From assembly GCF_024721175.1 (NCBI RefSeq), contig NZ_CP099402.1, positions 186,001 through 250,000 on the forward strand: a DNA stretch of 64,000 nt, in the 5' to 3' direction. Position numbers and translations under genes: made by a program. Below, piece after piece: positions 1-64,000 of the stretch. The number at the start of each line of letters is the position of its first letter. The stretch's first letter is position 1. Origin of the DNA: Rhizobium sp. Pop5. GTDB taxonomy: Bacteria > Pseudomonadota > Alphaproteobacteria > Rhizobiales > Rhizobiaceae. Below the pieces are notes generated by a model. That model ran no database searches, was not told the origin of the DNA, and saw only the letters and a list, made by a program, of their open reading frames with translations.

Positions 1-6
1 ATTTCC

Positions 7-843
7 ATGATCTGGAAGCCGCGCCTCATTGTTATCCTTCCTTTCGTCCTATGCTTTGTCGGCATCGTGGCGTGGTGGAACTCGATCGAGCCCCCCGTCA
101 CAGCCAACTGGGCAGGAGACGTCGCCAGGCAGGTGACCGGAACGGTCGACGGCAACATCCTCACGCTGACCGACGTCAGAAATTTTGCCTGGAAAACGGA
201 TGGCGGTTTTGTGGAGAAATGGGAGACGCGCACCTACGACCTGAACAAGCTCAGGAGCCTCGATTTGTTCATGTCCTATTGGGCGGGGCCGGAAATGGCA
301 CACATGATCCTGAGTTTCGGGTTCGATGACGATCAATACCTGGCATGGTCGATTGAAGTGCGGAGAACGGCCGGGGGCAAATTCTCTCCGGTCGGCGACC
401 TCTTCAAAAGCAATCCCCTCGTCATCATCGCCGCTGCCGAAAGCGACGTCATTCGTGTCCGATCCGAAATACGCGGCGAGGACGTCCAGCTCTTTCGCAT
501 GCGAGTTCCGCCGGCCAATGCCGCACGGCTTCTCCTGCAATATGTGAGCGATGCGAACACGCTCGCCGAACACCCGCGCTTCTACAACTCGCTCACCACC
601 AACTGCACCACGACTGCCGCCAAAATGATGCGGGCCGTCGGAGCAACATTTCCGTTCGATTGGCGGCTGATCGTGAACGGTTACCTTCCGGAATTCGCCT
701 ATGACCGAAAAGCGCTCGACATGAAGCTGCCTTTTGAGGAGCTGAAAGCGGCAGCGCATATCGCTGCACGGGCAAAAGGTGCCGGCGCTTCCGAGGATTT
801 TTCCAAAGCGATCCGTGAGGGTGTGCCGTCACCGCTCGATTGA
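7..843 (+). CDS. DUF4105 (Lnb N-terminal-like) membrane-anchored periplasmic protein, possibly 5'-truncated
   Basis: The 278-residue product has an N-terminal hydrophobic segment (about residues 7-24) followed by a soluble domain that I recognise as the DUF4105/Lnb N-terminal periplasmic family. Telling stretches are NFAWKTDGGF, WETRTYDL, the acidic FGFDDDQYLAWSIEVRR strand and the NSLTTNCTTTAAK motif with its conserved Cys near residue 199. Function is not established for the family; a hydrolase-like fold is often suspected. The frame is still open to the left edge of the window, and family members often carry further membrane helices before this point, so the real start may lie outside. Confidence 0.8.
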   Translation: MIWKPRLIVILPFVLCFVGIVAWWNSIEPPVTANWAGDVARQVTGTVDGNILTLTDVRNFAWKTDGGFVEKWETRTYDLNKLRSLDLFMSYWAGPEMAHMILSFGFDDDQYLAWSIEVRRTAGGKFSPVGDLFKSNPLVIIAAAESDVIRVRSEIRGEDVQLFRMRVPPANAARLLLQYVSDANTLAEHPRFYNSLTTNCTTTAAKMMRAVGATFPFDWRLIVNGYLPEFAYDRKALDMKLPFEELKAAAHIAARAKGAGASEDFSKAIREGVPSPLD

Positions 844-875
844 ACGGCGCATCGGCCCCGAAAGTTGGAACCGAC

Positions 876-920
876 GGCGTGAGGTCGCCCGAAAATCGCT
901 GACACTTTTCGGCGTCATGG
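876..920. repeat. Short intergenic palindromic repeat, copy 1
   Basis: An imperfect inverted repeat with arms around CGCCCGAAAA and TTTTCGGCG, separated by a CGCTGACAC-like spacer. It shares the (C)ACACTTTT core with the copies at 922-1024 and 13331-13375, so it looks like one member of a dispersed rhizobial intergenic family. Confidence 0.5.
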
Positions 921-921
921 C

Positions 922-1024
922 CTAAAGCGCGTCGCGATCTTTCAGATTTGTTCCTCGCACTTTAGGTCCTTGTTTTTCCGCATGTCGTTGCCGCAAAACC
1001 TCTCACACTTTTGCGCGACATGCT
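922..1024. repeat. Rhizobial intergenic palindromic repeat, copy 2
   Basis: The stretch begins TAAAGCGCGTCGCGATCTTT and ends in a stem-loop whose outer arms are GCATGTCG (980-987) and CGACATGC (1016-1023) and inner arms CGCAAAA (992-998) and TTTTGCG (1009-1015). The layout matches intergenic elements that I know are common in Rhizobium. It abuts the stop codon of the DUF763 gene and may also act as its terminator. Confidence 0.6.
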
Positions 1025-2272
1025 CTAATCCTCACCCGCGGGCGGCTCCCAGCCGAAGACGCTGCGGCCGCCGAAATCGGAGGATTGGCGGAATTCGCCG
1101 GCGATAATTTCCTTGAGGTCGGGGCCGGTCACATAACGCTCCATCTGCCGGGACTGGTCGTCCAGCCGCTTCAGCGCCTGCAGTTCCTCCTCGCGCCCGA
1201 GCCTGCCTTTCCGCACCGCCGATTTCATCACGCCGATCGTCTCGTCATAGACCTTCAGCGGAACCGGAAACGGATGGCGGTCCTTGCCGCCATGGGCGAT
1301 CGAGAAGCGCGCCGGATCGGAAAAACGGCAGGGTGCGCCGTGCACGACCTCCGCCACCATCGCCAGCGCCTTCACCGTGCGGGCGCCGACGCCTGGGACG
1401 AGCAGCAACTCCTGGAAATCCGCCGGTCCGCGGTCGGCGGCAGCCGCCAGATTTCCGTGCAGGCGCCGCATGTTGACGTCGCTCTCGCGCACGTCGTGAT
1501 GGGCCGGCATGATGAGATGCGGCAGCATCGGCTGCTCGGCGGGCTCAGGCTCCGGCTCTTCGGCGCGCATCAGTGCCGCGGCCTCGCGGATGATGCGGTC
1601 GGGGCCGAGTGTGGCGAGCAGGTCGAGCTGGCCGCGCCGCGAGCGCTCCGCGCGCCTATCGGCGAGATTGACGATCTCGCCCTGGCTTCTGCCTTCGATC
1701 GCCGCATGCGGGGAGTCGACGAAGCTTTCGAGCCCTTCGGAGAGCCAGTGATAGCGCCGGGCCTGCCGCCGGTCGCCGTTCATGCCCTGCTGCACCACCA
1801 CCCAATGGCCGTCGTCGGCGACGATGAAGCCATGGAGATAGAGATCGAAACCGTCCTGCAGGGCGGCGCTGTCAACCTTGGCGATAAGGCGGCTCGTCGT
1901 TGCCAGCCCCTCCCCGTCGAGGCCGACGCGCTCACCGATCGAGACGAGCTCCTGCGGGGTCTTGCGCGAATGCGTACCGCGCCCGCCGCAGACATGCAGG
2001 CCGAGTTCCCCGGCACGCGGCTTGAGCCCGCGCTTCAGCGCGCCAAGCACGCTTGTTGTAATGCCGGAGGAGTGCCAGTCCATGCCCATCACCGCCCCGA
2101 AGGACTGAAACCAGAAAGGATGGGCGAGCCGGCGCAGGAATTCGTCGCGGCCGTAGTGATGGACGATCGCCTCGGTGATCAGGGTGCCTAACCGCGTCAT
2201 CCGGTCGCCGAGCCAATGCGGCACACGTCCCCCGTGAAGGGGAAGATCGGCGCTGCCTGCTCGTTGTGACAT
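1025..2272 (-). CDS. DUF763 domain protein
   Basis: A 415-residue protein of the DUF763 family, which occurs in archaea and scattered bacteria and has no settled function. Recognisable features are the N-terminal SADLPLHGGRVPHWL segment, the HVCGGRGTHSRKTPQEL stretch, and a helix-hairpin-helix-like LLVPGVGARTVKALA around residues 295-310, followed by SIAHGGKDRHPFPVP. The hairpin suggests nucleic-acid contact, which is inference. The frame extends 81 codons further upstream, but that part overlaps the divergent phospholipase gene start and looks non-coding; the ATG at 2272, just before the family-typical N-terminus, is the better start. A palindromic repeat follows the stop. Confidence 0.85.
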   Translation of the reverse strand: MSQRAGSADLPLHGGRVPHWLGDRMTRLGTLITEAIVHHYGRDEFLRRLAHPFWFQSFGAVMGMDWHSSGITTSVLGALKRGLKPRAGELGLHVCGGRGTHSRKTPQELVSIGERVGLDGEGLATTSRLIAKVDSAALQDGFDLYLHGFIVADDGHWVVVQQGMNGDRRQARRYHWLSEGLESFVDSPHAAIEGRSQGEIVNLADRRAERSRRGQLDLLATLGPDRIIREAAALMRAEEPEPEPAEQPMLPHLIMPAHHDVRESDVNMRRLHGNLAAAADRGPADFQELLLVPGVGARTVKALAMVAEVVHGAPCRFSDPARFSIAHGGKDRHPFPVPLKVYDETIGVMKSAVRKGRLGREEELQALKRLDDQSRQMERYVTGPDLKEIIAGEFRQSSDFGGRSVFGWEPPAGED

Positions 2273-2371
2273 TGCTCGTCCTATACTCTCTTCGCCCGGC
2301 GCCTGCCTCCCGCCATCGGGAACCCTGTTAAATTCCAGGCGTTTGCTTTCAGTCAAACGGCCGAGGCGAAC

Positions 2372-3901
2372 ATGACCGCATTCGAAACCATATCCAATCA
2401 ACCGTACCTGACCCGAACAAAAGCGCAACATCCGGGCGGAGAAAAAGACGGAAGTCCGGTATTGCGGCTCCAGGGACGCGCGGAAAAAGCCGCCTTTCTG
2501 ATCAACGGCAACCAATATTTCGCCGAAGTCTCGCGGACGCTACGGCAGGCGCGGCGAACGGTCTGGATCGTCGGGTGGGATTTCAATCCCGACATACTGA
2601 TGGAACCTGGCAAATCCGACGAAACATTGGCCGACCTGCTGCATGGCCTGGCAGCGGAAAATCCCGCGCTCGAGATACGCATCCTCATCTGGGCGCTCGG
2701 GCCGATCTATTCGGGAAAGTCCCTGCAGGTGCTTCGCAAGAAGAATTTTCCCAATAATCCCAGGATCGATCTGCGTTTCGATCTTCAGGGCGCCCTGCGC
2801 GGATGCCACCATCAGAAACTCATCTGCGTCGATGACGCTGTCGCCTTCATCGGGGGCATGGACCTGACGTCGCGGCGATGGGATACAAGGCACCATCGCG
2901 CGAGCGACAGGCTCCGGCGCGACCCCGAGGGCGTGTCCTACGATCCGCTGCACGACGTCCAGGCGATGGTCATGGGCGAGGCCGCCCGGCTGATCGGGGA
3001 TATCGCCCGGCAGCGCTGGGAAACAGCCACCGGGGAAATCCATGGGCCGCTTCCCGAAAGCATGCAATTCGCCTGGCCGGACGATCTTGCGGTTTCGCTG
3101 CGCCAAGTCCCGGCCGGCTTCATCCTGACGGAGCCGGCGACCACGTTGCGCGCCGGCATCGGCGACGGGATAGCCTCGTCCTTGGACATCATCTCCCGAG
3201 CCCGGCGCCGCCTCTACATCGAGGCGCAATATCTCGCCTCCTTCCGGGTCGCCGACGCCATTGCCGCGCGCTTACAGGAAGCGAGCGGACCCGAGGTCGT
3301 CGTCATCTGCACGCGCAGCTCCCACGGGCTCATCGAAAAGCTCGTCATGGGAGGCAATCGCGACCGCGTCATCCGCCGCCTCAAACGCGCCGATCGCGCA
3401 AACCGCCTACGAGTCTACTATCCCGTCGTGCCCGGGCCGAAAGTGCCTGGGCCGCCAATGCCCGGGCCAGCGACGGGCAGCGAGGTGGAGGTGCTCATCC
3501 ATTCCAAGCTGATGATCGCCGACGACGGGCTCGTCCGCATCGGCTCCTCCAATCTCAACAACCGCTCGGAAGGACTTGATTCTGAATGCGATCTGCTGTT
3601 CGAGGCCGAAAGCCCTGAGCATCGCCGCGCAATCGCCGAGCTGCGCAGCCGCCTGCTTTCGGAATATCTCGGAACGTCCCCCGCGAGCTTTGCCGCGGCC
3701 TATGCGCAAAGCGGCTCGATGATCGACGCGATCGACGCGCTGAACGACGGGGCTCGCGGCCTCAGGGAGTTCCCCGTCGAGCTTAACGGGAGCATCTCGC
3801 CGGTCAGGGGCACCGCGATCTTCGACCCGGCCCGACCTTTCCTGCCCCTACACCGACTGGGCCTCGGCGCGATCGTCCGCCTCTTCGCCCGGACTGCCTG
3901 A
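2372..3901 (+). CDS. Phospholipase D / cardiolipin synthase-like protein
   Basis: A 509-residue PLD-superfamily enzyme with both HxK(x)4D motifs: HHQKLICVDD near residue 146 and HSKLMIADD near residue 377, the latter followed by IGSSNLNNRSEG. The two motifs form one active site for phosphodiester transfer or hydrolysis on phospholipids. No signal peptide is evident. The gene is divergent from the DUF763 gene (99 bp apart), and its last 54 bp overlap convergently with the YbhN-like gene. Next to a YbhN-like and a YbhP-like gene it recalls the E. coli ybhN-ybhP-clsB neighbourhood, so a cardiolipin synthase or lipid-remodelling role is plausible, but the substrate is not visible in the sequence. 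Confidence 0.88.
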   Translation: MTAFETISNQPYLTRTKAQHPGGEKDGSPVLRLQGRAEKAAFLINGNQYFAEVSRTLRQARRTVWIVGWDFNPDILMEPGKSDETLADLLHGLAAENPALEIRILIWALGPIYSGKSLQVLRKKNFPNNPRIDLRFDLQGALRGCHHQKLICVDDAVAFIGGMDLTSRRWDTRHHRASDRLRRDPEGVSYDPLHDVQAMVMGEAARLIGDIARQRWETATGEIHGPLPESMQFAWPDDLAVSLRQVPAGFILTEPATTLRAGIGDGIASSLDIISRARRRLYIEAQYLASFRVADAIAARLQEASGPEVVVICTRSSHGLIEKLVMGGNRDRVIRRLKRADRANRLRVYYPVVPGPKVPGPPMPGPATGSEVEVLIHSKLMIADDGLVRIGSSNLNNRSEGLDSECDLLFEAESPEHRRAIAELRSRLLSEYLGTSPASFAAAYAQSGSMIDAIDALNDGARGLREFPVELNGSISPVRGTAIFDPARPFLPLHRLGLGAIVRLFARTA

Positions 3902-4807
3902 GCGCCGGAAGACGACTTCGCTGATGAAGAGCAGGACGGAGCCGAGCGCCAGCGGAATGAAGAAATAGGCGCAGCGGAAAGCGATCAGCGCGCCGATCGA
4001 GGCCTCCTTCGGCACGACATAGGAAACGGTCGCCTCCAGCACGCCGAGGCCGCCTGGTACATGCGTTGCGAGGATCGCCGAATTGGCAAGCACATAGGCC
4101 GTCACCGAGCGGAAGAAGGCGACGTCGCCGGAGGCCGTCAGCATCTGGTGCAGGCAGGCGGAAACCAGCATGAAGTTGACCGTCCCGACGCCCACCTGGG
4201 CGAGCGCGATCGAAAAGCGAGGCAGCTGAAATGACCAGCGCCACAGCCGCAGCCTGCCGCGGACGAAAAACGCGAGAGCCGCATAGGCGGCCGGCACGAT
4301 CAGCGCCAAAAGCCCTGAGGCGCGGGCGCTTGCTGTATCGACGCGCAGCAAACGGGCTGCGTCATCGGGATTGACGATCAGGGCAAGGCCGCCGAGCGTG
4401 ATGAGACCAAGCCCCACGGTGACGCCTGAGAACAGAATGATCTTCGCCACGTCCTCGGCCGTCAGTCCCCAGCGTGAATAGTAGCGATAGCGGAAGGCGC
4501 CGCTGCTCAATCCGGCAAAGCCGATATTGTGACCGAGCGAAAGGCTGACGAAGGACGCCAGCACGATCTTCCGGTAGGGCAACGATTTGCCGAGCGAGCG
4601 GATTGCCAGCAGATCAAAGCAGCTGAGGCAGAGATAGGACGCCGCCGCTAGGAGAAGCGCTGCGCAGAAGGTCGAAAACGGGATGCTGCGAACCGATCGG
4701 ACGATCTCGTCCGGGCTATATTGCTGGAAGATCCGGTAGAGCAGAAAGCCGGCAAGACAAAGGGCGGCAACGAACAGCCCATTCCAGATTATGCTTTTCC
4801 AACGCAT
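3848..4807 (-). CDS. UPF0104 / YbhN-like lysylphosphatidylglycerol synthase-type membrane protein
   Basis: A 319-residue polytopic inner-membrane protein with roughly eight hydrophobic helices. Family marks include the SLSLGHNIGFAGLSSGAFRYRYYSRWG stretch near residues 92-118 (the LSSGAFRYRYY part is diagnostic) and LATHVPGGLGVLEATV around residues 247-262. The UPF0104/COG0392 family includes E. coli YbhN and the flippase half of MprF. Those relatives act on phospholipids, so lipid translocation is a reasonable inference. The start at 4807 has a GAGGA-type ribosome binding site about 8 nt upstream. It is divergent from the endonuclease/phosphatase-like gene and overlaps the phospholipase gene tail to tail. 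Confidence 0.85.
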   Translation of the reverse strand: MRWKSIIWNGLFVAALCLAGFLLYRIFQQYSPDEIVRSVRSIPFSTFCAALLLAAASYLCLSCFDLLAIRSLGKSLPYRKIVLASFVSLSLGHNIGFAGLSSGAFRYRYYSRWGLTAEDVAKIILFSGVTVGLGLITLGGLALIVNPDDAARLLRVDTASARASGLLALIVPAAYAALAFFVRGRLRLWRWSFQLPRFSIALAQVGVGTVNFMLVSACLHQMLTASGDVAFFRSVTAYVLANSAILATHVPGGLGVLEATVSYVVPKEASIGALIAFRCAYFFIPLALGSVLLFISEVVFRRSGSPGEEADDRAEAQSV

Positions 4808-4913
4808 CGATCATCCTCGAAAGCGCCGCCGTTGCGGCGTGCTCTTCCGGAACGATCGAACGAGTTCCGTGTTCCCGGTGAAGCGCTTCTCCGTTCCCTC
4901 CTGTGTGGTGGCC

Positions 4914-5642
4914 ATGCCGGACAGACCGATCAAACTCCTGACCTACAACGTCCACAGCTGCATCGGCGGCGACCGGAAGCTCGATCCCGGCCGTATCGCC
5001 GCCGTCATCGCCGAGACGGAGGCCGATATCATCGCGCTTCAGGAAGTCGATGTCGGCAGGCGCAGGACTGACGGTATCGACCAGGCGCACGTCATCGCCT
5101 CGCTCCTGAAGATGCAGGCGCATTTCCATCCGGCACTGTCGATTGCCGAGGAGCAATATGGCGATGCGATCATCACGGCACTACCGACCGGCGCGGTCAA
5201 ATCAGGCCCGCTGCCCTCCATCGGCGAAACGAGAGGCGTGCTGTCCGTCGAAATAACGGTCGGCGACCGGAAGCTGCTCGTCGTCAACACCCATCTCGGC
5301 CTTCGCGGGCGCGAACGCATCCGGCAGATGACGACGCTGCTGAATTCCGGGTGGCTGCATGGCACGTCGGAACTGTCCCTTCCCACCGTTCTCTGTGGCG
5401 ATTTCAACGCCATCCCCTCTTCCGCCACCTATCGGCTCGCCGCCCGGCTGCTGAAGGATGCCCAGCTCGCCGGCCCGCGAGCGCCGAGGGCGACCTTTCC
5501 CGCCCGCTACCCGCTGATGCGCCTCGACCATATCTTCGTCAGCGACGATCTCGCCGTCCACAGCGCAACGGTGCTCGAAAACCGCCTGACGAAGGTCGCC
5601 TCGGACCATCTCCCGCTGCTGGCGGAAATCGGCTTCGCCTGA
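4914..5642 (+). CDS. Endonuclease/exonuclease/phosphatase (EEP) family protein, YbhP-like
   Basis: A 242-residue EEP-fold hydrolase. The usual motifs occur in order: LLTYNVHSCIGGD, IIALQEVDVGRR, VVNTHLGLRGRERIRQ, CGDFNAIPSS, RLDHIFVSDD and the terminal ASDHLPLLAEIG. These hold the metal-binding and catalytic Asn, Glu, Asp and His of the fold, so phosphodiesterase or phosphatase activity is expected; the substrate is unknown. I chose the ATG at 4914 because the fold begins four residues later; the frame is open back to 4791, which would overlap the divergent YbhN-like gene. Position beside the YbhN-like and PLD genes suggests phospholipid metabolism. Confidence 0.87.
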   Translation: MPDRPIKLLTYNVHSCIGGDRKLDPGRIAAVIAETEADIIALQEVDVGRRRTDGIDQAHVIASLLKMQAHFHPALSIAEEQYGDAIITALPTGAVKSGPLPSIGETRGVLSVEITVGDRKLLVVNTHLGLRGRERIRQMTTLLNSGWLHGTSELSLPTVLCGDFNAIPSSATYRLAARLLKDAQLAGPRAPRATFPARYPLMRLDHIFVSDDLAVHSATVLENRLTKVASDHLPLLAEIGFA

Positions 5643-5737
5643 TCCTCCCAACTGGTTGACCATTGGATGAAAGGACGCGTCTCGGCGCGTCAGCGCGGCA
5701 TAGGCCGTCCGCGCGCCCCGGCGCGACGCGCGCAGCG

Positions 5738-5989
5738 TCAGTGGCAGCTGTAAAGCAGCGGCGTTACGTCTTCGTCCGCCAGTTCCGGGTAGAGCTGCCT
5801 GCGCGTGCGGGCAAGCGCTTCGGCCTCCCGGCGGTTCCGTTCGAGCAGAACCGATGTCACGTCCTTGTAGGGTGCGCCGTCCGACAAGGCGACGCGGACG
5901 GTTGCGCCTTGCGAAAGGAAATCGCAGAACGACTGCACCGAGCGTAGCCGCGTCGTGATCTCGACGTAGCGGTCATCATATCCAGCCAT
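5738..5989 (-). CDS. Small conserved hypothetical protein
   Basis: An 83-residue soluble protein of unknown function, rich in charged residues, ending LLYSCH. A near-perfect ribosome binding site (AAAGGAGG) sits about 5 nt before the ATG at 5989, which is the main support that it is expressed. No domain was recognised. It lies alone between the EEP gene and kup. Confidence 0.65.
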   Translation of the reverse strand: MAGYDDRYVEITTRLRSVQSFCDFLSQGATVRVALSDGAPYKDVTSVLLERNRREAEALARTRRQLYPELADEDVTPLLYSCH

Positions 5990-6105
5990 GCAATCCTCCT
6001 TTCAAGACAGGAAGGTTTCACGCACACTTCGGCAACAAGATGGCGTCCGCTCAATTCGTCGGCATATCTGCGCTTGCGGACCCGCCCCCCGCCGGACCAG
6101 TTCGG

Positions 6106-8004
6106 TCAGATCACCATCTGCTCGCCGAGTTCGACGACACGGTTGCTCGGCAGCTGGAAATAATCGGACGGATCGATGGCGAAACTGGCCATGGCGATGA
6201 ACAGGCGATCCTGCCAATGGGGAAGACCGGTATTGGGATCGCCGACAAGCTTGCGCCGCCCGACATAGAAGGAGGTCGACATGATCTCGAAATTGAATCC
6301 CGCCTGCCGGCAGAGCGGCATGGCCGCCGATACGTTCTGATCCTCCATGAAGCCGAAATTGAGCTGGATCTTGCTGAAGCGGGGCGACAGCCGCTCGATC
6401 GTCACGCGCTGCGATTCCGGCACATAGGGCCGCGACGCCGTCCGGATATTCAGGATGACGTTGCGGTCGTGAAGGACCCTGTTGTGCTTGATATTGTGCA
6501 GCAGCACGTTCGGCGTCATGTCGGGGACGCTCGTGAGGAAGATCGCTGTTCCCGGGACATCGACCGGGCTGTGGTCGGATTTCCGCTCGATCGACTTGAT
6601 GAACTGGGCAAGCGGAATGTCGTTGCGCGCCGACTTCTCCCGCACGAGAAGCGTTCCCTTCTTCCATGTCCACATCATGGCGATCAGCGCTGCGGCGATC
6701 AGCACCGGAACATAGCCGCCATCATGGATCTTCAAAAGGTTGGCGCCGAGGAAGACGCTCTCCAGCAGGAAGAGCGGAAGCAGGACGGCAAGGGCTGATA
6801 CCACCGTCCAGCCCCAGATGGCGCGAAGGAACTGATACGACAGCACCGTGGTGACCACCATCGCGCCTGTCACCGAGATCCCGTAAGCCGTCGCCAGCGA
6901 TTCCGAGCTGCCGAAGCTGAGGATCAGGGCAAGCACGCCGACCAGCAGCACCATGTTGACCGCCGGAACATAGATCTGGCCGGTATTCGAGGCCGATGTG
7001 AAGCATATCTCCAGCCGCGGCAGGAATCCGAGATGGATGGCCTGGCGCGCGAGCGAGAAGGCGCCCGTGATCACCGCTTGGCTGGCGATGATCGTCGCGG
7101 CCGTCGCCAGAAGCACGGCCGGCAGCAGCGCCCATTCCGGAAACAGCAGGAAGAACGGATCGGAAGCGGCAGCCGGGTTTTTCAGGACGAGAGCGCCCTG
7201 CCCGAGATAGTTGAGGGCAAGCGATGGAAAGATGACGGCGAACCAGGCGAACTGGATCGGCTTGCGGCCGAAATGTCCGAGATCGGCATAGAGCGCCTCC
7301 GCGCCGGTGACGGTCAGGAAGACGGCGCCGAGGATGACGAGACCGACGAAGCCCGCATGGGTGATGAAATCGAGCGCGTAATAGGGATTGAGTGCGGCGA
7401 GGATGGAGAAGTCGTCGGCGATATGCAGCAGGCCTGATATGCCCATGACCACGAACCAGACGAGGGTGATCGGTCCGAACAGCCTGGAAACGGCGGCAGT
7501 CCCGACCGATTGCATCAGGAATATGACGAGCATGATTGCCACCGCGATCGGCAGCACATAGGGCGTAAAGACGGGCGTCACCAGTTTCAGCCCTTCGAGC
7601 GCTGAAAGGACCGAAAGCGCCGGCGTGATCATCGCGTCGCCGATGAAAAGGGCGGCTCCGATGATGCCGGCGAAAAAGAAGATGGTCGCGTGCTTCTTCG
7701 TCTTCTTCATCAGAAGGGCAAGCAGCGACAGCGTGCCGCCCTCGCCGTCATTGTCGGCCCGCAAAAGAAAGAGCACATATTTGAACGTGACGATGATCGT
7801 CAGCGTCCAGATCATCAGCGAGATCAGCCCGATCACCTCGGGCGGGGTCGCCCCATCGTGAGCGAAAGGCCTGAGGGCTTCGCGAAAGGCATAGAGCGGG
7901 CTGGTGCCGATGTCGCCATAGACGACCCCGATCGCGCCGAGCACCACCGCCGCGAATTGTCGCGAACCATTTTGGCTGCAGGCATCATGGGCTGTCGCAG
8001 TCAT
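6106..8004 (-). CDS. kup: Kup-type low-affinity potassium uptake permease
   Basis: A 632-residue Kup/HAK/KT-family K+ transporter. The N-terminus has the diagnostic [22 protein letters not shown] (first membrane helix, ion-path residues), followed by about twelve hydrophobic segments including [26 protein letters not shown] and [14 protein letters not shown] cytosolic C-terminal tail of about 180 residues includes [20 protein letters not shown]. It should import K+ by H+ symport. The frame runs ten codons further upstream, but the ATG at 8004 has an AGGA site about 8 nt before it and the family-like N-terminus. Rhizobia commonly carry several kup copies, so a paralogue number cannot be given. 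Confidence 0.95.
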
Positions 8005-8179
8005 CGGGCATCCTCGGCATTTGGTCCAGACCAAGGATATGGTGCGGCCATCGCGATTTGAAACGGTATCGAAGCCTGATCGATCCTATCCGAATGAGCT
8101 CAGGCCAGATCGGCCTCATAGCCGACTCCCAACCCAATTCCAAGAAATAGAGCGCAATCGCGCGCGGAAATGGCGCGAC

Positions 8180-8686
8180 CTACGCCCTGGCGAGCTTCCG
8201 GTTCAGTGCGGCGGCGACAAGGGGCAAGGCGGTGGTCGCCACCGCTCCAAGCGGCAGCCGGCGGATGCCGCGCGCGACGACGAATGCCGCCGCCATCGCG
8301 CCTGCCAGCTTGAGCCATGGCTGATCGCCGAGCTGCGCATGGGCGCTCGCATCGGCCCATCGGACGTTCTCGGCAACCACCGTCGCGGCCTGCTCCCTGA
8401 TCACGTGAAGGCGAGCGCGGAGGTTTTCGAGTTCTTCCCTCAACTCCTGCAGGCGGGCATCCAGAGCATGCTCCTCGGAGATCCCAAGGGGCTCGTCGGC
8501 ATAGGTGTCGACAGGAACATCCCCGCCAAGCGTGGCCAGATATGCCCGATACTCCACCTCGCTCTCAAAACCCTCACGCCGAAGGAGAGCCGGATTAATG
8601 TCCGCCTCTTCTCCATTCGTCCTTGGAATTCCGGTGTCGTCGTATCTCTTCTCCGTGCCGAAGCCGGCTGACTGGTCCTTCACCAT
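8180..8686 (-). CDS. Hypothetical protein with coiled coil and C-terminal membrane segment
   Basis: A 168-residue protein. Residues about 75-105 form a Leu/Glu/Arg-rich coiled coil (LQELREELENLRARLHVIRE), followed by one or two hydrophobic segments (LAGAMAAAFVVARGI and GAVATTALPLVAAAL) and a basic end. The layout resembles small membrane-anchored stress proteins such as the ElaB/YqjD/DUF883 group, but I see no decisive family motif. GGGAG lies about 8 nt before the ATG. It is transcribed towards kup but sits about 175 bp from it. Confidence 0.65.
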   Translation of the reverse strand: MVKDQSAGFGTEKRYDDTGIPRTNGEEADINPALLRREGFESEVEYRAYLATLGGDVPVDTYADEPLGISEEHALDARLQELREELENLRARLHVIREQAATVVAENVRWADASAHAQLGDQPWLKLAGAMAAAFVVARGIRRLPLGAVATTALPLVAAALNRKLARA

Positions 8687-8722
8687 GATGCGTCTCCCGT
8701 TGTTTCCGGAAGAAAACGCTCG

Positions 8723-9206
8723 ATGGCTCGAATTGATCCGCCCGCCGCCGTTTCGCCCTCATCGTTGCTATGGACTGAAACGCTCGGGCCGGAAGCCGGC
8801 AAGCAGCGAGTGGCCGCTCTCGAGTACCGGCCGAACGAACTTGCCCGCAGCATGAGCACCGGCCGTTCCGGCTTCATCGGGGTCGTGGTCGGTGATATCG
8901 AGAATGCCTTCTGCCGACGGCACTCCTGGCATCCGACAGCCTCGTCGGACTGAGGATCTTCAAGTCGCTGCAATCGCTCGGGCTTTCGATACCGCGCGAT
9001 ATCTCGATGATTTCCTTTCTCGACGCCGACTGGACCAGCGTCACCATTCCCCCGATCACCGTCGTCGACCAGCGCGTCTAAAACATAGGCAAACTTGCCG
9101 GCGAGCGTCTCGTCGCCCGCATCGAACGAACGTCGCTTACCGTCGAACACCTGCGCGTCGGCACCACCTCGTCGTACGCGGCTCCGTCGCAGCACCCGGC
9201 AGGTGA
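8723..9206 (+). pseudogene. Decayed LacI-family transcriptional regulator
   Basis: Fragments of a LacI/GalR regulator can be read in three frames. From 8723 comes the hinge-type sequence EYRPNELARSMSTGRSGFIGVVV. From about 8920 in the next frame comes the C-terminal effector-domain stretch ALLASDSLVGLRIFKSLQSL, then LGLSIPRDISMISFLDAD, up to an in-frame TAA at 9079-9081, after which the homology continues with GKLAGERLVARIE. The usual family ending, LVVRGSVAAPGR, follows in the third frame to 9204-9206. Much of the effector domain (well over 100 residues of a typical 330-residue protein) and most of the HTH are missing. The gene is inactive by deletion, stop and frameshift. Confidence 0.8.
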
Positions 9207-9279
9207 TGTTTCCCAGCTATGGCATGCCGATATATCCGCCTTGAAGCTCACTTTGGGGGCTCATCGGGCGAATTGATCC

Positions 9280-10737
9280 CTACGGTTCGCGTATTGCGTT
9301 ATCCAGGCCGCGCAGCAGCGGGTACAGGAAATAGGAGATCACCGTGCGCTTGCCGACCTTGATTTCCGTGGACACGGTCATGCCGGGAAGCAGACGCACC
9401 GGCACGTCCGAAGCATTCAGCCTGGTATCGGCAAGCAGGATGCGGGCCTTGAAGAAGGGGGCGGCCGGCTGGCTTGGGGTGGCGGTCTGTTCCTGCTGGC
9501 CGGTCAGGAACGTGTCCTGGCTGATGGTGCGCACCTCGCCGGAGGCCGTGCCGTATTTCTGGAAGGGATAGGCGTCGAGCTTGATGCGGGCCTCCTTGCC
9601 GACGGCGATGCGGCCGATGTCGCGGGTGTTGATCGACACTTCCGCTTCGAGCGGCACGTTGATCGGCACCAGGGTGACGATCGGTTCGGCTTCGCGCACG
9701 ACGGAGCCGATGGAGCGCTGGGCGAGATCCAGCACGACAGCATCGGCGGGTGCCGTCAGCGATACCATGTTGCGGCGCAGTTCCATCTTCTTCAGTTCTT
9801 CATCGGCCATGTCGCGCTGGCCGCGCAGATCCACCAGTTGCTCCATCGCGGCGCGGCGGAAATCCTCGATGAAGGCCTGGCGGTCGGCTTTGAGCTTTGC
9901 ATAGGCATGCGCGGCCTCATCGGCCTTGCCGCGCACGGCCGTCAGATCGGATTCGACGTCGAGACGGGCGTCGCGCGAGCCGAGCATGGTAATCAACGAG
10001 CCGCTCTGCGTGTTGAAGAGCCGCTCGCGCGCGCCTTCGATCTGCGAGAGCGTGTCGCGCCGGTCGACGAGCACGGCCTCCTGGTTCTTGCTGGCGGCAA
10101 GTGCTGCCGACTGACCGGCGATCTGCTGCTCGAAATTCTGCAGCTGCGCCGTGTAGAAGGCCCGCCGCTGGCCGAAGAGCTGCACCTGCAGCATCTCGTC
10201 AGGGGTTTTTCCGGCCATGACGGTGTAGTCGTCGCCGGCAAGCTCCGCTTCGATGCGCTTCACCTGGGCATCGAGCGCGGTGAATTTCGCGTGCTGCTGG
10301 TCGACATCGGCCTGGCTGAAGGTGGCGTCGAGCGTCGCGAGCGTCTGGCCGGCATGCACCACCTCGCCGGCCTTCACATCGATCGTGCGGATGATCGAGG
10401 TCTCCAGCGGCTGGACGACGATGGTCGGCTGCGTGGTAACGAGCTTGCCCGGCGCAATCACCACCTCGTCGATTGATGAGACCGAGGCCCAGGTGATGGC
10501 GGCCGCAATCAGCGCCGTCACGCAATAGAGCGTCATGCGGGCAACGCGTGGCGGCGCACGTTCCTCGAGTTCCACCGCATCGGACTGGAATTCCGCGATA
10601 GCAGGCGGCAGCGGCGGGCGGGCTGCAAGTTCCCTGCCCTTGACTGCGGGGGCCTTGACTGCAGGCCCTTTGCCAGTGGGTCCCTTGTCTGTGGGGACCG
10701 GCATATTTTCGTCGGATTTTCTGATATGCGCGTTCAT
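9280..10737 (-). CDS. HlyD-family type I secretion periplasmic adaptor
   Basis: A 485-residue membrane-fusion protein. A short cytosolic N-terminus of low complexity (repeated KGP/KAPAVKG) leads to one membrane helix (about residues 68-88). Then come a lipoyl-like half (IAPGKLVTTQPTIVVQPLE), long coiled-coil arms (about residues 150-330) and the C-terminal beta-barrel/lipoyl closure (TAPADAVVLDLAQRSIGSVV and later LLPGMTVSTEIKVGKRTVISYFLYPL). It should bridge the ABC exporter to an outer-membrane TolC-like channel, which is not encoded here. The ATG at 10737 overlaps the TGA of the ABC gene (ATGA), so the two are translationally coupled. Confidence 0.92.
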   Translation of the reverse strand: MNAHIRKSDENMPVPTDKGPTGKGPAVKAPAVKGRELAARPPLPPAIAEFQSDAVELEERAPPRVARMTLYCVTALIAAAITWASVSSIDEVVIAPGKLVTTQPTIVVQPLETSIIRTIDVKAGEVVHAGQTLATLDATFSQADVDQQHAKFTALDAQVKRIEAELAGDDYTVMAGKTPDEMLQVQLFGQRRAFYTAQLQNFEQQIAGQSAALAASKNQEAVLVDRRDTLSQIEGARERLFNTQSGSLITMLGSRDARLDVESDLTAVRGKADEAAHAYAKLKADRQAFIEDFRRAAMEQLVDLRGQRDMADEELKKMELRRNMVSLTAPADAVVLDLAQRSIGSVVREAEPIVTLVPINVPLEAEVSINTRDIGRIAVGKEARIKLDAYPFQKYGTASGEVRTISQDTFLTGQQEQTATPSQPAAPFFKARILLADTRLNASDVPVRLLPGMTVSTEIKVGKRTVISYFLYPLLRGLDNAIREP

Positions 10738-12878
10738 GCGACCTGCCTCATCTGCTGGGCCCAAAGGTGGCGGTAGGTCATGCAGCGCGACACCAGCTGG
10801 TCGTGCCGGCCGATATCGGCGACCTTGCCCCGATCGATGACGAGAATGGCATCGGCATCCACAAGCGTCGAAAGCCGGTGCGAGACGATGACGACGGTGC
10901 GGCCGGCGGCGATCCGGCTCAGATTCTCGCGGATGATCGCCTCGCTGTCGGGGTCGAGCGCGCTCGTCGCCTCATCGAAGATCAGAAGTTTCGGATCGGT
11001 GATCAGCGCACGCGCGATCGCCAGCCGCTGCCTCTGGCCACCCGAGAGGTTGGCTGCGTTTTCTTCCAGCATCGTGTCGAAGCCGCGCGGCAGGCGCTCG
11101 ATGAATTCTTCCGCACCTGCGATGCGGGCGACCTCCATGATCTCCTCGATACTGGCATCGGGTTTTGCGGCGGCGATATTGTCGCGCACCGAGCCGCGAA
11201 ACAGGAAGTTATCCTGCAGCACAACGCCAATGCTGGTTCTCAAGTGGACGAGGTCGATCTCGCGGCTGTCATAGCCATCCATGCGCACCAGCCCTTCCTG
11301 GCTCTGATAGAGCCCCTGGATGAGCCGCGTGATGGTCGTCTTGCCCGAGCCGCTCTTGCCGACCACGCCGAAGACCGAGCCCGCCGGAATGGCGAAGGAA
11401 ACATTGTCGAGCGCAGGCGCGGCATCGGGAGCATAGCGGAAGGTGACCCGGTCGAATTCGATGCGGCCATGCAGATGCGGCCTGACACCACGCCCGCGGC
11501 CCGCCTGTTCCGGCCGCTGGTTCATGATCTCGCCGAGCATGCGCACGGAAAGCGCCACTTCCTGATATTCGTGCACCATGGTGACGATCTGTACGAGCGG
11601 TCCGGAGACGCGGCCGGCGAGCATGTTGAAGGCAACCAGTGCGCCGATCGTCATCGCACCGCTGAAGACATCGAGCGCGCCGAGACCGATGATCGCCACG
11701 CTCATCAGCTTTTCCAGCAATCCCGTCATCGACTGGGCGACGGTCGAGATTTTCTCGACCCGGAAGCGCACCGAGATCGACTGGGCCGAATAATCATCCC
11801 AGACCTTGCGCTGGCGCGGCTCCAGCGCCAGTGACTTGACGGTGCGCATGCCGTGCACCGTTTCGACAAGCAGGGCCTGCCGGTCGCCTTCGGCCTGGTA
11901 AAGCGCCTGCAGGCGACGCTGGAACGGCCCGACGAGCATCATCACAACAAGCCCGACGAGCGCGGCGAAACCGAGCACCACGAGCGTCAGCTTGACGCTG
12001 TAGAGAAGCAGGATCGGCACGAAGACGAAGAGCGAGACGCCGTCGAGCAGCGTCAGGAACAGCCGACCGGTCAGGAATTCGCGGATGCGCCCCGTCTGCT
12101 GCATATGCTTGACGAGAACGCCGGCCGAGGCCTGCTCGAAGAGCGAGATCGGCAGGTTGAGCAGATGGCCGAAGGTGCGCGTGGCGATCCGAATGTCGAT
12201 CCTGTTGGTGGCATAAAGCAGCAGATAGCGGCGCAGGAAACTGAAGGTCGCGTCGAAAACGAGCGCCACCGCGATACCGACCGTCAGGACAGTCAGCGTC
12301 GCATAGCTCTGATGCACGAGCACCTTGTCGATGACGAGCTGGAAAAACATCGGCGTCGTCAGCCCGAGGCCGTAAAGCACGAAGGCGGCGAGCGCCACAT
12401 CGCGGAAGAAGCTGCGCTGCCGGATGATTTCTGGAATGAACCAGCGGAAGCCGAAAGGCCGGTCCTCATCCGACATGCGATAGTTGCGCTTGAGCAAAAC
12501 CACCGATCCGAGCCAGGCCTTGCCGAATTGCTCCTCGCTCAGCAGCATGACTTCGGGGCGTGCAGCAAGCGGGTCGAGAACGCGGATCTTCTCATCCTCG
12601 CCCTCTCCGACGGCGCCGGCGATGACCACCCAGTTACCGTTCGAAAGTTCGGCAAGGGCCGGAAAGGCCTCGCCGAGCTGAAACAGGCCTCGCCAGTCGA
12701 GCGTCAGGTGCCTCGCCCTGAGGCCGGCATCCTTGGCCATCCGGAGCATCTGCCGCACGGCCACCGGATCGTTGCCGACGGCATAATCGTGCTGCAATCG
12801 CTCGGGCGAAAGATCGACGCCGTGATGACGCGCGACGAGCGCAAGACAGTGCAGGTTGGTATGCAGAAAACTATTCAT
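10734..12878 (-). CDS. Type I secretion ABC exporter (permease-ATPase) with degenerate C39-like domain
   Basis: A 714-residue half-transporter. Residues 1-130 form a C39-peptidase-like domain. In the alignment around CLALVARHHGVDLS the catalytic Cys position before it is not Cys, so this is a substrate-docking rather than a proteolytic domain, as in HlyB. About six membrane helices follow (residues 155-420). The ATPase has Walker A GKSGSGKTT, signature LSGGQRQRLAIARAL, Walker B LLIFDEATSALD and switch SHRLST. It powers export of unfolded proteins with HlyD. The nearby giant exoproteins are the obvious candidate substrates. The stop overlaps the adaptor start by ATGA. Confidence 0.94.
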   Translation of the reverse strand: MNSFLHTNLHCLALVARHHGVDLSPERLQHDYAVGNDPVAVRQMLRMAKDAGLRARHLTLDWRGLFQLGEAFPALAELSNGNWVVIAGAVGEGEDEKIRVLDPLAARPEVMLLSEEQFGKAWLGSVVLLKRNYRMSDEDRPFGFRWFIPEIIRQRSFFRDVALAAFVLYGLGLTTPMFFQLVIDKVLVHQSYATLTVLTVGIAVALVFDATFSFLRRYLLLYATNRIDIRIATRTFGHLLNLPISLFEQASAGVLVKHMQQTGRIREFLTGRLFLTLLDGVSLFVFVPILLLYSVKLTLVVLGFAALVGLVVMMLVGPFQRRLQALYQAEGDRQALLVETVHGMRTVKSLALEPRQRKVWDDYSAQSISVRFRVEKISTVAQSMTGLLEKLMSVAIIGLGALDVFSGAMTIGALVAFNMLAGRVSGPLVQIVTMVHEYQEVALSVRMLGEIMNQRPEQAGRGRGVRPHLHGRIEFDRVTFRYAPDAAPALDNVSFAIPAGSVFGVVGKSGSGKTTITRLIQGLYQSQEGLVRMDGYDSREIDLVHLRTSIGVVLQDNFLFRGSVRDNIAAAKPDASIEEIMEVARIAGAEEFIERLPRGFDTMLEENAANLSGGQRQRLAIARALITDPKLLIFDEATSALDPDSEAIIRENLSRIAAGRTVVIVSHRLSTLVDADAILVIDRGKVADIGRHDQLVSRCMTYRHLWAQQMRQVA

Positions 12879-12973
12879 GGCCCACCCGAAACAATACGAG
12901 ACCGCGGCTTGGATTTAAGTCGGGGCATCCTCCGCGCGTCCGGATGGACGCGCAGCGCTCCACACTCGGTTTA

Positions 12974-13282
12974 TCAGTTGAAGTTCGGCGAGGCGTTCGA
13001 CGCGCCGGCCTCCCCCGCCTGGATATCGGAGGCCGCCGCAGCCGACATATCGCCGATCCGGCGAACCGCACCCGCTTCGACCAACCCGCCGAGCGCCTTC
13101 TGCATGAGATCAACCGCATTGGCGAAGGCATCCACCGGCATGATGATGCGCTGGCGGAAGATCGGCTTCGGATTGTTGTTGGCGTCGCGGTCGGTGGCCG
13201 AGAGCGACATCAGGTCGATGCGCACGATCGTTCCGGTAATGGTGATTTCACCGATGCCATCTGCATAAAGTTCGCTGCTCAT
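12974..13282 (-). CDS. Small conserved protein of the type I secretion locus
   Basis: A 102-residue acidic, soluble protein without signal peptide. The middle part (IVRIDLMSLSATD through FRQRIIMPVDAFANAVDLMQKAL) has a beta-strand then helix pattern faintly like DUF3467 proteins, but I would not assign it. Residues 78-102 are Ala/Ser/Asn-rich and probably disordered. It lies 95 bp upstream of the ABC exporter gene on the same strand and just downstream of a cobW-like gene, so it is probably co-expressed with the secretion machinery; a role as cytosolic partner or regulator of export is only a guess. Confidence 0.7.
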   Translation of the reverse strand: MSSELYADGIGEITITGTIVRIDLMSLSATDRDANNNPKPIFRQRIIMPVDAFANAVDLMQKALGGLVEAGAVRRIGDMSAAAASDIQAGEAGASNASPNFN

Positions 13283-13330
13283 TGTTCTCTCTCCTGTTTG
13301 AAGTCAAAACACCTGTTCATCTTTGAATCG

Positions 13331-13375
13331 ACGCATCGCACCGAAAGCCGCTTCACACTTTTCGGTGCGATGCGT
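13331..13375. repeat. Intergenic palindromic repeat, copy 3, overlapping the end of the first cobW-like gene
   Basis: A perfect 16-bp inverted repeat: ACGCATCGCACCGAAA (13331-13346) and TTTCGGTGCGATGCGT (13360-13375), with a 13-nt GCCGCTTCACACT-type spacer. It shares the CACACTTTT core with the copies near 900-1010. It lies across the 3' end of the GTPase gene and supplies its last codons and stop, and could terminate transcription. Confidence 0.65.
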
Positions 13376-14585
13376 GCGTATCGTGCCGCCAGGCCGGAAA
13401 CGGATCGCGAAGGCCGACGGCGGTCTGCGGATCGAAACCCGTCTCCTCCCCGGTCAGGCAATCATCGAGTGCGGCCCAGATCGCCGCCTTGTCGAAGCCC
13501 GAACCGATGAAGACGAGCTCCTGGCGGCGGTCGCCCCAGACAACGTCCCAATGCCGGTCGATGAGCTGGCGGAATTGCGGAAAGCGCGGCCATTGCACCT
13601 GCGGCACGGAGGCCCACCAATATCCCCTGGTTTCGATGCGGCACTGGGTGCCGGCGATCGACAGCAGGCCGATCTCATCGGGCCTCGTCGCCAGCCAGAA
13701 ATGGCCCTTTGCGCGGATGAGGCCCGCCCATTTCCTGTCGAGGAAATCCTTGAGCCTCAGCGGCGCGAAGGGCCGGCGGCTGCGATAGACGAAGCTTGAA
13801 ATGCCGTATTCCTCTGTTTCCGGCACATGGTCGCCCCAGCCGAAGAGCTCCTTGTGCCAGAGCGGATGGCGGGCAGCCTTCGCCTCGCTGAAGAGGCCGG
13901 TATCGAGGATCGTGCCAAGCGGCACCTGGCCGAAAACGGCCTCGATGACCTGGGCATCCGGATTGAGTGCGGCGACGACCCGGCGAACCTCGGCAAGATC
14001 GGCGCAGGATACGTCGCCTGCCTTGTTGATGATGACGACGTCGGAAAATTCGATCTGCTCGACGAGCAGATCCACGAGCTTGCGCTCATCGTCCCCGTCC
14101 CGCCTCTCGCCGCGATCGGCCAGGAACTCGTCGCTCTGGTAATCGGCCAGCAGATTGACCGCATCGACGACGCAGACCATCGTGTCGAGACGTGCCACAT
14201 CGCAGAGCGCCGCCCCGCTTTCGTCGCGGAAGGAGAAGGTGGCTGCGACAGGCAGCGGTTCGGCAATGCCGGTGCCCTCGATCAGCAGATAGTCGAAGCG
14301 GCCGGCGGCTGCCAGACGCCGCACCTCGCTCAGGAGGTCCTCGCGCAGCGTGCAGCAGATGCATCCGTTGGTGAGCTCCACCAGCGTCTCGTCCGTGCGC
14401 AGGAGGTCTGCACCGCCCTCGCGCACGAGATCCGCATCGATGTTGACCTCGCTCATATCGTTGACGATGACAGCAACCCGACGACCCTCCCGATTACTCA
14501 GGACATGATTGAGGACAGTCGTCTTCCCAGCGCCGAGAAACCCGGCGAGAACTGTAACGGGCAATCTGTTGTCTGTACGCATCAT
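13353..14585 (-). CDS. COG0523 / CobW-family GTPase, putative metallochaperone (YciC/ZigA-like), copy 1
   Basis: A 410-residue G3E-family GTPase. Walker A is GFLGAGKTT near residue 14. The switch stretch [12 protein letters not shown], the metal-binding [12 protein letters not shown] (CxCC), and the base-specificity motif INKAGD follow. The C-terminal half has the ZigA/YciC-like ending [16 protein letters not shown] and DPFPAW. Relatives move zinc or other metals to client proteins, often under zinc limitation. After DPFPAW, where copy 2 stops, this protein has 11 extra residues encoded by a palindromic repeat. The gene lies 48 bp downstream of the first giant exoprotein gene. ATG 14585 was chosen over an upstream GTG because a GAGAG site precedes it. 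Confidence 0.9.
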
Positions 14586-14633
14586 CGATACTCTCACTCT
14601 TTACTCGATGCTTGGCTTACATCCGCGTGGGCG

Positions 14634-17600
14634 TTACGCCGCGAGCTGCGGTTTGAATCCCACGTCCACATAGTAGTTCGTGCTGTTATAGCTGGCGGTC
14701 GGGAACAGCCCGCCCGATCCATAGGCATAGACGCCGTTATTGCCGGCGGGCGCCTTCAGGTCCCCGTTCATCACGTCGCTGGCAAAGTAGTTGCCTGATG
14801 CCGAATAATTGCCTGATGTCGAGTAGGACACGACGTAGGTCGTACCCGCCTGGATGGCGATCTGCTGACTGAGCTGCGCGGTCTGCCAGCCGCTCGCCGT
14901 TTCGTTGTTGAAAGTGACGCTGCCGAGCAGAGTGCCCGAAGCCGTCCACAGATAGCCGCTGTGCGGGCCGGTATTGTCCGTACCCTTGTAAAAGCGGATG
15001 GCGGTGATCCAGCCGGCGGCATCGGCCTGGAATTTCATGCCTAGATTGACCGACTGGTTGTCGTTGACCGTGACGACCGAGGGCGTCGCGTTTGACGCAA
15101 AGAGGTTCTGCTCCGGTCCTGCGGCAGTGTTGTTGATGGTCAGCGCCACCTGAGCCGAAGCCGTGCCGCCCTTGCCGTCCGAGATCGTGTAGCTGAAGCT
15201 TGCCGGTCCGGCATAACCCGCCGTCGGTGTGAAGGTCACCGTCTGGGCCTGGGCATTCCAGGCGACCGAGCCATTGACCGCGCCACTGACGCCGGTAATC
15301 GTAAGTGCATCGCCATCGGCATCGCTGTCATTTGCCAGAAGCGCCGACGCCTGGATGGTGACAGGCGTGCCCGTATTGGTCGAGAAGCCGCTGTCGTTGG
15401 CGGCGACCGGAACCGCATTCTGTGCGCCCTGCTTGTAGAGCACATCAACCCAGTAGTTGGCGGCATTGTAGGAGGCGGTCGGGAACAGGCTGCCGCTGCC
15501 ATAGGCATAGACGCCGTTGCCGCCGCTGACCGAACTTGCCGGTGCCGTCAGCGGGCCGCTCGTGTGGTCCGTCGTGAAGTAGTTCCCCGTTGCCGAATAG
15601 AAGCCGTTGGAATGGTAGCTCGCCACATAGGTGGTGCCGGCCGTGACATTGATCGGCTGGGTGAAGGAAACCATCTGCCAGCCGCTCGCCGTCTCGCCGA
15701 TAAAGGTCGCCTGGGCCAGAAGCTGGCCGCTTGCCGTCCAGAGCGAGCCGACATGCGTGCCGGTATCCTGGGCGCTCTTGTAATAGGTGAGCCCGGTGAT
15801 CTGGCCGTTGGCGGACGCGATGAACTTGACGCCGAGTTCGACCGAGTTGGCGTCATTGGCGGCGGCAACCCCCGACGTATCTGCGCCTGTAAACAGGCTC
15901 GACGTCGTGCCACCGCCGGTCTGCGAATTGACCGTGAGGCTGACCGTGGCCGAAGCCGTTCCGCCAGCCCCATCCGAGATCGAATAGGAGAAGCTTGCCG
16001 CACCCGTATAACCCGCCGTCGGCGTGAAAGTGACGGATTTGGTCTGGCTGTTGAAGGTCACCGTTCCGTTGACCGCACCGTTGACGCCGGTGATGCTGAG
16101 CGGATCGCCATCGGCATCGGTGTCGTTTGCAAGCAGGCTGGCTGCGGCAATCGACAGCGCCGTGTTGGAATAGGTCGTGTAGCCATTGTCATTGGCGGCG
16201 ACCGGCGCCGTGTTGCCGGTCGATTGCTTGTAGACGACATCGACCCAGTAGTTCGTCGACTGATAGCTGGAAGTCGGGAAGGCCGAGCTCCCGACCGTGT
16301 AGACGCCGTTGCTGCCGGCAAGCGCCGTCAGCGAGCCATTGGTATGGGCTGAGGTGAAATAGTTTGCCGTCGCCACATAGGAGCCCGTGGTGCTGTAGGA
16401 GGCGACATAGGTCGTGCCGGCCGCGATATGCACCGCGTTGGCGAATGTCGCGGTCTGCCAGCCGTTCACCAATCCGCTGTCGGCGAAGCTGACGGTTGCA
16501 ACCAGCGTTCCATCAGCCGTCCACAGGGAGCCGGTGTGAGGTCCGGTATCGCCCGATGCCTTGTAGTAGCGGATGCCGGTAATCATGCCGCTGGACGAGG
16601 CTGCGAATTTCATGCCGAGTTCCATCGCCTGGCCGTCGTTGAAGCTTCCGCCCGTCGGCCCTTCGCTCGATGTAAACAGCGTTTCTCCGGTGGGACCCGG
16701 GTTGACGGTGAGGCTGACGGCACCCTGATCCGTGCCACCGCGCCCGTCCGACAGCGTATAGGTGAAGCTTGCCGGCCCCGAATAATTGCTGGTCGGCGTG
16801 AAGATGACGGTGCCGTTCTGCTTGTTGAGCGTCACCGTGCCGTTAACGGCGTTGCCGACGGCCGAAATCGTCAGCGCATCGCCATTGGGGTCCGTATCGT
16901 TTCCGACAAGCGAGGCGATTGGGATGGCGACGGTATCGTTGCCGGAGATGGTGAGCCCCGTATCGTCGGTCGCGACCGGCGCGCCGTTGGGACCGGCGTC
17001 GAAGACGACATCGACCCAGTAATTGGTGCCGGTGCCGGGGCTTTGGCCGGGGAAGGTGCCGGCAGTGGTGCCGTAGGCGAAGACGCCGCCGCCATCGACC
17101 GCCTTCACCGCGCCGCTGGCATAGGTGCCGCCGGTGAAATAATTGCCTGTCAGCGAGTAGTAGCCGCTGCTGTGATAGGAGGCCACATAGGTCGTGCCGG
17201 CCGCAATCTGGATCGGGCTCGCGAACATCACCGTCTGCCAGCCGGAGAGCGATTCATTGACGGACAGGCCTGATGCCAGCAAGGTTCCGTTGGCGCTCCA
17301 GAGGCTGACGGCATGGTCGCCGATATTGTAGAAGCCCTTGTAGAAGCGGATGCCCTCCACGAGGCCTGCAGTCGTCGTCTGGAAGCGCAGGCCGAGTTCG
17401 ACCGGGTCGCGATCGATCGCCACTTCGGTCGCGGGCTTTTCCGCGAGCGTCCAGAGGCCCGTCGTTGCCGGCAGGGTGACGGTGACCTGCTTGCCGGACG
17501 ACGGCGCCTCCATGTTGACGCTGTCGTCGACGGCGCGCGACATGATCGTATAGGTGCCGCTTGCCTGCACGACCCAGTTATAGCTCCAGCTCTCGCGGCC

Positions 17601-20024
17601 TGATGCCTTGAACCAGTGCTGGCCGCCATCGGTGGAAACTTCCACGCCAGCAACGATGCCGCCGCCGAAATCCTGCGCCGTGCCGGTGATCGTCACGTGC
17701 TGGCCTTCGAGGAAGGAGGCACCGACGATCGGCGAAGTGACCGACGAGGTCGGCTTCAGCGTGTCGGTCGATTGTGTCGCCAGGACCAGACTCGCATCGA
17801 GCGTCGTCGGCTGGATGCCCATGTCGGCGAACATGTTGACCATCGCCTGCTGGACATTGCGATCGGTCGACGTCGTCGCCCCCTGGTGGTTGTCGCTCAG
17901 GCCCCAGGACCAGAAGACGGTGCCGGCGCCGAAGACCAGCGCGCCGCTTGCGGCTCGGTACATGGTGAGGCTGTGGGTGGCGACGGCCGAACCGACCGTC
18001 GTTCCGTAGTCGCGCAGATAGGTGTCGACCGAGATGGAGGAGAGCGACAGATTGACGAGCCCATCCGGCCGGAAGCCGTTCTCGACATCGGAATCCCACT
18101 CATAGCCGAGCAGGTTCTGCACCAGATTGTAGGTGCCGCCCTCTTGGGTCTGCGAGACATCCGTGTTGCGCCAGAAGCGCAGCTTGGAATAGTCGTAGGG
18201 GATGGAGATCGTATCCTGGCGGTAGGCATCGACCTGGAACATCGTGCCCGTCAGCGAATTCTCCGGCTGCTGCCCCGGATCGGCATAGCGCGGATCGCGC
18301 CAGGTGCCGGTGCCGACATTGCTCGGGTCGGTGCTGGTGCCCCAGGTCTCCTTGTAGCAGACCATGGTGCGGTAGGCCTGGCCGCTGCCGTCGATGCTGC
18401 TTTGCCAGCGCACCTTCCAGTAACACTCGTTACCGCTCCAGAAGGCAAGGTTGACGCCGGCATCGCGGGCGGCTTCCACATTGCTGCGCTGCTCGGCCGA
18501 CCAGTATTCGTCATGGCCGACGGAGAGGTAGGCCTGATGGTTGAGCAGCAGGCTGCCGCCACGCGCCGCATCGACGCCTGAAATATAGGATACGTCGTAG
18601 CCGTTCTGCTCCAGCCACGAGATGGCGGAGGATTCGGCGCCGAAGATATAATCATGGGTGCCGCCGACCGGGCTCGTACTGGTGATGATCGGCCTGTTAT
18701 AGCTGATCGCCGAGGCACGGCCGATCGCCTGCAGGCCGCAGCTGCAGTTCGGGGGCAGGTAGCCGATCATGGCGGCCGGATCGACGGGCACTTCGCCATA
18801 GTAGAGGCTGGCGCCGCCCCAGGCATTATAGGCCTGCCATGTCGTGTCCGACGTCTGGAAGACGATATTGCTGTGCGAGGCGTCGTCGCGCACGACGAAG
18901 GGGATGATGCTGGCGTCCTCGGTGCCATCCTCGCGCACCAGCTTGGCGAAATAGACGCCGGAGACCGCATCGGCGGGGATCTGCCAGCTGGCCGACACCG
19001 ACCAGTTGCCGCAATCGATGAGCCCGAGCGACATGTCGACGATCGGATGCGGCTGGACCTGCGCCGTGGTCAGCGATTTCTCGATCGAGTCGACCTTGCG
19101 CGCGCCCATACCGCCATAATAGCCCATGCGGTAGATATCGATGCGATAATGGGTGGAATCCGTGGCGATCTTGAAATCGACCGTCTGGCCGATATTCGTG
19201 CTGATATCGGTCGCAAAGCCCTGGATGGTGCCCTTGCCATCGCCCGTCAGTCCCCATTCGCTGATGGGGTTGCCCTGCTTCATGTTCTCGAGCGCGATCT
19301 TGTTGGGCGTCGCCGCCGCCGCCGGAGCCGCGGCCGCCGGTGCCGCAAGCGCCATCGAGCCGACGGGGGTCTCGGCGGTAACACCCCCGCTCTGCTGCAG
19401 CGAGATGGAGGCTATCGAGGTCTGAAGGCTCAATGACGTCGTGCCGGAACCGGCGGCAGGATCTGCCGGCGGCGTGGCAGGGCTTGCCGTGCCGGCATTG
19501 CTGGTAACACCCGTCAGCACGGGAGCCGCAGGCAGTGTTGCAGCCTCCTGATACGGGTCCGGACCGAGCACGGTGCGCGCGGATGATGTGGTCGTCGTCT
19601 GCAGCTCCGTCGCGACCGACGCCGTCTTGGTGGACGGGTCCTGCGCGCCGCCGTCGCCTGCCGGCGCAGGCATCGCCGTCGGTGGTATCGAGGCAGTCTC
19701 CACGCCGATCGATGAGAACAGCGCGGCAGGCTGCATGATATTGCCGATAAAGGAAGACGAAGCTGTGAAGGAGGACGGGACGGCGGCCCCGTCGTGATTG
19801 GCGAAGCCGCCGTTATTGGCAAAGCTTAGGGAACCATCGGTACTTGTGGAAGATACAACCGTCGCGGTTCCCAGCACTGCGCTCCAGGCTGAGGGTGCAC
19901 GACTGATACTCAACGCTCCACCAAATGTACTCAGGTACTTACGATTACTAACATGAATTCTCCGCATAAGCGGCGTCCCCTCCCGCGTTGGCCGGCCCTT
20001 CGGCCGCTGTAGCAAGAAGTTCAT
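14634..20024 (-). CDS. Giant exoprotein 1: N,N-dimethylformamidase-like domain plus DUF4082 and cadherin-like repeats
   Basis: A 1796-residue protein. Residues 1-240 are low-complexity Ala/Thr/Ser/Pro-rich. Residues about 242-740 match the N,N-dimethylformamidase beta-subunit-like C-terminal family (GYYGGMGARKV, WQAYNAWGGASLY, SVGHDEYWS, FWSGNECYW, GAGTVFWSWGLSDNH). An Ig-like domain (about 755-852) follows, then four DUF4082 domains (about 858-1010, 1114-1268, 1375-1532, 1640-1796) alternate with three cadherin-like tandem-95 type domains (NDTDPNGDALTIS pattern). It ends KPQLAA. No cleavable signal peptide and no GGxGxD RTX repeats are seen; export by the neighbouring type I system is inferred. 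An AAGGTG site precedes ATG 20024; longer frame upstream looks non-coding. Whether the amidase-like domain is active is unknown. Confidence 0.88.
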   Translation of the reverse strand: MNFLLQRPKGRPTREGTPLMRRIHVSNRKYLSTFGGALSISRAPSAWSAVLGTATVVSSTSTDGSLSFANNGGFANHDGAAVPSSFTASSSFIGNIMQPAALFSSIGVETASIPPTAMPAPAGDGGAQDPSTKTASVATELQTTTTSSARTVLGPDPYQEAATLPAAPVLTGVTSNAGTASPATPPADPAAGSGTTSLSLQTSIASISLQQSGGVTAETPVGSMALAAPAAAAPAAAATPNKIALENMKQGNPISEWGLTGDGKGTIQGFATDISTNIGQTVDFKIATDSTHYRIDIYRMGYYGGMGARKVDSIEKSLTTAQVQPHPIVDMSLGLIDCGNWSVSASWQIPADAVSGVYFAKLVREDGTEDASIIPFVVRDDASHSNIVFQTSDTTWQAYNAWGGASLYYGEVPVDPAAMIGYLPPNCSCGLQAIGRASAISYNRPIITSTSPVGGTHDYIFGAESSAISWLEQNGYDVSYISGVDAARGGSLLLNHQAYLSVGHDEYWSAEQRSNVEAARDAGVNLAFWSGNECYWKVRWQSSIDGSGQAYRTMVCYKETWGTSTDPSNVGTGTWRDPRYADPGQQPENSLTGTMFQVDAYRQDTISIPYDYSKLRFWRNTDVSQTQEGGTYNLVQNLLGYEWDSDVENGFRPDGLVNLSLSSISVDTYLRDYGTTVGSAVATHSLTMYRAASGALVFGAGTVFWSWGLSDNHQGATTSTDRNVQQAMVNMFADMGIQPTTLDASLVLATQSTDTLKPTSSVTSPIVGASFLEGQHVTITGTAQDFGGGIVAGVEVSTDGGQHWFKASGRESWSYNWVVQASGTYTIMSRAVDDSVNMEAPSSGKQVTVTLPATTGLWTLAEKPATEVAIDRDPVELGLRFQTTTAGLVEGIRFYKGFYNIGDHAVSLWSANGTLLASGLSVNESLSGWQTVMFASPIQIAAGTTYVASYHSSGYYSLTGNYFTGGTYASGAVKAVDGGGVFAYGTTAGTFPGQSPGTGTNYWVDVVFDAGPNGAPVATDDTGLTISGNDTVAIPIASLVGNDTDPNGDALTISAVGNAVNGTVTLNKQNGTVIFTPTSNYSGPASFTYTLSDGRGGTDQGAVSLTVNPGPTGETLFTSSEGPTGGSFNDGQAMELGMKFAASSSGMITGIRYYKASGDTGPHTGSLWTADGTLVATVSFADSGLVNGWQTATFANAVHIAAGTTYVASYSTTGSYVATANYFTSAHTNGSLTALAGSNGVYTVGSSAFPTSSYQSTNYWVDVVYKQSTGNTAPVAANDNGYTTYSNTALSIAAASLLANDTDADGDPLSITGVNGAVNGTVTFNSQTKSVTFTPTAGYTGAASFSYSISDGAGGTASATVSLTVNSQTGGGTTSSLFTGADTSGVAAANDANSVELGVKFIASANGQITGLTYYKSAQDTGTHVGSLWTASGQLLAQATFIGETASGWQMVSFTQPINVTAGTTYVASYHSNGFYSATGNYFTTDHTSGPLTAPASSVSGGNGVYAYGSGSLFPTASYNAANYWVDVLYKQGAQNAVPVAANDSGFSTNTGTPVTIQASALLANDSDADGDALTITGVSGAVNGSVAWNAQAQTVTFTPTAGYAGPASFSYTISDGKGGTASAQVALTINNTAAGPEQNLFASNATPSVVTVNDNQSVNLGMKFQADAAGWITAIRFYKGTDNTGPHSGYLWTASGTLLGSVTFNNETASGWQTAQLSQQIAIQAGTTYVVSYSTSGNYSASGNYFASDVMNGDLKAPAGNNGVYAYGSGGLFPTASYNSTNYYVDVGFKPQLAA

Positions 20025-20288
20025 TCTGGCACCTTTGCCGAGGGAATGTACGACAGCAATCTGGGGTATGAGGGAGGTACTCCCTACGCCCATATGATGA
20101 CCCTCAACGCATACCCCAAGCCACGTTCGATCCGATCGCCTTTGCTCCTGGCTTCGACTTGGCGAAGCGAAAATTGCGTCCGGCGATTCCAAGGCTGTTG
20201 GTCTGCGTCTCCTCTCAATCGACCTTGACAATCGCGTCCAAGTCGAGGCGCTATCGGGCTGGCAAAGTCTTGGAAAAACGAGGGTAGG
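20025..20288. promoter_or_regulatory. Divergent promoter region of giant exoprotein 1 and the exported-protein gene
   Basis: This 264-bp gap should hold promoters for both directions. A 13-bp perfect palindrome, GGGAGGTACTCCC (20072-20084), lies about 50 nt upstream of the giant gene start and runs directly into CTACGCC (20084-20090), a heptamer that recurs in four other large promoter regions of the window. I could not assign convincing -35/-10 boxes. Confidence 0.4.
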
Positions 20289-20801
20289 ATGAGATTCAGC
20301 AGACCGGCAGTCGCAGGCATGGTTGGCGTGGCAGCGTGTGTGTTTGGTGCGTGCCTTGCGGCATCGCCTGCGCTCGCACAGGAAGTCGAGCCGCCCGCTC
20401 CATGGGTCAAGCTTACCGGTTCGCATGCCGGAGCGGTCGGAACATGCTCAATGATTGATGCGAGCGACATCGAGGCTTGTTACATGGTCCGGTGCGACGC
20501 CAAGAACGGTCTCATCTTCGAGATTGGCGATGCCACTGTTGGTGACATGGGCCTGCGAACGGCTCGCTTCGAGATTGGGAAGTACAAAGAGACGATCCGC
20601 CTCGACGGGAACAGCCCCGATCGGCGAACGATTACTCTCTCAAAGCATCCGAAGCTGCTTGCCGCCCTCACATCCGGCACTGATTTCGCCACCATGTTCG
20701 CCATCAAGGCCGGTGAGATAGATTACAGCACCGGCTTTGAACTTACGGACGCGCGAGACCAAATATCTCGCGTGGCAAAGAGCTGCCCAACCAAGCCGTG
20801 A
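20289..20801 (+). CDS. Exported small protein of unknown function
   Basis: A 170-residue protein with a clear Sec signal peptide (hydrophobic residues about 9-28, cleavage after ALAQ near residue 31). The mature part has four cysteines (CSM, ACYM, VRCD and the late SCPTKP), which could form periplasmic disulfides. The layout recalls invasion-associated locus B-type periplasmic proteins, but I see no firm family motif and leave it unassigned. GAGGG lies about 7 nt before the ATG. It is divergent from giant gene 1 and convergent with the second cobW-like gene, 24 bp away. Confidence 0.7.
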   Translation: MRFSRPAVAGMVGVAACVFGACLAASPALAQEVEPPAPWVKLTGSHAGAVGTCSMIDASDIEACYMVRCDAKNGLIFEIGDATVGDMGLRTARFEIGKYKETIRLDGNSPDRRTITLSKHPKLLAALTSGTDFATMFAIKAGEIDYSTGFELTDARDQISRVAKSCPTKP

Positions 20802-20825
20802 TGACGCGAAGGTCCACCGCCCGAG

Positions 20826-22010
20826 CTACCAGGCCGGAAACGGATCTTCGAGAGTGGTCCAGTCGCGCGGATCGGTGCTGGCGAGGCATCCGTCCAGTGC
20901 CGTCCGCACACCTTTCTCGTCCATATCGACACCGATAAAAACCAATTCCTGCCGACGGTCGCCCCAGGCACTGTCCCACCGGCTCTCGAGATGCTGACGA
21001 AACTGCTGATGGGGCGGCCAGTCTTGCCGGGGCACGGCTGCCCACCAGAGCCCCATGGGCTCGCAGCGCCGTTGCACTCCGGCAGCCGAGATCAGGCCCA
21101 CATGACGCGGGCGGGTGGCAAGCCAGAAGTGGCCCTTGGCACGCATCACCCCCGGCCAGGGTTCGTCCAGAAATGCACGAAACCGCTTCGGGTCGAAGGG
21201 ACGCCTCGTGCGATAGACAAAGCTCGATACCCCGTATTCTTCCGTCTCCGGGACATGGTCGCCCGGGCTGTACAGTTCTTTGTGCCACAACGGGTGGGCG
21301 GCGGCTTTTGCTTCATCGAAGAGGCCCGTATTCAGGATGGCTGCAAGAGAAACTTCGCCGAAGTCCGTCTCCACCTGGCGGGCATCCGGGTTGAGGGCCG
21401 CCACGACCATGCGGACTTCCGCGCGCATCTCCTCGCTGGCGTCCGAGATCTTGTTGATCACGACGACATCGGCAAACTCGATCTGGTCCACCAACAGGTC
21501 TATGAGTGTCCGCCGGTCTTCGCTGTCCCGCTGCAGGCCGCGGTCGGCAAGCAGATCGGCGCTGCTGTAGTCCGCCAACAGGCTTGCGGCGTCGACGACG
21601 GTCACCATCGTGTCGAGCTTCGCGAAATCGGAGAGCGAAACACCTTTCTCGTCGCAGAATGAAAAGGTGGCGGCGATCGGGCATGGCTCGGCAATACCGG
21701 TCCCCTCTATCAGCAGATAGTCGTATCGCCCTTCTTCGGCCAGTCGCCGTACTTCCGCCAGCAGGTCGTCGCGCAGGGTGCAGCATATGCAGCCGTTGCT
21801 GAGCTCGACCAATGTCTCCGTCGTATGCGACAGGTTGCAGCCGCCGTCCCGGATGAGACTGGCGTCTATGTTCACTTCGCTCATATCGTTGACGATGACG
21901 GCGACGCGCAAGCCCTCACGATTCATCAGAACGTGGCTGAGAAGCGTCGTCTTGCCGGCGCCGAGAAAGCCGGTGAGCACTGTCACGGGTAGCCGGGCGA
22001 TCCCGTTCAT
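20826..22010 (-). CDS. COG0523 / CobW-family GTPase, putative metallochaperone (YciC/ZigA-like), copy 2
   Basis: A 394-residue paralogue of the GTPase at 13353-14585. It keeps [39 protein letters not shown] and the ending [16 protein letters not shown], then LEDPFPAW, where it stops. A GGGAG site lies 7 nt before ATG 22010; the frame is open 25 codons further but that part is not family-like. It is 102 bp downstream of giant gene 2, in the same relative position as copy 1 to giant gene 1, so gene pair and order are duplicated. Expected role: GTP-dependent metal delivery, metal and client not determined. Confidence 0.9.
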
Positions 22011-22112
22011 CGATATCTCCCGGATATGGACATTCGCTGCGATCGTCGCCGCGGCGGGCATTTGCGTCGTATGAACCTCATTCAAATCCCGTTCCCGACC
22101 TCCCCCGATCCT

Positions 22113-25100
22113 TCACGCGGCAAGCTGCGGCCGGAAGACCACGTCGGCATAGTAATTCGCTGAATTGAAAGTGCTGGTCGGGAAGAGACCTGCGGTGGCA
22201 GAGCCCCCATAGGCATAGAGGCCGTTGCCGCTGGCCGGCGCCGTCAGCGGACCGCTGGTGACGGCGGCGGTGAAGAAGGCGTCGGTCGCCACATAGCCGC
22301 CTGTCGTGTGATACGAGGCGACATAGGTCGTGTTGGCGGCAATGGTGTAGGGCGTCGTGAAGTTCGCCGTCTGCCAGCCGCTTGCCGTGGTGTTGGTGAA
22401 GGTGGCGGTGGCGAGTTTGGTGCCGGTGGAGCTCCACAGGTCGACGACGTTCTGGCCGTTGTCGTTGGCGCTGCGGTAGAACCTGATGCCGGTAATGTCG
22501 CCGGCGGCGCTCGAGGTGAACTTGACGCCGAGTTCGAGTTGCTGGCCGTCGTTGAGGTTCGTCTGGGTCGGCGTGCTGGAGGCAGAAAACAGGCTGTAGG
22601 TCGCTGGCGCCGTCCCGGCAGCGATAGTGAAAGTCTCGTTGGCCGAGAGACCGCCGATATCGGTTGCCGTGACCTTGACACCATAGTTGCCTGCTGTCGT
22701 CGGCGTGCCGGAGAAGGTGCGCGTCGAGGCGTTGAAGGTCAGCCAGGCAGGAAGCGCCGTGCCGTCGGCAGCCGTTGCCGCGTAGGTCAGCGTTTCACCG
22801 CTGTCGACATCGGTGAAGGTTGTCGTCGGCAGCGTGTACGAGAAGGCGGAGCCAAGGGTGGCATTCTGCGTCGCCGTTTGGACGGCGAGCACCGGTGCGT
22901 CATTGGCGCCATGGATGGTGATGGTGAGATTTGTCGTGGAGGTGGCGCCGGCGGTATCGCGCATCGTGTAGCTGAAGACTTCATTCAGCGTGTTGGTCGA
23001 CAGGCGCAACGCCTGCACGGCGGAATTGGCCTCGTTGATCGTATAAGTATAGGTGCCCGATGCATTGAGAACGAGGCTGCCATAAGTGCCGTTCAGGGCC
23101 GAGCCAAGCGTGCCTGAGGTCGCGCCGAAGCTGACGGCGCTCACCGTCTTGGTGTCGCCAGCATCGGGATCGGTGTCGTTGGTCAGCACGTTGCCGCTCG
23201 CAACCACACCACCCGAACCATTGGCGACACCACCCTTTTCGGTCGCATCCCCCGCATCGGCAACCGCCGTCGGCGCCGTGTTGTTCGTATTCGTGGGGTT
23301 GAAGACCACGTCGGCCCAGTAATTGGTGGCGCCAAAAGTGGAATTCGGGAAAATGCCGGCGGTGGCGGAGCCGCCATAGCGGTAAACGCCGTTGCCGGTG
23401 GCTGTTGCCGTCAGCGGCCCGCTGGTGACGGCGGCGGTAAAGAAATTGGCGGTCGCCACATAGGCGCCTGTCGTGTGATACGAGGCGACATAGGTCGTGT
23501 TGGCGGCAATGGTGTAGGGCGTCGTGAAGTTCGCCGTCTGCCAGCCGCTCGCCGTGGTGTTGGTGAAGGTGGCGGTGGCGAGTTTGGTGCCGGTGGAGCT
23601 CCACAGGTCGACGACGTTCTGGCCGTTGTCGTTGGCGCTGCGGTAGAACCTGATGCCGGTAATGGTTCCGCCGATGCTCGAGGTGAATTTGACGCCGAGT
23701 TCGAGTTGCTGGCCGTCGTTGAGGTTCGTCTGGGCCGGCGTGCTGGAGGCGGAGAACAGGCTGTAGGTCGATGGCCCCGCCGCAGCGGCGATAGTGAAAG
23801 TCTCGTTGGCGGAGAGGCCGCCGAGATCGGTTGCCGTGACCTTGACGCCGTAGTTGCCTGCCGTCGTCGGCGTGCCCGAGAAGGTGCGCGTCGAGGCGTT
23901 GAAGGAGAGCCAAGCGGGCAATGCGGTGCCGTCGGAGGCCGTTGCCGAATAGGTCAGCGTCTCGCCGCTGTCGACATCGGTGAAGGTTGTCGTCGGCACG
24001 ACGAAGGAGAAGGCGGAGCCGAGGGTGGCATTCTGCGTCGCCGTTTGTACGGCGAGCACCGGTGCGTCATTGGCGCCATGGATGGTGATGGTCAGATTTG
24101 CCGTGGAGGTGGCGCCGGCGGTATCGCGCATCGTGTAGCTGAAGACTTCATTCAGCGTGTTGGTCGACAGGCGCAACGCCTGCACGGCGGAATTGGCCTC
24201 GTTGATCGTATAAGTATAGGTGCCCGATGCATTGAGAACGAGGCTGCCATAAGTGCCGTTCAGGGCCGAGCCAAGCGTGCCTGAGGTCGCGCCGAAGCTG
24301 ACGGCGCTCACCGTCTTGGTGTCGCCAGCATCGGGATCGGTGTCGTTGGTCAGCACGTTGCCGCTCGCAACCACGCCGCCCGAACCATTGGCGACGCCGC
24401 CCTTCTCGGTCGCATCCCCCGCATCGGCAACCGCCGTCGGCGTCGTGTTGCCGGGAACCGACACGGCAATGTTGAAGGTCTCGTTGGCGGCAAGGCCGCC
24501 TAGGTCGGTTGCCGTGACCTTGACACCATAGGTCCCCCCTGACGTCGGCGTGCCGGAGAAGGTGCGCGTCGAGGCGTTGAAGGTCAGCCAGGCGGGTAGC
24601 GCGCTGCCGTCGGAAGACGTTGCCGCGTAAGCCAGCGTTTCACCGCTGTCGACATCGGTGAAGGTCGTCGTCGGCAGCGTGTAGGAGAAGGCGGAGCCGA
24701 CGGCGGCATTCTGCGTCGCCGTCTGGACGGCGAGCACCGGTGCGTCATTGGCGCCATGGATGGTGATGGTCAGATTTGTCGTGGAGGTGGCGCCGGCGGT
24801 ATCGCGCATCGTGTAGCTGAAGACTTCATTCAGCGTGTTGGTCGACAGGCGCAACGCCTGCACGGCGGAATTGGTCTCGTTGATCGTATAGGTATAGGTA
24901 CCCGATGCATTGAGAACGAGACTGCCATAGGTGCCGTTCAGTGCCGAGCCGAGCGTGCCCGATGTCGCGCCGAAGCTGACGGCACTCACCGTCTTGGTGT
25001 CGCCAGCATCCGGATCGGTATCGTTGGTCAGCACGTTGCCGCTCGCAACCACGCCGCCCGAACCATTGGCGACACCGCCCTTTTCGGTCGCATCCCCCGC

Positions 25101-27449
25101 ATCGGCAACCGCCGTCGGCGCCGTGTTGTTCGCATTCGAGGGATTGAACATCACATCGACCCAGTAGTTCGTCTGGTCGAAGCTGGTCGTCGGGAACGCG
25201 CTGTTGCCATACCTATAGACACCGTTGCCGCTTGCCGGCGCCGTCAGCGGACCACTCGTCACATTGGCGGTGAAGTAGTTGGCGGTCGTCGAATAGTTGC
25301 CGACATTCGTATGATAAGATGCCGTATAGGTCTGCCCGGCTGTCAGCGTCACCGGGCTCGTGAAAGTCGCGGTCTGCCAGCCGCTGGCAGTCTCGTTGGT
25401 GAAGGTGAGGGTCGCAAGCCGCGTACCCGTGCTTGACCAGAGCGACCCGGTATGTGTGCCCGTATCCAGGCTACTCTTGTAAAACCGGATACCGCTGACC
25501 GTGCCCGCCACGGAGGACTGGAATTTGACCCCGAGCTCGACGGCTGCAGCATCGTTGGTGTTGACGACTGCGGGCGTCGCCGCACCGAAGAGAGACGTAT
25601 AAGTCGGCCCGGTGACGGTGACAGTGCGCCCCGCCGAGGGTGTCTCGAGATTGATGCTATCGTCCACCGCCCGCGACCGGATCGTATAGGTCCCTGCAAT
25701 CGCCGGCTGCCACGTATAGGTCCAGTTCTCGTCGCCCGTCGCCGGATGCCAGCTCGCGCCATTGTCGGTCGACACCTCGACGCTGGCGATGACCCCGCCG
25801 CCCGTGTCGGCAGCGGTGCCCGAAATCGTCACGGTGGAACCAGCTGCCACCGTGCCGGGTACCGTGATGGTGGAGGTCGGCGCAGTATGGTCCGACGAGG
25901 CAGTCGCGGCGGTAAGCCCGGATTGCAGCGTGCCCGGCTGAATGCCCATATCGGCAAGCAGATTGACCATTGCCTGCTGCACCCGAGGATCGGTGGGAGT
26001 CGCCTCGTTATCGTGATTATCGCTCAGGCCCCATGTCCAATAGACCGTACCGGCGCCGAACACCAGCGCACCGCTGGGGGCGCGATAGAGGGTCAGATTG
26101 TGGGTCGCGTTCGCACTGCCGGTCGTGTTGCCGTAGTCGAGCAAATAGGTGGTGACAGGCAGCGTCGTCGATGACAGCTTGACGAGCCCGGCCGGATCGA
26201 AGCCATTGTCAGGCGCTTCATCCCACTCGTAACCAAGATAATTCTTGGTGAGCGTTGCCGTCTGGCCGGGCTGAAGATTTGCGACGCTCGTATTGCGCCA
26301 GAAGCGCAGGTTGGCATCATCATAGGCAACCTTGATGGCGCCAAGATTGCCGCCGACGTCGTCGACCTTGAACAATTGGCCGGTCAGCGAGTTCTCGGGA
26401 TTGCCGCCGCCGATGGCAGGCGGGCTGAGACGCGGATCGCGGAAGGTCCCCGTCCATTCGTTGGAAGGATCGAGGCTGACACCCGGAGGACCCCATGTCT
26501 CCTTGTAGGAGATCAGGGTGCGGTAAGGTGTTCCGTCGGCGCTGTAGGCATTGCCCCAACGGGTACGCCAATAGACCTCGTTACCGCTCCAGAACATCAG
26601 ATTGACGCCCGCATCGCGTGCGGCTTCGACATTGGTCCTCTGCTGTCCCGACCAGTATTCGTCGTGCCCGGCATCGATGTAAGTCTTGTGATTGAGCAAC
26701 AGGCTGCCATAGCGATCGACGTCGATGCCCGACATATAGGAGACGTCGTAACCGTTCTGTTCCAGCCAGTAGATGCCTGCATATTCGGCGCCGAACAAAT
26801 AGTCCTGCGGGCCGGCATAGGTACCGACCCCGTCGCGGGTCGCAATCGGCCTGTTATAGCTGAGCGCATAGGCGCGGCCTGCCCCCTGCCCCGTCGCCGG
26901 GCCGTTGCCGCCGTAGAAGTTTGCGCCACCCCAGCCGTTGTAAGCTTGCCAGGTCTCGTCAGAGGTCTGGAAGACGACGTCGCTGTGGCTGGCGTCGTCG
27001 CGCACGATGAACGGGATCTGATTTTCGCCGAAGGTGCCGTCCTGACGCACGAGCTTGGCGATATAGACGCCTGAGACGGCATCGCTAGGTACGGCCCAGG
27101 ACGCCGAGACGGCCCAGTTGCCGGCGTCCACCGTGCCGGTCGTGGCATTGCGCAGCGGATTGGGCTGCGTCTGCAATCCGGTATGCTGTATGGTCGTGAC
27201 CTTGCGGGCGCCCATGCCGCCATAATAGCCGAGCCGATAGATATCGATCCGATAGTTGGTGGAATTGGTATTGATCTTGAAGTTGATCGTGCCGCCGTTG
27301 TCGACGCTGATGTCGGTCGCAAACCCTTCGATGTTAGTGCTGGCAGTGTCGATGCCCCACTCGCTCTCCGGATTGCCCTGCTTCTGGTTTTCCAGCACGA
27401 TCGCGTTGCTCGCCACCGCCGCGGCGGCGGCCAGATCTTGCGTTGCCAA
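22113..27449 (-). CDS. Giant exoprotein 2, main reading frame: dimethylformamidase-like domain plus VCBS, Ig-like and DUF4082 repeats
   Basis: About 1778 residues in this frame. The dimethylformamidase-like domain occupies about residues 17-510 (GYYGGMGARKV, WQAYNGWGGANFY, AGHDEYWS, FWSGNEVYW, GAGTVYWTWGLSDNH). An Ig-like domain, DUF4082, VCBS, Ig-like (He_PIG type), VCBS, Ig-like, DUF4082, VCBS, Ig-like and a last DUF4082 follow, ending RPQLAA. The apparent first codon is a TTG with no ribosome binding site, and family homology begins almost at once. The preceding low-complexity N-terminus is found one base out of frame in 27473-28455, so the gene is probably frameshifted. No RTX repeats. 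Likely a paralogue of giant protein 1 and a type I secretion substrate, if expressed. Confidence 0.8.
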   Translation of the reverse strand: MATQDLAAAAAVASNAIVLENQKQGNPESEWGIDTASTNIEGFATDISVDNGGTINFKINTNSTNYRIDIYRLGYYGGMGARKVTTIQHTGLQTQPNPLRNATTGTVDAGNWAVSASWAVPSDAVSGVYIAKLVRQDGTFGENQIPFIVRDDASHSDVVFQTSDETWQAYNGWGGANFYGGNGPATGQGAGRAYALSYNRPIATRDGVGTYAGPQDYLFGAEYAGIYWLEQNGYDVSYMSGIDVDRYGSLLLNHKTYIDAGHDEYWSGQQRTNVEAARDAGVNLMFWSGNEVYWRTRWGNAYSADGTPYRTLISYKETWGPPGVSLDPSNEWTGTFRDPRLSPPAIGGGNPENSLTGQLFKVDDVGGNLGAIKVAYDDANLRFWRNTSVANLQPGQTATLTKNYLGYEWDEAPDNGFDPAGLVKLSSTTLPVTTYLLDYGNTTGSANATHNLTLYRAPSGALVFGAGTVYWTWGLSDNHDNEATPTDPRVQQAMVNLLADMGIQPGTLQSGLTAATASSDHTAPTSTITVPGTVAAGSTVTISGTAADTGGGVIASVEVSTDNGASWHPATGDENWTYTWQPAIAGTYTIRSRAVDDSINLETPSAGRTVTVTGPTYTSLFGAATPAVVNTNDAAAVELGVKFQSSVAGTVSGIRFYKSSLDTGTHTGSLWSSTGTRLATLTFTNETASGWQTATFTSPVTLTAGQTYTASYHTNVGNYSTTANYFTANVTSGPLTAPASGNGVYRYGNSAFPTTSFDQTNYWVDVMFNPSNANNTAPTAVADAGDATEKGGVANGSGGVVASGNVLTNDTDPDAGDTKTVSAVSFGATSGTLGSALNGTYGSLVLNASGTYTYTINETNSAVQALRLSTNTLNEVFSYTMRDTAGATSTTNLTITIHGANDAPVLAVQTATQNAAVGSAFSYTLPTTTFTDVDSGETLAYAATSSDGSALPAWLTFNASTRTFSGTPTSGGTYGVKVTATDLGGLAANETFNIAVSVPGNTTPTAVADAGDATEKGGVANGSGGVVASGNVLTNDTDPDAGDTKTVSAVSFGATSGTLGSALNGTYGSLVLNASGTYTYTINEANSAVQALRLSTNTLNEVFSYTMRDTAGATSTANLTITIHGANDAPVLAVQTATQNATLGSAFSFVVPTTTFTDVDSGETLTYSATASDGTALPAWLSFNASTRTFSGTPTTAGNYGVKVTATDLGGLSANETFTIAAAAGPSTYSLFSASSTPAQTNLNDGQQLELGVKFTSSIGGTITGIRFYRSANDNGQNVVDLWSSTGTKLATATFTNTTASGWQTANFTTPYTIAANTTYVASYHTTGAYVATANFFTAAVTSGPLTATATGNGVYRYGGSATAGIFPNSTFGATNYWADVVFNPTNTNNTAPTAVADAGDATEKGGVANGSGGVVASGNVLTNDTDPDAGDTKTVSAVSFGATSGTLGSALNGTYGSLVLNASGTYTYTINEANSAVQALRLSTNTLNEVFSYTMRDTAGATSTTNLTITIHGANDAPVLAVQTATQNATLGSAFSYTLPTTTFTDVDSGETLTYAATAADGTALPAWLTFNASTRTFSGTPTTAGNYGVKVTATDIGGLSANETFTIAAGTAPATYSLFSASSTPTQTNLNDGQQLELGVKFTSSAAGDITGIRFYRSANDNGQNVVDLWSSTGTKLATATFTNTTASGWQTANFTTPYTIAANTTYVASYHTTGGYVATDAFFTAAVTSGPLTAPASGNGLYAYGGSATAGLFPTSTFNSANYYADVVFRPQLAA
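22891..23288. repeat. VCBS-encoding DNA repeat, copy A
   Basis: One of three near-identical stretches of about 395 bp inside giant gene 2, each beginning ACCGGTGCGTCATTGGCGCC on the + strand. It codes for a VCBS-type domain (GTYGSLVLNASGTYTYTIN). Sequence identity at DNA level is very high, including synonymous positions. Confidence 0.85.
24058..24450. repeat. VCBS-encoding DNA repeat, copy B
   Basis: Second copy of the repeat described at 22891-23288, separated from it by DNA coding for one Ig-like and one DUF4082 domain. Differences from copy A are scattered single bases. Confidence 0.85.
24735..25132. repeat. VCBS-encoding DNA repeat, copy C
   Basis: Third copy, separated from copy B by DNA for a single Ig-like domain. 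A few more synonymous changes are visible than between A and B (for example ATAGGTATAGGTA for ATAAGTATAGGTG), suggesting an older split. Confidence 0.85.
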
Positions 27450-28455
27450 CGACCGCTGCGCAGAAGGTTGAGGGTGGCGTCGTCACCGAGCCGGAAAGAA
27501 TAGCTCTACCCTTGGTGCCGGTTCCCGTACCCAACTCTCCGCCGCCGGGCAATGATCCGTTGGAGATGGCCGAGTTTATCCAGTCTGCGGTTCCGCGCCA
27601 GCCCGCGAACGAGGATACGTCACGATCGAGAAGCGGATCGCTGACCGAGGCGCCGATGGCCTTCTTGATCGTCGACACATAGTCCGGCCCGTCGGTAAAT
27701 TTGGTCCCCGGCAACTGACCGTCCTGCTGAAGCAGGCCGCTGCCATGAGCCCAATCGAGAATCCGCGTGGGGGAGGTATAGTAGCCGCATCCGCACACCC
27801 CAAAGGGCATGCCAACCGCCAGCGCGTTCGGCCCGACATGATGCGCACTCGACTGCGCCGATGGCGTCGATTCGAGAATGACGACCTTGCCCGAGTGAGA
27901 ACGCTCGCCCCCTATGGTCGCAGAATCTTGCCCCGAACCTGTCGGCGCAGGGTTCTGCGGCAAATACGGAGCCAGAGGATCGTCGCCTATGAAGCTCGTT
28001 CCAGTATAGGCGCGCGGAAGGGATGGAGCTGCCCCGAACACAACTCTGTCCGCGTCCGGCGCGAAATGCACAAAACTTGGCGTATGAGCGGATGATGCGG
28101 ACGCGGCCAGATCACCGCTGCGCTCTCCTATTTCGCGATTGATTGTGAAAGCGTCAGGCAAGGGCGGCACTACGAGCCTATCGTCGGCCCGACCGTCCGC
28201 GTCGCCGTTCACGCCCTCTTTCTGTCCAACGTCACGCTCGCTGAGCGCCGCGTCCTTATGGGGATCGTCGACAAGGGCGCCCTGATTGTTTCCAGTCGCA
28301 GTTTGCACCGATGCCGCAAGTTGAGCGCTATCCCCGTGCCTGTCGGCAGGCTTGCGCGGCTTTCCTTTTTCGCCTCCGCCGACAGTGAACCATCGGGGAA
28401 CCAATGCATCCACCAGGAGTGAGCGCGAAGTCCAGCGGCGAGCGTTGCGATACAT
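27334..28455 (-). CDS. N-terminal part of giant exoprotein 2, in a different frame
   Basis: A 373-codon frame starting at ATG 28455 with a GAGAGG site about 9 nt upstream. Residues 1-325 look coding: basic start (MYRNARRWTSRSLLVDALV), a disordered acidic/Ala-rich part, and a more ordered stretch around residues 200-310 (VGMPFGVCGCGYYTSPTRI, FAGWRGTADWINSAISNG) that I do not recognise. After about 27480 the frame turns into shadow Arg/Gly-rich sequence, while the +1 frame continues as Ala-rich linker and dimethylformamidase-like domain. One extra base between about 27449 and 27482 would explain both. Whether it is mutation, sequencing error or recoding cannot be told here. Confidence 0.6.
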   Translation of the reverse strand: MYRNARRWTSRSLLVDALVPRWFTVGGGEKGKPRKPADRHGDSAQLAASVQTATGNNQGALVDDPHKDAALSERDVGQKEGVNGDADGRADDRLVVPPLPDAFTINREIGERSGDLAASASSAHTPSFVHFAPDADRVVFGAAPSLPRAYTGTSFIGDDPLAPYLPQNPAPTGSGQDSATIGGERSHSGKVVILESTPSAQSSAHHVGPNALAVGMPFGVCGCGYYTSPTRILDWAHGSGLLQQDGQLPGTKFTDGPDYVSTIKKAIGASVSDPLLDRDVSSFAGWRGTADWINSAISNGSLPGGGELGTGTGTKGRAILSGSVTTPPSTFCAAVVGNARSGRRRGGGEQRDRAGKPEAGQSGERVGHRHCQH

Positions 28456-29007
28456 AGCGGGGGTACCTCTCGCAAGATTATCAGGATCATCTATCAGGAT
28501 CGCTTCATACGAAGCTCTGAAGTATAGTCGAAAAACAGGCGAGTATATCCTACGCCTTTTGCTCTATCGGCGGCATCCTTTGGAACGGCCGCGCCGCAGG
28601 GCCAAGAAATGGGCGAGACAGCTGAAGTCACGAAGCCGTGTATTGACGGTTCGGGCGACGGCAAAGGCCGTTGGGATCGCGGCATCTCCGATCGGCCACG
28701 GGCCGGTCCAGCGCCGTACCCCTTCGCCGCCCTTCGCGGCGAGCGCGCCTATTTCTGCGTGCATAAGCTTTGATTTTCAAAGATAATGCCTCTTTGCCGC
28801 GCAGGGATATATGCATCTGGTCGACATGGGGTGAAGCACTCGCCCCCACCTCATCAATAGTGATGAGGCAAAGCAAACGGCCTTCACCTTCCTCAAGGCT
28901 TCGCCAGGCTGCAAACTAACGATGCGGTTTCGGGCCTGTCGTCCGGCCGTCGAACAGCGTCAAGGCATTGGACCGGCATCCGTTTAAGGATGTTTTGCAG
29001 GCGAGAT
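28456..29007. promoter_or_regulatory. Divergent promoter region between giant gene 2 and the exoF-like gene
   Basis: 552 bp without a convincing gene. It contains the shared heptamer CTACGCC at 28550-28556 (followed by TTTT) and a 7-bp inverted repeat, CCTCATC (28849-28855) and GATGAGG (28862-28868), about 140 nt upstream of the exoF-like start. Base composition is lower in GC than in the flanking genes. No terminator or RNA gene was recognised. Confidence 0.45.
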
Positions 29008-30339
29008 ATGTACATGAATTCATCGCACCGCACGCTCCACCTCTTCTTTCGTGCAACAGCTGTCATCGGAGCACTTGTCTTTCTTGCCGGAGCTGCGCCG
29101 CCGGCTCTCGCCGACAGCGCGCCGCCGGTTTCACAAACCTTGGCCCCACAAACGAAAATCCGCCTGACGATCGTCCAATGGATGCAATCCAGGGGCCAAT
29201 ATGAACGATGGGATGCGCTCGGCGGCGAATACACCGTCTCGGATGACGGCACGGTCTTTCTGCCGTTTCTCGGAACCCTTTCCATCGGCAATCGGACAAA
29301 CACCGACCTTACAGACGAGATAGCCAAGCGCCTGCAGGAAAAAATCGGCCTGGTCCAGGCGCCGGCGGTCACCATCGAAATTCTCGAATACCCGCCGATC
29401 TACGTCGTGGGAGACGTAACCACGCCTGGGCAGTACAGTTTCCGCCCCGGACTGACCGTCCTGCAATCGCTCGCAATGAGCGGCGGGCCGCGTCGCGCCA
29501 AAGATGAACAGCAAACGCATTCGATCCAGATCGTCGGGGAATTACGCGAAATCGATCACTCGATCCTGCGCAGCACCGCAAGGCTGGCGCGGCTCCAGGC
29601 GGAGATGGATGAAGCCGACGAGATTACCTTCGATCAGGCGACCGGCGACGATCAGCAATTTGCTGCCGGCATATACAACGAGGAAAGGGTCATCTTTCGG
29701 GCTCGCGCCAATGCGCTGGAGAGGCAGTCCAGGGCGTTCACGGAATTACGCGATCTTTTGATCAAGGAAATGGCGACGTTGGAAGAGAAACTGACGGGCG
29801 CAGACGACAATATCAAATCGGTCGAGGACCAACTTGTCAGCGTCAAGTCCCTGGTCCAGAAAGGCCTGACGATCTCGTCGAGGCAGATGGATCTGGAACG
29901 GCTGCTCACGACTTACCGCTCCGACAAGCTCGACCTTGTCACCGCCATCATGCGGGGCCGCCAGGCGATCAGCGAGACGACGCGGAGCCTCGAAGGACTT
30001 TACGACGCACGCCGGAGCGAAGTGGCGACCGAAGCTCAATCCGAACGGGCAAGTCTCGATCAATTCAAGCTGAAGCGCGAAACACTGCAGAAGCTGCTCA
30101 TCGCGGACCTTGGAAGCAATGACGGCGTCAGGAACCTCGTCGAGGAACTCCCGCTTACCTTTAGCGTGACCCGTCGGAACGCCGGACAAATCAATCAGTT
30201 CCAGGCCTCGGAAACGACGGCGCTGGCACCGGGCGATGTGGTGAGAGTCGTTCAGCCGCACATTTTGGATAATTCGCGTCAGGCCGACTCAAACCCATCT
30301 TTCGAGAGCCAAACGCTTGCAGATCGAGCCGGCCAGTGA
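29008..30339 (+). CDS. ExoF-like polysaccharide export protein
   Basis: A 443-residue exported protein with an N-terminal hydrophobic segment and cleavage after PPALA. The polysaccharide-export domain (GGEYTVSDDGTVFLPFLG) is followed by an SLBB-like part (YVVGDVTTPGQYSFRPG, LQSLAMSGGPRR), then a long coiled-coil region (about residues 190-370), the arrangement of rhizobial ExoF. It should act in the periplasm or outer membrane in polymer export together with the Wzc/ExoP-like kinase at 52-54 kb. Of the clustered Met codons, ATG 29008 best fits the AGGCGAG upstream; 29014 is possible. The flippase gene follows on the same strand after about 110 bp. Confidence 0.88.
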   Translation: MYMNSSHRTLHLFFRATAVIGALVFLAGAAPPALADSAPPVSQTLAPQTKIRLTIVQWMQSRGQYERWDALGGEYTVSDDGTVFLPFLGTLSIGNRTNTDLTDEIAKRLQEKIGLVQAPAVTIEILEYPPIYVVGDVTTPGQYSFRPGLTVLQSLAMSGGPRRAKDEQQTHSIQIVGELREIDHSILRSTARLARLQAEMDEADEITFDQATGDDQQFAAGIYNEERVIFRARANALERQSRAFTELRDLLIKEMATLEEKLTGADDNIKSVEDQLVSVKSLVQKGLTISSRQMDLERLLTTYRSDKLDLVTAIMRGRQAISETTRSLEGLYDARRSEVATEAQSERASLDQFKLKRETLQKLLIADLGSNDGVRNLVEELPLTFSVTRRNAGQINQFQASETTALAPGDVVRVVQPHILDNSRQADSNPSFESQTLADRAGQ

Positions 30340-30448
30340 CCCGCGACGTGCACGTGTTCTCAACAAAGTTGGAGCGGAGGTTCGAGCGCCATCAAGGCGC
30401 TCAGGCCGCATGCCTCAAAGAATCTAACCTGGCAGCTAGGGTCGAGTG

Positions 30449-31957
30449 ATGAACCTGCGTATGATCCCGCCCAGCGGTCAGACTTATACCCAAATCCTCA
30501 AATCGACGATGCTGATGGGCGGTTCCTCGCTGGTCAATGTCGCGCTTAGCATCGTTCGCAACAAGGCGCTCGCCCTTCTGCTCGGCCCTGAGGGCGTCGG
30601 GCTTCTCGGCCTTTACGGGGCAATCCTCGATATCGCGCAAGCGATCGCTGGTCTGGGCGTAAGCAGCAGCGGTGTGCGCCGGGTCGCTGAGGCGGCGGGT
30701 GCTGGCGACGAAGAGAGGATCGCGCGGTCGGCGACGGCGCTCAGACGCATCTCGGTGGTGCTCGGGCTGCTTGGTGGGCTTTTGCTTGCGGCGCTGGCGT
30801 TTCCGGTCTCGAAATTCACCTTCGGCGACTACCAGCACGCGGGCGCCATTGTGCTGCTCTCCTTGGCCGTCTTCTTTCGGCTCGTGTCTGTCGGCCAGGC
30901 TGCATTGATCCAGGGCTTGCGAGGCATTGCAAATCTTGCCCGCATCAACGTGCTGTCGGGGCTCTTCGCCACGATCGTCAGTATCCCGCTGATCTATCTG
31001 TTCGGCGAAAAGGCGATCGCCCCCTCTCTCGTGGCGATCGCGGCCGTTTCGGTCCTTCCCACCTGGTGGTACAGCAAGCAAATATCCACGCAGCCGCCGC
31101 CGATGTCGGCGCGCCAGTTCGGCGGGGAAGCGAAAGCCCTGTTCAGGCTCGGCGTCGCTTTCATGGCAAGCGGACTTCTGACCTTCGGCGCAGCCTATGC
31201 CATCCGCATCATCGTGCTGAACGAAGGGGGCGTGGTTGCGGCGGGATTGTATCAGGCGGCCTGGGCGCTTGGCGGCCTCTACGCCGGTTTCATCCTCCAG
31301 GCGATGGGAACGGACTTCTATCCGCGCTTGACCGCAATCGCGAACAATCATGCCGAGTGCAACCGGCTGGTCAATGAGCAGGCGGAAATCAGTATATTGC
31401 TGGCTGGCCCCGGTCTAATCGCCACGTTGACCCTGGCGCCGCTCGTGATGAGTTTGTTCTATTCGGCGCAGTTTCATGGGGCTGTCGATCTTCTGCGCTG
31501 GATCTGCCTTGGAATGATGCTCAGGATCGTCGCCTGGCCGATGGGTTTCATCGTCCTGGCGAAGGGTGCTCAGACGATCTTCTTCTGGACGGAGGTCGCA
31601 GCAACGCTGGTGCACGTCGGGCTGGCCTGGCTCTTCGTATCGAAGTTCGGCACGCCGGGGGCCGGCATGGCCTTCTTCGGCCTCTACGTTTGGCATAGTA
31701 TTCTGATCTACGTCATCGTGCATCGGCTCACCGGCTTTCGCTGGTCACCCGCCAATCGCAGGCACGCGCTTCTCTTCCTGCCAGCATCGGGATTGGTCGT
31801 CTCTGCCTTTTTCTTCTTGCCGGCATGGACGGCGATGGTGATCGGCTGCGTCGCCGTTGTTGTGACCGGGCTTTACTCGCTGCGCATGCTGGTCGAACTG
31901 CTTCCACCGGAGTCGGTGCCCGCAATCGTCAGAGGATGGATCGCGAAATCCGCATAG
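30449..31957 (+). CDS. Wzx-type polysaccharide flippase (MOP superfamily)
   Basis: A 502-residue integral membrane protein with about twelve hydrophobic helices, beginning ILKSTMLMGGSSLVNVALSI. Motifs such as KALALLLGPEGVGLLGLY and LNEGGVVAAGLYQAAWALGGLY are typical of O-antigen/exopolysaccharide translocases. It should flip the lipid-linked repeat unit across the inner membrane for polymerisation. An AGGG site is 7 nt before ATG 30449; a GTG three bases earlier is an alternative. It forms a likely pair with the exoF-like gene. Confidence 0.88.
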   Translation: MNLRMIPPSGQTYTQILKSTMLMGGSSLVNVALSIVRNKALALLLGPEGVGLLGLYGAILDIAQAIAGLGVSSSGVRRVAEAAGAGDEERIARSATALRRISVVLGLLGGLLLAALAFPVSKFTFGDYQHAGAIVLLSLAVFFRLVSVGQAALIQGLRGIANLARINVLSGLFATIVSIPLIYLFGEKAIAPSLVAIAAVSVLPTWWYSKQISTQPPPMSARQFGGEAKALFRLGVAFMASGLLTFGAAYAIRIIVLNEGGVVAAGLYQAAWALGGLYAGFILQAMGTDFYPRLTAIANNHAECNRLVNEQAEISILLAGPGLIATLTLAPLVMSLFYSAQFHGAVDLLRWICLGMMLRIVAWPMGFIVLAKGAQTIFFWTEVAATLVHVGLAWLFVSKFGTPGAGMAFFGLYVWHSILIYVIVHRLTGFRWSPANRRHALLFLPASGLVVSAFFFLPAWTAMVIGCVAVVVTGLYSLRMLVELLPPESVPAIVRGWIAKSA

Positions 31958-31960
31958 GAA

Positions 31961-31985
31961 AAGCGCGTATCGGGTGATGCGCGCT
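31961..31985 (+). terminator. Hairpin downstream of the flippase gene
   Basis: A 10-bp stem with one G-U pair, AGCGCGTATC (31962-31971) and GATGCGCGCT (31976-31985), loop GGGT, directly after the flippase stop. There is no T-tract, so it is a terminator-like hairpin rather than a textbook one. A near-identical hairpin lies at 32160-32183. Confidence 0.5.
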
Positions 31986-32159
31986 CAGACTGCTGACAAA
32001 CCAGCGCAAAACCCGCGACGTCATCCTCGGCCTTGTGCCAAGGATCTGTCACGATCCAATTAAATGTCTGAAAGTAAACGTTTTCCTGTCAAGCAATCGC
32101 CGTGGCCAGATGCTCGACACAAGGCCGAGCATGACGGAGGAGGCTTCGTCAACAAGTTG

Positions 32160-32183
32160 AGCGCGCATCGGATGATGCGCGCT
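32160..32183 (-). terminator. Hairpin downstream of the nucleotide-sugar operon
   Basis: A perfect 10-bp stem, AGCGCGCATC (32160-32169) and GATGCGCGCT (32174-32183), loop GGAT, lying 27 bp beyond the stop of the last gene of the minus-strand operon. Its sequence is nearly the same as the hairpin at 31961-31985, so both convergent transcripts may end in copies of one element. The rest of 31986-32159 shows nothing recognisable. Confidence 0.5.
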
Positions 32184-32210
32184 TTCCTGATGTCGTATCC
32201 ACCGCGGAGT

Positions 32211-33428
32211 TCAAGCCGGTACGACGTCCTCAATGGACTGACGGACGACGCGCCCGGTGGTGGCCTCAGCAAGGGCCTGGCGCAATGCCTCGACGACCCT
32301 GACGATATCGACCTCCGTCATCTGGGCATAAAGCGGCAGGATGACGGTTTGCTGCTGCGCCGAAACGCTTCGCGCCAGGCTGGTGGCGGCGCGATGGGAG
32401 CTCTGATCGGTATAGGCTCCCTCCAGATGAATGTTCATCACGCCACGCCGCGTCGATATCCCTTGATCGAGTAGCGTCTGCATGACTGCCCGCTGGTCGA
32501 TTTCGTCGGACAATCTCACGCAGAAGCTCTGCCAGTTGCTGCGAGCCCAGCCGGGCTCGGTCGGAATCGACAGACCCGGGATCGTGGACAGTCCCTCGCA
32601 ATAGAGCGAGGCTAAGCGCCTTCGCTGGGCGACCAGCTCCGGCAGGCGCCGTAGTTGCACCCGTCCGACAGCGGCCTGGAGGTCGGTCATACGGTAGTTA
32701 TAGCCGAGCTCATCATAGTCCTCGAAGATCACCTGCTTCGAGCCGTGGCGGACCGCGTCGGTGACGCTCATGCCATGCTGGCGCCACAGCCGGAATTTTC
32801 GGTCATAGTCCGGGTTCGCAGTCGTCAGCATGCCGCCATCACCCGTGGTCACGACCTTTCGGGGATGGAAGGAAAAGCAGGCAATATCGCCATGCGGCTT
32901 GCCGATCTTTTCCCAACGCCCTTCCCACAGGATTTCGCTTCCCGATGCACAGGCCGCATCCTCGATGACCGGTATCGAATGGCGCTTGCCGATCTCCACG
33001 ATCGAACGGAGATCGCAGGGCATGCCGAGCTGATGCACGCACAGGATTGCTTTGGTGCGGGGCGTGATCGCCGCTTCGATCAAGCTGGGGTCGATATTGT
33101 AGCCGTCAGGCTCGATGTCGACGAAGACGGGCACCGCATTGCAGTATCGAACGGCGTTCGCGGTGGCGATGAACGAATGGCTGACCGTGATGACTTCGTC
33201 ACCGGGACCTACGCCGACCGCCATCAAGGCGAGATGAAGCGCCGTCGTGCAGTTGGAAACGGCGCAAGCGTGTTCGGCGGCGACGAAGGCCGCGAATTCC
33301 TTCTCAAAAGCCGCGACTTCCGGGCCCTGCGTCACCCATCCCGACAGGATGACGCGGCGCGTGGCCTCGGCCTCTTCCTCTCCGAGGACGGGCTTGGCGA
33401 CGGGAATTGTGGATTGAGGTGAACTCAT
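32211..33428 (-). CDS. DegT/DnrJ/EryC1/StrS-family sugar aminotransferase, copy 1
   Basis: A 405-residue PLP-dependent aminotransferase. The start IPVAKPVLGEEEAEA, the phosphate-binding NCTTALHLAL, the Asp in VIEDAACASG and the Schiff-base Lys in FSFHPRKVVTTGDGG (about residue 195) define the family. It transfers an amino group to a keto nucleotide sugar; regiochemistry cannot be read from sequence. It is the last gene of the six-gene minus-strand operon, and its ATG (33428) overlaps the preceding TGA as ATGA. A second family member lies three genes upstream, so two different amino sugars, or two positions of one sugar, are likely. Confidence 0.88.
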   Translation of the reverse strand: MSSPQSTIPVAKPVLGEEEAEATRRVILSGWVTQGPEVAAFEKEFAAFVAAEHACAVSNCTTALHLALMAVGVGPGDEVITVSHSFIATANAVRYCNAVPVFVDIEPDGYNIDPSLIEAAITPRTKAILCVHQLGMPCDLRSIVEIGKRHSIPVIEDAACASGSEILWEGRWEKIGKPHGDIACFSFHPRKVVTTGDGGMLTTANPDYDRKFRLWRQHGMSVTDAVRHGSKQVIFEDYDELGYNYRMTDLQAAVGRVQLRRLPELVAQRRRLASLYCEGLSTIPGLSIPTEPGWARSNWQSFCVRLSDEIDQRAVMQTLLDQGISTRRGVMNIHLEGAYTDQSSHRAATSLARSVSAQQQTVILPLYAQMTEVDIVRVVEALRQALAEATTGRVVRQSIEDVVPA

Positions 33429-34396
33429 GCTGCAGCCCCTCCCGCAGCGGTCTGCTGCTGCCACCAGGCAACGAGATCGCGAAGCCCCTGTTCCATTGAA
33501 ATCTCCGCCTTGAAGCCGAGGAGCCGTTCGGCCTTGCTGATATCGGCGAGACGACGGGTTACGCCGTTGACGGTGCGAGCTTCCTTGTGTTGTGGCTCAA
33601 GTGAAACGCCCATGACGCTGCTCAGCATCTGCGCGAGTCCCAGGAGGCTTATTTCCTGGCCGCTCGCGACATTGAAGACTTCGTCCGTGACGTCGCTCTT
33701 CGCGGCGAGAATATTTGCCCGCGCGATGTCGCGCGCGTCGACGAAGTCCATCGTCTGGCTGCCGTCTCCATAGATGAGCGGCGGCATTCCGGCCGCAAGA
33801 CGCTCCATCCAGCGGATCAGAACTTCCGTATAGGCGCCGTAAACGTCCATTCGCGGTCCGTAGACGTTGAAATAGCGTAGCGCGACATAACGTAGGCCGT
33901 ACATTTCCGCGAAGCTGCGCAGCAAACCCTCGTTGAAGGTCTTGGCCGCGCCGTAGATCGTCCGGTTATTGTAGGGATGATGCTGTTCGGTGGTTGGGAA
34001 GCTTTCGGCGAGGCCAAGCACCGATGCAGAGGAGGCCGCGACGACCTTCGACACGCCTGCCTTCACGGCAGCTTCGAGAACATTGAACGTGCCCTCGGCC
34101 AGCACATCGAAAGCGAGCCGTGGGTCTTCCGCGCATTGCGTAATGCGGATCGCCGCCTGGTGAAAGACGATGTCGACGCCTTCGAAGGTTTTCGCCAGAA
34201 GCGCTCTGTCGCGGATATCGCCCTCGATAATGTTGACGGACCCGCTTGATATTGCCGTGCTGAGGTTGTCCCGGCGCCCGCGAACGAAATTGTCGAGGAC
34301 GATGATCTCGCGAGGTTTTTCCAATGCGACAAGATCGGCGATATGCGAACCGATCAGACCGGCGCCGCCGGTAATGAGCACCCGTTTGTTTCTCAT
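33425..34396 (-). CDS. NAD-dependent nucleotide-sugar epimerase/dehydratase
   Basis: A 323-residue extended short-chain dehydrogenase/reductase. NAD-binding GGAGLIGSH near residue 11, ASSASV for the catalytic Ser, and YGAAK (catalytic Tyr and Lys, about residue 151) are all present, as are RYFNVYGPRMD and DFVDARDIA of the substrate half. It should work on a UDP- or dTDP-sugar feeding the neighbouring aminotransferases; epimerase versus dehydratase cannot be separated here. Both ends overlap neighbours by ATGA. Confidence 0.85.
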   Translation of the reverse strand: MRNKRVLITGGAGLIGSHIADLVALEKPREIIVLDNFVRGRRDNLSTAISSGSVNIIEGDIRDRALLAKTFEGVDIVFHQAAIRITQCAEDPRLAFDVLAEGTFNVLEAAVKAGVSKVVAASSASVLGLAESFPTTEQHHPYNNRTIYGAAKTFNEGLLRSFAEMYGLRYVALRYFNVYGPRMDVYGAYTEVLIRWMERLAAGMPPLIYGDGSQTMDFVDARDIARANILAAKSDVTDEVFNVASGQEISLLGLAQMLSSVMGVSLEPQHKEARTVNGVTRRLADISKAERLLGFKAEISMEQGLRDLVAWWQQQTAAGGAAA

Positions 34397-35100
34397 GATC
34401 TTCCCTCACGCGACATGTTCGTCATCGGATCATTCTCCGAACGCCAACGTATGAATTTCGCAGGTACACCCGCGGCAACCGAGAACGGCTCGACGTCCGA
34501 AACGACAACGGCCCCCGCTCCAACGATCGCCCCCTTCCCGATGGTCACGCCGGGAAGAATGGTCGCATTCGTTCCGATATCGGCCTCCGCACAGATGCGG
34601 ACCGGCTTGATTTCAAGATCCGTGCGAATGATCGGAACATCGATTGGCAGCGCCGTGTGGGTCGAGCCGAGCACCTTGGCGCCCGGCCCCCAGCCGACGG
34701 AATCTCCGATTTCCAGATCGCGCGCGTCGAAATAGGCCATCGGGCCGATCCAGACATTGTTGCCGATCTTGCAGGTGCCGTCGAAACGTCCCTGGATATA
34801 GGCCTGGGCACCGATGAACACGCCGTCGCCGATTTCGAATGTTTCCGGGTGTTTGAAACCGGCACCGCCTGCGACCTGCAACCCTGTGCCGCAGCTCCGC
34901 GCAATCGCCTGCCAGATGGCTTTCCGCATCAGGCTGTCGACGACGCCGTCGCCTGTCGCGAAGCGGCCGTAGAGCTCGATCAGCCCGGCGCGTCCATAGG
35001 ATTGCTTGAGCTCTTCGGCGAGCCCCGCCACATAGGCCGGATCTGCCGGCTTCTGGCTGCGGCCGTGAACGGCCTGCACGATGCGAGCCTCAGCTGACAT
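34393..35100 (-). CDS. Left-handed beta-helix acyltransferase (hexapeptide family)
   Basis: A 235-residue protein. After a helical N-terminus (residues 1-70), hexapeptide repeats build the beta helix (FEIGDGVFIGAQAYIQG, KIGNNVWIGPMAYFD, DIGTNATILPGVTIGKGAIVGAGAVV) and end in the usual VAAGVPAKFIRW. It probably acetylates a sugar amino or hydroxyl group. The frame is open far upstream inside the preceding aminotransferase gene, but GGAG 7 nt before ATG 35100 and the family N-terminus fix the start; it overlaps that gene by 11 bp. Its TGA overlaps the epimerase ATG. Confidence 0.82.
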   Translation of the reverse strand: MSAEARIVQAVHGRSQKPADPAYVAGLAEELKQSYGRAGLIELYGRFATGDGVVDSLMRKAIWQAIARSCGTGLQVAGGAGFKHPETFEIGDGVFIGAQAYIQGRFDGTCKIGNNVWIGPMAYFDARDLEIGDSVGWGPGAKVLGSTHTALPIDVPIIRTDLEIKPVRICAEADIGTNATILPGVTIGKGAIVGAGAVVVSDVEPFSVAAGVPAKFIRWRSENDPMTNMSREGRS

Positions 35101-36193
35101 AGGCATACTCCAGCGCAGCCGCGACCTGATCGACGTGCTGTACCGGCATTTCAGGATAGATCGGCAAGGAGAGAACCTCGCGTGCGGCGGCTTCCGAGAT
35201 CGGGAAGTCGCCGACCTGGTAACCGAGGTCGGCATGGGCCTTCTGCAAATGCACAGGGATCGGATAGTGCAAACCGGACGGAATGCCCTCTGCCGTGAGC
35301 ACACGCTGCAGGCCGTCGCGATCGTGGCTTCTGATGGCATAGACATGGTAGACATGCCGCCGCTCGGCAGCTTCGACAGGCGTTCGCAAATGATGCGATC
35401 CCGCAAGCAGCGAGGAGTAGCGGCGACCATGCGAGCGACGGGCCTCGGTCCAGGCTTCGAGATGCCGGAGCTTGACGCGCAGGATGGCGCCCTGGATGGC
35501 GTCCATGCGATAGTTGAAGCCCTTCAGCAGATGATGATAGCGCTGCTCCTGACCCCAGTCCCGCAGCATGCGCATCGTCTTGGCCTGCTCGTCGCTGTTC
35601 GTGACGGCGATACCGCCCTCGCCGCAGGCACCGAGATTCTTGCCCGGATAGAAGCTGAAGCAGCCGGATGCGCCGATGCTGCCGGCGCGCGCGCCCTTGT
35701 ACCGGGCGCCATGTGCCTGGCAGGCGTCCTCGATGACCGGAATCCCATGCCGATCGGCCACTGCCATGATGCCATCCATATCGGCCATCTGGCCGTAGAT
35801 ATGGACGGGAATGATCGCCTTGGTCCGGGAGGTGATCTTCGCTTCGAGCTGAGCCGGATCCATCGTGAGCGTCACGGGCTCCACATCGACGAATACGGGT
35901 GTTGCGCCGGTGTAGCAGATCGCCGACACAGTCGCGACGAAGGTGAACGGCACGGTGATGACCTCATCGCCGGGGCCGACGCCCGCAGCAAGCAGGGACA
36001 GATGCAGGGCACTCGTTCCGGTATTGACGGCGATGGCGTGCTTGACGTTGCAATAGTCAGCAAATTCCTGCTCGAGGCGGATGACTTCCTCGCCCAGCAC
36101 ATATTGCCCCGAGGCGAGGACGCCGAGCACGGCGGCGTCGATTTCGCTCTTGATCGATTGATATTGTGCTTTCAAGTCCAGAAAGGGGATCAT
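35090..36193 (-). CDS. WbpE-like UDP-3-keto-uronate aminotransferase (DegT family), copy 2
   Basis: A 367-residue PLP enzyme starting MIPFLDLKAQYQSIKSEID, very like WbpE/WlbC. The phosphate-binding NTGTSALHLSLLAAG, the EDACQAHGARYKG stretch, the Schiff-base Lys in FSFYPGKNLGACGEGG and the NYRMDAIQGAIL motif are present. With the WbpB-like dehydrogenase next to it and the WbpD-like acetyltransferase, it should aminate the 3-keto group of UDP-GlcNAc-uronate on the way to 2,3-diacetamido-uronic acid. Both start and stop overlap neighbouring genes. Confidence 0.85.
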   Translation of the reverse strand: MIPFLDLKAQYQSIKSEIDAAVLGVLASGQYVLGEEVIRLEQEFADYCNVKHAIAVNTGTSALHLSLLAAGVGPGDEVITVPFTFVATVSAICYTGATPVFVDVEPVTLTMDPAQLEAKITSRTKAIIPVHIYGQMADMDGIMAVADRHGIPVIEDACQAHGARYKGARAGSIGASGCFSFYPGKNLGACGEGGIAVTNSDEQAKTMRMLRDWGQEQRYHHLLKGFNYRMDAIQGAILRVKLRHLEAWTEARRSHGRRYSSLLAGSHHLRTPVEAAERRHVYHVYAIRSHDRDGLQRVLTAEGIPSGLHYPIPVHLQKAHADLGYQVGDFPISEAAAREVLSLPIYPEMPVQHVDQVAAALEYAYVS

Positions 36194-37227
36194 GCGATGC
36201 GCCTCGCCTCTTCGAGCTCGATGATACGACCGCGCTGGGCGAGCGACCGGCTTGCTGCTTCAAGGATGCGGACGACGCGCAGCCCGGCCTGGCCGTCTGC
36301 AATGGGGCGCGAATTCTGCTCGACGCATTCGACGAACTGATCCAGCTCACGTTTCAATGCCTCGGTCATATCGAGCTTGGGCGCCCACATGTCGCCGCTG
36401 CGATAGCCGACCAGCATCTGATGGACCTTCTCGCCATAGGCATCGGAATTGGGGCACATGGTGATGCCCTTGTCATAGACCTTGATCTTTTCGCTGGGCT
36501 CCAGATCGTCATAGACGATCATCTTGTTGCTGCAGCCGATCAGCGTGCGGCGGACCTTGACCGGTGCCAGCCAGTTGACGTGAACGTGGGCGATGAGCTT
36601 GCTTTCGAAGAACAGCGTCAGATAGGCGATGTTCTCCGGCTCGCCGAGCACATGGCTCATGCCCGTCGCTGAAACAGCCACCGGCCTTTCCTGCACGACA
36701 TGGTCCAGAATGGAGAGGTCATGCACCGCAAGGTCCCAGATGACGCTGACATCGTGCTGGAACAACCCCAGATTGACGCGAACGGAGTCGTAGTAATACA
36801 TATCGCCCAGGCCGCTATCGACCAGTTCACGCATCTTGCGGACGGCGCCGGTGTGGACGAAGGTATGATCCACGGCCAGCACGAGGCGCCGGCGCGCGGC
36901 TTCCTCGACCATCCTTGCGGCTTCCTCCGTCGTCGATGCCATCGGCTTTTCGACGAAGACATGCTTTCCGGCCATCATAGCCTGCATTGCGAGCTTGAAA
37001 TGGGTCGAGACCGGCGTCGCAATCGCGATGGCATCCACTCTCGGATCGGCCAGAACTTCCTCGAATTTATCGGTGATCGTTATGGCGGGATAGCGCGCTT
37101 TGACGGCCGCCAGCCGTTCTATATTGAGATCACAGACTGATATGAGCTGCGCCCCGGCCGCTTCCGAAATGTTGCGAACCAGATTCGGACCCCAATACCC
37201 ATATCCAACAACGGCGATACCGATCAT
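36190..37227 (-). CDS. WbpB/WlbA-like nucleotide-sugar dehydrogenase (Gfo/Idh/MocA family)
   Basis: A 345-residue oxidoreductase with an N-terminal Rossmann fold (GIAVVGYGYWGPNLVRN), the family EKPMA motif near residue 94, and a C-terminal substrate part (DHTFVHTGAVRKM, FQHDVSVIWDLAVHDLSIL). WbpB/WlbA enzymes oxidise C3 of UDP-N-acetylglucosaminuronate. Association with the aminotransferase and acetyltransferase on either side supports that reaction. The 6-dehydrogenase that makes the uronate is not in the window. ATGA overlaps join it to both neighbours. Confidence 0.88.
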   Translation of the reverse strand: MIGIAVVGYGYWGPNLVRNISEAAGAQLISVCDLNIERLAAVKARYPAITITDKFEEVLADPRVDAIAIATPVSTHFKLAMQAMMAGKHVFVEKPMASTTEEAARMVEEAARRRLVLAVDHTFVHTGAVRKMRELVDSGLGDMYYYDSVRVNLGLFQHDVSVIWDLAVHDLSILDHVVQERPVAVSATGMSHVLGEPENIAYLTLFFESKLIAHVHVNWLAPVKVRRTLIGCSNKMIVYDDLEPSEKIKVYDKGITMCPNSDAYGEKVHQMLVGYRSGDMWAPKLDMTEALKRELDQFVECVEQNSRPIADGQAGLRVVRILEAASRSLAQRGRIIELEEARRIA

Positions 37228-37730
37228 CGCATTTCTCCCAACGCTTGCATGGTGACTGATCGGTCATGAACGTGACCGATGATCCTGGCCGGAACGCCGA
37301 CGACAATGGCGCCGGCAGGCACATCCTTCGTTACGACAGCGCCGGCGCCGACCTGTGCGGCCTCTCCGATGGTCACGCCAGGCAGAATGGTGGCGTTGCT
37401 GCCGATCGAGGCGTGGCGCTTGACCAGAGTGGGGATGAGAACCCAGTCCGCTTCCGTCTGCAGACCGCCGTCCGAATTGACGGCGCGCGGATAGGTATCA
37501 TTGGTGAACATGACGCCATGGCCGATGAAAACGCCGTCTTCCAGCGTCACACCTTCACAGAGAAAGGAATGGCTGGAGATTTTGCAGTCTTGTCCGACGA
37601 GGACGTTTTTCTGGATTTCGACGAAGGTGCCGATGCGCGTTCGCGCGCCGATCGTGCACCCATAGAGATTCACGAGATCTCGATGATGGATGACGCAGCT
37701 ATCATCCAGCCTGACGTTCGATGCAATCAT
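37224..37730 (-). CDS. WbpD/WlbB-like N-acetyltransferase (hexapeptide family)
   Basis: A 168-residue left-handed beta-helix enzyme made of hexapeptide turns (VNLYGCTIGARTRIGTFVEI, KISSHSFLCEGVTLEDGVFI, SIGSNATILPGVTIGEAAQV) with the loop GHGVMFTNDTYPRA and the ending VGVPARIIG. WbpD/WlbB enzymes acetylate the 3-amino group of UDP-2-acetamido-3-amino-uronate. It is slightly shorter than typical members (about 190). It is the first gene of the six-gene operon; its promoter must lie in 37731-38286. Confidence 0.85.
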   Translation of the reverse strand: MIASNVRLDDSCVIHHRDLVNLYGCTIGARTRIGTFVEIQKNVLVGQDCKISSHSFLCEGVTLEDGVFIGHGVMFTNDTYPRAVNSDGGLQTEADWVLIPTLVKRHASIGSNATILPGVTIGEAAQVGAGAVVTKDVPAGAIVVGVPARIIGHVHDRSVTMQALGEMR

Positions 37731-38286
37731 TACGCATGCACCCCTTCAACAAGCCCTGCTGTGTCTGAAATCGACAATCGCGTGATGCGTTCAAGATTTC
37801 ATTTCAGCAGAACGAACTATTTCTTTCCCTCCAAAAAGAATTGTTTTCTCGACCTAAGTAAAGGAACAAAACGGTTAAGCTCATGCTCCTAAAGGCGTAG
37901 GCGCTTACGAAGGTTGGATGATGATCGCGTGCCGAAGTTTATGATCAATGCTCACAATCGGCGGCAGATCACGTCACACTCGATCTCGCTCATAAACCGA
38001 AGACGGGCTTGGTTTACATGGGTTTAGCCAAGCCGACTGAATATATATCACGACTTCATATATAGACATGCAGATGACTTAGAGATGAAAGGATCAATTT
38101 GATAAATACGACTGTTTACAGCTTTTTATGGGACTTAAGTCTTGGGGTAGCTACTATTAATTACTATGAGAACTGCGGGAATTTGGTATTAAATCAGCAC
38201 TATTGGTAATAAACTCCCTTGTTCGCAGGGGTGTGTGAACATTCGACTTTTTGTTTAGCGTGGAAAAAACTAGGGAGGATCGGGCG
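37731..38286. promoter_or_regulatory. Divergent promoter region of the nucleotide-sugar operon and the LuxR-type gene
   Basis: About 550 bp, clearly more AT-rich than the genes. The shared heptamer occurs on the minus strand (CTACGCC, 37900-37894, followed by TTTA). AT-rich stretches such as TTCATATATAG near 38056 and CTACTATTAATTACTAT near 38150 could hold promoter elements. At 38272-38279 the strong ribosome binding site AGGGAGGA serves the TTG start at 38287. No small gene or RNA was recognised. Confidence 0.45.
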
Positions 38287-39066
38287 TTGAACTCGGTAAC
38301 TATAAACCACAGGCAAGAAAACATATCTCTTCCCCTGGAGATCGAAAATGGTTCGACATTGCTTGCCCGAACGGCAGGTCCGAAGCATTCGCTTGTCATT
38401 CTCGACAAGAGAGAACTTGATCGGCATTGCCTTGCGCAATGCATGTCCGCCCACACGAAGGATTTCCTTGTTCTGGCGTTTGGATCAATTGATGAGTGGA
38501 AGGTCAAGCGCGAAGAATATCCTCCGCTTTCGGCAATCATCTTGAACGTTGGCGGCAGGATGGTCGATGAGCCTGCGGTTTCGGAGCAGATCAAGAACCT
38601 TTCGTCCGAATTCGCATCGACACCGGTCATCGTATTGGCTGATAGCGACGATTTCGACCAGATCGTGAGGGCGATCGACTATGGAGCCAAGGGCTATATA
38701 CCGGCCACCGTTAGCATCAGCGTCTGCATGGAGCTGATCGCGCTGTCGGTAGCAGGAGGACTTTTTGTGCCCGCGAGCGCCCTGTTCGCCATGCGTCACC
38801 TGCTGCAGTCGAACAACACGACGGCGCACCCGATGGCCGGGATATTCACGGATCGTCAGGCCGAGGTCGTAGCAGCACTGCGGCGCGGAAAGGCGAACAA
38901 GATCATTGCCTATGAGCTCAACCTGCGGGAAAGCACCGTCAAGGTCCACGTTCGCAACATCATGAAAAAGGTCAAGGCAACGAACAGGACCGAGGTTGTG
39001 TTCAAGCTCAACGATCTCTTTCCCGATAGTCTCTCCGGCTCTGGGATCAGCAGAGAACTGTGCTGA
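38287..39066 (+). CDS. LuxR/NarL-type regulator with a non-canonical receiver domain
   Basis: A 259-residue protein with a receiver-like N-terminal domain (about residues 35-150) and a C-terminal LuxR HTH (FTDRQAEVVAALRRGKANK, IIAYELNLRESTVKVHVRNI). At the position of the phosphorylated Asp the sequence reads SAIILNVGG, with Asn instead. The Lys of AKGYIP is kept, so signalling by ordinary phosphorylation is doubtful. Start: AGGGAGGA at 38272-38279 lies 7 nt before TTG 38287; the frame opens at another TTG (38251) that has no such site. Position between the polymer operons suggests it controls exopolysaccharide genes. A strong hairpin follows the stop. Confidence 0.85.
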   Translation: MNSVTINHRQENISLPLEIENGSTLLARTAGPKHSLVILDKRELDRHCLAQCMSAHTKDFLVLAFGSIDEWKVKREEYPPLSAIILNVGGRMVDEPAVSEQIKNLSSEFASTPVIVLADSDDFDQIVRAIDYGAKGYIPATVSISVCMELIALSVAGGLFVPASALFAMRHLLQSNNTTAHPMAGIFTDRQAEVVAALRRGKANKIIAYELNLRESTVKVHVRNIMKKVKATNRTEVVFKLNDLFPDSLSGSGISRELC

Positions 39067-39109
39067 TACGCCGGCAGAGACCTGCCGACATGCATGAAAT
39101 TAAAAAGCT

Positions 39110-39149
39110 AAAGCGCGTCACATGAATCCAGCTCGATGTGACGCGCTTT
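39110..39149 (+). terminator. Strong hairpin after the LuxR-type gene
   Basis: A perfect 14-bp stem, AAAGCGCGTCACAT (39110-39123) and ATGTGACGCGCTTT (39136-39149), with a 12-nt loop. It lies between two convergent genes and its arms give A- and T-runs on either strand, so it may terminate both. Confidence 0.7.
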
Positions 39150-39190
39150 CGCGCACTGCTATGACAGACGTTCGGGTCAATTGCCTTTGG

Positions 39191-41017
39191 TCACGAAGGA
39201 GGCCTGGAAAGCGCCACTCGGATCCTGCGCAGCCGACCTCTTTGTGAGCGGGGCACCATGCCCCTTGCAAGATACCTGACATACCCGAACTCCGGCAAAG
39301 GTGGCACATTCGGCCTTAAGCTGTTCAGACGCAGTTTGATCATCAGGTCATCCATGACCAAGTAGAATCGCAGGGGCCAACCAAGATCACGTTCGAAGTG
39401 TAGAGACGCTACACGCCCGCCAGTTTCGTTCGCCGCAACGGGCACGTGACGCAGAGCCTTTGCAAGATCCTGCTTCTGACAACGCTCAAGAATATCGGCG
39501 ACCCATGAAAGCCATTCTTGATCGCTCCGCTTGGGAAGCTGGTGGACGCTTTTTCGATCCTTCTGGCGACTTTCTGAAGCAGCCCGATTGCCGCGACCCG
39601 GTTGCTCGAGAATGAGGCGCATGCGCCTGAGTTCGTCGTGGGCCAGGCTCGGATAGAAGTCCCGCAACCTCCGCGCTTGCTCAAAATGCCCCTTGCAGAC
39701 CAAAGCAAGGAGGAAATATGCCCATTCCACAGGATCTGGGTCGCTCGCCCCATAATCGATCATCGTTATCTTGATCAAGTTCACCATAAGGTCATAGGCG
39801 CGATCAGCATCGCCCTCAAGCAATGCGCAGATGGCAAGGCGCAATTTGGCTTCGGGCAGGTAGGACACATAGTTCAGGCAGTTGAGGTAGCAGTGCTTGG
39901 CCTCTTCCACCCTGCCCTGCTCAAGAAGCAAATCGCCCTGCTTCAGCAAGGCGCGATCGCTCGCCTCACCGACAATATGGACGCTCTCCCGCTGCGAGAT
40001 GTGTTCGACCTTTATGAGGTCGCTGAAAGGTCCGGGCTGGATGATCTTCTCGCCGGATCGCAGGCCTTTGTTCAGCATGAACCATTGATATATTTGGGGT
40101 CTGTGGCTCAGCGTATGACGCGAGTGGACCAAACGATAGCCTGCTGCCGCGATACGCTGCATTTCATCGGGATGAGCAAAGAGGTATTCCAGTCGTTCAA
40201 CCACGTTGCGGTGGTCGGCAAAGACACAGTTCTCCATGTCGGAAAAGCCGGCGGCCTCAACGGCTGCCGTGCGCTCCGTCAATAGACAGGCGTTTGCCCC
40301 GGGGATCTCGAAGTGCTTGCGCACGACCTCGCCGCCCGCGGTTCCACATGTGGGGACGACAAAGCTCGCATTGAGGACGCGCGCATAGGCCTCTCCCGCC
40401 AACAGCTGGGAGGCAAGCTTGCTCTCATAGCTGTGTTGCGGCGAGACCAGGCAGGGATAGTGGTCGCGGATGATCGGAAAGACAGTCTGCCGCCAGGGGT
40501 AGAGTCCATAGACCTGGCCCGTGAGCGTGACCGGTATGACCTTCTGCTGGCCATAGTCACGATAAACATCGGGATCGATGAAGTTTGGCCAGACGAACAG
40601 GTTCCCCCTAAGCTCCGGCATATATTCGGGAGTCATGGTTCCAATCGAGAAATATGTCTCGATGCCCCAGTGCTCCATATCGGAAAGGAAGCCACTGCGC
40701 CGGTCGCACCATGGATCGGCATTGTGAAGGCCAAGCTTCGGAACGCCGGCATGGGCACCGGTATTGCTGATCCTTATCCGTCGTGAACCGTGTGACCGAT
40801 AGCCACTTTCAAACAGCGTCAGATCCGGTTGGTGCCTTTCACACACCTCCGCGTAATCGCAGTCGCGGTTTACGACGACGACATCAAAATGCGTGCTGAG
40901 GCATTTGACCTGCTGCTGCATATGCAGCAGCAGGTAACCGGCTGCGTTCACATTGGGCTGATGGTCCCATTGAAAGAAAACGAGCTTCGGTTTGCGATTG
41001 GTGTCGAGGCTATTCAT
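39191..41017 (-). CDS. Glycosyltransferase (CgeB-like) fused to a TPR-like region
   Basis: A 608-residue protein. Residues about 10-340 look like a group-1 glycosyltransferase of the CgeB-like type: KLVFFQWDHQPNVNAAGYLL, WPNFIDPDVYRDYG, GEVVRKHFEIPGANACLLTE, then FADHRNVVERLEYLFAHPDE and AAAGYRLVHSRHTLSHR. From about 375 to 520 there are helical pairs resembling TPR units (ALLKQGDLLLEQGRVEEAKH; AKLRLAICALLEGDADRAYD), and a basic tail follows. It probably adds a sugar to the lipid-linked repeat unit on the cytosolic side; donor unknown. ATG 41017 is four bases after the UDP-xylose synthase stop. Confidence 0.75.
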   Translation of the reverse strand: MNSLDTNRKPKLVFFQWDHQPNVNAAGYLLLHMQQQVKCLSTHFDVVVVNRDCDYAEVCERHQPDLTLFESGYRSHGSRRIRISNTGAHAGVPKLGLHNADPWCDRRSGFLSDMEHWGIETYFSIGTMTPEYMPELRGNLFVWPNFIDPDVYRDYGQQKVIPVTLTGQVYGLYPWRQTVFPIIRDHYPCLVSPQHSYESKLASQLLAGEAYARVLNASFVVPTCGTAGGEVVRKHFEIPGANACLLTERTAAVEAAGFSDMENCVFADHRNVVERLEYLFAHPDEMQRIAAAGYRLVHSRHTLSHRPQIYQWFMLNKGLRSGEKIIQPGPFSDLIKVEHISQRESVHIVGEASDRALLKQGDLLLEQGRVEEAKHCYLNCLNYVSYLPEAKLRLAICALLEGDADRAYDLMVNLIKITMIDYGASDPDPVEWAYFLLALVCKGHFEQARRLRDFYPSLAHDELRRMRLILEQPGRGNRAASESRQKDRKSVHQLPKRSDQEWLSWVADILERCQKQDLAKALRHVPVAANETGGRVASLHFERDLGWPLRFYLVMDDLMIKLRLNSLRPNVPPLPEFGYVRYLARGMVPRSQRGRLRRIRVALSRPPS

Positions 41018-41021
41018 GTCC

Positions 41022-42065
41022 CTATCGCGTGGCTTCCGAAACAGGAAGGCCGACGGCCGGAACAGGCAGAGGCGCATAGGCCGTTTGCGCGGGTCTTGTG
41101 CTGGGCATGCTCCTCGATCCGCCGGAGAGCTTCCACTCGAAATAAGCGATCGTTTTCTCAAGCCCTTCACGCAGGCTCACCGTCGGCTGCCAGCCCAGTT
41201 CTTGCTTGGCGCGGCTGATATCCGGTTTGCGCTGCGTCGGATCGTCGATCGGCAGAGGCTTGAAGACAATGCCTGACTTCGACCCCGTCATTTCGACGAC
41301 CATTTCGGCCAGTTCCCGGACCTGAAACTCGCCAGGATTGCCGAGATTGATCGGGCCTGTGACCCCGGCCGGCGCGCCCATCAGGCGAATGAAGCCTTCA
41401 ATCAGGTCATCCACATAGCAGAAGGAGCGTGTTTGCGTGCCGTTTCCGAAGATGGTGATCGGCTCGTTTTGAAGCGCCTGAACGATGAAGTTGGAGACGA
41501 CGCGGCCGTCATTGGTCTGCATGCGCGGCCCGTAGGTATTGAAAATCCGAGCGACGCGGATTTCGACGCCATATTGACGATGATAGTCGAAGAACAGCGT
41601 CTCGGCGCAGCGCTTGCCTTCGTCGTAGCAGGCACGGGGACCGATCGGATTGACGCTGCCTCGATACTCCTCGGGCTGCGGATGGACCGCCGGGTCGCCG
41701 TAAACTTCGCTCGTGGACGCCTGGAAGATCTTCGCCTTGGTGCGTTTGGCCAAGCCGAGCATATTGATGGCGCCGTGCACATTGGTCTTCACGGTCTGCA
41801 CGGGATCGTGCTGATAGTGGACCGGAGATGCCGGGCAGGCAAGGTTGAAGATCTCGTCGACCTCCACATAGAGCGGGAAGGTGATGTCATGGCGGAGGAT
41901 CTCAAAGCGAGGATCGTCAAGGAGATGCAGCACATTGTCACGCGAACCGGTGTAGTAATTGTCCACGCAGAGGACGTCATTGCCCTCTCTCAAAAGCCTT
42001 TCGCACAGGAAAGACCCCAGAAAACCGGTGCCGCCGGTAACCATAATTCGCTTGTGTCCGTGCAT
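41022..42065 (-). CDS. UDP-glucuronate decarboxylase (UDP-xylose synthase)
   Basis: A 347-residue short-chain dehydrogenase with [10 protein letters not shown], the family-typical [53 protein letters not shown], the catalytic YDEGK (Tyr/Lys) and [10 protein letters not shown]. These define UXS enzymes, which convert UDP-glucuronate to UDP-xylose in the cytosol. Xylose is therefore a likely component of the polymer. Residues after about 315 are a Ser/Pro/Ala-rich tail beyond the usual family end. The gene lies 45 bp downstream of the priming transferase gene. Confidence 0.93.
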
Positions 42066-42110
42066 TGGTGTGCTCCGTTGTTGATGATTGCCTTCAAGAC
42101 GAGAAACAGG

Positions 42111-43595
42111 TCAGCAAGCTCCCTTGCCCTTTAGGACCGCGGGAATTGTGCTGAGAAGGATGTGGAAATCGAACCACAAGGATCGGTTGTCGATGTAGAA
42201 CTCGTCGAGTTGCTGCTGCCGCTCGATATCGGCATCGCTTCGTTCGGATATTTGCCAAAGGCCCGTGAGTCCCGGCGTGACGGACCGGCGTTTGTCTCGA
42301 AATTCGCTGTCCATCGCCGAAAGGTGATACTCCGGAAACGGGCGTGGTCCGACGAACGCCATCTGGCCTGCCATGATGTTCGCCAATTGCGGGAGCTCGT
42401 CGATGCTCGAAGAGCGCAGCATATGTCCTATGACGGGAAGGACGCGCGGGTCGTCCTTGAGCTTGAAGTGGCTCAGCCACTCCGCACGCATGGCAGGATT
42501 GTCCCGGAACAATGCTTCAAGGCGCTGTTCCGCATCCTGGTACATCGTCCGCAATTTCAGAACGTGCACCGGCTTGCCGGACCGTCCTTCCCTGGTATGC
42601 CGGAAGAAGACGGGGCCCGGATCGATGGCGTAGATTGCGGCCGCTGCAAACGCGATGAATGGCGTGACCACGATCGCTGCAGGGATGGCGATTGCGAGAT
42701 CGAAGATCCGGCGAACCAGATCCGAGTTGAACGAACTCCCGCTGGTGGTCAGGCGAATACCGATCTCTCCGCCGACATCGGCATGTCGCAATCCGCTTAC
42801 CTTGAGGTTCGGAGTGTCGCACAGCAAGATAACTTCGGCGAACTTCCGACGCATCGCCGCCAAGTCGGGCACAAGCGAGTCTGCGTCGCCCGCAATGATG
42901 GCAATGGATGGTCCGCCATCGGGCAACTCCTCAAAACTGTCGGGAGAAAAGGGCTCCGGCCTGATGCCGGACTGCCAGTGGTCCTTGAAATGCGCCACAA
43001 GCGCGGGAGTAAGGTTGCGCCCCGCTATGATAACCGCGGGCTCCCCCCACACTCCAAGTCTAAAGCACAGGCCTCGTGCAAGCCAATGTAGAAGTGGCTG
43101 AATCATCAGCCCAAGGCCGAGGAACGCAATTACTGCAAGCAGCAGCCCTCCCGCCTCCGGCAGGATAATTGCTGCGAATGCCGTCAGGACAGCCACCTTG
43201 ACGGCGGCTATGGTGCGCCGCCGCAGATGTTCGTGGTCATGCAGCCGATATCCAGGATAGAGGCCGGCCGATGCGTAAAGAACGATTGCTGACAGTGCCG
43301 CGATCGTGAACGCACGCTCCGCTATCGTGCTCTCCGAACCACCGGGAAGAAAAGACAGCAGAATAAAATAGGCAACCAAATAGCTTGCAACGTCACCGGC
43401 AAACAGAACGGACGATGTTGCAAGCCGAGGAAGCCGGCGCCCTACGGCGACTGAGGTATTCAACTCTGTCCGCAGAAAGGGGTCGCCGGTCTTGACTACC
43501 GGCGGCACGGAACCTGCCGGAATCGCCCGCGACGTCGTATCATTTGATTTGGATGCCTTAGAGCGGCCTGTTGTCATCGCTGACGGCGCAAACAT
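42111..43595 (-). CDS. Polyprenyl-phosphate glycosylphosphotransferase (priming enzyme, WbaP/ExoY-like)
   Basis: A 494-residue membrane protein. Four to five N-terminal helices (about residues 55-190) and a Rossmann-like CoA-type middle region precede a helix (LAIAIPAAIVVTPFIAFAAA) and the catalytic domain: FFRHTREGRSGKPVHVLKLRTM, KLKDDPRVLPVIGHMLRSSS, DELPQLANIMAGQMAFVGPRP, TPGLTGLWQISERSD. It transfers a sugar-1-phosphate to undecaprenyl phosphate and so starts repeat-unit synthesis at the inner membrane. The full WbaP-like topology suggests a hexose-1-phosphate donor, but the sugar is not certain. The wecG-like gene ends 14 bp upstream. Confidence 0.92.
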   Translation of the reverse strand: MFAPSAMTTGRSKASKSNDTTSRAIPAGSVPPVVKTGDPFLRTELNTSVAVGRRLPRLATSSVLFAGDVASYLVAYFILLSFLPGGSESTIAERAFTIAALSAIVLYASAGLYPGYRLHDHEHLRRRTIAAVKVAVLTAFAAIILPEAGGLLLAVIAFLGLGLMIQPLLHWLARGLCFRLGVWGEPAVIIAGRNLTPALVAHFKDHWQSGIRPEPFSPDSFEELPDGGPSIAIIAGDADSLVPDLAAMRRKFAEVILLCDTPNLKVSGLRHADVGGEIGIRLTTSGSSFNSDLVRRIFDLAIAIPAAIVVTPFIAFAAAAIYAIDPGPVFFRHTREGRSGKPVHVLKLRTMYQDAEQRLEALFRDNPAMRAEWLSHFKLKDDPRVLPVIGHMLRSSSIDELPQLANIMAGQMAFVGPRPFPEYHLSAMDSEFRDKRRSVTPGLTGLWQISERSDADIERQQQLDEFYIDNRSLWFDFHILLSTIPAVLKGKGAC

Positions 43596-43609
43596 GACGC
43601 TTTACTCCC

Positions 43610-44467
43610 CTACTGCATTTGTCCCGACGCACCCGATCCGGAAACGACGTCCTCGATCGGAAACTCCCGAAGTCCCAGTCTCTGGAATGCTGTCAATGAG
43701 ATGAAGGCTGGCACGACGAGCGCATAGCGCCGCCACAGGCGTCGCGGCTCGCACAGAAGACGAAATGCCCATTCGAAGCCGCTTCTTTGAATGAACCTTG
43801 GGGCTTGCCGCTTGAGGCCGGCGTGGAAATCGAATGCAGCTCCGACGCCGATAAGCATCGATGCATCCAGACGATCACGCATGCGCGCCATCCAGAGTTC
43901 CTGCTTGGGACTGCTCAGCCCCACCCAGATGATATCGGCGCCGGATCGGTTGAGCCGGTCTGCTATATCGGCTTCCTCTTGCGGTGACAGTTTATGAAAA
44001 GGCGGCGCATAGGAGCCGACTATCTCAGCTTCCGGGAATTTCGCGAGGAGGCGGGCCTGCAAGTGCTGCAGCGTCTCGGGCGTTGCGCCATAAAGGAAGT
44101 GGCGTATACCCTTCGATGCGCCGGCCTCGAAAACAGACAACATCAGATCAGGTCCGTAGACCCTGTCGCTCTCCAGATGGCCGGCATGCTTCAAGGCCCA
44201 GACCAATGGCATGCCGTCGGGGGTCACGAGAAACGCCCGGTTATGGATCGAGCGGAGCTCCGGATCATCCTGGCACCTGATGACGCCGTGTGCGTCGCGA
44301 ACGCACACATATTCCTTCCTGCCGTCTTCGATGGCTTTTTGAATAAATCCCGTCGCGCTTTTGAGATTAACCGCCGAAATGCGAACCCCAAGGACATTGG
44401 TCCATCCCATGGAGTCTTTCGGATTAAGAACTGAAGTCTGTCTGCTGTCTTCTTGTTGCTTTCTCAT
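43610..44467 (-). CDS. WecG/TagA/CpsF-family glycosyltransferase
   Basis: A 285-residue GT26 enzyme. Family marks are FLVTPDGMPLVWALK with the catalytic-region Asp, HFLYGATPETLQHL, VGSYAPPF, IIWVGLSSPKQELWM, and IGVGAAFDFHAGLKRQAPRF near residue 205. These enzymes add the second sugar (often N-acetylmannosaminuronate or similar) to an undecaprenyl-linked sugar. With the diamino-uronate operon nearby, a uronic-acid donor is an attractive but unproven idea. It heads a minus-strand group of four genes running to 39191. Confidence 0.9.
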   Translation of the reverse strand: MRKQQEDSRQTSVLNPKDSMGWTNVLGVRISAVNLKSATGFIQKAIEDGRKEYVCVRDAHGVIRCQDDPELRSIHNRAFLVTPDGMPLVWALKHAGHLESDRVYGPDLMLSVFEAGASKGIRHFLYGATPETLQHLQARLLAKFPEAEIVGSYAPPFHKLSPQEEADIADRLNRSGADIIWVGLSSPKQELWMARMRDRLDASMLIGVGAAFDFHAGLKRQAPRFIQRSGFEWAFRLLCEPRRLWRRYALVVPAFISLTAFQRLGLREFPIEDVVSGSGASGQMQ

Positions 44468-44832
44468 GACATGCGCTTTCGCGTTCTAAACTGTCATCAG
44501 AATATGCTTTCAGGACGTTTGCCTCCATACTTGCAGCTCCAACTATTGGACGTAGATGAGACTTCATATTTCTACGCCTTAGGCCGGGATAAGTTACAAT
44601 ATTAGAGGTAAGGTAATATACCCCTACTACTCGCGCCGTTGCTCTTTTGGATGAGTGCCGTCCAGGAAGAGCGGTTTGCCCTTCTCGAAGCCTCGACAGA
44701 AATGGCAATCCAAAAGGCGAGATGACGCCCGGTCGGCGAGCCGTCAGAGCCATCCGACAGGGCCAAGCCGGCCACAGGATCTGGACAGTGGGATATACTT
44801 TGTGTCGGCTTATACTTGGCGCAGGAATACTG
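44468..44832. promoter_or_regulatory. Promoter region upstream of the wecG-like gene
   Basis: 365 bp between the beta-helix gene stop and the wecG-like start. It contains the shared heptamer CTACGCC (44572-44578, followed by TTA) and an AT-rich patch (AATATTAGAGGTAAGGTAATA around 44600) suited to a promoter for the minus-strand genes. A 47-codon frame (44424-44567, minus) overlaps the wecG-like start but has no convincing support. Confidence 0.45.
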
Positions 44833-46959
44833 CTACTCAGCCGGCGCGACAACGCTTCCGGTGTCCGCCCCCGCCTTCTGAAGATCCGGAAGGCTGCCAG
44901 ATTCTCCCGAACGCATGATCCCCGGATGTATTCGGAAGCTCTTGTCGTTCAAATTGCCGATATAGCGGTTGCGCGCGAACTGTACGTATCCGGCCCCATG
45001 GTCAGGAGCGTAGACGTAGGCTGCAAGCCCACTGCTGCTGTCGATCGATACGGTATTGTCCTCGATGCGATTGGGGCCGGCCCATGGCGGACGCCAGCCC
45101 CTGCCGGTGCTGTCATCTACGCGGAAAGCCGCGCCCGATCCGTCGGTGATGACGTTTCCCACCACCAGGTTGCTCCAGCCGCCATTGATGCCGATCGCCG
45201 TGACGTTGCCCGAGAGCGTGTTTCCCTCGATCCGCAGCCCGCTCGCCTTGCCATCCGTATAGATCGCCCAACTGATGGGAGACGGCCATTCGTTGGTATT
45301 CTCATATCGGGGAGGCCAGAAGGTCCCATCGGCCCTGTTCATGAGCTGATCGGTCCCGGTCACGAGATTGGAGCGGATAGTGCTGTTCAGGCGGTCGCCC
45401 TGTTCGCCCATCATCTTGATGGCGCCGCCATCCGCCGTCTGCTGATTGGCGTTATGGACCACGTTGTGCTCGATGACGGCGTTGTAAACGGCGTCATTGG
45501 ACCCCCACAGCGAACCGCCGGCGATCCCGAACTGCGCCGTGTTTTCGATCAGGTTGTCGGCGATCCTGACATTGTCGGCCGCCTGAAACCATATCCCGGC
45601 GGTTTCGATATAAGTCTTTCCGATGTCATGGATGTGGTTCGAAAGGATTCTAGCGCCGCTCGACTTGCCGAACGTGCCGTAATTCGTGCCGACGTAAATG
45701 CCGTTGCCGGCCACGTCAGCAATCACATTGCCGGCAATCAATGCATCCTTGCTTTCCGTCACATGCAGCCCGACGCCGACATTTTCGATCGTGTTGCCGA
45801 GAATCCTGACGCCATCGGCGTGCTCGATCCGTATGGCGCCAAATCCTCTGGTCTCGGTGTAGAACTTGCCGCTGCCGTCAGGGGCTCCATCCCTGAGCTC
45901 CAGCCCTGAAATAACCATGCCGCCGGCGCCGTCCAACCTGAAGAATGTCGGCAGAATCCCTGCAACAACGACGGAGTCGGATAAGGCCCGATCGACAGGG
46001 ATATAATAAAGCTCGCCCGCGGCGGGGTCGTACCACCACTCCCCTGCTGCATCGAGCAAGGCCTTGGCTCCGGTCAGGAAATAGCGGCTGCCTTCTGCGG
46101 TAAAGAAGTAGTCCGTGCCTTTCGTTTGGACCGTCCGGCCCGCACGATCGATGGACACGACAGGAAGTGTATCATTGCCCCACTGGCTTCCAGGTTGATA
46201 CCCTCCAACGATGTTCACGACCAGGCCACCTGGATCGTCCATCGCCGGAAGATCGCCGGCATGGAAACAAAAGCGCGTGTTTGCCTGCCGCGCGGCGATG
46301 GCAGGCTCGCACTTGGCGGCAAACAGCCACCCCTTGCGTGGATCGCCGTCAGCGGGGGCGTTGGGGAAACGCGCCCGTGTTTGGCGTATCCCGTTGACGA
46401 AGAGGTCACCCACGCCGTTACCCCCCGGCAATTTCAGCGGCGCCGTCCAGCGCCCATCCGGCTGCCGTGCCCAGTCGACCACGCGCAGCCCGCCGTGCAA
46501 GATCGGCGCTTCATTGCATCTTGCCGTGAGGATCAAGCCTGCATCGCGGGCATCGAAGACGATCGGCTGAGTGAGGTAGTAATCGCCTTTACCGAGCGCG
46601 ATCGTATTGCTGCCGCCCCTCTCGCGGGCAGCATCGCGCGCTCTTTCGATGCTGGCGAAGGGGCCGTCGTCTCCCTGCTCACTTGCGGTCGCAAGAAGGC
46701 CGCTCCAGGTGTCTTTGCCATCAGGAGAAACGTAAAATATCGTCCGCGTCCCGGTGCCGCCGCTCAACAGGCCGCTTAAGGAGGTCCCATCCAGCTTGTC
46801 TGACGAAGTCGCGGGAGCTTCCGCGCAAGTCGCCTCCCTGACAAGCATCTGAAGGCGTTCGGGCACATCTATCTCCGTCCCGGCCGGAGCCGGATTACCG
46901 GACTGCGGAGAGAGCAGGACAGGCAAAATGCTGAGCATCACTCCGAAACGCGGCCTCAT
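44833..46959 (-). CDS. Secreted right-handed beta-helix protein
   Basis: A 708-residue protein with a short signal-like N-terminus (VMLSILPVLLSPQSG). Residues about 95-350 contain IFYVSPDGKDTWSG and a preceding-domain typical of Gly/Asn-rich polysaccharide-acting proteins. Residues about 350-680 are tandem parallel beta-helix turns of the NosD/pectate-lyase type (VRILGNTIENVGVGLHV, DALIAGNVIADVAGNGIYV, NSTIRSNLVTG). Such proteins in exopolysaccharide loci are usually lyases, hydrolases or epimerases acting on the polymer. Catalytic residues cannot be named with confidence. Its ATG overlaps the polymerase TGA (ATGA), which ties it to polymer assembly. Confidence 0.82.
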   Translation of the reverse strand: MRPRFGVMLSILPVLLSPQSGNPAPAGTEIDVPERLQMLVREATCAEAPATSSDKLDGTSLSGLLSGGTGTRTIFYVSPDGKDTWSGLLATASEQGDDGPFASIERARDAARERGGSNTIALGKGDYYLTQPIVFDARDAGLILTARCNEAPILHGGLRVVDWARQPDGRWTAPLKLPGGNGVGDLFVNGIRQTRARFPNAPADGDPRKGWLFAAKCEPAIAARQANTRFCFHAGDLPAMDDPGGLVVNIVGGYQPGSQWGNDTLPVVSIDRAGRTVQTKGTDYFFTAEGSRYFLTGAKALLDAAGEWWYDPAAGELYYIPVDRALSDSVVVAGILPTFFRLDGAGGMVISGLELRDGAPDGSGKFYTETRGFGAIRIEHADGVRILGNTIENVGVGLHVTESKDALIAGNVIADVAGNGIYVGTNYGTFGKSSGARILSNHIHDIGKTYIETAGIWFQAADNVRIADNLIENTAQFGIAGGSLWGSNDAVYNAVIEHNVVHNANQQTADGGAIKMMGEQGDRLNSTIRSNLVTGTDQLMNRADGTFWPPRYENTNEWPSPISWAIYTDGKASGLRIEGNTLSGNVTAIGINGGWSNLVVGNVITDGSGAAFRVDDSTGRGWRPPWAGPNRIEDNTVSIDSSSGLAAYVYAPDHGAGYVQFARNRYIGNLNDKSFRIHPGIMRSGESGSLPDLQKAGADTGSVVAPAE

Positions 46960-48146
46960 GAGATCTGCAGCCCGCTTGCAAGGCTTGGCGAGGGCGCCTG
47001 CCAGGATGTCGAACGGCTGACCGAAACGACGGGCGCGTACAGCGAAAACATGATGATGGCTGCGGTAAACAGGATGAAGATGGCGTCGTTCTGAACCAGA
47101 AAGAAACTCTCGGTCAGGTTCATCACCAGGATCATGATGGTCAGGACATTGAGCCACAGCCATCCATATTGGGGATCATGGCATTGAAGGACCGCGCCCT
47201 GGCGGATTGCACGCAGAAGCATCAGAACAAACGGGACCATTCCCATGACTCCAAAGCTCAACAGGATATCGCGGTATCCATTATGCGCGTGGGGTGCTGC
47301 CCATCCCAATTTCAGCCATATGTGCGTCGCCTGGGGGTTATCGACTGTCCAGAAAGCCTGGTAGCCATAGCCGAGCATCCAGCGATCGGATATTTCGACA
47401 TCGACCAGCTCCCACAATGGCACCCGGCCGGTCAAAGTCGCGTCCTTGCCGAGCGCTTCAAGGGCCGGAACCAGGAACTCGTGCAGCGAAATCAGAATGC
47501 CGACAGCCAGCTGAACGAAAAACAGAACGACGACGACGCGGCCGATGCTGCTGCTTTTCTTCAGAAGGGTGTAAAAGCCGATCAGGCAATAGGACGCCGA
47601 CGTTGCAATGATGGCGGTCATCGATCCGGAGCTTGCAAGGCAGATGATCCCCGCGGCCAAAAAGACGAAGGCGGTTCGCCGCAGGCCGAGCGTCCTGTCG
47701 AGCAGGACCGCCGTGGCCACCAGGATCATCAGGCACGCGTACCAGCCCAGAACGTTCTTGTGAATGAAGACGCCCCGCATGGCGCCGTCCGGCATGTTGG
47801 CGAGGCTTGGCGACACCACGGAGATGACCACGCTGAAGAGGATACAGCCTCCGAAGGTCACGAACAGCAGGAACAGCAACTGCCTTGGGGTGAAACGTAT
47901 CGCCAGAACGTAGGAAAGAAGCACGCAAAACAAAAGGCCGATTGCACGCCGCAAGCTCGTCGTCGGGTCTATTGACCACATCGTCGACAGAAATGGCATG
48001 ACCAGGATCATGGGAACGATCAGGTTTCGCCTGAGCGCCAGTAGAAACTGGGGAAAATTGCGTATCAGGATAATAATCGTAAATATGTAGACCGGGAAAC
48101 AAGGAAGCCGAAGGATGGATTTGGCAGATCTCGCTGAGCGTTCCAT
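46956..48146 (-). CDS. Wzy/O-antigen ligase-like polymerase, probably with a frameshifted N-terminus
   Basis: A 396-residue membrane protein with about ten helices and the O-antigen ligase/polymerase-type loop (GVFIHKNVLGWYACLMIL, TGRVPLWELV, HAHNGYRDILLSFG). It should join repeat units in the periplasm. The frame begins at ATG 48146 without a good ribosome binding site. Immediately upstream, in the neighbouring frame starting at ATG 48276, lies a plausible first helix (ISIFLQAGAFLPLILADSDG), which is where such proteins normally start. One base of shift near 48110-48150 would join them. The gene is followed, with ATGA overlap, by the beta-helix gene. Confidence 0.82.
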   Translation of the reverse strand: MERSARSAKSILRLPCFPVYIFTIIILIRNFPQFLLALRRNLIVPMILVMPFLSTMWSIDPTTSLRRAIGLLFCVLLSYVLAIRFTPRQLLFLLFVTFGGCILFSVVISVVSPSLANMPDGAMRGVFIHKNVLGWYACLMILVATAVLLDRTLGLRRTAFVFLAAGIICLASSGSMTAIIATSASYCLIGFYTLLKKSSSIGRVVVVLFFVQLAVGILISLHEFLVPALEALGKDATLTGRVPLWELVDVEISDRWMLGYGYQAFWTVDNPQATHIWLKLGWAAPHAHNGYRDILLSFGVMGMVPFVLMLLRAIRQGAVLQCHDPQYGWLWLNVLTIMILVMNLTESFFLVQNDAIFILFTAAIIMFSLYAPVVSVSRSTSWQAPSPSLASGLQIS

Positions 48147-48861
48147 CGGAATCTGCGAGGATCAGCGGCAGGAAGGCGCCTGCCTGAAGAAAAATGGATA
48201 TGCCGGCGCCCCAGCATTCTATAGCCCGCCAACTGATGGTTGGTCCGACGGCAGTTCTGAGGCTATCTACTCTCATTATCCGTCTCGACTGATCAGAACA
48301 GACAAGCGACTATGGATCGCGGCGGATCAAAAACAGATGCCGGCCTTCGTGGCGGCGCCGCTCTCAAGCAATCACCCAGCCATATCCGCAGTCAACCTGT
48401 CCTAGCGAAGGGCGGGCTACGCCTAATGCACCTCCGCTCCACCCAAAGACGATGTTGCGCCTAAGCTTTCAGCCGGCAATCACCCAAAAGACGGGTCTTC
48501 ATGCCCACGCATTGCCCTTAAGAGCAGATGTTGCACGTCTCCGTTCACCGGTACCGTGGCGATGAATGTCTTGTGATGCGTGGCCAGCAAGCCGCGGCTT
48601 CACTGGAATGAGGCAATAATTCTGTCAGAGGCTCTCTCTGCAGTCGAAGCCTGGAAGGTTAGGATTGCTATGTTTCTGCGTCATGATCCTAGTTCTCTGT
48701 GCGACACGACGAGCGCCGCACGCGTCGTGGCATTGTCAGCAGCATTCTCATCGGCTCTGCGCGAGATACCGTTCGGCCGACACGGGACTCTGGTCGATCT
48801 CTTGAGCAACTTTGTACCGCTGTGCAGCGGTGCATCGCAGCAACCTGCCTGAGGGCTCGCC
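48147..48861. promoter_or_regulatory. Divergent region between the polymerase and the first glycosyltransferase of the plus-strand operon
   Basis: 715 bp. 48147-48276 (minus frame from ATG 48276) probably encodes the lost N-terminal helix of the polymerase. CTACGCC occurs at 48417-48423 (followed by TAA), and a similar TTGCGCCTAA at 48455-48464. A weak 60-codon frame, 48670-48852 on the plus strand, ends 9 bp before the glycosyltransferase start; it has no recognisable product and I do not call it. Confidence 0.4.
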
Positions 48862-49812
48862 ATGGAGCGGCCGGCTGTCAGTGTCCTCATCAATAATTAT
48901 AACTACGCCCGCTTCATCGGGCGGGCGATAGACAGCGTGTTGAGCCAGGATGCTGGCAATGTCGAGATCATCGTCGTCGATGACGGCTCTACCGACCAGT
49001 CGCGGTCTGTTCTGGAAGCCTATGGCAGCCGGGTGAAGGCGATCTTCCAGGAGAACGCAGGACAGGCCGTTGCGATCAACACCGCTGTCGCATCAAGCAC
49101 GGGCGAGATCCTCTGCTTTCTCGATGCCGACGACTGGTGGGCGCCGGGCAAGCTGTCGGCGACCGCCGCGGCGTTCCGCGCAAACTCTCAGGCTTCGCTC
49201 GTCTATCACCGGCTGCAGCCGACGCTCGTCGACGGCACGCTGACGTCCAAGCCGATCCCCCGGACCCTGTGTTCAGGGGCCTTGTCGCCGCTGCTCACCA
49301 GGTCGGCCGGCTGGTGGCCGTTTCCGATGACGTCGGCCGTCTCGGTACGACGCAGCGCTTGGAATGTCGCGGGCAACATTCCCGAACAATTCCGCATTTC
49401 GGCCGACGCCTGGCTCGTGGGGATCTATCCTTTTCTGGGGGATGTCATTGCCATGCCGGATCCGCTTGGATTCTACCGCATCCACAATAACAACTGGTAT
49501 CGCTCGACCGAGGATGCCGCAACCCTGAGGCGGCGGATGACGCACTGGCAGCGGACCGTTGAAGCAACGAACCTGTTTCTCTCAGCCCATGCGCTGCCGG
49601 CAAGGCTGCATCTGACGGATCACTATCCCTATCGCATCGCGTCGGCGAAGCTGCAGGGAGCCGATGCGCGCACGCGGTTCAAGCTTGCCGTCGAGGGGCT
49701 CTTCTTTGCCGGCGAACCGAACCTGCTCAGGCGGCTGCGCGATAGTTTGCGCTCGGCGCGCAGCCTGTCACGGCTCGGCCTCAACGCCGGCCTGTCGGAG
49801 GCCGTGAAATGA
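48862..49812 (+). CDS. Family 2 glycosyltransferase
   Basis: A 316-residue GT-A enzyme: VSVLINNYNYARFIGRAIDS at the N-terminus, the nucleotide-binding VVDDGSTDQS (about residue 40), and the DxD-type FLDADDWW near residue 90. The C-terminal part has the acceptor-side ISADAWLVG. It should add a sugar to the lipid-linked repeat unit in the cytosol; donor and linkage are not readable. It is the first of four plus-strand genes joined by short overlaps; its TGA overlaps the next ATG. Confidence 0.9.
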   Translation: MERPAVSVLINNYNYARFIGRAIDSVLSQDAGNVEIIVVDDGSTDQSRSVLEAYGSRVKAIFQENAGQAVAINTAVASSTGEILCFLDADDWWAPGKLSATAAAFRANSQASLVYHRLQPTLVDGTLTSKPIPRTLCSGALSPLLTRSAGWWPFPMTSAVSVRRSAWNVAGNIPEQFRISADAWLVGIYPFLGDVIAMPDPLGFYRIHNNNWYRSTEDAATLRRRMTHWQRTVEATNLFLSAHALPARLHLTDHYPYRIASAKLQGADARTRFKLAVEGLFFAGEPNLLRRLRDSLRSARSLSRLGLNAGLSEAVK

Positions 49813-50909
49813 AGGCGTTGCTGTTGGTTTCCGAACTGGAAGACTACACCATCTCCTTCGCCGGCGGCGTCGCCCAACACCTGAATGTCGTGCTTGCCGT
49901 GCCGCGCCGGCGCTATGCGCATCTCGCCTCTTCCATCGATCCAGCTGTTGACCTGCACCTTCTGGACTGGCCGAGACACCGCTCTCTCTCCAATCCCTGG
50001 TTTCTGTACCAGCTTACGCGCCTGATCCGGCGGGAGCGGCCGAACCTCATCCATCTCCTCAGCAATTCCACACTTTGGCTGAACCTCGCCGTGCCGTTCT
50101 GGCGCCCGATCCCGGTTGTGACAACCGTTCATGACGTGCAAATCCATCCCGGCGATTCCGATACGCGTACGCTGCCCGGCTGGGCCCCCGAACTGATGGT
50201 GAAGCAGTCCGAACATCTTGTCGTCCACGGCGAGGGACTGAAGCGGCTGATCCTCGATCGATATTCGAAATCGCCGGACCATGTCCATGTCCTGTCGCAT
50301 CCCTCCATCCTTCGCTATGCGGAACTCGCCCGGCAACAGAAAATGACGCCGCGGCAAGCGGATGGAGCGATCCGCGTCCTGCTCTTCGGACGGATTTTTG
50401 CCTATAAGGGCCTGGAACACCTGGTCCGGGCCGAGGCGATGCTCAAGGACGTGCTTCCCAACCTGCAAATCACGGTCGCGGGCCGGGGCGACAATCCGTT
50501 GGTATTCCAGTCGCTTATGGGGGATGCCAGCCGTTACGACATTCGCAATCGCTTCATCGAGGATGCAGAGGTCGCCCAGCTTTTCCTGGATACCGACATC
50601 GTCGTGCTTCCCTATACGGAAGCATCTCAAAGCGGGGTGCTCAACCTTGCCGCCGCGTTCGGCAAACCGGTCATCGTTACCGACGTCGGCGAGTTGCGGG
50701 ACACGGTTCAGCCCAACGCGTTGGGATTGGTGGTCCCTCCCGGAGATGCCAAAGAGCTCGCGGAAGCGATCAGGACGTTGGCAGACAACGGCGCGCTTAG
50801 AAACATTTTCGGTGACAATGCGCTCGAATGGGCCAAGGGACCGAATTCGCCTGAACGGGTCGGCGCCCAGGCCGCGGCGGTTTATCGGGAGGTGGTCGGA
50901 TCATGCTGA
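49809..50909 (+). CDS. Group 1 (GT4-like) glycosyltransferase
   Basis: A 366-residue GT-B enzyme. The N-terminal half includes TTVHDVQIHPGD and VKQSEHLVVHGEGLKR; the donor-binding half includes VLLFGRIFAYKGLEHLVRA, then ITVAGRGDN, and the E(x)7E-like region VVLPYTEASQSGVLNLAAAFGKPVI. It probably extends the repeat unit. It overlaps the gene before by 4 bp and the one after by 7 bp. Confidence 0.9.
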   Translation: MKALLLVSELEDYTISFAGGVAQHLNVVLAVPRRRYAHLASSIDPAVDLHLLDWPRHRSLSNPWFLYQLTRLIRRERPNLIHLLSNSTLWLNLAVPFWRPIPVVTTVHDVQIHPGDSDTRTLPGWAPELMVKQSEHLVVHGEGLKRLILDRYSKSPDHVHVLSHPSILRYAELARQQKMTPRQADGAIRVLLFGRIFAYKGLEHLVRAEAMLKDVLPNLQITVAGRGDNPLVFQSLMGDASRYDIRNRFIEDAEVAQLFLDTDIVVLPYTEASQSGVLNLAAAFGKPVIVTDVGELRDTVQPNALGLVVPPGDAKELAEAIRTLADNGALRNIFGDNALEWAKGPNSPERVGAQAAAVYREVVGSC

Positions 50910-52045
50910 TGGAGGCCATCACGGACAGAAATCGAATGGCTGCACGGAGCGCGGCGAGCGTTCGCCACTATGTTCCGGGCGGCTGCGAGAATGGCGGCGG
51001 CATTGGGAGGCTGGTCGGCTATATAACGGAGACAGCCAAAGAGACCGGCGCGAAGCATTTCGTCACCGATACCAGAGGGCCTCGCTGGTCGAAGCTGTCC
51101 TCACCCGCACGCCTGCTCGGCGCCATCCTGACGATGGCAAAGGACCGGATCGCTGCACCGGACCGCATTCATCATATCCATATCGCCGGCCGCGGCAGCA
51201 CCTCGCGAAAACTGATCCTGACGGAGGCTGCCCGCTTGTTCGGGTGCTGCCACATGCTGCACCTGCACGACTACGATTACGCCGGCGACTTTGCGCAACG
51301 CTCGCCGCGGCAGCAGCGGCTCATACGCCGGATGTTTCAGGGCGCCGATCGCGTTGTGGCGCTGGGCGAGCGCGATCGCATGACGCTGACGACACTTCTT
51401 GGCGTCGACGAGCGCCGTGCGGTGGTGGCCAACAACTGCGTTCCCGATCCCGGGGCGCACAATATTCGCGTGGGCGAAACACCGTTGATCATTTTCCTCG
51501 GACGGTTGAGCGAACGCAAAGGTGTCACCGAGCTTCTGCTGGCGCTCAGCCACCCGGTCATGAAAGAACTCCGGTGGAGGGCTGTGCTGGCAGGCGACGG
51601 ACCTGTCGAGGATTATCGCCGTCAGGCCGACGCCATGGCGCTTTCGGATCGGGTCGAGATGCCCGGCTGGCTTGACGCCGGTGCGGCGCGGGCGCTCTGC
51701 GCGCGTGCCGATATACTGGTCTTGCCGTCGCACGCCGAAGGTCTGGCAATGGCCGTGCTCGAAGGGCTGTCCCACGGGCTCGCGGTCGTTACCACCCGTG
51801 TCGGGGCGCATGAGGAAGTCATTACCGACGGCGAAACCGGAATCTTCGTGCCCGTCGGAGACCCGAATGCCCTGGCTGCCGCCCTGGCGAAGCTGGTGTC
51901 CGACCCTGAAATCCGCATCCGCCTCGCGGCCCAGGGGCGCACACATTACCTCAACCACTTCAGCATGAGGGCCTATATGCGGTCACTCGAGAAACTTTAC
52001 GAAACCGTTTCCGCGAAACCTCAAGCAATGGTCGGCGCACGATGA
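50903..52045 (+). CDS. Group 1 (GT4-like) glycosyltransferase
   Basis: A 380-residue GT-B enzyme, with HIHIAGRGSTSRKLILTEAA and CHMLHLHDYDYAG in the acceptor half. The donor half has IIFLGRLSERKGVTELLLAL, RAVLAGDGPVEDYRRQA, VLPSHAEGLAMAVLEGLSHG and ETGIFVPVGDP, all typical of GT4. A role in repeat-unit assembly follows from position. The start could also be the ATG at 50909 (MEAITD). The stop overlaps the kinase start as ATGA. Confidence 0.9.
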   Translation: MLMEAITDRNRMAARSAASVRHYVPGGCENGGGIGRLVGYITETAKETGAKHFVTDTRGPRWSKLSSPARLLGAILTMAKDRIAAPDRIHHIHIAGRGSTSRKLILTEAARLFGCCHMLHLHDYDYAGDFAQRSPRQQRLIRRMFQGADRVVALGERDRMTLTTLLGVDERRAVVANNCVPDPGAHNIRVGETPLIIFLGRLSERKGVTELLLALSHPVMKELRWRAVLAGDGPVEDYRRQADAMALSDRVEMPGWLDAGAARALCARADILVLPSHAEGLAMAVLEGLSHGLAVVTTRVGAHEEVITDGETGIFVPVGDPNALAAALAKLVSDPEIRIRLAAQGRTHYLNHFSMRAYMRSLEKLYETVSAKPQAMVGAR

Positions 52046-54246
52046 CAATTTCCACTGTTCCGCCGGACCGCAATCTTCCGATCTCGACGATGCGCTATGA
52101 TCCTCGCTTTCAGGCTGAGACCAAGGCTGACAATTTCGATCTGGCATCCATCGCCGGTCTCGTCAGGCGAAAAATGATCTTGATCATCGCGATATCAGGG
52201 CTGCTGATGGCGCCCGCGGCGATGATGATCTCTGGGATGAAGCCCACCTATCAGGCTTGGGCCCGATTGATTGTCCAGCAGCCGCTCGCGACATCGCTTG
52301 GTACTGGTGATACCAGCCGCGGTGATCTGCTTGACGTGAAATCGGAGACTGAGCGGCTTCTATCCAGGGGCATCGCAGAGCGGGTCGTCCGCGACATGCG
52401 GCTTGACGCGCTGAAGGAATTCAATCCAGCGCTGCGCAAGATCTCGTTGACTGACCGAATCCGGGCAAGGTTGCGCGATCTTTTCGACGCCGGAAAAAAC
52501 ACTGCGCCGGTACGAGACAACATCGACGCCACCATCCAGGAATTTTATCAGGCGCTCGGCGTATGGCACGAAGACAAGAGTGAAGTTATCCAGATCAGCT
52601 TCACCGCGAAGGACGCCGAACTTGCAGCCGCGGTTCCGAACCGGCTCATCCGCATCTACCTCGATGAACGGAGGGACAGTGTCCGTGGCCGCCTGGATGC
52701 AGCGGAAGAATGGATCCGGCAGCGCATCTCCGAGCAGCAGGGTCGCGCGGATATTGCTCGCGAGGCTGCCCGCAACTATCAGGAATCGATGGACATCATC
52801 TCGAAAGAGGACGCTCAGGACGAACGTATCAAAACGCTCCTGGAACTCACTGGCCGCGAAGGGAAGATCGAGGAAAGCCGGGTTGAGGTAAAGGCGACGA
52901 TTTCAGCGCTGGAGGCAACGGACAACGCATCGGTTGCGGTGCAGAACGTCATCGTCCCCGAAAGCATCACCACAAGGCAACGCGATCTTCACGCACAGGA
53001 GCAAGATCTCGCCCGTCTTCTTCAGACATACGACAGCAATGCCGAGGCCGTGGTGGATTTACGGGGGAAGATCCAGCAATCCCGCATCGATCTCGACCTT
53101 GCGACCAAACAATATCTCCAAGCAATGCGCGCCAAGCTCGCCGCACTCGATCATGAAGCCAACGCGGTGCAATCCATCCTGGCGGTTGCTGAGGAAAAAC
53201 GCACACGCGATGCCCTCGCGCAGACCGAATTGACGCGGCTGCAGCGGATTGCCGAAAAGGAACAGGGGTCACTCGACAAGCTTGAGGACCAGCGTCGCGA
53301 CCTTGCCGCCAAGGCCAGGCTGCCGGGCGCGGAATTGGAGGTTTTTTCACCGGCTTCAGTGCCGCTCGCGCCACAGGGACGTGGACGGCTCTTCTATCTG
53401 GTGGGCGCTCTCATCGCTTCAGTCTCGGCAGCGGTAACGGCTGCTTTCGTGATCGAAATGTGGGATCGGTCGGTCCGCAGTTTCGACCAAATAGCTGGAA
53501 TAGCGCGCACGATACCGGCCGGCCTCATCCCGCGTCTGGCGCAGCGGGAAAATCCGAAAACGATGTTCGAACATATGCCGGTTCCGATATTCGACGAAGC
53601 AATCCGCACCGTGGTGCTTTCACTCAAGCAGTCCAATGGCGGCAAGTTGCCGAACAGCATCGTCGTTACCTCGGCTCACAGCGGAGAAGGCAAGTCACTT
53701 GTCGCGAGATCGCTGGCTATCGAACTTGCGGCCGCCGCCATTCCGGTGCTGCTGGTCGATGGCGACCTTAGGCGGGGAAAACTCGATTCGTTTTTCAGAT
53801 CGGGGGTCATGTACGGACTGAACGAATTCCTGAATGGTCAGGCCGATCTCCGCGACATCGTCTACCGCCATCCAAGCGGTATCGACTTCATTCCATCCGG
53901 AAAATTCAGTCTCCAGCGGCGCACCGGCCCGACCCGCCTCGCAGAAATCATCGAGACGGCGAGCGCGGCCGGCCGGATTGTCATCTTCGACAGCGCCCCT
54001 GTGCTCGCCTCGACAGATACCGTGCATATGACTGCCCTGGCGGAAAGAACACTGGCCGTTGTCAGATGGGGAAAAACGAGCCGCCGAGCCGTCGAGTTCG
54101 GCCTGCAACAAATGAAAAGCTCGCGAAATTCGGAAATCATCGTTGCGATCAACGGGGTAGATGTCAAGAAACACGCTTTGTACAACTTCAGTGACTCAGA
54201 GCTTTTTTCGAAATCCCTGATGAAATACTACAAACTGAAAGCCTAA
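52042..54246 (+). CDS. Polysaccharide co-polymerase / tyrosine autokinase (Wzc/ExoP-like)
   Basis: A 734-residue inner-membrane protein. A Wzz-type domain begins around residue 30 with the first helix (MILIIAISGLLMAPAAMMI); a long coiled-coil periplasmic part (about residues 215-430) and a second helix (LFYLVGALIASVSAAVTAAF) follow. The cytosolic BY-kinase has Walker A SAHSGEGKSLVARS, Walker A' VLLVDGDLRRGK, and Walker B RIVIFDSAPVLA. The C-terminus has three Tyr (ALYNF, KYYKLKA), a small cluster for autophosphorylation. It should control chain length and export together with the ExoF-like protein at 29-30 kb. Confidence 0.92.
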   Translation: MTISTVPPDRNLPISTMRYDPRFQAETKADNFDLASIAGLVRRKMILIIAISGLLMAPAAMMISGMKPTYQAWARLIVQQPLATSLGTGDTSRGDLLDVKSETERLLSRGIAERVVRDMRLDALKEFNPALRKISLTDRIRARLRDLFDAGKNTAPVRDNIDATIQEFYQALGVWHEDKSEVIQISFTAKDAELAAAVPNRLIRIYLDERRDSVRGRLDAAEEWIRQRISEQQGRADIAREAARNYQESMDIISKEDAQDERIKTLLELTGREGKIEESRVEVKATISALEATDNASVAVQNVIVPESITTRQRDLHAQEQDLARLLQTYDSNAEAVVDLRGKIQQSRIDLDLATKQYLQAMRAKLAALDHEANAVQSILAVAEEKRTRDALAQTELTRLQRIAEKEQGSLDKLEDQRRDLAAKARLPGAELEVFSPASVPLAPQGRGRLFYLVGALIASVSAAVTAAFVIEMWDRSVRSFDQIAGIARTIPAGLIPRLAQRENPKTMFEHMPVPIFDEAIRTVVLSLKQSNGGKLPNSIVVTSAHSGEGKSLVARSLAIELAAAAIPVLLVDGDLRRGKLDSFFRSGVMYGLNEFLNGQADLRDIVYRHPSGIDFIPSGKFSLQRRTGPTRLAEIIETASAAGRIVIFDSAPVLASTDTVHMTALAERTLAVVRWGKTSRRAVEFGLQQMKSSRNSEIIVAINGVDVKKHALYNFSDSELFSKSLMKYYKLKA

Positions 54247-54302
54247 ATACATCAAACGCAGGCGTTTTCTTCTGAACGAGTATTTGAGTTGGAGGGGAAT
54301 CC

Positions 54303-54425
54303 ATGGATACGGGAATGAGAAAAACCGGCAAGCAGCTGGTAGCGGAGATGGTCCGGGAGGACCTGAAAGTGATGGCACGAAATGTTCCGTCGGTTGGTGT
54401 TACCAAAGGCTTTGCCTATGCCTGA
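54303..54425 (+). CDS. Candidate 40-residue small protein overlapping the GDP-fucose synthase start
   Basis: A short frame starting at ATG 54303, preceded by GGAGGGG about 5 nt upstream, one of the best ribosome binding sites in the window. The product starts [20 protein letters not shown] and is basic, with no membrane segment and no recognised family. It ends TATGCCTGA, so its last codons overlap the ATG (54418) of the GDP-fucose synthase gene in another frame. It may be a real small protein or a leader frame that couples translation of the next gene. Confidence 0.5.
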
Positions 54426-55482
54426 GGTGATCTACAGCCTTGCCGGAAAAAGGGTCTATGTCGCCGGCCATCGCGGCATGGTGGGTTCTGCAATCGTGCG
54501 GCGTCTCGCTTCCGAGGGCTGCGAGATTTTGACCGCCACCCGCGCCGAGGTCGATCTCAGACGGCAGGACGAGGTGGAGGCCTGGATGAGTGAGAATCGT
54601 CCCGACGCTGTCTTCCTGGCTGCTGCGCGGGTCGGCGGTATTCTCGCGAACGCTACCTATCCGGCCGACTTCCTGTACGACAACTTGATTCTTCAAGCGA
54701 ATGTGATCCACGCAGCCCATAAGGCGGACGTCGAAAAACTGATGTTTCTGGGCTCTTCCTGCATCTATCCGAAATTCGCCGCTCAGCCGATCGTCGAGGA
54801 TTCACTTCTGGCTGGATCGCTCGAGCCCACGAATGAATGGTATGCGATTGCCAAAATTGCCGGATTAAAGCTCTGCCAAGCCTATCGCAAACAGCACGGC
54901 AGAGATTTCATCTCGGCCATGCCGACCAATCTTTATGGTCCGGGGGACAATTTCGACCTCGGGTCAAGCCATGTCATGCCGGCGCTCATACGCAAGGCGC
55001 ATGAGGCCAAGGTCAACCGGCAGAACGATATATGCATCTGGGGCACCGGCACGCCGCGGCGCGAATTCCTGCACGTCGACGATTGCGCCGACGCCTGCCT
55101 CCATCTCATGAAAAGCTATTCCGCCGAAAGTCACGTGAACGTCGGTTCCGGCGAAGACATTTCCATCCTCGAACTGACACGCCTCGTCTCCAAGATCGTC
55201 GGTTTCGAAGGCGAGATTACCCGCGACCTCAGCAAGCCGGATGGCACGCCACGTAAACTCCTGAGTGTCGACAAGCTTCACGCCCTGGGCTGGTCTCCCA
55301 AGATCGATCTAAAGGAGGGCGTCGCAGACGCCTACCGCTCCTTCCTTGAAGGGCATTATCTCGAGCGAAACAACGAGACCGGATCAGGCGATCTGATCAG
55401 CCAAAGCGACATCAGCTTTGAGAAAGCCAAGACTCCGGCGCGGCAGGCGCCCACGCACTCTGCAGTCGCACACCATCCCTAG
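54418..55482 (+). CDS. fcl: GDP-L-fucose synthase
   Basis: A 354-residue short-chain dehydrogenase: [20 protein letters not shown] (NADP site), [36 protein letters not shown], the catalytic YAIAK near residue 143, [14 protein letters not shown], and [12 protein letters not shown]. These are specific to the GDP-4-keto-6-deoxymannose epimerase/reductase (Fcl/WcaG). The partner GDP-mannose 4,6-dehydratase is not in the window. About 35 residues at the C-terminus after EGHYLE are beyond the usual family end. AAAGG lies 8 nt before ATG 54418; the longer frame from 54382 is less likely. Confidence 0.93.
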
Positions 55483-55535
55483 CGGATAGCGAGTTTGTAT
55501 GAGGAATAACGAAAGTTTTGTCCGGGGGGACGCAT

Positions 55536-55670
55536 ATGCTGGGACCGGTAGAAATCCGGATTGCCGCGCTCATTTTCCTGATAGCGGCCTGGGCCATAAT
55601 TATCAGCGTGGCAATGGATTTTCTCTCGGTTGATATGCCGACATCGCTTGTCGCGCTCCTAAGAAAATAA
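55536..55670 (+). CDS. Candidate 44-residue single-pass membrane protein
   Basis: A short frame with GGGGGGA about 5 nt before ATG 55536. The product begins MLGPVEIRIA and has one strong hydrophobic helix (about residues 9-27), then a short polar tail ending LLRK. It lies 53 bp downstream of the GDP-fucose synthase gene on the same strand and may be cotranscribed. No family recognised. Confidence 0.55.
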   Translation: MLGPVEIRIAALIFLIAAWAIIISVAMDFLSVDMPTSLVALLRK

Positions 55671-55777
55671 CCCACGTGGGATGGCTCCGCGGGATTACCG
55701 TCGGCTCGACTGCCGGACACCAATCCCTTCGGTAAAGGCGACAGACGCGGCAAACCTCATCGGCCCCGAGCGCTTCC

Positions 55778-56041
55778 CTAGTCGAAAAGCTCGCCGTGGC
55801 CGATCTGTTCCCGTTTGCCGGGCGCGTCGCTGATGGGGGGATCCTCGGCGGGATCGGGATCTTTCTTGTTGGCTTCGTTCAGGAACCGTGCGGCCTCGAG
55901 GAGCGCCACCGATATTTCCGCGGTTCCCCATCCGGCTTCGTTGGCGGCTGCCACCAGCTTTTCCAGGGCAGTGCGCGCGGCGGTGGTCGCCTCTTCGAAG
56001 CGTTGCGCGGGCGCTTCGGATTTGGGCGGTGGAAAGGTCAT
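55778..56041 (-). CDS. Small acidic hypothetical protein
   Basis: An 87-residue soluble protein, helical in the middle (RFEEATTAARTALEKLVAAA) and acidic/Pro-rich at the end. GGAGGG lies 5 nt before ATG 56041, which I prefer to the in-frame ATG at 56056. No function recognised; such proteins recur in rhizobia near envelope or stress genes, which is only a general impression. Confidence 0.65.
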   Translation of the reverse strand: MTFPPPKSEAPAQRFEEATTAARTALEKLVAAANEAGWGTAEISVALLEAARFLNEANKKDPDPAEDPPISDAPGKREQIGHGELFD

Positions 56042-56146
56042 CGGCGTTCCCTCCATGGATCTGGCTCTCGGGGATGAACGCGGCTCGGCGGAAATGGATG
56101 CACCACTCCCGGTTATTTTGTCAGGTGCGCGGTCTTGTCCCCGGCG

Positions 56147-56377
56147 TCAGATCACCGTCTGCAGCAGAAAGGGAGAACGCTCCAGCGGCTGCTGGGCGAG
56201 AATCCTGAGCATGGCAGGGCCCCGTATGCCGGATGTCGTGCGAGAGCGGCCGTCGTGATAGACCACTGTCATCATCTGGCTGTGAATATCGTAGCGAATC
56301 TCCGCGATCGTCCTGGTGTGAATAGGAAAGATGAATTCCTCGGCTTGAGATTCGTGCTTCAATTTTTTCATGCTCAT
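56147..56377 (-). CDS. Small hypothetical protein, possibly KTSC-like
   Basis: A 76-residue protein. The part TIAEIRYDIHSQMMTVVYHD looks like the two strands at the start of KTSC-type domains, but the typical following motif is weak. GGGG is about 8 nt before ATG 56377; the frame upstream of that looks non-coding. Function unknown. Confidence 0.5.
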   Translation of the reverse strand: MSMKKLKHESQAEEFIFPIHTRTIAEIRYDIHSQMMTVVYHDGRSRTTSGIRGPAMLRILAQQPLERSPFLLQTVI

Positions 56378-56646
56378 CGCGATGCCCCAACGAAACGATG
56401 ACGAGCGAAAAGGACAGGCCAAGTCCCCGGCCTTAAGTCCTTTATCGGCGTCCCCAACATGCTTAAAATCGATCAAATATCGAAACGGCGAATTTCGGCA
56501 TTCCAATCAAAAAGCCTTCCGGCCCATCCCTATCAACCACATCTTGCCGCCATGGTCGCGTGACATCGGCGTGACATGCATTCAGCGCATGGGAACGCAG
56601 CGGTGCGTGCTTCGTGAATTTCAACGCCTAAGGGGGCGCTGATGCC
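56378..56646. other. Non-coding stretch between two small minus-strand genes
   Basis: 269 bp in which I see no gene or clear structure. A CAACGCCTAAGGGGG stretch near 56623 resembles the CTACGCC motif of the exopolysaccharide promoters but differs at the second base. Confidence 0.3.
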
Positions 56647-56895
56647 TCAATGCAATGTCGTGTGCAGCCCGTATTCCCCAGCCGTCTGCGGCAAACGTTC
56701 AGCCTTGTAAGCGAGCGATCGGATGGCTTCGTCGGCGGCGAAGAGCACATTCCTCAGCCGTTCCATCTCGCAATCGAGTTCGTAGAGCTCGATCTCGTCC
56801 AAGCCTCCGTCATGGAGCTGGCGCTTCGTCGTCTCGATCAGGCGCTCCGTGCGGCCGACGATATCGAGTGTACTTCGTATGAGGACGTCGAGCAT
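56647..56895 (-). CDS. Small helical hypothetical protein
   Basis: An 82-residue protein that is almost wholly helical and charged, with amphipathic heptads (ERLIETTKRQLHDGG, ELYELDCEMERLRNVLFAADEAI). No membrane segment or signal. The ATG at 56895 is preceded by AGGTGAGGG about 8 nt upstream. No family recognised. Confidence 0.6.
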   Translation of the reverse strand: MLDVLIRSTLDIVGRTERLIETTKRQLHDGGLDEIELYELDCEMERLRNVLFAADEAIRSLAYKAERLPQTAGEYGLHTTLH

Positions 56896-56996
56896 GTTTT
56901 TCCCTCACCTAAGAGGAAGCAGCGTCGGTCAAAATCGACAAGCTGGCAATCCTGAAATCTTATTAGACGCCCGCCGGACCATGCCTTGAGATCCCT

Positions 56997-57287
56997 TCAG
57001 TCTTCGTCGAGCGAGAAGACCGGCCGGTAATGGCGCTCGGCGATCAGCAAGCTCCGGTCCGGCTGGATGATGTAGATCTCCTCGACCTGCCGTCCCCATT
57101 GATCCGTGAAACTGTGCGGGAAGGACGAGCCCACCGGCGATTTCGTCAATTTCGTCCGAGGCTGACCGTTATAGGTGATGCTGCCGGGAATGGGGGCGAG
57201 CCCCGCCGACGAATAACTGCCTGCGCCGGTCGTGCAGCCCGCCAGAAAAATGGCCAGAACCAGCGCCAGTCCCATGCTCCGCTTCAT
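56997..57287 (-). CDS. Small lipoprotein
   Basis: A 96-residue protein with a lipoprotein signal: basic start, hydrophobic LALVLAIFLAGC with a good lipobox (LAGC, Cys about residue 18). The mature part includes SITYNGQPRTKLTKSPVG and WGRQVEEIYIIQPDRSL, a beta-rich pattern. GGGAGG lies 5 nt before ATG 57287. It should sit in the outer or inner membrane facing the periplasm; function unknown. Confidence 0.72.
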   Translation of the reverse strand: MKRSMGLALVLAIFLAGCTTGAGSYSSAGLAPIPGSITYNGQPRTKLTKSPVGSSFPHSFTDQWGRQVEEIYIIQPDRSLLIAERHYRPVFSLDED

Positions 57288-57520
57288 CGAAACCTCCCGC
57301 TGTTTCGGCCTCGGCCACCCGCCCAGTATAACAAGCGGCGACGGAGAGTGTCCTTGGAATATCGCGACCGCAGCGGCGAAAAGGAACAACCGTGCCACGG
57401 CGTAGTTTGGCTGACAAAGGAGATCTCACATGCTCCCCGAAAAATCGATCCAATGGCCGGTCCAATTCCGGACCGTCCGAGGGCGCCCCCGCAAACCGAA
57501 CGACCGCCGTGGATCATATC

Positions 57521-57781
57521 ATGGCTGACATCATCGAGGTCGATTTCAAGCTGGTATGGCGATATCCCGTTTTCATTCGCACCGCCGAGAGCGACGAGCA
57601 GTGCATCGGAGGCCCGGATGCGGCCCTCGACGCCCTGAACCACGGTTGGTCCACCGTGCGGGGCGGGGGTTATTTCGAAGCGAAGCGGCGCTGCGTCGAT
57701 GCGCTTCGCAGGCGTGGGAGCGCCGAACTGGCGCGCCAGCGCTTCATTCAGGCCGCTATGGCCGCGGGTGTCCTGGCCTGA
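57521..57781 (+). CDS. DUF982 family protein
   Basis: An 86-residue member of DUF982, a small family frequent in Rhizobiales. Characteristic parts are VWRYPVFIRTAESDEQCIGGPDAAL and the RCVDALRRRGSAELARQRFIQAA ending. Function is unknown. The frame extends to 57392, but the family begins at the ATG at 57521. Confidence 0.8.
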   Translation: MADIIEVDFKLVWRYPVFIRTAESDEQCIGGPDAALDALNHGWSTVRGGGYFEAKRRCVDALRRRGSAELARQRFIQAAMAAGVLA

Positions 57782-57836
57782 GGAGGGGAAAACCACACAT
57801 TGCTTATGATCATGGCCCGCTTTTGCCGCCGGCATC

Positions 57837-57998
57837 TCAAAGCTCGTCGCTGCGACGCTTCACGGCGTGCTTGAGAGCCAGCAGATGTCTTCGCCGCTCC
57901 AGCATATAGTCGGCATAGCCGACACAGAGGAACAGCAATGTCGGGCCGGCAAAGATGATGATGAGAGCCAATGCAACTAGGATGAATGCGGTCGTCAT
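57837..57998 (-). CDS. Small single-pass membrane protein
   Basis: A 53-residue protein with one long hydrophobic stretch (AFILVALALIIIFAGPTLLFLCVGY) followed by a basic tail (LERRRHLLALKHAVKRRSDEL). Start at ATG 57998 with GGA about 9 nt upstream; the longer frame upstream is not convincing. No family recognised. Confidence 0.5.
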   Translation of the reverse strand: MTTAFILVALALIIIFAGPTLLFLCVGYADYMLERRRHLLALKHAVKRRSDEL

Positions 57999-58154
57999 AG
58001 TCTGTTTTCCATCATGGTCGTCATAGGAACCCGGGTAGGTCTTCCGCCCGTCGCTGGTGAGGCTGATTTCTCCCTGGTTCCGCCGAGTCAAACAATTGAA
58101 ACTCGAGGAGGTTCCCTCGAACGCAAATCGTGCGACGGGTCCATCCGCTCTCAA

Positions 58155-60017
58155 TCACCGCCGCGGTCTTTCCTCCCGCATCGCCGCCGCCACGCGGACA
58201 AAGAGCGGGCTCGCCGGCAGATCGCTAAGCGCAACCGACAGCTTCGGCTTCCAGTTCGGATAGCTGTCGCTCGTGCCCGGAATATTCGTCGGATTGTTTT
58301 CGTCGGTGAGATCGGCAAGACGGACCGCGACGAGGAGCGACGGAGTTCCGGCAATGAAGCGGTAGGCGCTGACGGTCAGGTCTCTCAGCACGTCCCGGCT
58401 TGCCCCTGCGGCAAGTCCGGCAGGCAGGTTCAAGCCGGCAGCCTCGAGTGCCGCCCTGAGATTTCGGCGTTCGCGCTTGCGATGCCTCAGATGCTCCCGG
58501 GTGATATCGGGCGGCACGATGGCATGGTCGCACCTGGCCTTGATGTCGGCGCCGCGCCACCAACCAGCCAGGGTCTGATGGTCGTGCGTCGAGATGCAGG
58601 CCAAGGCGAGGACGGGATAGGCGTCCGCCGGCCTGAAGCCCTCCTCGTCCTGCTCGTAGGAAAGGATGCGATAGGAAAGGATCCGCGCCGCCTTCAGATC
58701 GTCCAGCAGGTCTTGAGGGATCATGCCGAGCGCCTCGCCGATGACGAGGCATCGATGCTCGGCGGAAGCATCCGCGAGGGTCTGCAGGAGCCGATGCTGG
58801 GGATAGCTGATATAACCGCCACCGTCCGGCCCGCTTCCTGCCGGCACCAAAAAGAGGCGACGCAGCGCCGGGGCGTGGTCGATGCGGATCGCGCCCGAAT
58901 ATCGCATGGCCGCGTTCAGCATGCGCCGGTAAGGCGACATGTCTCCCGAGGCGATCGCGGAAGGGAGATATCCCGCGAGATGCCAATCCTGCCCGTTCAC
59001 GGCGAAAGGATCGGGAGGGCTGCCGATCGTGGCTTCCGAGATGTAGACGTTGGGCTCACTCCATGTCGCTGAGCCGTCGAGGGCCTCGCCCACGGCAAGG
59101 TCGAGATAGAGCCCGAGCCGCAGGCCGGCCTTGCGTGAGCGCTCCGCCGCCTGCAGCAGCTGCCGGTGAGCGAGCCATTGCAGCCACATGTGGAAGCGGA
59201 CATCATCGGCGTGGCCGCGCTCGAATTCCCGGACGGCGGGATTGTCGAAGCGCTTGATATCGGCCGGCCATCCCCGCCAGCCGGCACCCCTCCCCTTCTC
59301 CGCCATGGATAACGACAGGCATTCGAAGAGAGCATGCAGCCTGAGGCTGTCGCCGCGCTCTGCGACGAAGGCGTCGAAATCATCGGGATCGTAGATCTCG
59401 TCGGCCGGTCTGCGCTGCCACCAAGCCGGCCAGAGGCCGCGTAGGGCCTGAAGTTTGGTTTGCGCCACCCCGACATAATCGACAAGATCGGCTCGCCGAA
59501 GGCGCTGCAATTGCCGTTCGAGTTCGGGGCTTGCGACAAAACCCGGCAGGCGGTCGACGGCGATATAGAGCGGGTTGAGATGCTGGCGGTTCGAGGGTTC
59601 ATAGGGACTGCAGCGATCGGGGTCGGCGAGAAACGGCGCATGCAGCGGGTTGAGGCCGATGAAATCGGCGCCGAGCGACCCCGCAAGCTCTGCCATTTCG
59701 GCCAGGTCCTGGTAATCGCCGATGCCCCAGTTGCGCGGCGAACGCAGCTCGTAAAGCTGCAGACTGATGCCCCAGATCCGCGTGCCGGCCAGGAAATCCG
59801 GCAGAAACGAGGTCGGGATTTTCTGATCCGCCGGCTCCTGCTCCGGCCGTGATGCGCCCGCCTCGGGATCGGCCGCCGCGGGCAATTCGACTTTCAATGC
59901 CGACAGGATCTTGCGTTTGGCCGCATTGGAGATCGCCACCTCCCGATTGTCCGGGCTCGGCCTGGTTGGACTGATGCCGTGCCGGCGGGCGAGCTTGTCG
60001 AGGTCAGCGGATTTCAT
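58155..60017 (-). CDS. malQ: 4-alpha-glucanotransferase (amylomaltase)
   Basis: A 620-residue GH77 enzyme. Typical parts: WGISLQLYELRSPRNWGIGDYQDL near residue 95, the NPLHAPF and PYEPSNRQHLNPLYI substrate stretch, the nucleophile-bearing AIRIDHAPAL, and the acid/base GEALGMIPQDLL followed by HDHQTLAGWW. It transfers glucan segments between maltodextrins in the cytosol. AAGGGG precedes ATG 60017 by about 8 nt. The gene starts 25 bp after the treZ stop, so the two form an operon and act together in maltodextrin turnover. Confidence 0.93.
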   Translation of the reverse strand: MKSADLDKLARRHGISPTRPSPDNREVAISNAAKRKILSALKVELPAAADPEAGASRPEQEPADQKIPTSFLPDFLAGTRIWGISLQLYELRSPRNWGIGDYQDLAEMAELAGSLGADFIGLNPLHAPFLADPDRCSPYEPSNRQHLNPLYIAVDRLPGFVASPELERQLQRLRRADLVDYVGVAQTKLQALRGLWPAWWQRRPADEIYDPDDFDAFVAERGDSLRLHALFECLSLSMAEKGRGAGWRGWPADIKRFDNPAVREFERGHADDVRFHMWLQWLAHRQLLQAAERSRKAGLRLGLYLDLAVGEALDGSATWSEPNVYISEATIGSPPDPFAVNGQDWHLAGYLPSAIASGDMSPYRRMLNAAMRYSGAIRIDHAPALRRLFLVPAGSGPDGGGYISYPQHRLLQTLADASAEHRCLVIGEALGMIPQDLLDDLKAARILSYRILSYEQDEEGFRPADAYPVLALACISTHDHQTLAGWWRGADIKARCDHAIVPPDITREHLRHRKRERRNLRAALEAAGLNLPAGLAAGASRDVLRDLTVSAYRFIAGTPSLLVAVRLADLTDENNPTNIPGTSDSYPNWKPKLSVALSDLPASPLFVRVAAAMREERPRR

Positions 60018-60042
60018 CCTTCGATCCCCTTCCCGCATGCGC

Positions 60043-61800
60043 TCACGCCTCGCTGATGCTCCAGATCACCGTCCAAGGCGCAAGGTCGCCCCCGTCGCGG
60101 TGACCCAGACGGAAGATCATCTCCTCCTCGCGCTGTTCCTCGGGAAGCATCGCCGCCTCATTGCCGAGATTGGCGCGCAGATGAAGGCGCCGGTTGCCGG
60201 CGAGCCTCCAATCCACCGCGACCGCGCTTCCCGCCGAGCGATAGGCAGCCGCGTTTCCCGCGCCTTTCAGCAGGGGAATGATCTTTCGGTGACGGAGGTC
60301 AAGAAGCGTTCTATAGAAATCAAGGGTTCCGGAAGAGGCGAGCTTCGACCAGTCGAGTTTGGCGGCAGCAAAAGTCGAGGGCGCCGTCGGATCGAGAAGG
60401 TCCTCGGTATCGAAGCCCGGCAAGCGCGAAAGCTCCTCGCGGCGGCCCTTCCTGACCTTCTCGTTCAACTCCTCATCGAAATCGCAGAAGAAGGGAAAGG
60501 GCTCTTCGGCTCGCCACTCCTCGCCCATGAACAACATCGGTATTCCGGGCGCCAGGAGATAGATTGCCGTGACCGCCCTGACGGCATCGGCCGGGCTTGA
60601 CGCCAAGACACGGTCGCCGAGCGCTCGGTTACCGATCTGGTCATGGTTCTGAATGAAGGATACGAAAGCGGTTGGCGGCAGATGACCGCTCGGCTTGCCG
60701 CGGCTTCTCCCACGATAGGGCATATGGTCGCCCTGAAACACGAAGCCTTCCGCCAGCGCCCGGCCGAGATTTCCAGCGTCTGCAGCGTAATCGGCATAAT
60801 AACCGAACGTCTCGCCCGTGGCAGCGATGTGCAGCACATGATGCACATCGTCGTTCCATTGCGCGGTGAACAGTCCAGCCTCACCGTTTTCGTCGCGCTG
60901 CAAGAGATCGCTGTCGTTCTCCTCGTTTTCGACGATCAGATGAACATGGCGATTTCCGGCCGCGGCCCTGACGCGGCGCGCGAGCGCGTGGAGAAGATGC
61001 TCGGTGCTGTCATCCCTGATCGCATGGACAGCATCGAAGCGGAAGCCGTCGAGCCTGAACTCGGTGATCCAGTAGATGGCATTCCCGATGATGAATTCGC
61101 GGATCATCTCCGAACCGTCGCCATCGTAATTGACGCCGTGGCCCCAGGGTGTCTTGTGATGGTCGGTAAAGAGCGGCGCATAGGCCGGGATGTGGTTTCC
61201 GTCGGGCCCGAAGTGGTTGTAGACCACGTCGAGGAAGACGCAGATACCGCGCTCATGCGCCGCATCCACCAGTGCCATGAAGTCTTCCGGCCGTCCGTAG
61301 CTCGCATCAGGCGCGTAGGGAAGCACACCATCATAGCCCCAGCCGTAGCGGCCGGGAAATTCGCTGAGCGGCATGATCTGCAACGCCGTGATGCCGAGCG
61401 ACCGCAGATGATCGAGACGCTCGATCGCGGCCTTGAAAGTGCCCTCCGGCGTGAAGCAGCCGATATGTATCTCGTAGATGACCATCTCTTCCCAGGGCCG
61501 ACCCATCCAGGCGTCCATCTTCCACCGATAGGAGGAAAGATCGACCACTTCGCTCGGCCCATGCACGTCCTGTGGCTGGAACCGCGAGGCGGGATCGGGA
61601 ACGTGGCGGCCGTCCGGCAGAAGGAAGCGATAGCGCGTACCGGGACGGGCCTCCGCCACCGCGCACCGGTGCCAGCCGTCTTCTTGCGCCTGCATCGGGC
61701 GCGACTCCGCGCCTTCGATCTTCAGCCATATGCTTTCATGCAGGGGAGCCCACAGGCGAAAGAGAATACCCTCTTCGGTGAATGCCGGGCCAAACGTCAT
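60043..61800 (-). CDS. treZ: Malto-oligosyltrehalose trehalohydrolase
   Basis: A 585-residue GH13 enzyme. An N-terminal CBM48-like part (FRLWAPLHESIWLKI) leads to the barrel: YEIHIGCFTPEGTFKAAIERL, PLSEFPGRYGWGYDGVLPYAP, FLDVVYNHFGPDGNHI, the nucleophile in DGFRFDAVHAI, the acid in IVENEEND and SFIQNHDQIGNRALG. These signatures are specific to TreZ, which releases trehalose from maltooligosyl-trehalose. The partner TreY is not in the window. ATG 61800 matches the family N-terminus; the frame is open to 61893. Operon with malQ. Confidence 0.93.
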   Translation of the reverse strand: MTFGPAFTEEGILFRLWAPLHESIWLKIEGAESRPMQAQEDGWHRCAVAEARPGTRYRFLLPDGRHVPDPASRFQPQDVHGPSEVVDLSSYRWKMDAWMGRPWEEMVIYEIHIGCFTPEGTFKAAIERLDHLRSLGITALQIMPLSEFPGRYGWGYDGVLPYAPDASYGRPEDFMALVDAAHERGICVFLDVVYNHFGPDGNHIPAYAPLFTDHHKTPWGHGVNYDGDGSEMIREFIIGNAIYWITEFRLDGFRFDAVHAIRDDSTEHLLHALARRVRAAAGNRHVHLIVENEENDSDLLQRDENGEAGLFTAQWNDDVHHVLHIAATGETFGYYADYAADAGNLGRALAEGFVFQGDHMPYRGRSRGKPSGHLPPTAFVSFIQNHDQIGNRALGDRVLASSPADAVRAVTAIYLLAPGIPMLFMGEEWRAEEPFPFFCDFDEELNEKVRKGRREELSRLPGFDTEDLLDPTAPSTFAAAKLDWSKLASSGTLDFYRTLLDLRHRKIIPLLKGAGNAAAYRSAGSAVAVDWRLAGNRRLHLRANLGNEAAMLPEEQREEEMIFRLGHRDGGDLAPWTVIWSISEA

Positions 61801-61950
61801 TTTGCTCAAGGGAAAGCCTTGGATGAATTGGAATGAGATTGGGGTAACTTTTGACAGGGCAAAAAGTTTCGCCGCTGCAGGCGGACCGCACATCTAACCG
61901 GCGGCAATGCCTGCCCCTGCAGATAGAAGGAGTATAATTCCGCTCTGTTA

Positions 61951-61973
61951 GCAGTAGGATTTTATCCTACTGC
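61951..61973. promoter_or_regulatory. Palindrome upstream of the toxin-antitoxin pair (candidate operator)
   Basis: A perfect 10-bp inverted repeat, GCAGTAGGAT (61951-61960) and ATCCTACTGC (61964-61973), with a TTT spacer, 37 bp upstream of the antitoxin ATG. Ribbon-helix-helix antitoxins bind such sites to repress their own operon, so this is a likely autoregulatory operator. Confidence 0.65.
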
Positions 61974-62010
61974 GTGCTATGAAATATGCGGAAAAGCAGG
62001 AGTGCAACCG

Positions 62011-62292
62011 ATGCGTTCGACGCAACAGATGAGCATTACATTGCCCATGGAAATGGCGAAGCGCGTCAAGCAGCGGGTGTCCGACGGTGACTACGCCTCC
62101 GAAAGCGAAGTCATTCGCGAGGGACTTCGGGCGTTGCAAGAACGCGAGAATGCGGTCGAACACTGGCTGCGAACTGAAGTCGCGGCCACCTATGATGTCC
62201 ATATGGCCGACCCCACCAAGGCCAAACCTCTCGATGAAGTCTGGAAGCGGCTCGAAGCACGCATGGACGAGATCGATCGAGAAGAAGATTGA
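62011..62292 (+). CDS. ParD-like antitoxin (ribbon-helix-helix)
   Basis: A 93-residue protein with the RHH strand-helix-helix at the N-terminus (QQMSITLPMEMAKRVKQRVS, DGDYASESEVIREGLRAL) and a charged C-terminal tail that would wrap the toxin. CAGGAG lies 8 nt before ATG 62011; a GTG at 62002 is less likely. The stop overlaps the toxin start (TGATG), and a perfect palindrome lies upstream, both usual for type II modules. Confidence 0.88.
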   Translation: MRSTQQMSITLPMEMAKRVKQRVSDGDYASESEVIREGLRALQERENAVEHWLRTEVAATYDVHMADPTKAKPLDEVWKRLEARMDEIDREED

Positions 62293-62597
62293 TGAAGCGC
62301 TATGATATCCGCCTTACCGCCGAGGCGGAGGTGGATTTGGCGCGCATCTATCGTTTCGTACGCAGGAAATCCGCATCTTCGGTTGTCGCCCGCAATTACG
62401 TGGCTCGCATCAAGACCTTTGTGGATGGCTTCGGGACATATCCCGAACGTGGCAGCATTCACGATGACATCCGGCCTGGGTTACGCATTGTCGGCTTTGA
62501 ACGTCGGGTAAGCGTGGCGTTCGTGGTCAACGCAGCCGAAGTTGTCATCCTCCGCATCCTCTATGCTGGGCAGCAGTTTGAAAGCGATGAAAATTAA
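62292..62597 (+). CDS. ParE/RelE-superfamily toxin
   Basis: A 101-residue protein of the ParE/RelE fold: YDIRLTAEAEVDLARIYRFV at the N-terminus, YPERGSIHDDI, the GLRIVGFERRVSVAFVV strands and the terminal VVILRILYAGQQFE. ParE members poison DNA gyrase; RelE members cut mRNA. Pairing with a ParD-type antitoxin favours the former. It overlaps the antitoxin stop by one base. A full-length frame with no visible damage. Confidence 0.87.
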   Translation: MKRYDIRLTAEAEVDLARIYRFVRRKSASSVVARNYVARIKTFVDGFGTYPERGSIHDDIRPGLRIVGFERRVSVAFVVNAAEVVILRILYAGQQFESDEN

Positions 62598-62628
62598 CCC
62601 GGTCGCCAAGCATCCTCATACTTCAATT

Positions 62629-64000
62629 TCAAGCCGCCGCGACCTTCCCCGAGAGTGCCTGATCCATGGCCACCTGAAGCTGTTCCTGGGTGAAAGGCTT
62701 CGTCATCCTCAGCATCCGGCCAATGCCGTTGTCTTCCGAGAGTTCGGCATAACCCGAAGCGAGGATGACGGGCAGGCCGGGGAAGGAGGAGCGAAGGTGA
62801 CGCGCGAGTTCGGCCCCCGTCATGCCGGGCATGGCATGGTCGGTGATGACCAGGTCGCAATCCTGGCCGTCGGAGAGGAATTCCAGGGCCTCGGAAGCGG
62901 AAGACGCTTCCCGCGTGAGATGGCCGAGATCTTCCAGCATCGCCACGGTTCCGGTCCTGACGAGCGCGTCGTCGTCGACCACCAGAATGGCCAGCGATCT
63001 CGATACCGGTTTCGCCGGCTCTGCCATCGCAGCCTCGGCGACAGAGGGCGCCTTGGCGAAAGCCTCGGCGACGGGAAGCCAAAGCGAAACGGTCGTGCCC
63101 TTCCCCCGCATGCTCGCGATCTGGATCGAACCGCCGGATTGCGCCGCCAGGCCATGGACCATCGACAGGCCGAGACCGGTGCCCTTGCCGACACCTTTCG
63201 TGGTGAAAAACGGCTCGGCGGCGCGCGAGACGGTCGCCTCGTCCATGCCTTCGCCGTCGTCCGACACCGATATTCTGATGTAATTCCCACCTGCAAGACC
63301 GGGCAGGGCCGGCTCTTCGGCCTCAGCGGCGGCCACCGTCACGGCGCCGCCGCTTTCCAGCGCGTCCCGCGCATTGACGAACAGATTGAGCAGCGCCAGT
63401 TCCAGCTGGTTGCTGTCCACCAGCAGCGGCGCCAGATCGGCCGGGATGCTTTTGCGGATCTCGATGCGTGGGCCTACCGCCTTGGCGAGAAGATCCTCGA
63501 CGTTTTCGAACAGCCTGAGGAAATCGACCGCCTGCGGCTTCAATTCCTGCCGGCGCGCGAAGGCGAGCAGGCGCTGGGTCAGCGCCGTGCCGCGCTCGGC
63601 AGCCTGGATGGCGTTCGTCACCAGGCGTTCGCTGCGCTCGTCTGCCGGAAGACGCTTCTTCAAAAGGTTGAGGCTGCCAAGCACCGCCATCAGAAGATTG
63701 TTGAAATCGTGGGCCACGCCTCCCGTCAGGTGACCGATCGTGTCGAGCTTCTGCGCCTCGAAGAGCTGGGCAAGCGCCTCCTCGCGCTCGCGCGTCTTTT
63801 GATCGATCCGGTGCTCCAGCTCTTCGTTGAGCTGACGCAGTTGCGCTGCCGAGGCTTCGAGTTCGGCGGTGCGCTGGCGGACTCTAGCCTCCAGATCCGC
63901 GTTCAGGCGTTCAAGCTCCCGCGTCTTCCTGTAGAGATCGGCAAAGACCCTGACCTTGGCTCTCAGCACCTCGGGCACGATCGGGACGGAGACATAGTCG
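62629..64000 (-). CDS. Hybrid sensor histidine kinase / response regulator, 5' end outside the window
   Basis: At least 456 residues, open to the right edge. The first visible residues (DYVSVPIVPEVLRAKVRVFADL) are the end of a receiver domain, so a REC domain precedes. A coiled coil (about 30-75) leads to HisKA (HLTGGVAHDFNNLLMAV), the ATPase boxes NLFVNARDA, DDGEGMD and GTGLGLSMVHGL, and a C-terminal receiver with VVDDDALVR and the phospho-acceptor in DLVITDHAMPG. A REC-HK-REC architecture without membrane helices in view suggests a cytosolic phosphorelay protein. Partner and signal unknown. Confidence 0.9.
   Translation of the reverse strand, partial: DYVSVPIVPEVLRAKVRVFADLYRKTRELERLNADLEARVRQRTAELEASAAQLRQLNEELEHRIDQKTREREEALAQLFEAQKLDTIGHLTGGVAHDFNNLLMAVLGSLNLLKKRLPADERSERLVTNAIQAAERGTALTQRLLAFARRQELKPQAVDFLRLFENVEDLLAKAVGPRIEIRKSIPADLAPLLVDSNQLELALLNLFVNARDALESGGAVTVAAAEAEEPALPGLAGGNYIRISVSDDGEGMDEATVSRAAEPFFTTKGVGKGTGLGLSMVHGLAAQSGGSIQIASMRGKGTTVSLWLPVAEAFAKAPSVAEAAMAEPAKPVSRSLAILVVDDDALVRTGTVAMLEDLGHLTREASSASEALEFLSDGQDCDLVITDHAMPGMTGAELARHLRSSFPGLPVILASGYAELSEDNGIGRMLRMTKPFTQEQLQVAMDQALSGKVAAA

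Follow-up and report, generated by a model that had tools for sequence, protein, structure and literature searches.

The closest described relative of the locus analysed here is a type I export locus on plasmid pRL9 of Rhizobium johnstonii (leguminosarum) 3841, described by Krehenbrink and Downie. Its exporter was named bltDE and two giant proteins, pRL90159 and pRL90161, were predicted as substrates, in which a repeated motif of about 140 amino acids was recognised; a bacteriocin-like role was guessed because the exporter resembles those of bacteriocins, and the supernatant bands of a bltD mutant were unchanged (PMC2275737). The bacteriocin label for BltDE is repeated in a review (PMC10925705). 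The original account (PMC2275737) does not mention the GTPases or the enzyme domain where it describes the locus, and CobW, formamidase, pRL90160 and pRL90162 are all absent from its main text. Clients of COG0523 GTPases, according to one account of that family, are known for only a few members (PMC9164220). The window analysed here, a stretch of 64,000 nucleotides from Rhizobium sp. Pop5 (contig NZ_CP099402.1), holds the homologous locus, with the same genes, order and neighbours as pRL90159-pRL90165, and the present analysis adds an enzyme domain, a GTPase pairing and a Cys-X-Cys (CxC) motif to the predicted exporter and two giant substrates as published. The first-pass annotation had known of no described system with this make-up; the locus and its predicted substrates had in fact been published, whereas a pairing of giants with COG0523 genes was not described among the best literature matches, the large COG0523 review PMC8360895 lying outside that search.

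The locus comprises seven genes on the minus strand of a 0.95-Mb Rhizobium contig, in the order giant 1, COG0523 GTPase, giant 2, second COG0523 GTPase, a 102-aa protein (P102), ABC exporter and HlyD adaptor (Table 1). This order, as claimed from the sequence beforehand, is real and recurs in related genomes, on pRL9 among others, and is therefore not a matter of chance. Close adjacency of each giant to its GTPase also held, at distances of 27 and 36 bp when the longest ORFs are taken, rather than the 50-100 bp first given. The start of giant 2 is uncertain and perhaps lies near 19967. UP1, which had no Pfam match, forms a single ORF with the giant 1 body in all 16 relatives holding that part, and a run of C near 27473 differs in length by a single base between the window and R. 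vallis (L008), so that giant 1 is either frameshifted in this assembly or misread, possibly through a sequencing error.

Table 1. Coordinates of the giant/GTPase/exporter locus and its neighbours in the window
Feature	Position	Strand	Remarks
UP1, giant 1 N-terminal part	27334..28455	(-)	Frameshift-separated ORF; CGC at 27787-27795
Giant 1 body	22113..27449	(-)	DMFase-type domain 26010-27251; Ig, DUF4082, cadherin/VCBS repeats; C-terminus RPQLAA
GTPase of giant 1, ZigA-like COG0523	20826..22085	(-)	GCICC 21780-21794
Giant 2	14634..20426	(-)	DMFase-type domain 17889-19145; Ig, four DUF4082; C-terminus KPQLAA
Cys-Ser-Cys motif of giant 2	18738..18746	(-)	Insertion after second Tyr of predicted metal site
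GTPase of giant 2, ZigA-like COG0523	13353..14597	(-)	GCICC 14352-14366
P102, 102-aa protein	12974..13282	(-)	Family unassigned by Pfam/NCBIfam
Type I ABC exporter, HlyB-like, BltD equivalent	10734..12878	(-)	Pfam/NCBIfam profiles
HlyD family adaptor, BltE equivalent	9280..10764	(-)	Pfam/NCBIfam profiles
Neighbouring polysaccharide genes	28990..37730	.	Context, outside giant/GTPase unit; export protein, Wzx-like, two DegT aminotransferases, epimerase, two hexapeptide acyltransferases, Gfo/Idh/MocA oxidoreductase

Pfam scanning identified PF20254 (DMFA2_C), DUF4082 and Ig/cadherin repeats in both giants, with PF20254 scores of 341.7 and 324.6 bits (cut-off 27) and with DUF4082 stretches numbering four in giant 2 and three in giant 1; the published repeat of about 140 residues (PMC2275737) is evidently DUF4082. 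The giants share the fold of solved dimethylformamidase/acylase enzymes (PDB 6lvb and 8huy), and residues equivalent to Y399, Y440, H519, E521 and N547 were kept in 54 of 54 alignment rows, the register at Y440 varying with the alignment used. Judged by its sequence, the catalytic domain is of the dimethylformamidase/acylase type with a predicted Tyr/Tyr/Glu (plus His and Asn) metal site. The CSC motif of giant 2 was considered as a replacement of the iron ligand Tyr440 and rejected, since a deeper alignment places Tyr183 at that position, and the CxC is therefore additional to the site. The giants are mostly cysteine-poor, the giant 1 body having none in 1,778 residues. That they are bacteriocin-like proteins, the first guess for BltDE (PMC2275737, PMC10925705), is scarcely credible against their dimethylformamidase-type domain with intact active-site residues, and Pfam and NCBIfam scans assigned neither the giants nor P102 to any bacteriocin or immunity family.

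The ABC gene encodes ABC_membrane, ABC_tran and C39-like domains, the last apparently without the catalytic cysteine on reading by eye, and the HlyD adaptor was clear in Pfam; in NCBIfam, the exporter genes matched TIGR01843 at 311.8 bits (cut-off 208.65) and TIGR01846 at 691.8 bits, below its cut-off of 725.55. P102 matched nothing in Pfam or NCBIfam; it has 353 relatives at E <= 0.001, and among the 120 matches listed none was named beyond hypothetical and one was fused to a CobW_C domain fragment. P102 goes with the exporter, being present in one locus (G712) without the GTPase, and may be a secretion chaperone. Searches of DUF4082 and P102 against the PDB and a PHROGs search gave nothing useful. 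Where an exporter is linked, most giants terminate in [RK]PQLAA or near variants (window 14637-14651 and 22116-22130). This ending is a candidate export signal, and Bradyrhizobium giants without a linked exporter have similar ends. By eye, no leader was visible at the N-termini of the window giants, and Sec-like leaders were read in two actinobacterial giants without a GTPase (L121 and L194).

Both GTPases contain cobW and CobW_C domains and, as first reported, an intact GCICC motif, which bears out the earlier observation of two giants sharing an enzyme-like domain, each with a COG0523 partner. Their best NCBIfam match was NF038288 (ZigA), at 566 and 564 bits, and because both scores lie below the 600-bit equivalog cut-off they are termed ZigA-like rather than ZigA. 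The GTPase motifs and GCxCC were present in all 37 linked sequences used for the tree, and the linked GTPases, 60-68% identical to free ZigA-like proteins, formed their own clade. Giants 1 and 2 belong to separate lineages, both old, and a distinct GTPase lineage goes with each; a recent tandem duplication, as "duplicated module" would imply, is thereby rejected. The GTPases of the two larger giant lineages fall within one clade, and that of a third lineage was placed apart, with an AU p of 0.01 when G958 is included and 0.27 without it; the case for two separate recruitments of the GTPase is weakened by this dependence. Further members of the third lineage were sought in plasmids, where only La6 exceeded 50% identity among the 15 matches listed, and in 130 genomes, where only G958 was equally close. 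In R. leguminosarum 3841, the chromosomal CobW-domain gene RL4362 is reported to be needed for root attachment (PMC11406972), which does not by itself imply kinship to the linked GTPases.

Of 213 relatives in named genomes, the best 80 were examined for linkage, a choice that favours close kin. An intact GTPase adjoined the giant in 75 of these loci and P102, ABC and HlyD genes accompanied it in 74; at four of the five loci lacking an adjacent GTPase (L015, L049, L053 and L054) the contig or examined stretch ends at that point, the GTPase of L015 being cut by the contig end, and the fifth (L076) has a GTPase-P102-ABC-HlyD block on another contig. A less biased sample of 297 genomes of the order yielded 23 giants in 20 genomes, of which 16 had an adjacent GTPase (one across two ends of a contig), six had none (G712, G716, G829, G869, G894 and G964) and one (G940) was undecidable; the giant of G716 is cut downstream and its genome has no GTPase match at all. 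Unlinked giants, named by the first-pass annotation as evidence against its proposal, thus do occur (6 of 22 decidable giants), and all six also lack CxC. Beyond the order, a class-wide sample gave only one giant (G095). Pairs without a window-type exporter nearby were found in Microvirga (L087), Bradyrhizobium (L125), G361, G576, G560, G958 and a marine Paracoccaceae plasmid (L124); the last five have the GTPase upstream of the giant, and G576 and G560 have a different ABC/HlyD pair, 26-35% similar, in the same stretch. Such pairs have no exporter of this type nearby, and G712 combines exporter, P102 and giant in the absence of both GTPase and CxC. The GTPase thus goes with the giant and not with the exporter, the two forming a unit that is kept whichever side of the giant the GTPase lies on.

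The 400 bp upstream of genes were scanned for a Zur palindrome (consensus pattern, at most two mismatches), with enrichment at free zigA genes as the control. Zur-type palindromes were detected at 19 of 28 unlinked ZigA-like genes vs 0 of 103 linked GTPase genes. Where the GTPase lies downstream of its giant, the scanned stretch is mostly giant coding sequence, which makes the region upstream of the giants the fairer test; there, 2 of 95 had a site with at most two mismatches vs 1 of 95 shuffles. Counted among the 19 is the chromosomal zigA beside znuA of the host genome (L163, G000:C2:2393556-2394704), whose two Zur-type palindromes are the only sites in that genome with no more than one mismatch. 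Given no Zur enrichment, co-regulation by metal starvation, raised in the first-pass annotation, is unlikely and was rejected. That giant and GTPase answer jointly to zinc starvation, with the GTPase as a spare ZigA, would suit the ZigA-like subfamily, the metal-handling genes near actinobacterial giants and one site with two mismatches among the five upstream-placed GTPases (G576), but in view of these scans it appears very improbable.

The association between the GTPase and CxC was assessed in 126 giant or relative entries, at least six loci being entered twice, with CxC sought from 160 residues before to 600 after the domain start and the GTPase within 9 kb. An intact GTPase was present in 107 entries, all 107 with CxC, and CxC was absent from all 10 fully visible entries without a GTPase, namely the actinobacterial giants L121-L123, the freestanding L127 and L128, and the giants L185, L194, L195, L196 and L197. 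L186 and L193, both at contig ends, have neither, and the five entries with CxC and no visible GTPase, L076 included, are all cut at an end. The motif occurs at three places: as CSC, CNC or CGC in a domain insertion of the giant-2 lineage (84 entries), as CGC in the N-terminal part of the giant-1 lineage (21 entries), and as CNC or CHC in a third loop (La6 and G958). Motif and GTPase are both degraded in Rhizobium sp. T1470 (L126), where a C-terminal remnant of the GTPase is left and Trp replaces the first cysteine of the motif. In 36 representatives, whichever the class, the domain held no cysteine pair at any other spacing from 0 to 5; a single poorly aligned column also splits the two classes, only when four residues are pooled. 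CPC occurs in L121-L123 further along, inside DUF4082 repeats, and L114, alone among 22 freestanding PF20254 proteins checked, has a CGC close to the end of its domain and no such GTPase in 20 kb. L121-L123 are Paenarthrobacter/Arthrobacter plasmid giants of dimethylformamidase-DUF4082 type, 50-55% identical and without a COG0523 neighbour; a ZIP transporter, a multicopper oxidase, ArsR regulators and P-type ATPases are encoded around them.

Independent contrasts on the domain tree (L193 excluded from the GTPase trait because its contig ends inside the giant) gave three for, none against and one not differing (p 0.25), so that the correlation is suggestive and not significant. The GTPase could be unrelated to CxC, with joint descent producing an accidental correlation in a few lineages; the small number of contrasts and the single GTPase clade shared by the two larger lineages agree with this, but the motif lies at three protein positions, both partners decay together in L126, and the third-lineage GTPase stands apart when G958 is included, and we consider an accident quite improbable. 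In these giants of root-nodule and soil bacteria, presence of the GTPase gene tracks the two-cysteine motif almost perfectly, which suggests that the GTPase loads metal into a probably exported enzyme.

The first-pass annotation had the GTPase serving the iron site known from dimethylformamidase. However, 27 other PF20254 loci showed no such GTPase within flanks of up to 1.5 kb, and freestanding PF20254 enzymes and GTPase-less giants retain identical site residues; the GTPase is therefore not needed for a Tyr/Tyr/Glu site as such, and it tracks CxC. Of that interpretation the giant-GTPase unit stands, and neither service to the iron site nor starvation co-regulation is supported. A modified form, with the GTPase metallating the Tyr/Tyr/Glu site and CxC serving the chaperone for docking or as a relay, is consistent with the intact site residues of the giants and with a GTPase that follows the giant, but an extended relay would have to reach one site from three places and GTPase-less proteins keep the same residues, which makes this an unlikely though serious alternative. 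Alternatively, the GTPase may act on CxC in another way, by keeping the chain unfolded for export, by protecting its only paired cysteines from redox reactions or by anchoring. Many linked giants have few other cysteines, and the giants with Sec-like leaders do without a GTPase; nevertheless, G712 indicates that export as such needs neither GTPase nor CxC, and an action of this kind seems rather improbable.

The same polysaccharide neighbours were found in N324, WSM1325 and 3841, and in the R. leguminosarum group the polysaccharide locus next to the module encodes two aminotransferases, an oxidoreductase and acyltransferases, the make-up expected for N-acylated amino sugars, the sugar itself being inferred. 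Partial cassettes flank L050, L054, the GTPase-less giants L195-L197 and the third lineage (L198), and La6 lies inside another polysaccharide cluster. In R. indicum (L127, 5886-8551), a 628-aa dimethylformamidase-like protein stands in the module's place beside the same kind of polysaccharide genes, with UP1 reduced to a 27-residue remnant. At least two homologues of the window polysaccharide genes were present at 21 of 108 module loci (at least six entered twice) vs 0 of 20 control stretches of 20 kb at round-number positions in ten genomes; among D2 loci, few have such homologues unless they belong to the R. leguminosarum group, and the linkage is recurrent and not a general rule. It is a reasonable guess that the giant trims N-acyl groups of an extracellular polysaccharide. 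The window polysaccharide locus also encodes a 776-aa right-handed beta-helix protein with a NosD-like match (44833-47163).

Our preferred reading, held tentatively and at close to even confidence, is that the unit makes an exported amide hydrolase and that the dedicated GTPase loads metal into, or otherwise acts on, the CxC of the giant. The giant, with its predicted dimethylformamidase/acylase-type catalytic domain, would leave through the HlyB/HlyD-type exporter (BltDE) and would probably be held by its DUF4082 and Ig/cadherin modules at the cell surface or in the matrix, where its substrate may be polysaccharide N-acyl groups; the ZigA-derived GTPase would load metal at CxC before or during export. 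Type I substrates travel unfolded, and a three-residue site needs no fold, so that a metal could in principle pass the exporter. Computation on the sequences establishes what the domain is, which active-site residues it keeps, that giant and GTPase are linked, that Zur boxes are lacking and that CxC and GTPase correlate; metal transfer and the metal, export, catalysis and the substrate are inferred from these. Against the preferred reading stand the few contrasts, L114 and the actinobacterial CPC without a GTPase, and the unchanged supernatant bands of the bltD mutant (PMC2275737). The CSC loop of giant 2 has a pLDDT under 50 in an AlphaFold-type model, which leaves its placement near the active site a conjecture (the model of the D1 lineage was uninformative, pLDDT 49.5), and the polysaccharide linkage covers 21 of 108 loci only. 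A bolder account, in which COG0523 GTPases were recruited from ZigA, probably twice, freed from Zur and devoted to a Cys-X-Cys claw on an exported giant amidase, the claw arising at three places, being lost where the GTPase decays and possibly carrying metal through the type I exporter in an unfolded chain, is unlikely when taken as a whole; it would run counter to the expectation that substrates of type I exporters are not metallated in the cytoplasm. In any case, genomes here point to a GTPase client together with a residue motif, and natural loci in which these are present, absent or decayed act as controls, which reduces the question of the GTPase target to a simple mutant test in laboratory rhizobia. 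If metal is indeed placed on CxC before type I export, ideas on metal acquisition by exported metalloproteins would need widening. A rhizobial exporter labelled a bacteriocin system also gains a likely chemistry, predicted amide hydrolysis.

Compared with known systems, the giants have the catalytic fold and active-site residues in common with Paracoccus dimethylformamidase and the Burkholderia-type N-acetyl-(R)-beta-phenylalanine acylase (6lvb, 8huy). These enzymes differ in being about 775 aa long and, as far as tested, in having no DUF4082, exporter or linked COG0523 gene; the giants lack their pentraxin-like insert and align to the chain before and after it. The linked GTPases resemble ZigA/YciC-type GTPases in identity (60-68%) and best match (NF038288), whereas they are tied to a giant, form their own clade, have no Zur box and score slightly under the cut-off. 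Nitrile hydratase binds its metal on a Cys-X-Cys (CSC) motif, and acetyl-CoA synthase uses CGC. A client CxC together with a linked COG0523 gene is what all 107 GTPase-linked entries have, a comparison that is functional and claims no homology to nitrile hydratase. Fe-type nitrile hydratase is served by the COG0523 activator Nha3, for which a metal role is described (PMC9164220, PMC7193024), and thus likewise pairs an enzyme of amide/nitrile chemistry with a dedicated, adjoining COG0523 GTPase, although it has another fold, is cytoplasmic and employs another COG0523 subfamily. By this analogy, the simplest reading is that the linked GTPase would load or check metal at the CxC of the giant, as Nha3 does for nitrile hydratase.
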